Source of the DNA: a virus
Strand: one strand, 5' to 3'
DNA: 29,697 nt
IMG/VR virus record: IMGVR_UViG_3300034072_002202
Coordinates: 1-29,697 of that record
The notes below the pieces were generated by a model. The model was given only the letters and a program-made list of their open reading frames with translations, was not told the origin of the DNA and made no database searches. Below, in pieces: positions 1 through 29,697 of the stretch. A program made the position numbers and the translations under genes. Numbering within the stretch: position 1 is the first letter of the stretch; each line of letters begins with the position of its first letter.

Positions 1-48
1 AACACGACGACCAAAGTTTTTGCCGGAGCATCGATCGCCCGGCATGAC

Positions 49-125
49 GGCCCCTTAGCTCAACTGGATAGAGCAACTGCCTTCTAAGCAGTAGGTCGCA
101 GGTTCGAGTCCTGCAGGGGTCGCCA
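49..125 (+). tRNA. tRNA-Arg (anticodon TCT), prophage integration target
   Basis: A 77-nt cloverleaf folds by eye: acceptor GGCCCCT against AGGGGTC with one G-U pair, D stem GCTC/GAGC, anticodon stem ACTGC/GCAGT around the loop CTTCTAA (anticodon TCT, reading AGA), T arm GCAGG-TTCGAGT-CCTGC, discriminator G and encoded CCA. The 5' part (49-80) is host DNA. The 3' part from 81 onward is the recombined core that also occurs at the right end of the prophage, so integration restores a complete tRNA on this side. Confidence 0.96.
81..125 (+). repeat. attL core (45-bp direct repeat with 29378-29422)
   Basis: The stretch from the anticodon loop to the encoded CCA is repeated without mismatch at 29378-29422. 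Identity stops at once on both sides (C80 versus G29377; A126 versus C29423). A 3'-tRNA duplication bounding a segment that carries int and xis is the standard signature of tyrosine-recombinase integration. Excision would release about 29.3 kb. Confidence 0.95.
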
Positions 126-236
126 ATATTTTCAAGCGCTTAGCGGCATTTCCTGAATCACCAGTTTGCAGTTTTGTGACGCAGTTTGCAGAATTCGTTC
201 TGCGAGCGTTCTGGTGATGCAACTTATGCGGAGCAT

Positions 237-271
237 AGAAAAACCCCGCCGTGGTTCGTGGCGAGGTTTTG
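237..271 (-). terminator. Rho-independent terminator of the leftward left-end operon
   Basis: Read on the minus strand, AAAACCTCGCC and GGCGGGGTTTTT form a stem around a 9-nt loop and end in a T run. It begins right after the last gene of the leftward operon (stop at 275) and precedes the tRNA, so it would keep prophage transcription out of the tRNA gene. Confidence 0.8.
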
Positions 272-274
272 TGT

Positions 275-511
275 TTAGCCAAATTTTACGTACATGAGGC
301 CGTCGCCCTTGTGCCTTGTCGGCTCTGAGTGGATGGACATCTCACCATTCTCGTTTAAGACGATCCGAGACCTGCCAAGGTGCGCAGTCCCTATTCGCAT
401 AACGAAGCCTCCCGTGGCCCTACACTCTCGCTCTTTCGCAATGTCCAACTCTAGCCACGGATTAAATTCGCCGTCGTGGTCTACAGTGCCGTCGTCGTTT
501 CTGACGATCAC
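275..511 (-). CDS. Hypothetical phage protein, last gene of leftward operon
   Basis: 78 residues, GTG start at 511. The start overlaps the stop of the dNMP kinase gene as GTGA, with a GGAGG element 7 nt upstream, so translational coupling is clear. The protein is small and polar with no membrane segment and no motif I recognise. It has an N-terminal acidic stretch and a middle part rich in Arg and Gly (GGFVMRIGTAHLGRSR). Its position and the terminator just after it make it the final gene of the 13-gene unit. No function can be assigned. Confidence 0.7.
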   Translation of the reverse strand: MIVRNDDGTVDHDGEFNPWLELDIAKERECRATGGFVMRIGTAHLGRSRIVLNENGEMSIHSEPTRHKGDGLMYVKFG

Positions 512-1161
512 GCCGCGTCCTCCAAGTGCCAGTGCAGGAAAGCATCAAGCTGGCGATGCAAATCCACGATGTCACCAATGTTGTGGATCTCGACGTCAGC
601 AGCACCACACCCCGCCTCGCTCTCATGCGATCCAGCAATCCCCCCACGGCCGACAAGCCGCCAGACAACGCCGCCAAGCTTTCGCACCTCGTCTGCTTCA
701 TTCGGGAATCGGCAGTCATCGACGACCACGCGACCGCCCTTCGCAATGATGCCCGTTGCAGTATCGACCCATAAGCCAGTCCAGAACGTATCGCCTATGC
801 ACTTCCTTCCCCATTCGGTGCCAAGCGTCTGCATTGCGTGGCGAGGCGTCTTGTCGCAAAGCAGCGAGTTGCTCAACTCTTTACCGCCGCCTTCAATGTC
901 ATCCTCTCCGAACCCAATCGCCCGCAGCATGTCTTTCAACGGCCCTGCGAACTTCACCAGTTGGTAGCCGTGCTGATCGACCAGGTACTTGCTTGCCGTG
1001 CTCTTGCCGCTCCCAGCCAGGCCAGTGAGCGCGATGACGGGTGGAAGGATGGCTGTGCTGGCCTTCCCTATCGCCGCGCCGAGTGCGCGCAACTCGACAG
1101 GAACATTATCATTCGCCGGTACGGCCGTAAGGCATCCGGTGTCTTTGGATTTGATTGTCAT
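508..1161 (-). CDS. Deoxynucleoside monophosphate kinase-like P-loop protein
   Basis: 217 residues. A Walker A motif GLAGSGKS is at residues 47-54 after a disordered N-terminus holding the peptide PANDN (15-19). The downstream segment HAMQTLGTEWGR and the later DDCRFPNEADEVR match phage deoxynucleotide monophosphate kinases, which phosphorylate dNMPs for DNA synthesis. Both ends overlap neighbours (ATGA with the gene before, GTGA with the gene after). The family call rests on the P-loop plus these conserved segments. A general AAA nucleotide kinase is the alternative. Confidence 0.82.
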   Translation of the reverse strand: MTIKSKDTGCLTAVPANDNVPVELRALGAAIGKASTAILPPVIALTGLAGSGKSTASKYLVDQHGYQLVKFAGPLKDMLRAIGFGEDDIEGGGKELSNSLLCDKTPRHAMQTLGTEWGRKCIGDTFWTGLWVDTATGIIAKGGRVVVDDCRFPNEADEVRKLGGVVWRLVGRGGIAGSHESEAGCGAADVEIHNIGDIVDLHRQLDAFLHWHLEDAA

Positions 1162-1418
1162 GGCATCTCCTTCAGTGCTGCGTCGATCATGTCGCGGAAC
1201 GTGTTGCTCGGCATGCCTGTGGTTTTTAGTCCGGCCTCATGCATTGTTCGCGTCGGTTCGCGCATAGCTTCAATGGCTGCTCTTGCCATAGGCATGTACA
1301 GGTGCCGATACTTCTCCCAAAAATAATCGCCCATCTCACTGTCGTTGATCTGACCGCATTGTTCTGGGTCGGCGGCACCTATCGCCCGAGCCACCCTTTC
1401 AATCATCTCGCTCACGCG
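1158..1418 (-). CDS. Phage hypothetical protein with MIERxAxAI N-terminal module
   Basis: 86 residues from the GTG at 1418. This start is chosen over a TTG at 1430 because a GAGGA element precedes it and because it makes a GTGA overlap with the second reading frame of the gene before. The N-terminus MIERVARAIG followed by W..Y and ARAAIEAMREP is a pattern often seen in rhizobial phage proteins of unknown function. A second protein here (27402-27917) starts with the same module. Probably cytoplasmic and helical; function unknown. Confidence 0.7.
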   Translation of the reverse strand, partial: RVSEMIERVARAIGAADPEQCGQINDSEMGDYFWEKYRHLYMPMARAAIEAMREPTRTMHEAGLKTTGMPSNTFRDMIDAALKEMP

Positions 1419-1593
1419 GATTCCTCGCAATCCCAGTATTGCCTGTCTTCATCAAGTGCTGTCTCTGGGTCAAATTCGACACCAAAGAACGAGAGCAGCC
1501 CTGCGGCATATCGCGTGCCTTCATCTCAGGCCAGTTAAATGGCTCAACAGTTAGAAGTGACGCGCATTCGTCAATCCACTCTTCCTCGCTCAT
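1415..1593 (-). pseudogene. Frameshifted small phage gene
   Basis: The ATG at 1593 has a good ribosome site (GAGGAGAC) and overlaps the previous stop as ATGA. The first about 25 residues (MSEEEWIDECASLL...WPEMK) read in one frame. The natural-looking C-terminus (GLLSFFGVEFDPETALDEDR...ESA) reads in another frame and ends in a TGA that overlaps the next start as GTGA. The distance 1593-1415 is 179 nt, not a multiple of three. A small indel near 1510-1525 explains this. The uninterrupted frame would instead run to 1399 with a basic tail. Function unknown. Confidence 0.65.
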
Positions 1594-1868
1594 ACCGTCT
1601 CCTCAACCTCCATATCTGCCTCGACATTCGGCTTCACCACCGGCCTGAACCGGCGCAGCGCAAATGGTGGATCTTCTTCACCGAATTGCGGGCAGACGCC
1701 GCGATTAACGCCAGCCAGCCTGATGCCGACATAGTCGCCGCCGAGATACGTGCTGCACATGCCGACCCACGTTGCTGTGTAGGTCTCCCCGGCACGAATG
1801 CCGAGGTATTGCTCCGGAAGGGTGGTGTCGTCGATGCAGACAACTTCGTCGCCGGGCTTGATGGTCAT
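1590..1868 (-). CDS. Hypothetical phage protein, SH3-like
   Basis: 92 residues, ATG at 1868 inside an ATGA overlap with the small membrane gene before it; its own stop overlaps the next start as ATGA. The sequence opens MTIKPGDEVVCIDD and has alternating beta-type segments (GIRAGETYTATWVG, GDYVGIRLAGV), which suggests a small SH3/KOW-like barrel. Several other proteins of this prophage share that look. Function unknown. Confidence 0.7.
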   Translation of the reverse strand: MTIKPGDEVVCIDDTTLPEQYLGIRAGETYTATWVGMCSTYLGGDYVGIRLAGVNRGVCPQFGEEDPPFALRRFRPVVKPNVEADMEVEETV

Positions 1869-1996
1869 CGATAGCCCTTCTCTAGATGAAGGCAGGCTTG
1901 CTGCACGCCGACGTAGCAGCTGACCTGCGATCTGATCGGATCAACGGTGCCCACCCATAGCAGCAGAAACACAGTTGCGAATGTCCATCCGTTCAA
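1865..1996 (-). CDS. Small membrane protein, TTG start
   Basis: 43 residues. The TTG at 1996 overlaps the stop of the HD protein gene as TTGA and the stop overlaps the next ATG as ATGA, so both ends fit the tightly coupled operon. GGGAGGG lies just upstream. Residues 4-18 (TFATVFLLLWVGTVD) form one short hydrophobic segment. The rest is soluble with two Cys. I do not recognise a family. The call depends on the double overlap and on there being no other use for the gap. Confidence 0.55.
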   Translation of the reverse strand: MNGWTFATVFLLLWVGTVDPIRSQVSCYVGVQQACLHLEKGYR

Positions 1997-2859
1997 GCCA
2001 CCCTCCCCGCCATCAACGCATCAAACGTAGCCAGAAACTCAAGCTCCGCTTCCTCCGGAGACCAGTAACGCAGCTTCACGCCCAGCTCTTTGCCGGCGTA
2101 CCGCGCATGCCATGGCATCTCGCGCAGATTGACAAGCTCGTCGGCGATGATGCGGTTGTCGGCGTCATGCACCTCGCGCGGCAGCTCCAGGTCCAGCTGA
2201 AACCGTGCCGCGATAGCCAACCAGTTGTCTTGCTCGATCGCACGGTAGTTCGTCAGGTACGGCTTGAGTGGGCGCGGAATGTCCACGCAGTATGCTTCAG
2301 GGGCATCGTGCAGAAGGCCAGCCAAAGCCACCTCCGGCGCGTGCTTGGCTGCAAGATGACGGGCAATCAGGACTGAGTGCTCGGCAACGCTGTAGAACTT
2401 GATGCAGTGCCCTGCATAGCGCGCCTGCATGGCGAGGGAGTGCGCAATATCCTCGATGTGGACTTCGTGCGGGCGCGGGTCCATCGGCCAGTACTTGCGA
2501 CCGGAGAAAACTTGCATGAAGTCGCCGGTGCGGGGTGGTTCAGACGGCACAAAGACGCCCCGCGATGCAGGGTTGCTGCAGTCTGGAATCAAGTGTCCTT
2601 CCACCCACTCCTTCGGGCCATCGCCATTCCATTCTTTAGCAATCGCGGTTTTAATCGGCGCCGCAAACATTGCGTCGTCGAGTTCGACTTTTTCGTCGTT
2701 GGTCAGATGGCTTTTTAAGAGCCGCCGCAGCTTGTCATTCGGCTGCGGCACGTTGTCATTGGCGGCCACGTACTTGTCGAGCGGGCCGAAGGTCGTGGTG
2801 GAAATGTCGTCATCCTGCGCCATCTGCTGAATGGCCAGTTCTCGCGTTACAGAACCCAT
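1993..2859 (-). CDS. HD-domain phosphohydrolase (YfbR-like)
   Basis: 288 residues from the ATG at 2859, chosen because AAGGAGG lies 7 nt upstream and the start overlaps the previous stop as TGATG. A disordered N-terminal third holds AANDN (about 32-36). The catalytic part starts near residue 115 and carries the HD signature: His at VAEHSVLIARH (about 161), LLHDAPEAY (His184-Asp185) and a distal Asp in HDADNRII. YfbR-type HD enzymes dephosphorylate deoxynucleoside 5'-monophosphates. With the dNMP kinase in the same operon this suggests phage control of the nucleotide pool. Exact substrate not visible. Confidence 0.82.
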   Translation of the reverse strand: MGSVTRELAIQQMAQDDDISTTTFGPLDKYVAANDNVPQPNDKLRRLLKSHLTNDEKVELDDAMFAAPIKTAIAKEWNGDGPKEWVEGHLIPDCSNPASRGVFVPSEPPRTGDFMQVFSGRKYWPMDPRPHEVHIEDIAHSLAMQARYAGHCIKFYSVAEHSVLIARHLAAKHAPEVALAGLLHDAPEAYCVDIPRPLKPYLTNYRAIEQDNWLAIAARFQLDLELPREVHDADNRIIADELVNLREMPWHARYAGKELGVKLRYWSPEEAELEFLATFDALMAGRVA

Positions 2860-3164
2860 CAAGCGGCCTCCTTCTCGAAAAAGTGCAGCACGAGCGCACC
2901 GCCATGCAGTAATACCGTCGAAATGTATCTGGCTGTCACCTTCGGTGGGCAGGGATGGCCAGTGCCGACAACGTGGATTGTTCTCTCGCAATCCGAAGGC
3001 AGACCAGGATTGCAGCGATACCAGATGGCAAGCCTTCCAGACCCCACGTCCTGCTCTGCGACAGTGAGAATTTCAGCCCAAGGCGGCAGATTGAGGCGAA
3101 CCGTGCTGTCGCTCTGGATGTCCTTGCTAATGTCGATGTTCTGTTTGTGGACGGTGATAGCCAT
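2859..3164 (-). CDS. DUF7352-like phage protein
   Basis: 101 residues, ATG at 3164 with GGAGG upstream and a TGATG overlap with the Tad2-like gene. The protein reads like the small phage family with ILTVAEQ...LAIWYRC near the middle, then VVGTGHP and a C-terminal GGALVLHFFE. I match this to DUF7352 from memory; its function is not known. It is soluble with no visible catalytic motif. It lies between the Tad2-like gene and the HD phosphohydrolase with no intergenic space. Confidence 0.65.
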   Translation of the reverse strand: MAITVHKQNIDISKDIQSDSTVRLNLPPWAEILTVAEQDVGSGRLAIWYRCNPGLPSDCERTIHVVGTGHPCPPKVTARYISTVLLHGGALVLHFFEKEAA

Positions 3165-3379
3165 CACGCCACCTCCTTCACAGGCGCCATGGCGATCTGC
3201 CAATCTTCGGCAAGCTGGTCGGCGACAGACGGCACGTAAGGCTTTCGCCCGACGCCAGCCTCAACGATCTCGATGTATGCCAACGGCGTGCCGCGCTCGA
3301 CCAGCCGCACAACGCTACCAACGGCGCGTCTCGCTGCGCCGCCTTTCTTTATGGCCTCTAGAGCCTGTCCGTAATTCAT
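3164..3379 (-). CDS. DUF2829 (Tad2-like) protein, candidate anti-defence sponge
   Basis: 71 residues, ATG at 3379 behind a hairpin/CACCAC/GAGGAGAC leader. It fits DUF2829: an N-terminal MNYGQALEAIKKG helix, then ARRA, a central PLAYIEI strand, and the closing ADQLAEDWQIA that is diagnostic of the family. DUF2829 includes Tad2, a phage protein that binds the Thoeris signal; some homologues are reported to bind CBASS cyclic nucleotides too. This copy is shorter than typical Tad2 (about 90) and lacks the usual GWNGKGM segment. Whether it binds a signal is inference. Confidence 0.72.
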   Translation of the reverse strand: MNYGQALEAIKKGGAARRAVGSVVRLVERGTPLAYIEIVEAGVGRKPYVPSVADQLAEDWQIAMAPVKEVA

Positions 3380-3428
3380 TTATGTCTCCTCAGTGGTGTG
3401 GTGGTTGACCGCCAGTTGGTGCTGGCGG
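3380..3428 (-). promoter_or_regulatory. Leader module: CCAA-loop hairpin + CACCAC + GAGGAGAC
   Basis: On the minus strand, directly after the stop of the zinc-knuckle gene, CCGCCAG and CTGGCGG pair (7 bp) around the loop CACCAA. ACCACCACACC and the ribosome site GAGGAGAC follow, then the ATG at 3379. No T run follows the hairpin, so it is unlike a terminator. Confidence 0.7.
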
Positions 3429-3599
3429 TTATTTTAAGCGGATAGCGCCTGGCAACTTCCCGCCGCCAGCGTGCTTAGTGCATGCCTCGTAGTTGTGGTC
3501 TCGACCTCCGCAATACGTGCAGCGGAGATTGCCTGCAGTGCCATTTGACGGGCAGCAAGTGTAAGGGTGGCCGTTCTTTCCACAGTATGCGCAACGCAT
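3429..3599 (-). CDS. Double CCHC zinc-knuckle protein
   Basis: 56 residues. The ATG at 3599 overlaps the previous stop as TAATG and follows GGAG. Two exact CX2CX4HX4C knuckles are visible: C3-C6-H11-C16 and C27-C30-H35-C40, the spacing of retroviral nucleocapsid and eukaryotic CCHC knuckles. Such knuckles bind single-stranded nucleic acid. The basic C-terminus fits that, but a nucleic-acid role here is inference. A longer upstream start (3659) would add a tail that overlaps the previous gene and is not supported. Confidence 0.72.
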   Translation of the reverse strand: MRCAYCGKNGHPYTCCPSNGTAGNLRCTYCGGRDHNYEACTKHAGGGKLPGAIRLK

Positions 3600-3811
3600 T
3601 AGACGCTCCAGCCCATGAACTTCCTGAGCACGTCGCCCATGCGGGCTGCCACGCCGCAATGCTCCACCGTCCTGCCATACGTGGTCATTTGTTCGCCGTG
3701 CGGCTCCGGGCTGTCGTGGCAGCGGCGGGCATAGATAACGACTTGATCGTAACCGTAGTCGTCGGCGATACGCTTCGCTGCACTGATGGGAATGTCACGC
3801 ATCGAGATCAT
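3599..3811 (-). CDS. Conserved phage hypothetical protein
   Basis: 70 residues. The ATG at 3811 overlaps the previous stop as ATGA; the stop overlaps the next start as TAATG. The sequence MRDIPISAAKRIADDYGYDQVVIYARR, then TTYG and EHCGVAAR, is a pattern common to rhizobial and other proteobacterial phages, always small and uncharacterised. The two His and one Cys near residues 32, 51 and 52 could bind metal, but no known site is recognised. Confidence 0.75.
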   Translation of the reverse strand: MISMRDIPISAAKRIADDYGYDQVVIYARRCHDSPEPHGEQMTTYGRTVEHCGVAARMGDVLRKFMGWSV

Positions 3812-5043
3812 GCCACCGCCCTCGCCGGCTCATTGTCATTCGCGGCATCCATCATCGCCACGCGAACGCGCGAAACTTCGCCGTACTCCTTGTGGTAGCT
3901 GATCGACTGCATCGACCGGCCAGACAGGAAGCCCGAGCCAAAGTGCCACGCATCCTGCGGCGTTGGCGTCTGATGCGATTCTGAAATCACCCCGCCGCCC
4001 TCAGAGGCGAACTTACTCGAGTGATGGATGTGGAATCCGTGGACGAACCGGTGACGAGTTGCGCCCCAGTCTTCGGCGCGACGGTGCGCCATGATGCTCG
4101 CCATGTCCTTGAGCTTGACCGTGTGGCCATGCGTGGCACCGATCATCACCTTTCCGAAACGGAACCAGAAGAACAGCGATGGATCTACATCGACGGTCAC
4201 TCTCGGCTCGTTGCGATACCAGGCAAGCAGGAAGTATGCGACGGCAACAGACGCGTGCTCATCGTGGTTGCCAGGCAAGATGCGGACGGTGACGTGCCCA
4301 TGTCGCTTGAGGCTGGCGTCGATCGAGCGAACGACAAGCCGGCATGCGGTCATCAGCACCTTTTGATACCTGCCGTCGACCTGCAGAACGTTGCCCGAGC
4401 GTGCCGTCTTGTTCTCGTTGTTGTCTGAGTGGAGCAAGTCACCGCCACCCAAGACAATCGCATTGGCAGACGGCGGAGTGCGCGCAATCAGGTCTTCAAT
4501 TGCCGAGCCAATAACGTTCTCCGCAATCTTTAAGTCCCAATTTGTGTCTGTCTCGCGATGCCACGAGAAGAGTCCGATATGCCAGTCGGCCAGTGGCGTC
4601 AGTGTCAGCAGGTCATCGTAAACCTGCGCTGGAGCGGAGATTGGCTCGGCAGGCGCAACGTCATGGAAGGCTTCTTTGAGGATGGCAGCGATGTCTACAG
4701 GCGAATGCTCAACCGCCGTCTTCTGCCACTGCTGGATAACGCGCCCCTCAGCATCGACGAGCGCAGACACGCCTTTGACTACGTGACCGGTCGGCACTGC
4801 GAACTTCTCGCCCCGCTCCTGCGTCTGCTGGATGAACGTGCCGCTCGGTGTGTTGCTGATCTTGCTAATGCGGAAGCCTGGAAGGACAGGTTCCGTGCCA
4901 AGAAGGCCAGCTTCGGCGGCGCGTTTGATGCTCTCGGCAAGAGCGGACTTGCCGATGCCAAGGGCGGCGGCTGCTTTAACCAACGTGCCATGCTCTCGGT
5001 AGGCGTCGGCTCTTCGACGCAGTTCTTCTATGGGTAGAGGCAT
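3808..5043 (-). CDS. wHTH-calcineurin-like metallophosphoesterase
   Basis: 411 residues. The N-terminus (about 10-45, YREHGTLVKAAAALGIGKSALAE) is a homeodomain-like helix-turn-helix. A linker follows, then a metallophosphoesterase core from about 148: DWHIG (Asp153/His155), GGGDLLHSD (199-207), GNHDEH (258-263), THGH (304-307) and HGFHIHH (335-341). These are the metal ligands of the calcineurin/Mre11 fold, so a nuclease or phosphodiesterase acting on DNA is plausible. Phage operons often hold this fusion. AANDN sits near the C-terminus. The start is preceded by a leader module with GAGGAGAC. Confidence 0.85.
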   Translation of the reverse strand: MPLPIEELRRRADAYREHGTLVKAAAALGIGKSALAESIKRAAEAGLLGTEPVLPGFRISKISNTPSGTFIQQTQERGEKFAVPTGHVVKGVSALVDAEGRVIQQWQKTAVEHSPVDIAAILKEAFHDVAPAEPISAPAQVYDDLLTLTPLADWHIGLFSWHRETDTNWDLKIAENVIGSAIEDLIARTPPSANAIVLGGGDLLHSDNNENKTARSGNVLQVDGRYQKVLMTACRLVVRSIDASLKRHGHVTVRILPGNHDEHASVAVAYFLLAWYRNEPRVTVDVDPSLFFWFRFGKVMIGATHGHTVKLKDMASIMAHRRAEDWGATRHRFVHGFHIHHSSKFASEGGGVISESHQTPTPQDAWHFGSGFLSGRSMQSISYHKEYGEVSRVRVAMMDAANDNEPARAVA

Positions 5044-5088
5044 GCAGTCTCCTCGATGTGGTGGTGAAGGCCGCTTGGCGGGCGGCCT
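5044..5088 (-). promoter_or_regulatory. Leader module: CCAA-loop hairpin + CACCACCAC + GAGGAGAC
   Basis: Minus strand: AGGCCGC and GCGGCCT pair (7 bp) around CCGCCAA, followed by TCACCACCACATC and GAGGAGAC, then the ATG at 5043. It lies just after the protease stop at 5095. The stem sequence differs entirely from the copy at 3409-3428 while loop and tail are kept. Confidence 0.72.
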
Positions 5089-5094
5089 GATTAT

Positions 5095-5754
5095 TTACTT
5101 ACGCGCCAACAACTCACAGACCGCAGTCGAAGGCACGACATAGCCGTAGCCAACCAACGAGCCAGAGAAGCCAATAGGCGCGGCCATGACGCCGACGGTA
5201 ATGCCGATCAGGTCGCCGTTGTCCGCGTAGACGGGTCCGCCAGATTGGCCCATCACAGTTGTGATGTCGGTCACATAGACCGATTTCCACGGACCTGTTT
5301 CTCGTGGCTCGCCGGCGATCTTGCCGTAGGCGGCAACGAATTCGATTTTCAGGGGATTGCCGTGAGCAACGATAGGATCTCCTACCTTCACAGAGTGGCA
5401 GGCCAGTTTTGCGACGCCGAGACCGTCCGACGACGTGCGCAGCAGTGCAATGTCATTGGCCCTGTTGACCCAGAGGACATCGGCCTTGCGAAGAGCGCCG
5501 CCTTTAGCCTTTAGCTGGACTTCTTTCGCATCGCCGACGACGTGCGCAGCAGTGACGATAAAGCCGTCTCCGATATGAACGCCGGAACCGTGGCCGTCGT
5601 TGACGACGATCTTAACGGTGGCCGTTTCGGTTGCTGCGGGTGTTGGTGGAGGAAGTAGCGCATAGGCGGCCGCAGAGGTCGCGGCGATGACGAGAAATAA
5701 TGCAACGAGGAATGCGCGTGGCGACACAATGCGCCGCAGGAATCGTCTGAGCAT
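5095..5754 (-). CDS. Membrane-anchored trypsin-like serine protease
   Basis: 219 residues from the ATG at 5754 (GAGGGG upstream). After a basic N-terminus, residues about 13-34 form one membrane anchor, so the protease domain should face the periplasm. The catalytic triad is visible in chymotrypsin order: His71 in TAAHVVG, Asp101 in NDIALLR and Ser171 in GQSGGPV. There is no PDZ domain. It is the first gene of the leftward 13-gene operon, under a promoter that shares its operator with the phage early region. Role unknown; processing of envelope or phage proteins is possible. Confidence 0.85.
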   Translation of the reverse strand: MLRRFLRRIVSPRAFLVALFLVIAATSAAAYALLPPPTPAATETATVKIVVNDGHGSGVHIGDGFIVTAAHVVGDAKEVQLKAKGGALRKADVLWVNRANDIALLRTSSDGLGVAKLACHSVKVGDPIVAHGNPLKIEFVAAYGKIAGEPRETGPWKSVYVTDITTVMGQSGGPVYADNGDLIGITVGVMAAPIGFSGSLVGYGYVVPSTAVCELLARK

Positions 5755-5813
5755 GATTATCCCCTCTTTCTGGCGAACGTGCGCCAATGTGGTGGTCCCG
5801 GTTGGTTGCCGAG
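5755..5813 (-). promoter_or_regulatory. 5' leader with CCAA-loop hairpin and ACCACCACA
   Basis: Minus strand after the promoter at 5835-5863: CTCGG and CCGGG pair (5 bp, one G-U) around CAACCAA, then ACCACCACA. A second small stem TGGCG/CGCCA follows, then GAGGGGATA before the ATG at 5754. The ribosome site is a variant of the GAGGAGA form found in the other copies. Confidence 0.55.
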
Positions 5814-5834
5814 CGGCTGGTGACGCCGATAATC

Positions 5835-5863
5835 AAGCTATACTGTTTTTACAAATTTGTCAA
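5835..5863 (-). promoter_or_regulatory. Leftward promoter with ACAAATTTGT operator
   Basis: On the minus strand TTGACA (5863-5858), a 17-nt spacer and TAGCTT (5840-5835). The palindrome ACAAATTTGT (5851-5860) overlaps the -35 box. A 23-nt block around it is identical to that at 23749-23771, the leftward early promoter, which points to one repressor controlling both operons. Confidence 0.7.
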
Positions 5864-5889
5864 GATTTGCTGCCACTACAGAATCCCGA

Positions 5890-5919
5890 TTGACTCTTTG
5901 GAGTATGAGAACATAATAA
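5890..5919 (+). promoter_or_regulatory. Rightward promoter, probably giving leaderless mRNA
   Basis: TTGACT (5890-5895), 18-nt spacer and TAATAA (5914-5919). Transcription would begin at about 5926-5927, which is the ATG of the next gene, and no ribosome site lies upstream of it. It diverges from the leftward promoter at 5835-5863. Confidence 0.55.
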
Positions 5920-5926
5920 GAACATC

Positions 5927-6130
5927 ATGTCTCACAAGATGCAAACACAAGCAATGAAACAGTACAGATTTCAGGCTGGGCGCTGGATCGTAACAGTGCG
6001 CGCGCCGACCTTTGCCCACGCTAAAATTGCCGCCGCAGCAAAGCTGGATCAGCGGGCAGCGAAGCTTTTTGCTAGTCCGCCTGCATGCGGCTGGAAGCTT
6101 GAACGATTAGCAGACACCACCAGAGGATAG
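5927..6130 (+). CDS. Small hypothetical phage protein
   Basis: 67 residues. There is no ribosome site before the ATG at 5927, but the promoter at 5890-5919 would start the mRNA at this codon, so leaderless translation is likely. A second in-frame ATG at 5954 (MKQYRFQAGRW) is the alternative. The protein has a strand-rich start (YRFQAGRWIVTVRAPTFAHAK) and an Ala-rich helix. No family is recognised. It heads a rightward run of five small genes. Confidence 0.6.
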   Translation: MSHKMQTQAMKQYRFQAGRWIVTVRAPTFAHAKIAAAAKLDQRAAKLFASPPACGWKLERLADTTRG

Positions 6131-6134
6131 TCCT

Positions 6135-6335
6135 TTGCGCCCACATCAGAGAGAACCGCAAGCCGATCCGGTTGACCACATCATTGCATGGCACGACGGC
6201 GACAGCCGTGCCGCGATTGAGACGCTGATGGAAGACATCCAGCACTTGCGGCTACAGCTTGCGCTGGCGACCGCAGCGATGGGAACCGGTTTCACGAGAG
6301 GATGGAAGCCGGACGCCGACAGAAATGCCAGGTGA
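6135..6335 (+). CDS. Small hypothetical phage protein
   Basis: 66 residues from TTG at 6135, 4 nt after the previous stop, with CACCACCAGAGGATA upstream (a relaxed form of the CACCAC/GAGGAGA leader). The sequence VDHIIAWHDGDSRAAIETLMEDIQHL then a second helix and SRGWKPD-like tail (TRGWKPDADR) resembles small rhizobial phage proteins with no known function. It is helical and soluble. The stop overlaps the next start by 11 nt. Confidence 0.6.
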   Translation: MRPHQREPQADPVDHIIAWHDGDSRAAIETLMEDIQHLRLQLALATAAMGTGFTRGWKPDADRNAR

Positions 6336-6801
6336 AGGAGCTTATCTGCTTTCGGACCACGGCGGCGAGCCTGTAGGCGTTATATGCGAGGAATGCGAGC
6401 TCCTGAAATTCATAAGCTCGGGCGAGCTCATGATTGAGTTTGGCGACCTATCGATGCCGACGATGCTGCGGCGCATTTCTCAAGAGGTGATCAAATGCGC
6501 GAAGCCAATGGAGGGCTATTCCGGCCGATGCATGCTTCATTACCACGCGCGATCCGGCAGCCAGATCGAGGCATTGAAACAAGCGAAGCCGCCGGCCGTT
6601 AGAGTAAAGGAAATTCGAAACTGGGAGATTGTCGTTGCCAAGTGCAACTACTGCGGCCACGTTTCAAATATCCCGCATTGGCAACTGAACCGCGCGGCGA
6701 AGACGGACACTACGGTGGACGAAATTGCCAAGCGACTGAAATGCAAACGATGCAGCGTAAAGGGTGACGTGAAAATCACCATAGCCAAGATGCCGAGGTG
6801 A
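6325..6801 (+). CDS. Zinc-ribbon hypothetical protein
   Basis: 158 residues from the ATG at 6325. A CEEC pair lies near residue 20. A four-Cys ribbon is clear in the C-terminal half: CNYCGH (about 108-113) paired with CKRC (about 144-147). The region between the two halves includes IPHWQL and a helix. The layout suggests a zinc-binding nucleic-acid or protein-interaction module. The ribosome site is weak and overlaps the gene before. No specific family is recognised. Confidence 0.65.
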   Translation: MPGEGAYLLSDHGGEPVGVICEECELLKFISSGELMIEFGDLSMPTMLRRISQEVIKCAKPMEGYSGRCMLHYHARSGSQIEALKQAKPPAVRVKEIRNWEIVVAKCNYCGHVSNIPHWQLNRAAKTDTTVDEIAKRLKCKRCSVKGDVKITIAKMPR

Positions 6802-6803
6802 GC

Positions 6804-6968
6804 ATGAGCGACCAGACCAACAAGGCCGGCGACGGCATCCACGAGAATCACTGGTGCGAGCATCCGGGCTGTCGTAAATGGGGAGGCTTCGGCTTTAGCC
6901 GAAACAAGGTTGAAAAGTCATCCTGGCATTGCTGGGAGCATTATCCATTCAAGGAGTGGCCCCGATGA
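6804..6968 (+). CDS. Small Cys/His-rich protein
   Basis: 54 residues, ATG 3 nt after the previous stop; its TGA overlaps the next ATG as ATGA. The pattern HWCEHPGCRKWGGFGFSR ... WHCWEHY is a recurring rhizobial small-protein type with two Cys-His clusters, so one bound zinc is likely. The coupling on both sides supports translation. Function unknown. Confidence 0.65.
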   Translation: MSDQTNKAGDGIHENHWCEHPGCRKWGGFGFSRNKVEKSSWHCWEHYPFKEWPR

Positions 6969-7183
6969 TCACCCGCATCACTCGACAGAAAGACGCAAAA
7001 CAGCGGCTGTCGATGGCTCTACGTCAACTGAATGACGCTGTCAGGGACCTCCACAAGAGCGGCCTCGACGTGGAAATCATGGAGCTGACGATGTTAACGT
7101 CGCGCGGAGATATGAAGCAGTTCGATATCCGGACGTTTAGGGCAGAAGGCGCGCCGCCGGATTTGAAGGTGGTAGGAGACTGA
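6965..7183 (+). CDS. Small hypothetical protein
   Basis: 72 residues. The ATG at 6965 overlaps the previous stop as ATGA, with AGGAG 13 nt upstream. The first half is a basic amphipathic helix (RQKDAKQRLSMALRQLNDAVRDLHKSG), the second a short beta segment (FDIRTFRAEG). No motif is recognised. It is the last gene of the rightward run; a strong terminator follows about 90 nt later. Confidence 0.6.
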   Translation: MITRITRQKDAKQRLSMALRQLNDAVRDLHKSGLDVEIMELTMLTSRGDMKQFDIRTFRAEGAPPDLKVVGD

Positions 7184-7273
7184 CTTCGGAACTGATGGGT
7201 GCTGCGCTGGTTGGGTAGCTGGATGGTCTTCCCCCTGTCCGCTACTCCCGCAGCCTGTACGGGCTGCACAACT

Positions 7274-7302
7274 AAACCCTCCGCGTTGGAGGGTTTCTTT
7301 TT
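7274..7302 (+). terminator. Rho-independent terminator of the 5927-7183 operon
   Basis: AAACCCTCC and GGAGGGTTT pair (9 bp) around GCGTT, followed by CTTTTT. It separates the rightward small-gene run from the leftward cargo genes that end at 7312. Its near symmetry could let it act on both. Confidence 0.88.
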
Positions 7303-7311
7303 GCAGAATTT

Positions 7312-7524
7312 CTATTTCTCGCCGTCCGGGACAATCAACCAAAACAACTGCACCAGGTCGTCCCACAAACGGCCCAGATCCTGGATCATGGCGGTGATTT
7401 CCAGATAGGCGTATACACCGGTGACGATGATAAGAACTAGTATGCAAACTAGCAGCCATGGCCATATTCTGCGTTTTCGCTTTAATCCAGCGGGTTCTTT
7501 CGTCAACTGAACACCATTTCTCAC
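7312..7524 (-). CDS. Small single-pass membrane protein
   Basis: 70 residues from the GTG at 7524, chosen over TTG 7527 because it gives a GTGA overlap with the DUF982 stop. After a basic N-terminus (LKRKRR) residues about 21-42 (WPWLLVCILVLIIVTGVYAY) form one membrane segment, and the C-terminus is amphipathic. It follows the DNA ligase and DUF982 genes in one leftward unit. No family is recognised. This block looks chromosomal or plasmid-like rather than phage-like. Confidence 0.65.
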   Translation of the reverse strand: MRNGVQLTKEPAGLKRKRRIWPWLLVCILVLIIVTGVYAYLEITAMIQDLGRLWDDLVQLFWLIVPDGEK

Positions 7525-7787
7525 CAATCTCGCGCTTCGTCGTCGGGACTGACCGACAGACCTGCCTCGTGAGCCGCTTCGACAAAAGCGAGACGCGCAT
7601 CCTCAGGTCGGTCATCCAACCCATTTTCGAGAACGGCGGAGCAGACCATCAGAGCGGTAACATACGCCTGCGCTTCTGTGCCGCCTGGCCATTTGTGAAG
7701 GAGAACCCGCGCGAGATCAGTGACAGTTTCGAGGGTTTCGAAATCACCCCAAAGGATCGTTATTGGCTCTATTCTGAATTCGCTCAT
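7521..7787 (-). CDS. DUF982 family protein
   Basis: 88 residues from the ATG at 7787. It matches the rhizobial DUF982 layout: an N-terminal ITILWGDFETLETVTD, then ARVLLHKWPGG, then CSAVLENGL and the closing ARLAFVEAAHEAGLSV. DUF982 proteins are small, found in many copies in Rhizobiales, and of unknown function. The ligase stop lies 30 nt upstream and the small membrane gene overlaps downstream, so the three probably form one transcript. Confidence 0.8.
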   Translation of the reverse strand: MSEFRIEPITILWGDFETLETVTDLARVLLHKWPGGTEAQAYVTALMVCSAVLENGLDDRPEDARLAFVEAAHEAGLSVSPDDEARDW

Positions 7788-7817
7788 GGGGCGAGGTAAC
7801 ACGAAAACCGGCGACGA

Positions 7818-8873
7818 TTAATCAAGCCGATACACATCCGCGTTATCCTGCCGCTCTCTCAACCCCTTATAGGCAGCATGGCGCAGTTTGCGATCCGGCG
7901 TCATCTGGCGGAACTCAATCTCTGCAATAAGCGTAGGTTGAACCCAAACGACCTCTCTCCGGCCGGCATAGGCAACGGGCGGCTTTTTCCTACGCCATGG
8001 AAGTTTATCCAACATCCGCCGCAGGTCGTTTGCGGCGCGCTCCTTAAAGCCCGTGCCGACGCTTCCAACATAGCGCAGCTCGTCGCCTTCATAGGCGGCC
8101 AGCAAGAGCGAGGCAAAGCCGCCGCTTGCCGACATGGACGGCTCGTAGCCTACGATCATGAACGGCTCTGACTGGACGCATTTCACCTTGATCCAGTCGC
8201 CAGTTCTACCGCTCCGGTATGGACTGTTTCGATCTTTGCCGATGATGCCTTCCAGCCCGAGGCGACAAGCATGCTCCAGCATCAAGCCGGGATCGTCGGT
8301 TTCGACTTCTTCGGATATCCGGATGGCGCCATCGAAGCCGTTCAGCATTTCTTCAAGCAGGTGCCGGCGGCTTCTATACGGCAGCTCGCGCAGATCCCGC
8401 CCGTCGAGATACAGAAGGTCAAATGCATAGAGGATGGCGTCCCCGGCCACTTTCTTGCCGCTGCGCGCGCCAACGGCACCCAGGCTATTCTGGAGCGCAT
8501 TGAAGTCAGAACGCCCTTGTTCGTCCAGGACAACCGCCTCGCCATCGATAATGAATGATGCCGGGCCAAGGGCTCGAGCCGCTTGATCGATGGCGGGAAA
8601 GCGCGCCGCCCAATCGTAGCCGCCGCGCGTCAATATCCTGACACCGTTGGTATCGGCGTGGATCGCCAGCCGGTAGCCGTCCCACTTGATTTCCCAACCC
8701 CACTTGTCGCCAGAAGGCGGCTTTTGCTTCAGTAGCGCAAGGGCGGGTTCAACGCGTGCCGGCATTGGCTCCAGTGGCAATGCCGGCTGGGCCGGATCCC
8801 GACGACGCCGCGGCCGAGAGCGGAGGGGTTCGTCGTGCCTCAGAAGAGGCTTGGAGGTTTTGGGCTTCTTCAT
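7818..8873 (-). CDS. ATP-dependent DNA ligase, LigD-type
   Basis: 351 residues. The nucleotidyltransferase motifs are all present: motif I IKWDGYR with the adenylated Lys63, motif III IIDGEAVVLD (Glu112), IIIa AFDLLYLDG (150-157), motif IV LEGIIGKD (about 207-214) and motif V WIKVK (227-231). An OB-fold C-terminus follows to IEFRQMTPDRKLRHAAYKG. The size corresponds to a stand-alone ligase module of the LigD family, without polymerase or phosphoesterase domains. The N-terminal 45 residues are basic and disordered. Such ligases serve non-homologous end joining. It is unusual cargo for a prophage and leads a three-gene leftward unit. Confidence 0.93.
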   Translation of the reverse strand: MKKPKTSKPLLRHDEPLRSRPRRRRDPAQPALPLEPMPARVEPALALLKQKPPSGDKWGWEIKWDGYRLAIHADTNGVRILTRGGYDWAARFPAIDQAARALGPASFIIDGEAVVLDEQGRSDFNALQNSLGAVGARSGKKVAGDAILYAFDLLYLDGRDLRELPYRSRRHLLEEMLNGFDGAIRISEEVETDDPGLMLEHACRLGLEGIIGKDRNSPYRSGRTGDWIKVKCVQSEPFMIVGYEPSMSASGGFASLLLAAYEGDELRYVGSVGTGFKERAANDLRRMLDKLPWRRKKPPVAYAGRREVVWVQPTLIAEIEFRQMTPDRKLRHAAYKGLRERQDNADVYRLD

Positions 8874-9243
8874 GAGGACAGCCTACCGACGAACCGTTTA
8901 CAAAATGTTCGATGGATGAGCGGTGATTCTTATTGCGAAACGGCACAGACAGATTGCCACCGATTCCCTCAGGAACCTTCCCAGCGAGACCAGACTTCCG
9001 CCGAACTGCTTGAATTTCCTAATGAGAGCTTAACGTTTTCAACAGCGCGAACGAGATTCTGTTACTTAATGGACACACCTTCTGCGCTTCGTCTCCATTC
9101 AATCACACTAAAACAGCGAATCCGGATTGCGGAATTGGGCGACTTTCTGTCTTTTGTGAATCAACGCAGGGCCAATGAGGCGGGGACAACCGGTTTCGGG
9201 GCTTCTGCGTTGGTGGATAAAAACTTTGACTGGAGGTCAACCC
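8874..9243. other. Divergent intergenic region between ligase and porin
   Basis: About 370 bp with no convincing gene. It must hold the promoters of the divergent ligase and porin genes. A GGAGG site (GACTGGAGGTC) lies 7 nt before the porin ATG. I cannot identify reliable -35/-10 boxes or repeats here. Confidence 0.5.
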
Positions 9244-10356
9244 ATGAACATCAAGAGCCTTCTGATCGGCTCCGCTGCGGCTCTCGCAGCAGTATCCGGC
9301 GCACAGGCCGCTGACGCAATCGTCGCTGCTGAGCCCGAGCCCCTGGAATACGTTCGCGTTTGCGACGCTTTCGGCACCGGCTTCTTCTACATCCCCGGCA
9401 CCGAAACCTGCCTGAAGTTCGGCGGTTACGTTCGTTTCCAGACCGACTTCGGTCGTAACGAATCCGGCTCGTCTGACTGGGATTCCTTCACCCGCGCTCA
9501 GTTCGAAGTTGACACCCGCACCGACACCGAGCTCGGCGCTCTGCGTGGCTTCATCGGCTTCCGCGGCAACGCTGACGCTGGCAGCGCCTTCGGTGACGGC
9601 AACAACGACACCGGCTCCGGTGTGCACGTCGACCAGGCGTTCATCGAAATCGGCGGCCTGAAGGCCGGTAAGTTCTACAGCTGGTGGGACGATGGCCTCT
9701 CTGGCGAAGCTGACGTTCTCTCCACGAACGCTCTCTTCAACTCGATCCGTTACACCTACGACGCAGGCTCCTTCTGGGCTGGCATCTCGGTTGACGAACT
9801 CGAAGGCACCTGGGATCAGTTCGCTACGATCACCGGTCCGGCTGTTGGCGGTGTGTTCCCGGTTTCGTATGAAGACGACAACAACGTTGGTATCGCTCTC
9901 GGCCTCGGTGCCAAGCTCGGCGCTGCTTCCCTGCAGCTCATCGGCGGCTACGACACCGACCAGGAAGAAGGCGCAATCCGCCTGATCGCTACGGCCGACC
10001 TCGGCCCGGGCACGCTCGGTCTTGCTGGTGTTTGGGCTTCCGGCGCAAACGCTTACTACGCTGAATCTGAGTGGGCAGTTGCTGCTGAATACGCCATCAA
10101 GGCAACTGATCGTCTGACGATCACCCCCGGCGCTCAGTACTTCGGCAACGTTGCTGACACCATCTCGGTTGCTGGCATCGGCTCGTCCATCATCACCAAC
10201 GACTGGTCTGACCGTGACGCATGGCAGGCAGGCGTAACGCTTGACTACAAGATCACGGAAGGTCTCTCCACGAAGATCGCCGTCAACTACTACGATGAAG
10301 ACGATCGCGACCAGGAAGAAGTCAACGGCTTCGTTCGCCTTCAGCGCTCGTTCTAA
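9244..10356 (+). CDS. Outer-membrane porin (Porin_2/RopA-Omp2b type)
   Basis: 370 residues, start at the ATG 9244 with GGAGG upstream. A signal peptide (MNIKSLLIGSAAALAAVSGAQA) precedes the mature start. The conserved Rhizobiales porin opening follows: VRVCDAFGTGFFYIPGTETC, a Cys pair, then GGYVRFQ. The C-terminus ends in FVRLQRSF with the terminal Phe typical of outer-membrane barrels. Codon use is strongly biased (CTC, GCT, GGC, TTC), as for highly expressed host genes and unlike the phage genes around it. A strong terminator follows. As prophage cargo it could change surface permeability or phage receptors. E. coli phage PA-2 carries a porin in the same way. Confidence 0.95.
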   Translation: MNIKSLLIGSAAALAAVSGAQAADAIVAAEPEPLEYVRVCDAFGTGFFYIPGTETCLKFGGYVRFQTDFGRNESGSSDWDSFTRAQFEVDTRTDTELGALRGFIGFRGNADAGSAFGDGNNDTGSGVHVDQAFIEIGGLKAGKFYSWWDDGLSGEADVLSTNALFNSIRYTYDAGSFWAGISVDELEGTWDQFATITGPAVGGVFPVSYEDDNNVGIALGLGAKLGAASLQLIGGYDTDQEEGAIRLIATADLGPGTLGLAGVWASGANAYYAESEWAVAAEYAIKATDRLTITPGAQYFGNVADTISVAGIGSSIITNDWSDRDAWQAGVTLDYKITEGLSTKIAVNYYDEDDRDQEEVNGFVRLQRSF

Positions 10357-10380
10357 TCTGATCTGATTTTTCAGTGATGG

Positions 10381-10408
10381 AAACCCCGGCAGAAATGCCG
10401 GGGTTTTT
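10381..10408 (+). terminator. Rho-independent terminator after porin
   Basis: AAACCCCGGC and GCCGGGGTTT pair (10 bp) around AGAAAT, followed by further T residues. It lies 24 nt past the porin stop. Confidence 0.93.
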
Positions 10409-10723
10409 GTTTAAAGAATTTGCGAGACAGCCACATCAAAAGATTGTATTATCGGCCTTGATGTTCTGGCGAAGATCCACAGCCGAGAGGCTTTCGCTAG
10501 TGATCCCAGTCACCCTCCTCGGCCCGGCCCTGGGTCGAGGAGGACGGGCACGTCTACCTCCCATCAAGTTAAAAATCCCGACCATCCACCTTGATTTCGC
10601 GAAAAGGTAGTGTTTGTATGTATTGGCTCCTGTGGGGGGGGCGCATACAGGCCTGCTCGCTACCTCCAGTGGTGGGCAGGCCTTTTACTTTACGCTCTAA
10701 CAGCAGCTCTTTGAAATACTGTT
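10409..10723. other. Intergenic region with two perfect inverted repeats
   Basis: No gene is supported here. At 10514-10543 CCTCCTCG and CGAGGAGG face each other around 14 nt. At 10649-10683 AGGCCTGC and GCAGGCCT face each other around 19 nt, followed on the plus strand by TTTT. A run of eight G lies at about 10633-10640. The repeats may end the leftward lysis operon, which stops at 10724, or a short plus-strand RNA. Confidence 0.5.
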
Positions 10724-11068
10724 TTACGGGTTTCGCGTCGTCCGCGGCTTCGACTGGTTTTCGACAATCCGATCGACACGCATCGTCATCTTGTCGACCG
10801 CATCCTTCACGGCTCCAATCGCTCCCATGATTTGCTCTGTCTGCTCCCGAAGACCGGACTTGGAAACGTACGTTTCAGCTACATGGAGGCGGTGCGCCGC
10901 TAGCTCTTCCCTCGCCAGAGATGCCATCGCCGAGGCCGCAGACGCCGCTGCGGATGCCTCCGTCTTTGCCACGCCGATCTTCGCATCAACGTATTTCCAC
11001 AGACCGAAGATAAAACCGAACACCAGTACAAAGAACCCGACGGCTCCCATGATCTCAGCGCCGGTCAT
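10724..11068 (-). CDS. Holin-like protein: one membrane segment plus coiled coil
   Basis: 114 residues from the ATG at 11068, which overlaps the o-spanin stop as ATGA. Residues about 6-27 (MGAVGFFVLVFGFIFGLWKYV) are one membrane span. An Ala-rich helix and a heptad-like C-terminus follow (EQIMGAIGAVKDAVDKMTMRVDRIVENQ). Small one-span coiled-coil proteins in lysis cassettes (XhlA-like) act as holins or holin partners. No sequence family is certain. It is the last gene of the lysis group. Confidence 0.65.
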   Translation of the reverse strand: MTGAEIMGAVGFFVLVFGFIFGLWKYVDAKIGVAKTEASAAASAASAMASLAREELAAHRLHVAETYVSKSGLREQTEQIMGAIGAVKDAVDKMTMRVDRIVENQSKPRTTRNP

Positions 11069-11265
11069 GGCTTCACCCCGCACAGCTTCTGCAGCTTCTC
11101 GTTTTCAGTGAGAATTTGCCGCTTCGTTTCCGGCGTCATCTGGTCATCGATAGAAGGACGCACAGGACGCGCGATGTCGCAGTAGCTACCGCTTGTCGCG
11201 CATCCACTTGCCAAGAGCGTCATCAACGCCAGCGTTATCCAGATTCCTGATTTCATTTTCGACAT
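11065..11265 (-). CDS. o-spanin-like lipoprotein (Rz1-like)
   Basis: 66 residues from ATG 11265 (a second ATG follows at 11256). The N-terminal signal ends in the lipobox LLASGC, so the mature protein is a lipid-anchored outer-membrane protein; its tail carries PVRPSI and KLCGVKP. The first 80 nt overlap the i-spanin-like gene in another frame, the nested Rz/Rz1 layout of phage spanins that fuse inner and outer membranes at lysis. The next gene overlaps by ATGA. Confidence 0.78.
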   Translation of the reverse strand: MSKMKSGIWITLALMTLLASGCATSGSYCDIARPVRPSIDDQMTPETKRQILTENEKLQKLCGVKP

Positions 11266-11425
11266 CCCCGGCCTTCTTGATGGCCTTGGCATTCGCTGCG
11301 GCCTGTTCGTCTTTCGCCGCGGAGCGCCCTGCCCTCTGGCCATACCAAAAGACGCCCGCGAGGATCGCGAGCGCCGTACCGATTGCGACTACGTACCCTT
11401 TGAGTTTCGCCCACAAGAGGATCAC
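11186..11425 (-). CDS. i-spanin-like protein (Rz-like)
   Basis: 79 residues, GTG at 11425 overlapping the lysozyme stop as GTGA. Residues about 7-29 (KLKGYVVAIGTALAILAGVFWYG) form an N-terminal membrane anchor; the rest is a charged helical domain (RSAAKDEQAAANAKAIKKAGDVENEI). With the nested lipoprotein gene this is a spanin pair. It is short compared with lambda Rz, as is common in rhizobial phages. Confidence 0.75.
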   Translation of the reverse strand: MILLWAKLKGYVVAIGTALAILAGVFWYGQRAGRSAAKDEQAAANAKAIKKAGDVENEIRNLDNAGVDDALGKWMRDKR

Positions 11426-12348
11426 ACCACCACCTCCTTGCCGCGCCAGCTATTCCAGCGGCGAGCGATGACATCGCGATTGCGATAGGCGACATAGGCA
11501 ACAGCAGCAACAGCGACACCGGCGACGATCCACCCCCAAGGAAGGCCAGCCACGAAAGCGAGCAGGCCTGAGCTGGCAGCTGAGCCAACGCCCTTCGTTA
11601 CGGCTTCCCTTGCAGCCGAGGCGTCGCGCCGAAGTTGTGCGAGTGTAGCAGGACCAATGATGCCGTCGGCGATCAGGTGCGGGTGGGCCTTCTGGTAGGC
11701 AATCACCGCGGCCTTGGTCTTCTCGCCCATCCATCCGTCGATCGCGCCGGGATTGAGGCCAGCCGCCGTCAGCAGCTCCTGCGCTTCTTTAACAACAGGA
11801 TCAGGTTGGGCGGGCGGCTCAGCGGTCGCCTCCTTAGTAGCGCTCGCTACGCCGGTGTATATGCCCTTCTCGAAGAGCAGAGCCTCTTCCTTGCGGCGCC
11901 GCACGAGGCCCGGCAGTTTCTTGCCTTTGGCCGTGTTGTAATTGGCCGCGAGATGAGCGGCGGCCTTCTTTATCTGCCCTCTGCGCCAGTAGTCGGCCCA
12001 CGTCCAGTTCATGGCGCCAACGCCGAGATTGAACGTGACAGAAGCGGCCGCGTCGAGTTCGTGCTGCTTGCGGTCGGCGGGAGAGCCGGCAACAACAGCG
12101 GGCACGTATTCAGCGGCAAGCACGGCATCGAGGATGGCATCGCTCTGGGCGGCCGTGATTTTCGTCTTGCCTGGAACGAGCTTCGTGATGCCGATTTTGG
12201 CCAGCTCGCTGCGCACGGAATCGCTGCGCATCGTGAATCCGGTTCCGATTGTCGGCACCCCGACAGGATCGAGATAGGCGGTGAGAGGATTGCCCTCATG
12301 CAGGCGCACGAAAGCCCTCCCCTGTGTGGAGATTTTGGTGATTGGCAT
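11422..12348 (-). CDS. Endolysin: GH24 lysozyme + peptidoglycan-binding domain + C-terminal membrane anchor
   Basis: 308 residues. Residues 1-150 are a GH24 lysozyme with Glu18, Asp27 and Thr33, the same spacing as T4 lysozyme E11-D20-T26 (LHEGNPLTAYLDPVGVPTIG). About 180-240 is a PG_binding_1 domain (KEAQELLTAAGLNPGAIDG...IIGPATLAQL). About 260-290 is a hydrophobic segment (AFVAGLPWGWIVAGVAVAAVA) followed by basic residues, so the enzyme is tail-anchored in the membrane. No N-terminal SAR signal is seen. It hydrolyses murein at lysis. The start has AAGGAAA upstream. Spanin-type genes follow by overlap. Confidence 0.92.
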   Translation of the reverse strand: MPITKISTQGRAFVRLHEGNPLTAYLDPVGVPTIGTGFTMRSDSVRSELAKIGITKLVPGKTKITAAQSDAILDAVLAAEYVPAVVAGSPADRKQHELDAAASVTFNLGVGAMNWTWADYWRRGQIKKAAAHLAANYNTAKGKKLPGLVRRRKEEALLFEKGIYTGVASATKEATAEPPAQPDPVVKEAQELLTAAGLNPGAIDGWMGEKTKAAVIAYQKAHPHLIADGIIGPATLAQLRRDASAAREAVTKGVGSAASSGLLAFVAGLPWGWIVAGVAVAAVAYVAYRNRDVIARRWNSWRGKEVVV

Positions 12349-12432
12349 TGATTTTCCTTTTTAAGGGGTCGCTGGGAACATTAAGGCGGCCATGGCGTTA
12401 AAGCCGTCGCCATGTCCCCAACTCCATGGCCT

Positions 12433-12472
12433 AAAGACCCGCGCACGCATCCCCCCGCTGCGCGGGTCTTTT
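12433..12472 (+). terminator. Rho-independent terminator, plus strand
   Basis: AAAGACCCGCGCA (12433-12445) pairs with TGCGCGGGTCTTT (12459-12471) around 13 nt, followed by T. It sits in the 371-bp gap between the endolysin start and the plus-strand lipoprotein gene. No plus-strand gene precedes it closely; it may act on leftward readthrough into the endolysin gene. Confidence 0.6.
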
Positions 12473-12542
12473 GCTGCTATTGATACAGCCGAGACTTGCA
12501 GATATGGGAGAAGTGCCGCGCTCATAAACAGGCAGAGGCACG

Positions 12543-12580
12543 GAGGCCTCGGCGCTTGGCGGAGCGTCGGGCCTCTTTTT
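12543..12580 (+). terminator. Second plus-strand terminator in the same gap
   Basis: GAGGCCTCGGCGC (12543-12555) pairs with GCGTCGGGCCTC (12564-12575), with a small bulge, and TTTTT follows directly. About 100 nt of plus-strand sequence between the two terminators lacks a credible ORF, so a short non-coding RNA ending here is possible but no promoter is clear. Confidence 0.55.
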
Positions 12581-12719
12581 GTATTGTGCGTTGTGGGTGC
12601 CGAGTCTCGCTACCGGTATCAGGATCATTCACTGACGGTTCAGGTCTAGCTAAGCATTCTCGTGTTCATGGAACCTAAGTCACAGGCGTACGTTTGAATG
12701 CGTCACAGGAGGCAACATC

Positions 12720-12986
12720 ATGAAGCTTTTGACCGCAGCAATAGCGCTCCTATCAGTCGGAATTCTCAGCGGATGCGTCGATGATAGCGGATATCGCTCT
12801 GGCGGGTATTATTCGTCGGGCGTCTATTATCGCTCATATGATCGAGACAGGTATTACCGAGATTACGACCGCCGAAACTGGCGCCATCACAGAGAATGGC
12901 GCGATCGGCGGGAAGGAAGAGGTGATTATCGCTATCGCCCGCGCCTGCCGCGCGATGGTCAGTTGTATGGTCGCCGGGTTGATTGA
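12720..12986 (+). CDS. Tyr/Arg-rich lipoprotein, plus-strand cargo gene
   Basis: 88 residues with AGGAGG before the ATG. The signal peptide ends in the lipobox LLSVGILSGC (Cys19), so it is a lipoprotein. The mature part is dominated by Tyr, Arg, Asp and Gly (RSYDRDRYYRDYDRRNWRHH), a low-complexity type common among rhizobial envelope proteins. It reads against the surrounding lysis and tail genes, has its own ribosome site, and is not a known phage structural protein. It looks like a moron gene expressed from the prophage. Confidence 0.75.
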   Translation: MKLLTAAIALLSVGILSGCVDDSGYRSGGYYSSGVYYRSYDRDRYYRDYDRRNWRHHREWRDRREGRGDYRYRPRLPRDGQLYGRRVD

Positions 12987-13010
12987 CACGATACGCGCTG
13001 CTGGGCCGGT

Positions 13011-13409
13011 CTAAACAGCCGGCCAAGCGATGGGAGCGATTTCCGTAAGGAACCGCTCCACAGTTGGCTGCTCGCGCTGACCGGCCTGAACCTTTGCAAG
13101 TTCGCCGTAGGAATACCGCCAGACGTTATCGCGCCACGCGACGAAAGCCATAGCCTCAGCCGCCCATTTCGGAATTGTCGATCCGATATAGGATGCCAGC
13201 GTCACGCCGTCGCGGAACTGCCGTTCGCGTGCGGTGCTGTCGACAAGGTTCTGGATGGCGTCTTCGTAGTCGGTGATGGTGACCGGGTTGAGGAAGGCGA
13301 TGACTTCCGGATTGTCATCCGACATTTCTTCTTCGGCAATACCCGGTTGAAAATTGGAGTAAACGCCGTTGATTTTGTTATCTGCATCACGATGAACATA
13401 AACCATCAT
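13011..13409 (-). CDS. Tail-fibre assembly-type protein
   Basis: 132 residues, ATG 13409 overlapping the tail-fibre stop as ATGA. The N-terminus YVHRDADNKINGVYSNFQPG is of the type found in small proteins encoded just after tail fibres. The C-terminal half (FRDGVTLASYIGSTIPKWAAEAMAFVAWRDNVW) is the usual conserved core in rhizobial phages. A chaperone role is inferred from position and resemblance. It is the last tail gene before the cargo lipoprotein. Confidence 0.7.
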   Translation of the reverse strand: MMVYVHRDADNKINGVYSNFQPGIAEEEMSDDNPEVIAFLNPVTITDYEDAIQNLVDSTARERQFRDGVTLASYIGSTIPKWAAEAMAFVAWRDNVWRYSYGELAKVQAGQREQPTVERFLTEIAPIAWPAV

Positions 13410-15214
13410 GCCTTACCTCTCGAATCAGTCCAACCAAGCGTATGAAGGGTGTTGTCGGTCAGCGTCCCGGAACTGATCGTCACCGAAAATCGAATACGTG
13501 ACGATGTGTATGACATGACCCCCCCATCGATGAGTGAGCTATTTCTCTCTCCAGACAACGAAGTGTAAACAACAGTCACCAAAACCGTTCCGGGTGTCGA
13601 AACCCTTGTTTGTATGTTTCCGGCAGCATTATGTGACTGGTAAGACCTAAGCTTTGGTCGTGTAACAATCCCAAGTGGGCAACTTATCGTCAGGAGCGTG
13701 TCAGCCTGCGCGGATTGGCTCTGCCTTTCCAAGATAATATCCAAGAAGGTGAAATCATCCTCATCCTGTATCATTGGATAAAATGCGCCCGATATCCTAA
13801 GCCATGAAGCAACGCGGCGGTAATGAGAGAACCCGGCTGGATAATTCGGCTGCGTCGTCGGATCGAGCGACTTGGAGAAACCGCGAGATGTCGTGGTCCC
13901 GTCGCTGATAACGAAGCAGTGCCATGTGCCGTCCGAAATTGCGCTGTCGAACCGGCCGCCATTGCCCGTGCCATATGCGACATCGAGCTGAGCAGTGCCA
14001 GCCGAGTGCGTCATAAGGATCGGGTTGGCCACTTCGCTCGCAACGACACCGGCAGGGAAATCGATGTCATTGGTCGCGTCGGTTACGTTGTTGGCGAGAT
14101 TGAAACCGGGCGAGATGTAGCCGCGGATCGGCAGGCCGCCGATAGCCGCTTTCAACTCGCTCTGTGTGGCCTTCCTGCCTGCCTTACCCGTGGTGTCAGC
14201 GAACGCGACGATATCGCCAGACGCGACACCGCCAGCCGGTCCTACGAAGTCACCAGTCCCCGATCCATCCGTCCCCTTGCGCGCCAGCAGTCGCCAGTAA
14301 GCGTTGCTTTCCGCGGGCAATACCGGCGGCGCGTTGCCCGTAGTCGGCTGGAGCGCAAGCCACGTCGACCCGTTGTTGAGAACGATGTCATTCGCAGCAT
14401 AAGCCGTAGCACCGCTATATGTGCCGCGCTCCACGACGCCAGGAGTGCCAGAACGAGCGAATAGAAGCCACTGCGTGTTCTCGGTTGTTGGAAGCGTCGG
14501 TGGCGCGTTGCCGGTTGTCGCTACCTTGGCGATCCACGTCGATCCGCCGTACTGCACGATATCGCGGATCGCGTAAGCTGTGCCCGCGCTGTAGTTGCCG
14601 CGCTGATTGACGCCGGCAGGACCGACAGGACCAGTCACATAAGACGGCGCACTCCAGTCACCCGACGTTGCGGAGTTTTTGAAGTAGAGCGCCGACCGAC
14701 CATCACCGATATCGATGACGAGAACGGAGAAGCCAGCGGCAGCGCCATTGTAAGCAGCCCTGCCCGCAAGGTTCGCCACCCAAGTGTCATACTGGACGCC
14801 TTGAACCAGCGCCGCCTTGTTGATCGTCCCGAAGACGCCCGGTCCAATACCAATCGGAATGTCATCCGTGCCGACCGAGATTTCAGACAGGCTGTCGAGG
14901 TTGCCATTCGACAACGAAGCCAGTAGCCGGCGCATAGCCTCAACCGCGGCAATCGTTGGCGAGGTCAGTTCGACCTTGTAGGGCGCGTCCGTCTGCGCGG
15001 GACCGGGCCAATCATCGGCAAGCAACAGTTCTGTGTCGCTGATGATCTGCTCGATGACGATCGGGCGGCCAACGTGGATGCCGAACTTGTCACCGACCTT
15101 GATCGGGGTCAGACCAGCAACTTCCGTCAGCCAGCCGGTATCCGTGCCGGTCACAGTGCGAGAGCCTACAGCGACAGTTGCCGTACCGTCGCCGTACCAT
15201 GTGGTGTTAGCCAT
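13406..15214 (-). CDS. Tail fibre / receptor-binding protein with tandem carbohydrate-binding-like repeats
   Basis: 602 residues. An N-terminal about 90-residue part probably attaches to the tail. A collagen-like GPVGPAG follows near 195. Two tandem 52-residue repeats come next (205-256 and 263-314), each with RG.YS...AY...DIV..GGSTW.A and TTGNAPP.LP; they resemble CBM5/12-type chitin-binding modules. The rest is a long beta-rich C-terminal fibre. The start overlaps the previous stop as TAATG, the stop overlaps the assembly gene. With the tail body genes deleted it has no visible partner. It appears complete. Confidence 0.85.
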   Translation of the reverse strand: MANTTWYGDGTATVAVGSRTVTGTDTGWLTEVAGLTPIKVGDKFGIHVGRPIVIEQIISDTELLLADDWPGPAQTDAPYKVELTSPTIAAVEAMRRLLASLSNGNLDSLSEISVGTDDIPIGIGPGVFGTINKAALVQGVQYDTWVANLAGRAAYNGAAAGFSVLVIDIGDGRSALYFKNSATSGDWSAPSYVTGPVGPAGVNQRGNYSAGTAYAIRDIVQYGGSTWIAKVATTGNAPPTLPTTENTQWLLFARSGTPGVVERGTYSGATAYAANDIVLNNGSTWLALQPTTGNAPPVLPAESNAYWRLLARKGTDGSGTGDFVGPAGGVASGDIVAFADTTGKAGRKATQSELKAAIGGLPIRGYISPGFNLANNVTDATNDIDFPAGVVASEVANPILMTHSAGTAQLDVAYGTGNGGRFDSAISDGTWHCFVISDGTTTSRGFSKSLDPTTQPNYPAGFSHYRRVASWLRISGAFYPMIQDEDDFTFLDIILERQSQSAQADTLLTISCPLGIVTRPKLRSYQSHNAAGNIQTRVSTPGTVLVTVVYTSLSGERNSSLIDGGVMSYTSSRIRFSVTISSGTLTDNTLHTLGWTDSRGKA

Positions 15215-15432
15215 TATTCGGATGCTCCCTTACCGGTGTCACCTTCACCGCGTGCAAGGCGCAGATCGGCTTCAAGTCCGTTGATCTTGTCGAGGAGTAT
15301 CTGGTTTTCCTGCTTCTGCATGGCGAGGTGTTGCCCGAGCAGCAAAGTCCGCTGCTTAAGGAAGCCTTCGCGCACTTCCGCTTCTTGCAGGGCGACGAGC
15401 GCGTCGACCTGCATTGTGTTGCCGGTTGTCAT
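15214..15432 (-). CDS. Small coiled-coil phage protein before tail fibre
   Basis: 72 residues from ATG 15432, with AAGAGG 5 nt upstream, 2 nt after the stop of a truncated upstream gene, and a TAATG overlap with the tail-fibre gene. About residues 8-60 form one heptad-like helix (LVALQEAEVREGFLKQRTLLLGQHLAMQKQENQILLDKI). Because the terminase fragment is open in the same frame, a naive ORF fuses the two; the ribosome site and overlaps show this gene is separate. Function unknown. Confidence 0.7.
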   Translation of the reverse strand: MTTGNTMQVDALVALQEAEVREGFLKQRTLLLGQHLAMQKQENQILLDKINGLEADLRLARGEGDTGKGASE

Positions 15433-15434
15433 GA

Positions 15435-15522
15435 TTACCTCTTGAGGACCATTGCAATGATCTTGTTCGACTTGAACTTTAGGGACGATCCACCCTGAAG
15501 CTGAAGCCTGTAGGTGGTCTGA
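15435..15522 (-). pseudogene. C-terminal remnant of a lost tail gene
   Basis: In a frame different from the terminase, the residues TTYRLQLQGGSSLKFKSNK and IIAMVLKR run to a TAA at 15435, just before the next gene. A short, clean protein end with correct spacing to a downstream ribosome site is what a 3' gene remnant looks like. Its 5' part is missing because the terminase fragment joins at about 15505-15522. The intact gene was probably a tail or baseplate protein upstream of the fibre. Confidence 0.55.
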
Positions 15523-16179
15523 CGACACCGACTTGAACTTGCCAAGCGCGGGGTTCGCGGCTTTCCACGCTTCCTCGTCGAGGACGTCGCAATCAGCCGG
15601 AGCCGAGTAGAGGTGCGAAACCGTTCGTGGTGCTTTTGATGTCTCGGCATCGTCCAGCCATCGCGAAAAGAGGTCGCCGTCAGTCGCTGCCTGCGTTGAT
15701 ATGGCGAAGATCATCGCCTTATCGCCGTAGGCGCCTTGCGACGTCACGATCGCTTCGACGAAGTCGTCGTGCGGACCTTTGATCTGGCCGACCTCGTCAA
15801 GGATGGCAACCAGAGGCGAACCACCGTGCGCGCTCTTGGCTTCCGCCGAGCTGGCGCGGTAAACAACGTTCTTGCGAAGGCCGACAATCATCTTGCCGGA
15901 TGGGACGATGCGATACAGCCCTTTCAGGCGCGGCGACATCATCAGCATCTTGCTGGCGTAGTTGAAGACTTCCGCCGCCTGGTCGCGAGAACGCGCACCC
16001 GACATGATGCGGCTGTTCGGGAACGCCTCAGGGCCAATCACGTGGCCGAGCAAAAGGCAGGCGATGGTGGCCGTCTTGGAGTTCTTACGCGCGATCGACA
16101 AATACGCTCGCGACGAGCCATCCGGGTTGTCGTAAACGGACAGGATGAAGGCCACCTGGAAGTCCAGCAGCCTAATCGG
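15505..16179 (-). pseudogene. Terminase large subunit, internal fragment
   Basis: About 220 residues of a phage TerL ATPase. Reading from 16179: QPIRLLDFQVAFILSVYDNP, then the ATPase strand SIARKNSKTATIACLLLG (a Walker A-like segment), SGARSRDQAAEVFN, and Walker B VAILDEVGQIKG. It continues to NPALGKFKSVSSDHL and then leaves family-like sequence. About 60-80 residues are missing at the N-terminus and the whole nuclease half at the C-terminus. Both ends coincide with junctions to other genes. The large open frame 15214-16155 is an accidental fusion. The product cannot package DNA. Confidence 0.8.
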
Positions 16180-16622
16180 CTGTCGGCGAAGTATTGGTTG
16201 CTGTCGGTGACCTCTTGCGGATTATCGTCTCCGCCTAACGCAACGTCCACCTTGTCGCGAGATCCAAGCATGGCACCGGCCGGCATCGTTGCCTCGTACT
16301 CCTCGACGCCACCGTCGATGGTGAGACGGTGCGCTTTCTCCGTCTGTGTGCCATCGCTGAACCGCAGCTTTCCGATACGTACCACCTGCCCCGCTTCGTT
16401 GCGCTCAACCTCGCCTGTTGCCACGTTCTTCATGATCTCGGCGACCGATGGGGTGACCAGCCTTTTGCGATCGTGCTTCAGGTCTTCGATTTCGTCCGGG
16501 TTGTTGTCGTTGGCTGGAACGACAGACCAATTTGTCTGTAGCGGCTCGGGCTGATGGTCCGGCTCGGTGGCGAAGCGTCGCACCGCCGCCAACTGCTCTG
16601 CAAGTGATCCATGTCTGGCCAT
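16180..16622 (-). pseudogene. 3'-truncated phage gene fused out of frame to terminase
   Basis: The gene starts at ATG 16622 behind ACACCACAGGGGAGACG (leader without hairpin). About 148 residues look genuine: VPANDNNPDEIED near the start, then PSVAEIMKN, IGKLRFSDG and MPAGAMLGSRDKVD, ending in SNQYFADS. The frame then runs 40 residues through terminase DNA in the wrong frame (basic, Cys/Arg-rich) to 16038. The abrupt change near 16175 marks a deletion joint. The family is a rhizobial phage protein of unknown function preceding terminase. Confidence 0.65.
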
Positions 16623-16655
16623 ATCGTCTCCCCTGTGGTGTTACTGCTGCTGCGC

Positions 16656-17129
16656 TTACGTTGGGTGATTGTCGTTGTCGGCCAGCCATCCTTTGACCAG
16701 CGCCACGACCTTGCTGGCCGCTTCTGCTGTGGACGTGAACCGCACCACCTCGACCGGATGGCCGAGCCGCGCCAGCGACGCATGCCGCTCAACCTGAGCC
16801 GGCGACAGTCTGCCTTTGCCGACCTTGTTTTCGATCATCCGCAGCCGGCCGCCCTTGAGGTAGATCCGCAGATCAGCTTCGCCCGGCGCCATGCCGGTCG
16901 CGATCGCGTCGGCTTGGGCACGTGGCCCGCGCTTGGCGCTGTTCATGTCGCCAGCAAGCAGGAACTGACGTCCGTACTCCGGCAGCGACCGGAGTGCTCG
17001 AACCTGGGCCGCCTGCCCTTCGCTTTCCTTGATGGGTGCATCGGCTACCTTCACCGTGCCGTTGTCCGAAGTACGGATGACGACGCGCTTGCCATTGATG
17101 CGGGTGGTTTGGCTTGTGGCTCTGCCCAT
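16656..17129 (-). CDS. VRR-NUC-type nuclease
   Basis: 157 residues from the ATG at 17129, preceded by ACACCACACGAGGAGACG. The core GEADLRIYLKGGRLRMIENKVGKGRLSPAQVERHASLARLGHPVEVVR has the VRR-NUC order: acidic pair in GEADL, E.K in MIENKVGKG, and Q..H. These are small restriction-like endonucleases in phages, often near terminase or replication genes. The C-terminus ends in LADNDNHPT. A longer GTG start adds residues not supported by a ribosome site. Confidence 0.82.
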   Translation of the reverse strand: MGRATSQTTRINGKRVVIRTSDNGTVKVADAPIKESEGQAAQVRALRSLPEYGRQFLLAGDMNSAKRGPRAQADAIATGMAPGEADLRIYLKGGRLRMIENKVGKGRLSPAQVERHASLARLGHPVEVVRFTSTAEAASKVVALVKGWLADNDNHPT

Positions 17130-17292
17130 GGGCGTCTCCTCGTGTGGTGTTGTCGTGGTGGCGACACACATACTTTCCGAGAGAGGAGCGAAAACGGTTA
17201 GTGGATTTGGAGAAATATTTTTGGGTGAGCATCAGGTTGCAATCGGACTGCCCTTCTGCCCGGTGCACGTTGCCCGAATAAAAAACCTCAAT

Positions 17293-17325
17293 AACCGTGC
17301 AGCCAGCACACCGCCCTGCACGGTT
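17293..17325. repeat. Perfect 10-bp inverted repeat (AACCGTGCAG/CTGCACGGTT)
   Basis: Arms at 17293-17302 and 17316-17325 are exact reverse complements with a 13-nt spacer. No T run follows, so it is unlike an intrinsic terminator. Confidence 0.8.
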
Positions 17326-17334
17326 GCACGAGTA

Positions 17335-17362
17335 GGGTATATATTTAAAAATATATATACCC
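17335..17362. repeat. Perfect 10-bp inverted repeat (GGGTATATAT/ATATATACCC)
   Basis: Arms at 17335-17344 and 17353-17362 with an 8-nt AT-only spacer. The AT-only core beside GC-containing TGCAC sites resembles an unwinding or protein-binding element. Confidence 0.8.
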
Positions 17363-17617
17363 CTAAACGTGCACCAACCGGGCAGAGCTGTGCAGGTGTG
17401 AACGCACGGATGTGCACAGTGAGTGCACGGATAAAAAATGCGCTATCCGGGCGGTATTAGAAGTTGTAGTTCAGAGTAAGCGAGTTGCAAATGATTCCGT
17501 CTCGCAAACTCAACTTAACAACCCATTACTAGTTGTGCACAACTCTACCTAGCACCTTGGCGACTAACTTTAAAAGTTTAATTATAGTGCCCTAAATCAA
17601 TTTTAGGGAGAGTAGAA

Positions 17618-18925
17618 ATTAGTACATCGACTGACTTTGCGGAGTTTTTCCAGAACATCTCTATCAACAACTCCGATACCATTTCACTACGGTATGGCGA
17701 GGTTACACGAGCGCTAAACCTTGAATTCAGGGGCACCGATAATCGTGTGGCCAACAATCTCCAAGTCGGCTCGTATGGTAGACGCACCGCCATAAGGGGC
17801 ATATCTGATCTGGATATGCTCTATATCATGCCGGCTAGCGCTTGGGATGATTACAAGGATGGAGGCCAGTACAAGTTGCTTAGACGGGCCGCTGACGCAA
17901 TCATAAGCCGCTATCCGCGCACTACGGTCTATCCGGACACTTTGGTAGTGGTTGTTGAGTACACTAATTTCAAAATTGAAGTCCAGCCAGTCTTCAATGA
18001 TGGCAATGGACACTTCCTCTACCCTTATACACGGAACGGTGGGACCTGGCGGACAACGAAACCACGTCCGGAGCTTCAGGCAACCTCAGATGTCGATGAA
18101 GAGAAAAATGGCAACCTGAGGCGGCTAGCAAAACTCGCTAGAGCTTGGAAGAACAAGCACGGCGTCGCTATGGGGGGTCTGCTAATTGATACCCTTGCAT
18201 ACAATTACTTGAGAACGACGGACGAATTTGACGAAACGCATTTTGGTGGATGCGGAAATATGATCGCTGGATTTCTTGAATTTCTGAGCAACCAACAGGA
18301 CCAGGAAAGGTATTCTGCGCTGGGCAGCGGTCAGCATGTGAAAGTCCATAAGAAGTTTCAGAGGAAAGCGGCGAAGGCCCTTGCGATTGCGCAAAATGCT
18401 CTGTCTTCCGGTGAGAGTGCGTCCGCGAATAACTACTGGCGAGCTCTCCTCGGAAGGGCCTTCCCCGTCGCGAAATCTGTTGTTGATGAAAGCACTCTCG
18501 CCAAAGCCGGTTTTGTCAATCCGTCTCGAAACGAGCAGCACATCGAAGACCTATTCCCCGTCGACATACGTAACGCGATCCGTATCGAGTGTGAAGTTTC
18601 TCAAACTGGATTCAGGAGCTTTTTGATGAGAGCGAGCCGGGCAACGCGCCTTAGCAGGTTTATTCAAAAGGAGAAAAATCTCAGATTTTTTATAAATTCA
18701 CACAACATAAAGGGCGATTTCAAAATCTACTGGAAGGTGCTGAATCGGGGTTCTGAAGCTATCCGTAGGGATATGGTGCGGGGGCAGATTGAGCTCGGCA
18801 CACAAACTAAAGTTGAGCACTCATCGTTTCGTGGTGAGCATGTCGTCGACTGCTACGCAGTACAAAACGGCGTCGTCATCGCAAAGGACCGCATACACGT
18901 TCCGATTACTGAAGAGAACCATTGA
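17618..18925 (+). CDS. CD-NTase (cGAS/DncV-like cyclase) with AGS-C sensor domain, CBASS-like
   Basis: About 435 residues if translation starts at ATT 17618 (GGGAG 7 nt upstream). GTG 17747 is the first standard start but would remove 43 residues that fit the family (ISLRYGEVTRALNLEFR...NNL). The catalytic core is GSYGRRTAI (51-59) with SDLDM (Asp64, Asp66) and the third acidic residue in IEVQPVF (Glu121). A helical domain follows. The C-terminal about 80 residues (FKIYWKVLNRGSEAIRRDM...HFRGEHVVDCYAV-type pattern) match the AGS-C sensor. On phage infection such enzymes make cyclic oligonucleotides that switch on an effector, here the SLATT protein next door. AT-rich, unlike its neighbours. 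Confidence 0.87.
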   Translation: MSTSTDFAEFFQNISINNSDTISLRYGEVTRALNLEFRGTDNRVANNLQVGSYGRRTAIRGISDLDMLYIMPASAWDDYKDGGQYKLLRRAADAIISRYPRTTVYPDTLVVVVEYTNFKIEVQPVFNDGNGHFLYPYTRNGGTWRTTKPRPELQATSDVDEEKNGNLRRLAKLARAWKNKHGVAMGGLLIDTLAYNYLRTTDEFDETHFGGCGNMIAGFLEFLSNQQDQERYSALGSGQHVKVHKKFQRKAAKALAIAQNALSSGESASANNYWRALLGRAFPVAKSVVDESTLAKAGFVNPSRNEQHIEDLFPVDIRNAIRIECEVSQTGFRSFLMRASRATRLSRFIQKEKNLRFFINSHNIKGDFKIYWKVLNRGSEAIRRDMVRGQIELGTQTKVEHSSFRGEHVVDCYAVQNGVVIAKDRIHVPITEENH

Positions 18926-18926
18926 A

Positions 18927-19520
18927 ATGGGCAAGGATGAACTACTTAAAACGATCGCAGAAACTGGATACAACATCGGCTTCGGAGCGAGAAAGACATT
19001 TGCGACGCTAGATATCGCTGAGAAGGGGCCGGGATGGATTGGGTTAATATCGTTCGCGGTCGGAACGTTCGCGCTTTACATAGACGAATTGTCGGCAAAA
19101 TTGCCATCGGCGATATTGTTGATCGCTGGTGTTGCATCGCTGTATATGGGCTTTTATCGCGCAAGCGACTACGAGCCTACCGCCAAACAGCTTCTAGGAC
19201 TGCAGAACAAACTTAGAGACCTGTACCGTTCCGTTAAGGCCGGTGCGGATCTGGAGCAGTCACATTCGGAATTTAAGCAAATCGAGAAGGAATTTTACTC
19301 CATCACCGTGAGTAAGCAGATATTTTTGAGCGATTGGTATGCGCATTACAAATTCTTTGCTCAGACTCAAACAGGATGGATGGATGAGCAGCTAAAATTC
19401 GAGTTTTGGAAAGATATGATTCCTCTTTCCGCAAAGATTATTATCGTTCTGTCGGTACTGGGCTCGATGGCCGCCTTAGGATTATACTTTATGAGAAATA
19501 GCTTTACTCTAATTTGCTAG
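18927..19520 (+). CDS. SLATT-domain membrane effector
   Basis: 197 residues, ATG one base after the CD-NTase stop. Two hydrophobic segments near residues 36-53 (GLISFAVGTFALYIDEL) and 57-73 (LPSAILLIAGVASLYMGFY) are followed by a cytoplasmic helical region, and a third segment near 165-190 (AKIIIVLSVLGSMAALGLYFM). This is the SLATT layout, a family predicted to form pores and often paired with SMODS nucleotidyltransferases. Expected action: membrane damage when the cyclic nucleotide is made. The low GC and the strict pairing mark a transferred two-gene defence unit. Confidence 0.8.
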   Translation: MGKDELLKTIAETGYNIGFGARKTFATLDIAEKGPGWIGLISFAVGTFALYIDELSAKLPSAILLIAGVASLYMGFYRASDYEPTAKQLLGLQNKLRDLYRSVKAGADLEQSHSEFKQIEKEFYSITVSKQIFLSDWYAHYKFFAQTQTGWMDEQLKFEFWKDMIPLSAKIIIVLSVLGSMAALGLYFMRNSFTLIC

Positions 19521-19641
19521 ACAAAAAAGGCCGGTGCATCGCTGCCCCAGCCTTCCTGTAGCTATCGCCTCTGCCAGTACATCCGTGGTCAGTGCGTAAG
19601 CTGTCTGGCCACATAACTCTCGGCGTCGCATTTGGTTCCCG

Positions 19642-19836
19642 TCATGCGCCCGGCCAATCGTTGGCCGGCTCATCTATCTGCTTCGGATCGTCTGAGGGAT
19701 CGGGATCTTCCTCATACGAAGTCATCAACTCATCAAGAGCTTGCTTCATTGCGGCAAGGACATCTGGGGCCGTGTGGCCTTTCTGGACAAACCGATCGGC
19801 GAGCTGCTCGAGTTCAATACGGATCTCATCCTGCAT
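19642..19836 (-). CDS. Small acidic rhizobial protein
   Basis: 64 residues, ATG 19836 with GAGG 6 nt upstream. It is helical at first (IRIELEQLADRFVQKG...VLAAMKQALDELMTSYEE), then acidic and Pro-rich, ending PANDWPGA. It resembles small uncharacterised rhizobial proteins. It lies downstream of 19845-20024 on the same strand and probably shares its transcript. Confidence 0.6.
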   Translation of the reverse strand: MQDEIRIELEQLADRFVQKGHTAPDVLAAMKQALDELMTSYEEDPDPSDDPKQIDEPANDWPGA

Positions 19837-19844
19837 AGACAGCC

Positions 19845-20024
19845 TCAGTGCTTCTTGTGGTCGCCGCGATCGCCCTCGCCGGGCTTGGCGTCATGCTTTG
19901 CCTCGTGCCGTTTGTCCGCAGACAGGGACCGGCCGACATCGACGCTTTCCTTGAACTGACCTTTTTCATCGCGACGGACGTAGCGCTTGTCGGTGCCGGT
20001 ATCGATTAGCTCTCTCTTGGACAT
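19845..20024 (-). CDS. Small basic rhizobial protein of stress-gene type
   Basis: 59 residues from ATG 20024 (AGGAGG upstream). The sequence MSKRELIDTGTDKRYVRRDEKGQFKES...VGRSLSADKR and a Lys/Asp/His-rich tail is a recurrent Rhizobiales chromosomal type, charged and disordered, function unknown. A poor match to the alphaproteobacterial EcfG promoter lies upstream. It is probably bacterial cargo, not a phage function. Confidence 0.65.
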   Translation of the reverse strand: MSKRELIDTGTDKRYVRRDEKGQFKESVDVGRSLSADKRHEAKHDAKPGEGDRGDHKKH

Positions 20025-20046
20025 GAAATCCTCCTCGCTCACGTTG

Positions 20047-20070
20047 AACGAGGATAACGCGTGGGATTCC
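20047..20070 (-). promoter_or_regulatory. Possible EcfG-type promoter
   Basis: Minus strand: GGAAT, 15 nt, CGTT. The general-stress sigma EcfG prefers GGAAC-N16-17-CGTT, so both the last -35 base and the spacer deviate. It lies 20-50 nt before the ATG at 20024. Confidence 0.25.
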
Positions 20071-20123
20071 AAAAGGATGCGCACGTTCTCACGGACCCGA
20101 ATACAGATGAGCTGTGGGACGGC

Positions 20124-21036
20124 CTAAGCCGCCCTCACAAACACCGCCAACTCGCGCCGCACCGGATCCCGCTCCTCCCGCTCGACCAGAGCACCTTCAC
20201 GCATGAGGGCAGTCACAAGACTGGCCGCTCGCTTGCGCTGCGTGTTGTCGTCCAAATCCAGCCCCACAGCGTACGCTACAGCGCCTCCAACCCAGTTCTT
20301 GGCCTTCGGTGACTTCTTGTAGTCGGACGCGCTCACAGCCGCCAGGATGGACGCGCGCTGGTCTTCCGTCAGGTCTCCCGCTACTTCCTCAGCGCTTGGC
20401 CACTGCCACTCCGTGACGACCGGTGCGAAGTCCTGCGGCTGAGCAAGGCCTGTCCCGTTTCCGAGCGGCGTGGACACCAGATGGCGCCACTCCGCCTTGT
20501 GCGAAAGCGGCGTCAGGTTCGACTTGCCGTAGGTGGTGTAGAAGTAGCCGAAGCGGTCAGCCTTATCGATGCCCGCCTCTCCTGCCTGCTCTTCCGACAT
20601 GCGGTTGAGAACGCGCACCGAACGCGCTGCCCCGATCAGTGACACGGCCCCACGTGCATCTTCGACGGTTGCCTCCCGGTCGGCCACTTTGCGAAGATGA
20701 TGCACGATGTCGATCGAGCAATTGGTGTAGTCGGCAATCTGCGCCCAGAGCTTCGCCACTTTGTCGATTGCGCCGTTGTCGTTTTCGTTCACGCCGTGCG
20801 TGGACACGAACGGGTCGACAATCATAACGTCAATGCCGTTGCGCTCGATCTGCTCAACCACAGCTTCGACGATCGGCTGCTGGATGCGCACGCCAGCCTT
20901 CTTGTCTTCGATGGCGACACACAGCTCCTGCTCGCGACCGCTGTCGAGGTACAGATGCCCCTCGAGGTCGGCAGGCTTCAGCTTGTAGTGGATGCACGCA
21001 GCCATGATGCGCCGCTCCATTTCGTCGCGCGGACGC
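20124..21036 (-). pseudogene. RepA-like (AAA_25) helicase ATPase lacking its N-terminus
   Basis: About 300 residues remain. The first family-like residues are RDEMERRIMAACIHY (the segment after EDP in AAA_25/RepA proteins). Walker B is present (GIDVMIVDPFVS), then IVHHLRK, ARGAVSLIGAARS and a C-terminal winged-helix-like region. The P-loop and everything before it (about 80-100 residues) are missing. The sequence is joined at about 21036 to an unrelated gene in another frame. The first in-frame ATG would give a protein without Walker A, so it should be inactive as an ATPase. Confidence 0.75.
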
Positions 21037-21039
21037 GTT

Positions 21040-21349
21040 CAGAGCCCGACATGCCCTCGGCCTTTGCTTCCTTCTTGCCAAAACCTTTATCGACCTGCTT
21101 GACCGACGTTCGCTTGCTCATGAACAGGAGCGCGTCGCTCTTTTCCATGATGATGTCTGTGGCGCGGTCCTGCAGCTTTGGCCTGTACCGATCGTAGGCA
21201 TCGACGAGAGGGTCGTTGAACGACTTCACCTTGCTGTGCAGGATCTGAACGACGTGGACGCCTGCGCGAGACAAGGCGCGAATGGCAGACATGTATTCCA
21301 GCCAGTCGTTATCCGCCTCGAGGTAACCCTTGCCAAATGCGGTAGGAGA
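21040..21349 (-). pseudogene. Sak4-like AAA_24 phage recombinase, internal fragment
   Basis: About 100 residues. TAFGKGYLEADNDWLEYMSA, then AGVHVVQILHSKVKSFNDP, YDRYRPKLQDRATDIIMEKSD, ALLFMSKRTSVKQVDKGFGKK and MSGSERV match phage nucleotide-binding AAA_24/Sak4-type proteins, which support single-strand annealing recombination. The N-terminal P-loop part and the last part are missing. Upstream it joins the small membrane gene, downstream the RepA-like gene. A TGA in this frame at 21356-21358 prevents any longer product. Confidence 0.75.
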
Positions 21350-21443
21350 CGTGCGTCACCCAAGCTGCGACTGCGGCGATGACAGCGCTGAGCGGCACAA
21401 GCGCGATGAGCGTCGCGCCAAGGATTGCGAAAGCATCCTTCAT
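21309..21443 (-). CDS. Small membrane protein, C-terminus altered by a deletion joint
   Basis: 44 residues from ATG 21443, behind a leader module with GAGGAGAC. Residues 4-29 (AFAILGATLIALVPLSAVIAAVAAW) are a membrane span; THVSYRIWQ is the usual end of this phage type. The last few residues (GLPRGG) come from the Sak4 sequence in another frame. The joint lies around 21330-21350. Function unknown. Confidence 0.6.
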   Translation of the reverse strand: MKDAFAILGATLIALVPLSAVIAAVAAWVTHVSYRIWQGLPRGG

Positions 21444-21494
21444 AGTTGTCTCCTCAATGATGTGGTGAAGTGCGGCTGGTTGGTGGCCAGCCGC
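21444..21494 (-). promoter_or_regulatory. Leader module: CCAA-loop hairpin + CACCAC + GAGGAGAC
   Basis: Minus strand: GCGGCTGG and CCAGCCGC pair (8 bp, perfect) around CCACCAA, then ACTTCACCACATCATT and GAGGAGAC before the ATG at 21443. This is the strongest stem in the set. Confidence 0.75.
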
Positions 21495-21503
21495 TAGCGC
21501 TGG

Positions 21504-22607
21504 TTAGGCTGCCTGCTCGAAGGCCTCGACGGCCCGCTTTGCTGACAAGGGGTCAAGACCCGCAACGGCGCGCAACTCCTTGATCGCATCGATCTTGAGG
21601 CCCAGCGCAGCCATGTTCTGCCACTTGTGACCATAGACCGGCGCGGCTTCTTCGTGGGTCGTGTTCAGCGTGAACACGCCGAACTGCTTGCCTTTGTATT
21701 TCGCGGCAAGGCGTTTGGCTTCCTTCTCGGCTGCGACGGTGGACGCGTGTACGTGCGGCGTCGATGACGGCTTTGGCTGGCCGTTTTCGATGAGGGCGAC
21801 GATGGCGGTGGTGGGTGCCGCAAGCTCGAAGAACTCGGGTAGCCAGCCGTTCTCGGTTGATCCCGCATCATCGAACTTGACCTTCACGCTCTCATATTTG
21901 CGGCCAAAGTGATCGGCAGAGACGACATATTCCTTTCCGGCAGTGAACTGCCCTGGATAGCTCTTCAGGCACTTCACCCGATCACCGACCTTGAACCTCG
22001 GCTGCGCGTTGTCGTTGCTCGGTTTCGCCACGGGCTCGTCGATCCATTCGGCGATGATGTCGTTATCTTTCAGACTCAACTTATCGTCTCGGCTCGACGA
22101 TCGACCGTCGTCGGACCAAACAGCACTGGCATAATTGCCTGTGCTGCCGAATGTTGCAATGTTCCCAGAAATGAAGGCAGGCCCGACCTTTCGGCCATCG
22201 CGCGTCTTGTAGAACTTGCCTGCCTCGATCTTGAGGGCGGCGGGCTGTTCTGGAGTGGTGGCCGTCGTGATGGGCTCGATGTCGCGCAGAACGAACCCTC
22301 CTTCCTCACCAGAGCATTTTCCCGATCTTAGGGTAACCAATGTGATCCCGTGCGCGTACTCGGCAGTTACGTCGCCCTCGCCTTCCCATCCCGGATAATT
22401 GACCTTCACCCGCTCGCCGACGCGCGGCTGCCAAGGTTCGAATGCGCCATGCATCGCTGCAGTTGATCCAGCGATTACAACGATATGGCCATGTTTAGAC
22501 ACTTCCAGCACCTTGTAGATGCGATCGACCACGCCGTATTGCTCGGGCCAGTCGCTTGGCTGTACACGGCGCACCCAGTCACCCACCTTAAATCTCTGCG
22601 CACCCAT
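21504..22607 (-). CDS. Modular protein: repeated SH3/KOW-like domains plus L7/L12-like C-terminus
   Basis: 367 residues from ATG 22607 (GGAG 7 nt upstream, TGATG overlap with the gene before). Three or more small barrels are visible, each opening with FKVGD.V.. or RVGERVKV: RFKVGDWVRRV at the start, RVGERVKVNYPGW near 61, RFKVGDRVKCLKSYPG near 205. SNDNAQP lies between modules. The last 30 residues (LKIDAIKELRAVAGLDPLSAKRAVEAF) resemble the C-terminal domain of ribosomal protein L7/L12. Function unknown. Early-operon position suggests host interaction, perhaps with translation factors. Confidence 0.7.
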   Translation of the reverse strand: MGAQRFKVGDWVRRVQPSDWPEQYGVVDRIYKVLEVSKHGHIVVIAGSTAAMHGAFEPWQPRVGERVKVNYPGWEGEGDVTAEYAHGITLVTLRSGKCSGEEGGFVLRDIEPITTATTPEQPAALKIEAGKFYKTRDGRKVGPAFISGNIATFGSTGNYASAVWSDDGRSSSRDDKLSLKDNDIIAEWIDEPVAKPSNDNAQPRFKVGDRVKCLKSYPGQFTAGKEYVVSADHFGRKYESVKVKFDDAGSTENGWLPEFFELAAPTTAIVALIENGQPKPSSTPHVHASTVAAEKEAKRLAAKYKGKQFGVFTLNTTHEEAAPVYGHKWQNMAALGLKIDAIKELRAVAGLDPLSAKRAVEAFEQAA

Positions 22608-22888
22608 CACGCTGCTCCTTCCGTTGTTGTTTCGGCGGTCATGGCGCGCCGTTGTGTGAAGTCGACCTTGACGACGTTGGTGTCGTCATCCTCCTTTGCC
22701 GGCGGCTCGCCGTCCGGATCGTGCTCGATCTCGAATCCGTGCCACCAGATCGTCGAGGCGCCGTCGGCAAGGCGCACCTGGTACTCGCTGCCCCAGTTGC
22801 GATCGCCGATGACAACGCCAGTTAGATGCGGGTTTTGCCGGTTGCGGACCGGATCGCCGAAATTGAAGAACTCGCAGTCGCAGGTCAT
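22607..22888 (-). CDS. Small hypothetical phage protein, SH3-like
   Basis: 93 residues. ATG 22888 overlaps the previous stop as ATGA. MTCDCEFFNFGDPVRNRQNPHLTGVVIGDRNWGSEYQVRLADG looks like a small barrel domain with two Cys at the start. The C-terminal third is acidic and disordered (DPDGEPPAKEDDD). It sits before the larger SH3-like protein with a stop-start overlap. No function known. Confidence 0.68.
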   Translation of the reverse strand: MTCDCEFFNFGDPVRNRQNPHLTGVVIGDRNWGSEYQVRLADGASTIWWHGFEIEHDPDGEPPAKEDDDTNVVKVDFTQRRAMTAETTTEGAA

Positions 22889-23235
22889 GCCGCCACCCGC
22901 TCACTACGCAGCGCGTAGTCGTTGACCGCCTGCCCCGCCGTCAGATCTTCAGCATTGTCGTTTGCGGCGGCAAGAACGCGCGGGAGCGAAACCGGCATAA
23001 GGCCGGAAAGCGTGGAGCAACCGCCGTTGTGCGGCGCCAGGTGCGTAGTGCGGTCGGGATTGTTGTCATTGGCTGGGATGAATGCGCGCTGCTTGTGTAA
23101 GCCGTATGTGCGCCGAAGCCGCTGGTATGCTGCCATTGGCTTGACGTTGTATCTGGCGGCAATATCTGCGACGCTCTCACCGTTTTCACGGCGCGCGTGC
23201 ATATCCGCCAGCATAGTGCTGGTGATAAGCGTCAT
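22885..23235 (-). CDS. Homeodomain-like HTH protein with two ANDN peptides
   Basis: 116 residues. ATG 23235 follows a leader module. Residues about 8-43 form a helix-turn-helix of the HTH_38/homeodomain type (ARRENGESVADIAARYNVKPMAAYQRLRR). The rest is low complexity and contains IPANDNNPDR and LAAANDNAED. It is the second gene of the leftward early operon, so a transcriptional role in the early programme is plausible. No closer family is recognised. Confidence 0.7.
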   Translation of the reverse strand: MTLITSTMLADMHARRENGESVADIAARYNVKPMAAYQRLRRTYGLHKQRAFIPANDNNPDRTTHLAPHNGGCSTLSGLMPVSLPRVLAAANDNAEDLTAGQAVNDYALRSERVAA

Positions 23236-23275
23236 GTCGTCTCCTCTGGGTGGTGGTGAACGGTTGGTAGCCGTT
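23236..23275 (-). promoter_or_regulatory. Leader module: CCAA-loop hairpin + CACCACCACC + GAGGAGAC
   Basis: Minus strand, right after the lipoprotein stop: AACGG and CCGTT pair (5 bp) around CTACCAA, then CACCACCACCCA and GAGGAGAC before the ATG at 23235. Confidence 0.68.
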
Positions 23276-23276
23276 A

Positions 23277-23681
23277 TTAATTTGCGGTGATTTCCTTACC
23301 GTCGCCGCGGAAGTTGACGTCTGGAATGATGGACTGAGGCTTGAAGGTGACGCGGTAGTGGTACGCGCTAACCGACTTGCCTTCCAACTGCTCGGCGAAG
23401 AACGTGACGTTGTCGGAAAGACCGAGAAAGTGCTTCTTGTACTGTCCGGGCCCGGTCTTGCAGGTAACGTCAAGCTTACGTTCGCCGACAGAGATGCTGC
23501 ACAAGCCTTCGATGGTCAGCATGTAAGTGTCGGTGATACCGTTGTAGAAAATGATGCGGCGGCTGACTTCAAAATTATCGGCTGCCTTCGACAGGTTCTG
23601 CGAGGCAATCTGCGCGTCGTCGGAGCAAGCCGTTAGCGCAACAGAAGCCGCTAGCGCCATTGCGATTGCAATGCGGTTCAT
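23277..23681 (-). CDS. Phage beta-sandwich lipoprotein
   Basis: 134 residues, ATG 23681 behind CACCACCCAGAGGAGAC. The signal ends in a lipobox (ASVALTAC, Cys19). The mature part, LSKAADNFEVSRRIIFYNGITDTYMLTIEG, then VTCKTGPGQYKKHFLGLSDNVT and YHYRVTFKPQSIIPDVNFRG, belongs to a conserved phage lipoprotein type encoded at the start of early operons. Its role is not established; superinfection exclusion is one idea. It is the first gene of the leftward early operon. Confidence 0.78.
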   Translation of the reverse strand: MNRIAIAMALAASVALTACSDDAQIASQNLSKAADNFEVSRRIIFYNGITDTYMLTIEGLCSISVGERKLDVTCKTGPGQYKKHFLGLSDNVTFFAEQLEGKSVSAYHYRVTFKPQSIIPDVNFRGDGKEITAN

Positions 23682-23736
23682 TGTCGTCTCCTCTGGGTGG
23701 TGGCCGCCTTGTGGTTGACAAAGCAGCAGGGTTATG

Positions 23737-23765
23737 AAACTAAACTATTTTTACAAATTTGTCAA
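23737..23765 (-). promoter_or_regulatory. Leftward early promoter with ACAAATTTGT operator
   Basis: Minus strand TTGACA (23765-23760), 17-nt spacer, TAGTTT (23742-23737). ACAAATTTGT at 23753-23762 overlaps the -35 box. The operator also lies 24 nt before the divergent regulator gene at 23786. The predicted 5' leader contains a weaker hairpin CUUUGU/ACAAGG with loop CAACC. Confidence 0.72.
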
Positions 23766-23785
23766 GATTTCACGAAAGTGGATGC

Positions 23786-24388
23786 ATGCCTGAAGTTAAG
23801 TCGCGCCTCCTCCAGTCGATACTGAAAGAACAGAAGCGGAGAGCCGTAAAAGATCGCGCTGTCTACGAAGAATTAGGCGTGCCCCAGCAGACCTTCAGCA
23901 CCTGGAAAGCTGGCGTCATACCGAGACCAAGACAATTCCCGGCGATTGCCGCCTTCCTCGGCGTCTCCGAAGAAGAAGTGGCGGAGATGGCTCGCGAGGC
24001 GGCCGAAACCGCCCCGTCCGTCACGCCGATTACGGTCGCCCGCACCTACGGCAAGATATCTGACCGCAAAGCTGGCAAATTCAAATTCGAACCAATCAAC
24101 GACGGCCGCAAACGTATTCCTGAAGGCAGGTACGCGATCATCATCGACACGAAAGTGATGGAGCCAGTCTTCCACGTCGGCGTAAAGGCGTGGCTCGACC
24201 CTTCCCGCTGGCCCGCCGCCGGTGACGACGTTCTGGCACATTCGGGCGGTTTCGCCTGGATTGGGCGGTTCGAAGGAATGAGCAACGGCGCCGTTCAGCT
24301 TAGCCGCTACGACGGATCGCAGCTTGAAGTCAAAAACGTTGAAGCTGTTCATGTCATCGTCCTTTCGGAGCGAGTGGTTGCGGCATAG
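23786..24388 (+). CDS. HTH regulator with S24-like domain lacking the catalytic serine
   Basis: 200 residues from ATG 23786; a TTG at 23759 would lie inside the operator. The N-terminus (about 20-62, AVYEELGVPQQTFSTWKAGVIPRP) is a helix-turn-helix. The C-terminal half has the S24/LexA-like fold pattern (YAIIIDT...MEPVF...AAGDDVL), but the GDSMEP site reads TKVMEP, with Val124 in place of the nucleophilic Ser. Self-cleavage is therefore unlikely. Its position divergent to the early operon suggests a Cro- or repressor-type protein acting on ACAAATTTGT. Confidence 0.8.
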   Translation: MPEVKSRLLQSILKEQKRRAVKDRAVYEELGVPQQTFSTWKAGVIPRPRQFPAIAAFLGVSEEEVAEMAREAAETAPSVTPITVARTYGKISDRKAGKFKFEPINDGRKRIPEGRYAIIIDTKVMEPVFHVGVKAWLDPSRWPAAGDDVLAHSGGFAWIGRFEGMSNGAVQLSRYDGSQLEVKNVEAVHVIVLSERVVAA

Positions 24389-24412
24389 CGAGGTGGTGGC
24401 TCGTAATTCCGC

Positions 24413-24441
24413 TTGACAATTCCTACAAATTTGTGTAGGAG
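24413..24441 (+). promoter_or_regulatory. Rightward promoter with ACAAATTTGT operator
   Basis: TTGACA (24413-24418), 17-nt spacer, TAGGAG (24436-24441). ACAAATTTGT (24425-24434) fills the spacer, inside a larger inverted repeat TCCTACA/TGTAGGA (24421-24440). The -10 box is weak, but the layout equals the two leftward ACAAATTTGT promoters. It would transcribe the candidate small RNA. Confidence 0.55.
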
Positions 24442-24446
24442 ATTGG

Positions 24447-24580
24447 TTGTCCGCTGTGGTGGCGGATATGGAATACGCGCTTTGATCCCGCCTTACGGCG
24501 AAGGTCTCCTCGGCGTGTTAGTACGGAGAAGGGGCGGAGTTACGGGTGGTGCCGGCTCATTACGCCCCTTTTCGTTTTTT
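24447..24580 (+). ncRNA. Candidate phage small RNA with anti-leader sequences
   Basis: A promoter (24413-24441) and an intrinsic terminator (AAGGGGCG 24529-24536 with CGCCCCTT 24563-24570, then TTCGTTTTTT) delimit about 130 nt with no credible ORF. The RNA contains GTCTCCTC (24504-24511), the exact complement of the GAGGAGAC ribosome site shared by many genes here, and TGTGGTGG (24455-24462), complementary to their CCACCACA. TTGGTTG (24443-24449), the complement of the CAACCAA loops, lies at the predicted start and may or may not be transcribed. It is antisense to the end of 24540-24662. Confidence 0.45.
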
Positions 24581-24662
24581 GCTGCATGCACGACAACGCC
24601 GGCAGAGCTTCATGCTCCACCGGCGCTAATTTTTCGAAGTCATTGTTTGCGGTCTCTCTCAT
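24540..24662 (-). CDS. Very small protein behind a leader module
   Basis: 40 residues, ATG 24662 with GGGGAGACG. MRETANNDFEKLAPVEHEALPALSC and a basic tail (KTKRGVMSRHHP). No family is recognised. Support comes from the leader with its hairpin and ribosome site. Its 3' end overlaps the candidate small RNA and its terminator on the other strand. Confidence 0.45.
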   Translation of the reverse strand: MRETANNDFEKLAPVEHEALPALSCMQQKTKRGVMSRHHP

Positions 24663-24717
24663 AGTCGTCTCCCCTTCTGGCATTAGTGGTTTTGTTATCG
24701 CCAGTTGGTTGCTGGCG
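24663..24717 (-). promoter_or_regulatory. Leader module: CCAA-loop hairpin, long spacer, GGGGAGAC
   Basis: Minus strand, 1 nt after the previous stop: CGCCAG and CTGGCG pair (6 bp) around CAACCAA. ATAACAAAACCACTAATG and GGGGAGAC follow before the ATG at 24662. The spacer is longer than in other copies and CACCAC is reduced to ACCAC. Confidence 0.6.
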
Positions 24718-24718
24718 T

Positions 24719-24856
24719 TTAAGGCGGCCCGGTCACTGGCCGCCATCTTCTTCTGCGGTCGGGAGCTTCATGCTCCCATCTTCTTCTCGCCGTCATGGCG
24801 CTCATGCCGATCAGCGCTTGGGTCGTCGATCGTCTTCTTTCGCAATCCTTAAACAT
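24719..24856 (-). CDS. Possible small Arg-rich protein
   Basis: 45 residues, ATG 24856. MFKDCERRRSTTQALIGMSA followed by a basic Arg/Trp-rich end. The ribosome site is poor (AAAGGGAATGCGC). Its stop lies 1 nt before a leader hairpin, as in other gene junctions here, and a leftward promoter lies about 80 nt upstream. A second overlapping short ORF is possible, so the call is uncertain. Confidence 0.35.
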   Translation of the reverse strand: MFKDCERRRSTTQALIGMSAMTARRRWEHEAPDRRRRWRPVTGPP

Positions 24857-24935
24857 GCGCATTCCCTTTCATGCTGCAGGTTCGTCTTGGGGTCTGTTGC
24901 CCTGTCGGCTTCTTGTTTGGCCGCTGTTGATTTTG

Positions 24936-24976
24936 GTTCTACCGTTTTACCGGTTTAGTGTCAACTCTAAACCGGT
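24936..24976 (-). promoter_or_regulatory. Leftward promoter with CI-type operator inverted repeat
   Basis: Minus strand TTGACA (24964-24959), 17-nt spacer, TAGAAC (24941-24936). Perfect 10-bp arms ACCGGTTTAG (24949-24958) and CTAAACCGGT (24967-24976) flank the -35 box. A further ACCGTTTTAC copy precedes them. The same half site recurs at the rightward promoter 25740-25768 and just before the CI gene. Confidence 0.65.
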
Positions 24977-25012
24977 TTTATTTTTTGATATTTTTCCGTT
25001 ATACCGGTGCGC

Positions 25013-25720
25013 ATGGCAAAGTTGAGCGACATCATAAGGTCTAAGCGCAAGGAAATGGGCTTAACGCAGAAGGCGTTCGGCAACCTTTTTGGTGCGCAAC
25101 AGACAACCGTCTCCGATTGGGAGAAAGGTAAGATATCTATGATGCGCAACTGGCAGAAGCTTGCCGGGTCTCTTGGTCTGCGCGAATCGGAGTTTCTCGA
25201 CCTTATGGCTGAGGCGACGACCGAGTCGGAAAAGACCGAGCGCATGATTCCCGCGTTGCGTCAGGCAACTGCCCCTATCATTAATACCGGTAGTATCATT
25301 GCCGCTCCTAAACCGCCGTCCGGGGAGCGTGACGTGCCTGTTCTAGGCAGGTCGAAGGGAGGGTCGGACGGTGAGTTTGAGTTCAACGGGCAGATCATGG
25401 GCTGGGAATGGAGGCCGCCTCACCTGGCGGGCGTCGCCGAGGCATATGCATCTTATGTAGACGGCGAGAGCATGTATCCGCGTTACAAGCCAGGCGAGAC
25501 GGTATGGACCAATCCGCCAAAGCCAATCGCGCGCGGCGATGACGTTATCGTGCAGCTGGCACCGAACGAAGAGGACGGCGTTCCTCGCGGCTTCATCAAA
25601 GAGTTTGTACGATGGGAGCCAAGCTTTTTGGTGGTGTGCCAGTTCAACCCCCCGATGGAAATCAAATACCCGCGCGACGACGTCGTCTCGATCCACAAAA
25701 TCGACTACGCGCAGAAATAA
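25013..25720 (+). CDS. CI-like phage repressor (XRE HTH + S24 peptidase)
   Basis: 235 residues from ATG 25013 (a GTG at 25007 is the alternative). HTH_XRE spans about 5-60 (LTQKAFGNLFGAQQTTVSDWEKGK). A linker follows, then an S24 domain with the nucleophile Ser153 in DGESMYPRY and the general-base Lys196 in GFIKEFVRW, so RecA-stimulated self-cleavage is likely. There is no ribosome site: a TATACC-like box at 25000-25005 and a TACCGGT half operator lie directly before the start, suggesting a leaderless, autoregulated mRNA as for lambda cI. Operators of the ACCGGTTT type flank it on both sides. Confidence 0.88.
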   Translation: MAKLSDIIRSKRKEMGLTQKAFGNLFGAQQTTVSDWEKGKISMMRNWQKLAGSLGLRESEFLDLMAEATTESEKTERMIPALRQATAPIINTGSIIAAPKPPSGERDVPVLGRSKGGSDGEFEFNGQIMGWEWRPPHLAGVAEAYASYVDGESMYPRYKPGETVWTNPPKPIARGDDVIVQLAPNEEDGVPRGFIKEFVRWEPSFLVVCQFNPPMEIKYPRDDVVSIHKIDYAQK

Positions 25721-25768
25721 CGGTTTACCGTTTTAACGGTTGACGACGCACCGGTATCGTTCTATATC
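25719..25768 (+). promoter_or_regulatory. Rightward early promoter (PR-like) with CI-type operators
   Basis: TTGACG (25740-25745), 17-nt spacer, TATATC (25763-25768). ACCGGTA lies in the spacer and AACGG-TTTA-CCGTT (25719-25732) just upstream. It would drive the 25819-29203 operon including xis and int. Transcription would start at about 25775, immediately before the leader hairpin. Confidence 0.68.
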
Positions 25769-25779
25769 TCCTCTTGTAC

Positions 25780-25818
25780 CCAGCAAACCAAGCTGGTCAC
25801 CACAAGAGGAGATACACT
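25780..25818 (+). promoter_or_regulatory. 5' leader module: CCAA-loop hairpin + CACCAC + GAGGAGA
   Basis: CCAGC and GCTGG pair (5 bp) around AAACCAA, then TCACCACAA and GAGGAGA before the ATG at 25819. Here the module forms the 5' end of an mRNA on the opposite strand from the other copies, so it cannot be a terminator of an upstream gene. Confidence 0.7.
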
Positions 25819-26187
25819 ATGTACAGACCGCGTCCCGAAGAGTTCGACGATATCGCGATTGCCGCACACGGTGCTGTTGCCCAGTCCGACGAGCCTATGA
25901 AGCGCCCGGACCACAAGGCTAAGAAGCACGGCAAGCCCAAGACGAAATACGAATACATGCGCCGCTTCCCCAAGAAGCCGCGCAACGGCGAGGAAGTCGG
26001 CGGCGGCCACTTCGTATTCCGCCGTGGCGACAGCACTGGACGCATCCGTCCGTGCATGTGGCCCTTTGAGCATCCCTCCTACGATTCTGCGCTGGTTGAA
26101 GCCGCGCGCCTGCACAAAGAGCATGGCGGCACCTTTGAGGTGTTTGTTCGCGTCGGCCGTGTCGAGGCGCTGGAGGCCGGCGAATGA
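25819..26187 (+). CDS. First gene of rightward operon, hypothetical
   Basis: 122 residues, ATG 25819 with GAGGAGA 6 nt upstream. A basic linker (PMKRPDHKAKKHGKPKTKYEYMRRFPKKPRNG) is followed by a compact domain (GGGHFVFRRGDSTGRIRPCMWPFEHPSYDSALVEAARLHKEHGGTFEVFVRVG). No family is recognised. The stop overlaps the next gene as ATGA. It is the first product of the CI-controlled rightward promoter, a place often used by Cro- or host-takeover proteins, but no HTH is visible. Confidence 0.68.
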   Translation: MYRPRPEEFDDIAIAAHGAVAQSDEPMKRPDHKAKKHGKPKTKYEYMRRFPKKPRNGEEVGGGHFVFRRGDSTGRIRPCMWPFEHPSYDSALVEAARLHKEHGGTFEVFVRVGRVEALEAGE

Positions 26188-26318
26188 GCGCGGCTGCCGT
26201 CGAGAAGCCGACCGTCCAGCAGATCATCCTTACCCAGCACGCCGACCTGATGAAGGACTTAGCCAGTTTTCTGGCTTTGTCTCTTTTCATCACCGCAGTG
26301 CTGATCTGGGGTTATTGA
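26184..26318 (+). CDS. Small single-pass membrane protein
   Basis: 44 residues, ATG 26184 in an ATGA overlap, GGAGG upstream. The C-terminal half (LASFLALSLFITAVLIWGY) is a membrane span, so it is tail-anchored with a short cytoplasmic helix. Function unknown; size and placement are typical of phage early membrane peptides. Confidence 0.6.
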   Translation: MSAAAVEKPTVQQIILTQHADLMKDLASFLALSLFITAVLIWGY

Positions 26319-26329
26319 GGGAGGCCGGC

Positions 26330-26581
26330 ATGGCATATGGCGACTACAGCGGTCCGGATAAGGCCGACAAAGGCAAAGAGGGAGGCAGCTGCAACCGGCG
26401 TAGATGCCAATGCGCCCCAGCCAACTGGTATAACCACGGCTCCCTTTCTTGGTACTGCGAGGACTGCAAGGAGCAAATCTACGACCCGATCGGCCAGCGG
26501 TATTGGAAGCAGGACTTTCCGAACGCCACTCACCCGATGTTCGAAACACGCAAGATGATGGACGACCGCCAAGCGTCCTAA
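26330..26581 (+). CDS. Zinc-ribbon-like small protein
   Basis: 83 residues from ATG 26330 (GGGAGG upstream), 11 nt after the previous stop. CNRRRCQC (about 21-28) and WYCEDC (about 41-46) supply Cys pairs for a zinc ribbon, followed by DPIGQRYWKQDFPN. No family is recognised. A longer in-frame ORF starting at 26024 would overlap two genes and has no ribosome site. Possibly binds nucleic acid. Confidence 0.65.
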   Translation: MAYGDYSGPDKADKGKEGGSCNRRRCQCAPANWYNHGSLSWYCEDCKEQIYDPIGQRYWKQDFPNATHPMFETRKMMDDRQAS

Positions 26582-26612
26582 CCACCACCAAACACCACTT
26601 GAGGAGACAAAC

Positions 26613-26825
26613 ATGTCGAGAAGACGCGACACTACCTACACCCCTGCTCCATACGCCGGCGACGGTCTTGAAGTCGTAGCCAACCTTTCATCCGGAACCG
26701 CACCGACGGTCGTTCTCGTCGCTGTCGCCAAGTGGCACGAACGCAGGAAGGATAGCCGCAATCGCGTCATCGCCTCCAAGCTGCGTGAGCTCGTCGCGGC
26801 GAATGATAATGGGAGGAGAAGATGA
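26613..26825 (+). CDS. Small basic protein ending in ANDN tail
   Basis: 70 residues. The upstream sequence reads ACACCACTTGAGGAGACAAAC, the leader motif without the hairpin. The middle (TAPTVVLVAVAKWHERRKDSRNRVIASKLRELV) is a helical region, and the end is AANDNGRRR. The stop overlaps the next ATG as ATGA. Function unknown. Confidence 0.62.
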   Translation: MSRRRDTTYTPAPYAGDGLEVVANLSSGTAPTVVLVAVAKWHERRKDSRNRVIASKLRELVAANDNGRRR

Positions 26826-27412
26826 GCGTGGAAGAGATCAAGAAGGCGCTGGAAGGCGTGACTCCGGATCGCTTGCGATACGAAGCTGATGCCATGTTCG
26901 CGGCCATCCAGGGAGAGCAATACGGCGACACGTTCCACGCCTATAACTGGGCCGACAAGCCGCACCGAGTTCTTTACGACGCCATCGATCTGATGCGTAA
27001 TTCTGCGTCCACCGTCGAAAGCTTGCAGCGCGAGAACGAGGAACTGAAGCGCGATCTATCGCACGAAGCGTCACATCGCCAGAAGCTTCAGAATGCGCTT
27101 GCCTACTGGATGCCCGGCGTCACCAAAGAAATCGAGATCAGCACGAACGGGCGCTGCGGCGATGATGCTTTGCTTCTCGTCGGCTCTGAAGGACCGTTTG
27201 ATGACAAATGCTGGGGCAATGAGGCAATCGCCCGCGCCGAGGCAGCAGAGGCCGATGTGAAGCGGCTGCGTGAAGCTCTCCAGAACGTCATGGGCTGCTA
27301 CGACACGCCACTGTCCCGACGCAGGTTTCCGCCCGATGGTTTCATGACGGAAGCTATCAACACCGCCCGCACCGCCCTCGCCAGCACGGGAGGCGAACAC
27401 CATGGTAACTGA
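26822..27412 (+). CDS. Coiled-coil hypothetical phage protein
   Basis: 196 residues, ATG 26822 in an ATGA overlap, with GGGAGGAGAAG upstream. Residues 60-90 (STVESLQRENEELKRDLSHEASHRQKLQNAL) and about 140-160 (ARAEAAEADVKRLREALQNV) are coiled coils flanking a conserved-looking middle. It resembles Ea22-type accessory phage proteins in layout only. The C-terminal DGFMTEAINTARTALA is typical of such proteins. Function unknown. Confidence 0.65.
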   Translation: MSVEEIKKALEGVTPDRLRYEADAMFAAIQGEQYGDTFHAYNWADKPHRVLYDAIDLMRNSASTVESLQRENEELKRDLSHEASHRQKLQNALAYWMPGVTKEIEISTNGRCGDDALLLVGSEGPFDDKCWGNEAIARAEAAEADVKRLREALQNVMGCYDTPLSRRRFPPDGFMTEAINTARTALASTGGEHHGN

Positions 27413-27917
27413 TGAGATGATTGAGCGGGCAGCAGCTGCCATGTTTTCGCATGGCGATGAGGGTATGTGGGAAGCTCTCTCAAAAAATAGGCGGGAATTC
27501 TGGCGCAGTTACGCACGAGAAGCCCTCGAAGCCGCCCTGTCCGCTGCGGAGCCGGTGAAGCCCTACGGCTACGTCTACGAAAGCACCGTGTGCTATTTCG
27601 ACGGCAGGAGTCCACAGCGCAAAGTGGACTTCTCATACACCAAGAAAAACATATCTGATGATGATATCGAAGAATTCGAGATATCGGAAACAGCGGTCTA
27701 CTCCGCCCTCTCCGCACAGGTGCAGGACGTGGCGGGGTTGGAAAGCAACCCCGTAACGCTGCGTTGGTGGTGCCAACAGCTCCTCGATATCATTGAGAAC
27801 TACGACATCAGCCACGATAGCTGTGACGAAGAAATCGCGCTTATCAACGACATACGATCGTCAGTTGATCCCGCAGCACCCGCGAAGCAGGAGGCCAGCC
27901 ATGTCACCAGCAAATGA
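27402..27917 (+). CDS. Hypothetical phage protein with MIERxAxAM module
   Basis: 171 residues, ATG 27402 overlapping the previous gene by 11 nt. The N-terminus MIERAAAAMF...WEALSKNRREFWRSYAREALEAAL is the same module as in 1158-1418. A beta-rich middle (YGYVYESTVCYFDGRSP) and an acidic C-terminus follow (DSCDEEIALINDI). Function unknown. The excisionase gene starts inside its 3' end. Confidence 0.65.
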   Translation: MVTDEMIERAAAAMFSHGDEGMWEALSKNRREFWRSYAREALEAALSAAEPVKPYGYVYESTVCYFDGRSPQRKVDFSYTKKNISDDDIEEFEISETAVYSALSAQVQDVAGLESNPVTLRWWCQQLLDIIENYDISHDSCDEEIALINDIRSSVDPAAPAKQEASHVTSK

Positions 27918-28170
27918 CAACACCCCTCGCCTCATGGGCAGAAGAGAATCCGCCGCCTATCTCGGCATAGGGCAGTCAACGTTTTCGCTGTGGGTGTCGA
28001 CCCACAAGATGCCGGCAGCTATTGCCGGCACTCGCAAGTGGGACAAGCGAGCGATTGACGCTAAACTCGACGAGATAAGCGGGCTTCTCCCCGCGAATGA
28101 CAATACCGAGGATGAATTCGAACGATGGGAGCGCGAGCAGAATGCGCGAAAAGCTCAAGGGTCTAGCTAG
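27901..28170 (+). CDS. xis: Excisionase-like HTH protein
   Basis: 89 residues from ATG 27901. An AlpA/MerR-type winged helix is visible at about 10-55 (LMGRRESAAYLGIGQSTFSLWVSTHKMPAAIAGTRKWDKRAIDAKL), the usual recombination directionality factor fold. SPANDN and LPANDN flank it on both sides. It overlaps the integrase start by 29 nt, so the two are co-translated. The symbol is by role and position; no specific family member is implied. Confidence 0.75.
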   Translation: MSPANDNTPRLMGRRESAAYLGIGQSTFSLWVSTHKMPAAIAGTRKWDKRAIDAKLDEISGLLPANDNTEDEFERWEREQNARKAQGSS

Positions 28171-29203
28171 GGTCAAGAAGCGGCTCGCCAGCGGCAAGAC
28201 CATCACATACTGCTACGCCTGGCGCGGCGGACCGCTGTTGAAAGACAGGGCGGGCCGTCCGCTTCAGCCCGGCGATCCGCTGCTTATGCGAGCGTTTGTC
28301 GAGGCTACGAAGGATCGCTTCGTCGACCAGACCGACAACATGAACCGGCTGATCACCGAGTACAAATCGTCGACGGACTTTACCGGCCTCTCTCCGAAGT
28401 CGCAGAAGGAATACAGCCGCTACATCGACAAGGTGCGCGATGCTTTCGGCACGATGAGCCTCGTAGCGATCCAGGACAAGCGAGCGCGAGGCAAGTTCAA
28501 GGAGTGGCGTGATGGCATGGCTGACAAGCCTCGCAGCGCCGACTTCGCATGGATGGTGCTTGCACGCATTCTGTCGTTTGCAAAAGACCGCGGACGGATC
28601 TCGATAAATCAGGCGGAACGCGGCGGGCGCATTTACAGCGTCGATCGCAACGAAAACATCTGGACCGATGAAACCTTGGCTCGCCTTTTCGCCGTGGCTT
28701 CCGACGAAATCAAAGCCGCAGTGATCATGGCGCTGTGGACTGGCCAGCGTAAGGGAGACATCCTCAAGGCTCCATGGAGCGACTACGACGGCTCGCACAT
28801 CAAGGTGAGGCAAGGGAAGACCGGCGCCCGCGTGAAGATACCGGCTGGCGCAGAGCTTCGAGAACTGCTGGACAGCATGCCGAGGATTTCGCCCACCATC
28901 CTCACCAACAAACGCGACAAGCGGCCGTGGACCTCTGACGGGTTCAACACAAGTTGGACGAAGGCAAAAGCCAAGGCCAGCATCACGGATCTTACCTTTC
29001 ACGACCTCCGTGGCACGGCAGTCACCCGTCTAGCAATCGCAGGGTGCTCGGTGGCGCAGATCGCAGCGATCACCGGCCATAGCCTCAAGGACGTAGAAGG
29101 CATTCTCGATGCCCACTACCTTGGCGGCAAGGCCGCCCTCGCCGAGGAGGCCATAAAGAAGCTGGAAGACTACCGCGCAACGCCAAATAAAAAGCCCGCT
29201 TGA
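28142..29203 (+). CDS. int: Tyrosine recombinase (phage integrase)
   Basis: 353 residues from ATG 28142. An N-terminal SAM-like core-binding domain (about 75-160) precedes the catalytic domain with Arg203 (WTGQRKGD), Lys226 (RQGKTG), His287-x-x-Arg290 (FHDLRGTAVTRL), His313 (TGHSLKDVE) and the nucleophile Tyr326 (LDAHYLGG). All six catalytic positions are present. It should act on the 45-bp tRNA-Arg core at 81-125 and 29378-29422. It is the last gene of the CI-controlled rightward operon; a terminator overlaps its stop. Confidence 0.95.
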   Translation: MREKLKGLARVKKRLASGKTITYCYAWRGGPLLKDRAGRPLQPGDPLLMRAFVEATKDRFVDQTDNMNRLITEYKSSTDFTGLSPKSQKEYSRYIDKVRDAFGTMSLVAIQDKRARGKFKEWRDGMADKPRSADFAWMVLARILSFAKDRGRISINQAERGGRIYSVDRNENIWTDETLARLFAVASDEIKAAVIMALWTGQRKGDILKAPWSDYDGSHIKVRQGKTGARVKIPAGAELRELLDSMPRISPTILTNKRDKRPWTSDGFNTSWTKAKAKASITDLTFHDLRGTAVTRLAIAGCSVAQIAAITGHSLKDVEGILDAHYLGGKAALAEEAIKKLEDYRATPNKKPA

Positions 29204-29216
29204 TGCGGGCTTTTTT
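29191..29216 (+). terminator. Rho-independent terminator of the int operon
   Basis: AAAGCCCGC and GCGGGCTTT pair around TTGAT, followed by TTT. The integrase stop codon lies in the loop. Confidence 0.93.
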
Positions 29217-29377
29217 CATTCCTCTCTTGCCACGAAAGGTTGAGGCGCGCTATCTTCTAAATACAGTCAGCCAAACGCAAAGCGGTTTGCAAACGAAATG
29301 TAACGTATTGATTTTCGGTAGCAGATATTAGAAGCAGTTTGTTCTCAGCATTTCGCAATCATTACATAAAAACCTAG
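29204..29377. other. attR arm region, AT-rich
   Basis: No gene. The AT-rich stretch between the int terminator and attR is where integrase arm sites normally lie. GCAAAGCGGTTTGCAAACG near 29277-29296 has a partial repeat of GCAAA/TTTGC, a possible arm-type site, but this is not certain. Confidence 0.4.
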
Positions 29378-29422
29378 CTTCTAAGCAGTAGGTCGCAGGT
29401 TCGAGTCCTGCAGGGGTCGCCA
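29378..29422 (+). repeat. attR core, partial tRNA-Arg copy
   Basis: A 45-bp exact copy of 81-125 (tRNA 3' part with CCA). The 5' half of a tRNA is absent upstream (AACCTAG), so this is not a functional tRNA gene. Confidence 0.95.
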
Positions 29423-29478
29423 CCGCTTTCTTGAATTCCCCACAAATGACTGGTTTGGGTTCGATCGCAGATACGGTT

Positions 29479-29697
29479 TCAGTCCTTATTTGCGCTCCGG
29501 CGATCCTTCGCTCTTCTCCATTTCATGAGATAACCGAAACCCGGTCCGATCAGCGCGCCGCCGATAACCCATTCCACCAAAGTCAGAGGTCGCTCGTCCG
29601 GATCGTGGCCAGTCGCGTAAAGAAAGAGAAAAAACGCGATAACGCCGCCGATCAAGAGGGTGATCGGAAACAACACACTGTCGCGAAAGCCTTTCAT
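29479..29697 (-). CDS. Host small membrane protein at window edge
   Basis: 72 residues. The ATG is the last three bases of the window, so an earlier start cannot be excluded. Two membrane segments (VLFPITLLIGGVIAFFLFLYATG, and WVIGGALIGPGFGYLMKW) and a basic tail. No family is recognised. It lies outside attR and so belongs to the chromosome. Confidence 0.6.
   Translation of the reverse strand: MKGFRDSVLFPITLLIGGVIAFFLFLYATGHDPDERPLTLVEWVIGGALIGPGFGYLMKWRRAKDRRSANKD

Follow-up and report, generated by a model that had tools for sequence, protein, structure and literature searches.

A hairpin leader with a constrained ACC loop upstream of translation starts in 16-3-like temperate phages

Leader copies in a 16-3-related viral record

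The window, by which we mean the whole 29,697-nucleotide stretch of the viral record IMGVR_UViG_3300034072_002202, carries a tRNA-Arg at its left edge and genes related to those of Rhizobium phage 16-3, Sinorhizobium phage AP-16-3 and Agrobacterium phage Rivra. This 29.7-kb record is probably a piece of a prophage. A CBASS-like defence pair lies at 17747-19520 (+), with an oligonucleotide cyclase (PADLOC E 9e-151) as its first gene and a 2TM effector (E 2e-72) as its second, and adjoining it at 19520-19658 (-) is a match to the alphaproteobacterial ar35 sRNA (RF02346), whose 43.8 bits fall short of the gathering score, 45. A 393-aa ORF at 9175-10356 (+) resembles an outer-membrane porin by reading alone, and may point to host sequence or be cargo of an unusual kind.

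Seven hairpins had been proposed in a preliminary description as parts of a repeated RNA leader, in which different stems carry one loop type and a CACCAC stretch and a GAGGAGA ribosome site follow. All seven were found again at the same positions, on the sense strand of the gene that follows. Searching with filters off, a covariance model trained on the sliding-clamp leaders of related phages alone (see below) returned 10 sites in the window at E<=0.02, including all seven hairpins and a further copy at 17127.

Most copies serve genes on the minus strand. The leader at 3377..3443 (-) has a hairpin at 3409-3428 with the loop CACCAA, followed by ACCACCACACCAC and GAGGAGA (model E 3.1e-6). The product of the gene behind it (3164-3379, -) has 71 aa and contains a Tad2-like domain of the Thoeris anti-defence kind (PF11195, E 4.8e-11). 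The exonuclease/metallophosphatase gene at 3808-5043 is preceded by a leader at 5041..5108 (-; hairpin 5068-5088, loop CCGCCAA, then CACCACCAC and GAGGAGA; E 6.6e-7), and the trypsin-like protease gene at 5095-5754 by a weak one at 5752..5830 (-; hairpin 5797-5813, loop CAACCAA, then ACCACCAC; E 0.02 with filters off), which sits downstream of a PL-like promoter/operator. The hairpin of this weak copy was upheld, with the amendments that its stem has one T.G pair and that its Shine-Dalgarno (SD) sequence is AGAGGGGA. An operator-like dyad, ACAAATTTGT, is repeated at 5837-5870, 23742-23775 and 24424-24450 inside TTGACA-type promoter-like sequence, and similar dyads of the form TTGACAAATTTGTCAA precede starts in two relatives (G009 and G010).

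The strongest leader of all (21441..21513, -; E 1.7e-14) precedes a 44-codon ORF from 21443 and combines an 8-bp hairpin at 21472-21494, with the loop CCACCAA, with CACCAC and GAGGAGA. An HTH-like gene at 22885-23235, the first in a candidate immediate-early operon, has its leader at 23233..23286 (-; hairpin 23259-23275, loop CTACCAA, then CACCACCAC and GAGGAGA; E 1.3e-6). The copy at 24660..24742 (-; E 0.0024), in front of a 38-aa ORF at 24540-24656, is divergent. Its hairpin at 24699-24717 with the loop CAACCAA stood up to inspection, but the CACCAC and GAGGAGA ascribed to it did not, their places being taken by AACCAC and GGGGAGA. An ORF of about 40 codons in G014, G017 and G026 is preceded by a hairpin like this one. 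The seventh hairpin (25780-25796, loop AAACCAA, then CACCAC and GAGGAGA) belongs to the leader at 25777..25821 (+; E 0.0013) of the gene at 25822-26187, and lies on the opposite strand to the other hairpins, close to a putative mRNA 5' end. It is surrounded by a perfect 11-bp inverted repeat, TCTCCTCTTGT...ACAAGAGGAGA, at 25767-25812 which, if transcribed whole, could mask the SD.

Four further starts had been described as having the linear part of the leader without the hairpin. This holds for the gene at 23277-23681 (phrog_478, RDF-like), where CACCAC-GAGGAGA is present in the sequence of 23679..23741 (-), and for the gene at 26613-26825 (26572..26615, +), where ACCACCACC...CACCAC-GAGGAGA scores E 8.3e-8 from its sequence part only. 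The start at 16622 (16620..16670, -) has ACACCAC-GGGGAGA without a clear hairpin and reaches only E 0.63. The fourth, at 17129, turned out to have a hairpin after all: the leader at 17127..17179 (-; E 4.6e-7) of the gene at 16656-17132 (phrog_824) carries TGTCG-CCACCA-CGACA at 17150-17166 ahead of ACACCAC and GAGGAGA, and this hairpin is kept as GTGTCG-CCACCA-CGACAC in two relatives.

The preliminary description had also held that the hairpins are not just terminators, and we agree: no U-run follows the listed leader hairpins, and in the RNA sense their 3' flank is ACCAC-rich and runs into the SD.

Stem covariation and loop constancy

The leaders of the phage sliding-clamp gene were gathered by protein homology, without use of the hairpin, yielding 63 distinct leaders. 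Across these 63 phages a stem of at least 8 bp is present in 76% of leaders compared with 0.8% of shuffles, with a mean folding z of -3.9. A 43-sequence alignment scores 0.518 for covariation, whereas shuffling gives 0.168 and slid pairings reach no more than 0.143, and 8 of the 9 pairs of the stem have changes on both sides. The MAFFT alignment A4 shifts some stems by one column, and its figure of 81% paired cells is therefore an underestimate. Covariation is also seen across genes (0.437 vs 0.099, with 90% paired cells, in an alignment fitted to the structure). The suggestion made from seven copies, that the RNA structure is under selection and its loop conserved, is thus strongly supported, by the orthologous clamp site as well as by the comparison between genes. 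Two variants were seen among the clamp leaders. In 16-3, whose clamp leader lies at 42559-42645, and some relatives (L626, L633, L687, L690 and L700) a second small hairpin, CGCGGGACAACCCGC, lies between ACCAC and the SD. In four others (L658, L691, L692 and L703, from G043, G057, G058 and G062) the hairpin is GGCGGGC-UUCG-GCCCGCC, a UUCG tetraloop replacing ACCA, and these records have few or no other leader matches.

A scan of the window for hairpins with a Watson-Crick stem of at least 5 bp and a loop of 5-8 nt placed CCAA top of all 256 tetramers as the 3' quartet of the loop (7 hairpins vs about 1.0 in shuffles), and 6 of these 7 lie directly upstream of an SD and ATG. The pattern CACCAC-N2-10-GAGGAGA-N3-8-ATG occurs 8 times in the window, compared with 0.01 expected. 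Pattern scans of viral contigs, in which the loop, ACCAC and SD were fixed and the stem was not, recovered 144 distinct copies with at least 72 different stems. Among stems of at least 5 bp in the scanned loci, CCAA closes the loop in 113 copies and any other quartet in 13 or fewer. Since the loop formed part of these queries, 19 phage records were also examined with no loop specified: their 1025 SD starts are preceded by 186 hairpins, of which 42 have loops ending in CCAA, 12 in ACCA and 6 in the next most frequent quartet. The reversed core AACC gave 0 matches before starts. The enrichment of the loop is neither chance nor an artefact of the queries. The constancy originally claimed for an NN(A/G)CCAA loop stands, while its definition needs revision: the part constant throughout the family is ACC(A/G), mostly as CNACCAA, CTCACCA or CCACCA.

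Distribution and placement at gene starts

Applied to 1.33 Mb, the covariance model trained on clamp leaders alone gave about 158 matches at E<=0.01; they belong to many genes, and the control phages Rivra, X2_26 and RDJL1 have none. Among 50 records in which clamp or primase relatives occur, about 40 have 6-17 matches each. A leader-poor group has 0-2 matches (G040, G057, G058, G062-G064 and G066-G068), and G043, a 10.5-kb fragment, has 1. The leader is absent from the Sinorhizobium phage X2_26 and the Agrobacterium phage Rivra. Sinorhizobium americanum is infected both by X2_25, which has the leader, and by X2_26, which does not, so the host does not dictate its presence. Host genes were considered as users of the element and rejected, as nearly all matches in eight host genomes (150 candidates scored per genome) group in prophage-sized clusters. 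The leader is confined to one phage lineage, the 16-3-like temperate phages of Rhizobiaceae and Brucellaceae. Over 32 records, CCAC before the SD and ACCA hairpins covary (rho 0.77, the related phages not being independent points).

Placement follows gene starts closely. In three annotated phages, model matches occur at 32 of the 63 junctions wider than 15 nt and at 0 of the 113 narrower ones (p 7e-18), and they end at annotated start codons, a position that strongly supports the tie to translation starts already noticed in the window. The hairpin often begins 0-10 nt past the upstream stop codon, and most ACCA hairpins lie 8-21 nt ahead of the SD, a distance that would put them just outside the footprint of the initiating ribosome. 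Starts with CACCAC and no hairpin are common. Genes with the leader include replication, nuclease, methylase, regulator and small unknown genes. A preference for non-structural over structural genes is only suggestive (CCAC 121/231 vs 4/18; hairpin 42/231 vs 1/18). What these phages share is a conserved RNA hairpin with a constrained ACC loop, placed strictly at starts that follow a gap.

Interpretation and comparison with known systems

We favour, with a probability of roughly 0.55, a cis-acting RNA leader of 16-3-like phages whose ACCA loop and ACCAC stretch are read by a common factor, probably phage-encoded, that alters translation initiation. The mRNA hairpin, mostly GC-rich and free in stem sequence, would display an ACC(A/G) loop, usually CNACCAA, ahead of an unstructured ACCAC stretch and the GAGGAGA SD, and would serve genes unable to rely on overlap with an upstream neighbour. 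One factor might recognise both the ACCA of the loop and the linear ACCAC, and could activate initiation on leader mRNAs or repress it in a timed manner. At the least, the leader probably marks its messages for special handling at the translation start. As in the preliminary description, recognition of the loop by a protein or RNA is inferred. Such a reader is favoured by the turnover of stems around an unchanging loop, and by the joint gain and loss of the hairpin and the CCAC leader between phages. It is weakened by the few relatives with a UUCG tetraloop in the clamp hairpin, and no reader gene follows the leader perfectly.

Two proteins of the candidate immediate-early operon, which comprises the HTH gene, p073 and p074 and is nearly universal among leader phages, are candidates for this role. 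The p073 homologue (22607..22888, -; 93 aa) has a core predicted with high confidence to be a five-stranded SH3/KOW-like barrel; its fold matches are weak, the best being NusG (E 0.007), and a sequence search against solved structures gave nothing. The p074 homologue (21504..22610, -; 368 aa, phrog_4317), a candidate effector, carries the SH3-like motif FKVGDRV repeatedly and ends in a part that resembles the C terminus of L7/L12, for which the Pfam match is above cut-off in X2_25 and below it in the window protein. Leader-poor relatives (G040, G057, G058, G062 and G066) carry p074-like genes, which weakens p074 as sole reader, and distant p073-like genes in G040, G043 and G063 weaken p073 as a perfect marker of the leader. 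These KOW/SH3-like early proteins are put forward as candidates only. That p073 and/or p074 form a phage-encoded translation-specificity system, reading the ACCA hairpin and ACCAC tag on early mRNAs and steering host ribosomes to or from phage early genes, is a more specific proposal that we consider doubtful.

The main rival, possible if on the unlikely side, is a structural element without any reader. Here the hairpin would shield the SD from upstream sequence, keep ribosomes from slipping or reading on past the preceding stop codon, or stabilise the mRNA; ACCAC would be a plain unstructured spacer, and the loop would be conserved through its own stability or common descent. Hairpins lying just beyond an upstream stop, the restriction of leaders to junctions with a gap and the frequency of hairpin-less CACCAC leaders all agree with this, as does the UUCG clamp hairpin of the four relatives, in which the hairpin can evidently serve without ACCA. 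However, an ACC core held constant over at least 72 differing stem sequences is hard to reconcile with it, the ACC motif recurs in the linear part and the two features switch together, and leader-poor relatives with a similar clamp gene manage without a leader at other genes.

An element acting on transcription, be it nut-like antitermination or pausing, a site at which the RNA is processed or a dyad in the DNA that a phage regulator would bind, appears improbable. Phages do use boxB hairpins, and a KOW/NusG-like candidate protein is present, both of which count in its favour. So does the overlap of ESAS, the elements discussed below, with putative promoters in Adephagia (PMC11373665). Nevertheless, placement tracks start codons gene by gene rather than promoters, the direction is fixed relative to the gene, the next feature is the SD, and the free stem sequence is unsuited to a DNA operator. 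We consider it very improbable that the leader is a base-pairing target for a phage or host RNA with UUGGUGG/GUGGU. Both the loop and the linear stretch contain ACCA/CACC and one complementary RNA could use both, but the density of TTGGTGG/GTGGTGG does not cleanly separate leader phages from the rest, and Rfam gave only the ar35-like sRNA, below threshold. A search by the same density for an antisense partner with TTGGTGG gave no clear candidate.

The leader is an RNA family absent from Rfam. Dozens of temperate phages that infect rhizobia, agrobacteria and relatives of Brucella have it, the classical phage 16-3 among them; its covariation is unusually clean and its copies within a genome are numerous. 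It offers a useful mark of true gene starts and of 16-3-like prophages. Within the open-access literature, the AP-16-3 paper makes no mention of a hairpin or leader. The cis-regulatory leader families of Rfam 15 likewise have a small conserved 5' leader structure; no family matches any copy tested, no leader in the window or in L626 was matched to E<=1, and in the window only the tRNA passes its gathering score.

Among phage RNA hairpins, those of the lambda nut/boxB type are also small, with a fixed loop and variable stem. The present leader differs in being found one per gene start and tied to the SD. A lambda-type nut site is characterised by a place in the operon leader downstream of a promoter and by boxA; most copies here lie between genes within operons. 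A functional model for a possible reader is the T4 RegA regulon, in which a repressor of early mRNAs acts on the translation initiation regions of about 30 messages, through A+U-rich, unstructured sites that overlap or adjoin the AUG (PMC3014915). In contrast, the leaders here are structured, C/A-rich and upstream of the SD, and do not constitute RegA-type sites.

The closest analogue is SAS/ESAS of cluster K mycobacteriophages, likewise a short repeat just before many start codons in one temperate-phage lineage, with a suspected role in translation. An inverted repeat lies upstream in about half of cases. If a phage factor does read the present leader, it would amount to a translation code spanning the genome of a temperate phage, and would serve as a model for SAS/ESAS, which are unexplained. 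The leader does not belong to that family: by inspection, the SAS consensus GGGATAGGAGCCC (PMC12699233) was not found before starts with up to 2 mismatches, and the conserved part here is ACCAC...GAGGAGA. Moreover, ESAS are 17-bp inverted repeats with conserved arms, which in their authors' view are poorly supported as mRNA hairpins, whereas the stems of the leader vary freely and covary and only the loop is fixed.

Follow-up and report, generated by a model that had tools for sequence, protein, structure and literature searches.

The stretch between the genes for an HTH regulator (23786..24388, +; phrog_4 and phrog_638) and a CI-type repressor (25013..25720, +; HTH_3, S24-like) in a viral DNA of 29,697 nucleotides, the whole of which we call the window, raises the question of whether it encodes a small RNA and, if so, what that RNA would act upon. 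A first-pass annotation had proposed an RNA carrying complements of the modules of a leader shared by many of the phage genes, so that many genes could be addressed at once. Homology, covariation and co-change of RNA and leaders lend strong support to this idea, and we put at roughly 0.7 the probability that a folded antisense RNA encoded here acts in trans to control the translation of its own phage's genes.

The putative RNA is ~130 nt long (24447..24577, +; these limits are those of the match to a covariance model, R1, and the transcript ends are predicted). Its promoter (24413..24441, +) consists of TTGACA (24413-24418) and TAGGAG (24436-24441) separated by 17 nt, with the operator dyad CCTACAAATTTGTGTAGG (24422-24439) in and around the spacer; a promoter of the TTGACAAATTTG type is retained in homologs. 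At the other end lies a terminator hairpin (24529..24580, +), in which the 8-bp stem P3, with the arms AAGGGGCG (24529-24536) and CGCCCCTT (24563-24570), bears a smaller hairpin, P4, CGG-GTGGTG-CCG (24543-24554), and is followed by the T-run TTCGTTTTTT; many homologs have no evident T-run directly after P3. Promoter and terminator are thus present where the first-pass annotation had placed them, and so are the two complements of leader modules, TGTGGTGG (24455-24462) and GTCTCCTC (24504-24511). On both strands of the window (30 kb) and of phage 16-3 (60 kb), the RNA is the sole site at which TGTGGTG and GTCTCCT lie no more than 117 nt apart, the antisense strands of the leaders excepted. Given this uniqueness, a fold z-score of -2.3 for the window strand and the compensatory changes in homologs described below, the complementary segments exceed what chance would produce.

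The locus had also been described as lacking a good open reading frame. This stands insofar as the element is non-coding, since the lengths of its homologs are spread over all three frames; it does not extend to the surroundings, where an 83-aa ORF with a TTG start (24413-24664) overlaps the element. A 40-aa minus-strand ORF behind GGGGAGACGACT (24540-24662, -), with no Pfam or PHROG matches, overlaps the 3' end of the RNA. A third contact, between TTGGTTG (24443-24449) and a CAACCAA loop, had been suggested as well, and we abandoned it: the counterparts in relatives read CTGACTG, TTGATTG, TTGTGTG and others, and with a -10 element at 24436-24441 the RNA is expected to start near 24448, so that TTGGTTG probably lies outside it. 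Descent of the complement from a minus-strand leader was likewise rejected, because its segments stand in the wrong order and GAGGAGAC is not followed by a start codon on that strand.

The predicted structure is built around three unpaired segments that are the most constant parts of the RNA, namely GUCUCCUC, the terminator-hairpin loop GUGGUG and the loop UGUGGUG of the 5' hairpin. The latter, P1 (24449..24467, +; GTCCGC-TGTGGTG-GCGGAT), exposes a loop (24455-24461) complementary to CACCACA, which is found in 44 of 48 distinct homologs, and all 6 of the P1 pairs show compensatory change. P2 (24470..24524, +) contains what its consensus suggests to be a bulged-G-like module, S (24470) and GAA (24471-24473) facing AGTA (24520-24523) and S' (24524), where the S-S' pair is G-C in 28 homologs and C-G in 12, with no exceptions among those scored. 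In the internal loop of P2 sits GUCUCCUC (24504..24511, +; GTCTCCTC in the DNA), complementary to GAGGAGAC and hereafter called the seed; it is identical in 41 of the 48 homologs, and its variants change together with the leaders. The P4 loop GUGGUG (24546-24551, within GGGTGGTG, 24544-24551), overlooked by the first-pass annotation, is present in 48 of 48 homologs, on a stem that varies among CGG/CCG, CAG/CTG, CGA/TCG and CAC/GTG. P3 carries P4 and, in most relatives, also P5, often with a UUCG loop. Compensatory change is seen at 22 of the 24 base pairs when the 48 distinct sequences are compared. The alignment of these 48 rows, fitted to the covariance model, holds 232 double-change cells, compared with 61.8±8.7 after shuffling and at most 51 after sliding, and an unfitted MAFFT alignment returned the same verdict (99 cells against 28.7±4.7 shuffled and at most 41 slid). 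Apart from one tRNA, no Rfam 15 family reached its gathering threshold in the window or in five relatives, and the RNA itself had no Rfam match up to E = 10, a comparison that covers the C4 antisense and alpha-r families insofar as Rfam contains them.

This RNA is conserved in many phages of Rhizobiales, including the temperate model phage 16-3 of S. meliloti and the lytic Agrobacterium phages Milano and 7-7-1. Many temperate-phage homologs were recovered by pattern scans and a regulator-based search, and a blastn search with one of them identified those of 16-3 and of the R. etli phage RHph_TM3_3_14B; in Milano and 7-7-1, blastn located the 3' half of the RNA between genes. The only annotation at the site in 7-7-1 is a stem-loop, and the genome paper of that phage mentions just two high-energy stem-loops (PMC3517404). 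R1 was built from 27 sequences, among them the window, which therefore scores 96 bits (E 6e-26) as one of the model's own; outside the model's sequences, the scores are 45 bits for Milano, 38 bits for 7-7-1 and 24-29 bits for a permuted, type II form of the RNA in Metarhizobium album and Rhizobium daejeonense. We took as chance a weak match in RHph_I1_18 (17 bits), a stretch with neither the GUCUCCUC seed nor the P4 hairpin, together with most of the pattern matches in genome contigs outside Rhizobiales, and no convincing homolog was found in a plasmid collection. The RNA was considered as a candidate for the immX element of 16-3 and rejected, the annotated immX genes occupying 18306-18740 and the RNA 36893-37024, away from immXu and immXl. 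One record (L137) carries two tandem copies, at 7034-7170 and 7189-7303, with the different seeds GUCUCCUC and GACUCCUC.

The putative targets share the leader CACCAC(A)-N0-8-GAGGAGAC-ATG, which stands upstream of ~10 genes of the window and is also found in its relatives. On the plus strand, it takes the form CACCACAAGAGGAGATACACT before the ATG at 25819 (25798..25818) and CACCACTTGAGGAGACAAAC before that at 26613 (26593..26612); on the minus strand, it reads CACCACCCAGAGGAGACGACA at the phrog_478 (RDF) gene (23682..23702), CACCACCCAGAGGAGACGAC (23236..23255), CACCACATCATTGAGGAGACAACT (21444..21467), CACCACACGAGGAGACGCCC (17130..17149), CACCACAGGGGAGACGAT (16623..16640), CACCACATCGAGGAGACTGC (5044..5063) and CACCACTGAGGAGACATAA (3380..3398). 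Most of the leaders of 16-3 lie in its rightward early and replication half. When upstream 7-mers of 16-3 were ranked without any preselected motif, CACCACA and AGGAGAC were among the most enriched; these words are complementary to the P1 loop and the P2 seed, respectively. A stem-loop with a loop of the ACCAA type stands ahead of many leaders, as in the minus-strand intergenic regions at 3405-3430, 21468-21495 and 24700-24720. The leader of the gene starting at 25819, the first of the rightward genes, has upstream of it an anti-Shine-Dalgarno (anti-SD) segment of its own, ATATCTCCTCTTGT, which can pair with ACAAGAGGAGATA (window 25764-25812) and resembles the RNA seed in cis.

The distribution of this leader follows that of the RNA in temperate carriers. 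Five whole host genomes contain 24 leaders and no match to a reversed control, and 22 of the 24 lie on the same contig as the RNA and no more than ~50 kb from it. One of these genomes (G003) has leaders at C23:22023 and C26:18988, away from its RNA-bearing prophage, perhaps in a second prophage. Among 14 named rhizobiophages, the three temperate carriers of the RNA have 14, 13 and 11 leader matches, and none was found in the nine phages in which no RNA was confidently identified (the temperate phiLM21, PBC5 and RR1-A among them) or in the lytic carriers Milano and 7-7-1. Host chromosomes and rhizobiophages that lack the RNA thus have hardly any copies of the leader. Among 42 viral records collected with one leader as the seed, with two partial matches of 12-16 bits ignored, the RNA occurs in 12 of 16 leader-rich records (at least 3 leaders) versus 3 of 26 leader-poor ones (p = 5e-5). 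Four leader-rich records (G012, G013, G027 and G028) have no R1 match and, one match in G013 excepted, no typical P4 loop; they are perhaps fragments, or the RNA may be truly absent.

The strongest sign that selection acts on pairing is the joint change of RNA and leaders, which was recognised post hoc and in few lineages. For this comparison, leaders were picked by a rule independent of GAGGAGAC, and phages whose RNA carries GUCUCCUC, or GUCUCCUG in the case of 16-3, were taken as canonical; their leaders contain GAGGAGAC in 53 of 79 cases. Where the RNA reads GUCUCUCC (G050), 5 of 8 leaders read GGAGAGAC, against 0 of 79 canonical ones (p = 1.5e-6), and GAGGAGAC is found in none of the 8. 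Where it reads AUCUCCUC (G032), GAGGAGAU occurs in 4 of 9 leaders, against 7 of 79 (p = 0.013). Pairing was thus kept by matched changes in these two cases, with the same restriction to few lineages examined post hoc. A third carrier (G048), with GACUCCUC in its RNA, has GAGGAGAC in only 2 of 13 leaders versus the canonical 53 of 79 (p = 6e-4); its leaders mostly keep GAGGAG and have lost the following AC, with no new match to the RNA. In 16-3, the leaders show no shift matching GUCUCCUG.

These changes bear on whether the complementarity merely mirrors the composition of Shine-Dalgarno (SD) and anti-SD sequences, the RNA serving some other function such as protein binding. The core CUCCU would indeed fit ordinary ribosome sites, and a fold of this complexity might be bound by a protein. 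However, the match runs beyond the SD core to the AC and to CACCAC, some of the positions that changed in step in G032 and G050 fall outside that core, and the complete leader is particular to these phages, which makes coincidental composition a most improbable explanation. The RNA carries conserved unpaired segments complementary to initiation regions encoded elsewhere, as a trans-acting antisense RNA would, and very probably pairs with the leaders of its own phage.

As for the geometry of this pairing, the first-pass annotation had held that the order of the segments precludes one antiparallel duplex. This is not so for the seed and the P4 loop, which stand in the right order for CACCAC followed by GAGGAGAC, making a two-point antisense contact on a single leader feasible. 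The seed would pair with the ribosome-binding site GAGGAGAC and the GUGGUG loop at the tip of P4 with the CACCAC just upstream; a further, kissing contact may come from the UGUGGUG that most carriers expose at the P1 tip. Milano, 7-7-1 and three further homologs (L332, L333 and L334) have lost or altered the P1 loop, whereas all five retain the P4 loop and a CU-rich seed, and these two segments, in that order, form the most widely kept pair. Opening the RNA segments is predicted to cost ~0-5 kcal/mol, and duplexes of about -12 to -19 kcal/mol are predicted for 9 of 10 window leaders. Whole-complex cofolding was discarded as a target score, true leaders not being clearly separated from shuffled ones; it discriminates weakly because kissing loops cannot be modelled.

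Occupation of the ribosome site would most likely block initiation, and thereby a single RNA would lower the output of a whole gene set. Repression is, judging from the pairing site, the most likely outcome. The same contacts could conceivably have the opposite sign, with the RNA activating or protecting its targets, for instance by melting the stem-loops found ahead of many leaders or by keeping nucleases off the mRNA. The evidence for pairing fits activation equally well, and the SD of the 25819 leader is predicted to lie in a strong hairpin that costs ~16.5 kcal/mol to open. Nevertheless, the seed covers the SD itself, and most leaders of the window have an SD that is accessible from the outset (predicted opening cost ~1.5-6 kcal/mol), leaving little to be opened, so that we regard activation as unlikely.

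Under translational repression, the RNA would recognise its targets by the leader that roughly 10-16 genes of each genome share, and the set lowered would comprise many early and DNA-metabolism genes of the phage. The promoters suggest when this might happen. In 16-3, TTGACAAATTTG promoters, sharing an operator-like sequence, stand ahead of the RNA, its neighbouring HTH regulator p070 and several of the genes that have the leader. A core, ACAAATTTG, is common to three promoters of the window, at 23765(-), 5863(-) and 24413(+), which precede the phrog_478 (RDF) gene, a protease gene and the RNA, respectively. The gene order regulator-RNA-repressor is common to the window, 16-3 and RHph_TM3_3_14B, and the regulator adjoining the RNA, of the p070 type, is a candidate controller of the TTGACAAATTTGTA promoters and of those of the TTGACAAATTTG type. 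Since regulator, RNA and leader genes have such operator-promoters in common, the RNA and part of its targets would be co-expressed and, switched on together, might act as a feed-forward brake, keeping early protein synthesis within limits or setting its timing. We infer transcription, repression as the sign of the effect and this regulon-based timing from the arrangement of promoters and pairing sites.

The early lytic transcript, which starts near the repressor gene, runs on the strand opposite to the RNA gene in the window and in 16-3. This orientation would suit an element acting mainly in cis, as an antisense RNA or by transcription interference against that transcript. Yet such a role leaves unexplained the loop-specific conservation and the co-change with distant leaders, and in Milano and 7-7-1 the RNA is on the same strand as its neighbours; the leader targets lie elsewhere. 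We therefore consider a chiefly cis-acting element very unlikely. The early lytic transcript could titrate the trans-acting RNA or be controlled by it. The window may itself be an integrated element, as suggested by a tRNA gene near its left end (49-122, +) and an integrase-like gene at its right end (28097-29203, +).

Most of the antisense RNAs known from phages have a single gene under their control. The C4 antisense RNA of P1 and P7 resembles the present RNA in having separated segments complementary to a translation-initiation region, but C4 acts on one operon, and the RNA described here has no Rfam match. The same lack of a match separates it from alpha-r14/NfeR1 and AbcR, the anti-SD small RNAs of alpha-proteobacteria, Rhizobiales included, which address many targets through unpaired CU-rich motifs; these are chromosomal and not tied to a phage leader. 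Among the small antisense RNAs involved in lysis-lysogeny control, sar and sas of P22, OOP of lambda and aQ (PMC12197685), P22 sar pairs with its mRNA and stops translation initiation, much as proposed here; however, each of the four acts on one gene encoded opposite, whereas the present RNA would address the repeated leader of many distant genes. VpdS of Vibrio phage VP882, which affects phage and host mRNAs, and PreS of lambda act in trans, as we propose for this RNA, but both are described as Hfq-dependent and largely host-directed, and no shared phage leader is reported for them in that source (PMC12197685). The U-rich tail that ends the window-type RNA is suggestive at most with respect to Hfq dependence. 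We found no earlier description of this RNA in the literature searched, the coverage of which was incomplete, and priority is unproven. A widespread, highly structured RNA without an Rfam family thus seems to reach about a dozen genes of the phage encoding it by way of a repeated ribosome-site leader; this would explain an otherwise odd shared leader and provide an easy entry to the control of early genes in the model rhizobial phage 16-3.

The presence of the same RNA in strictly lytic phages raises a further question. Milano and 7-7-1 have no leaders, so the target there must differ, be it a prophage, a competitor or the host. Their retention of the CU-rich seed and the GUGGUG loop would be accounted for if the RNA acted chiefly on other replicons, such as temperate phages that are resident or in competition, or on mRNAs of the host, with its own leaders a by-product or second role. 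Against this, RNA and leaders are linked and change together in temperate carriers, and host chromosomes outside these prophages are almost devoid of the full leader; as a general account, we find it improbable. A broader picture, which we offer tentatively and consider doubtful as a whole, would combine both: in temperate phages, a phage-wide translational regulon whose address leader marks most of the separately started genes, and the same RNA, acquired by unrelated lytic phages without the address, silencing resident or competing temperate phages. Self-avoidance in 7-7-1, where GAGGAGA is absent from 69 kb, was dismissed as a signal, the RNA-less lytic phages phiN3 and Atu_ph02 also having none; the leaders of 7-7-1 were likewise discarded as targets of its own RNA, because the enriched upstream words match no further than AGGAGT and AAGGGG. 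In Milano (L002), GAGGAGA occurs, besides the antisense of the RNA, only at 53558-53564, where it serves as ribosome site for Milano_091, a short distance downstream of the RNA.
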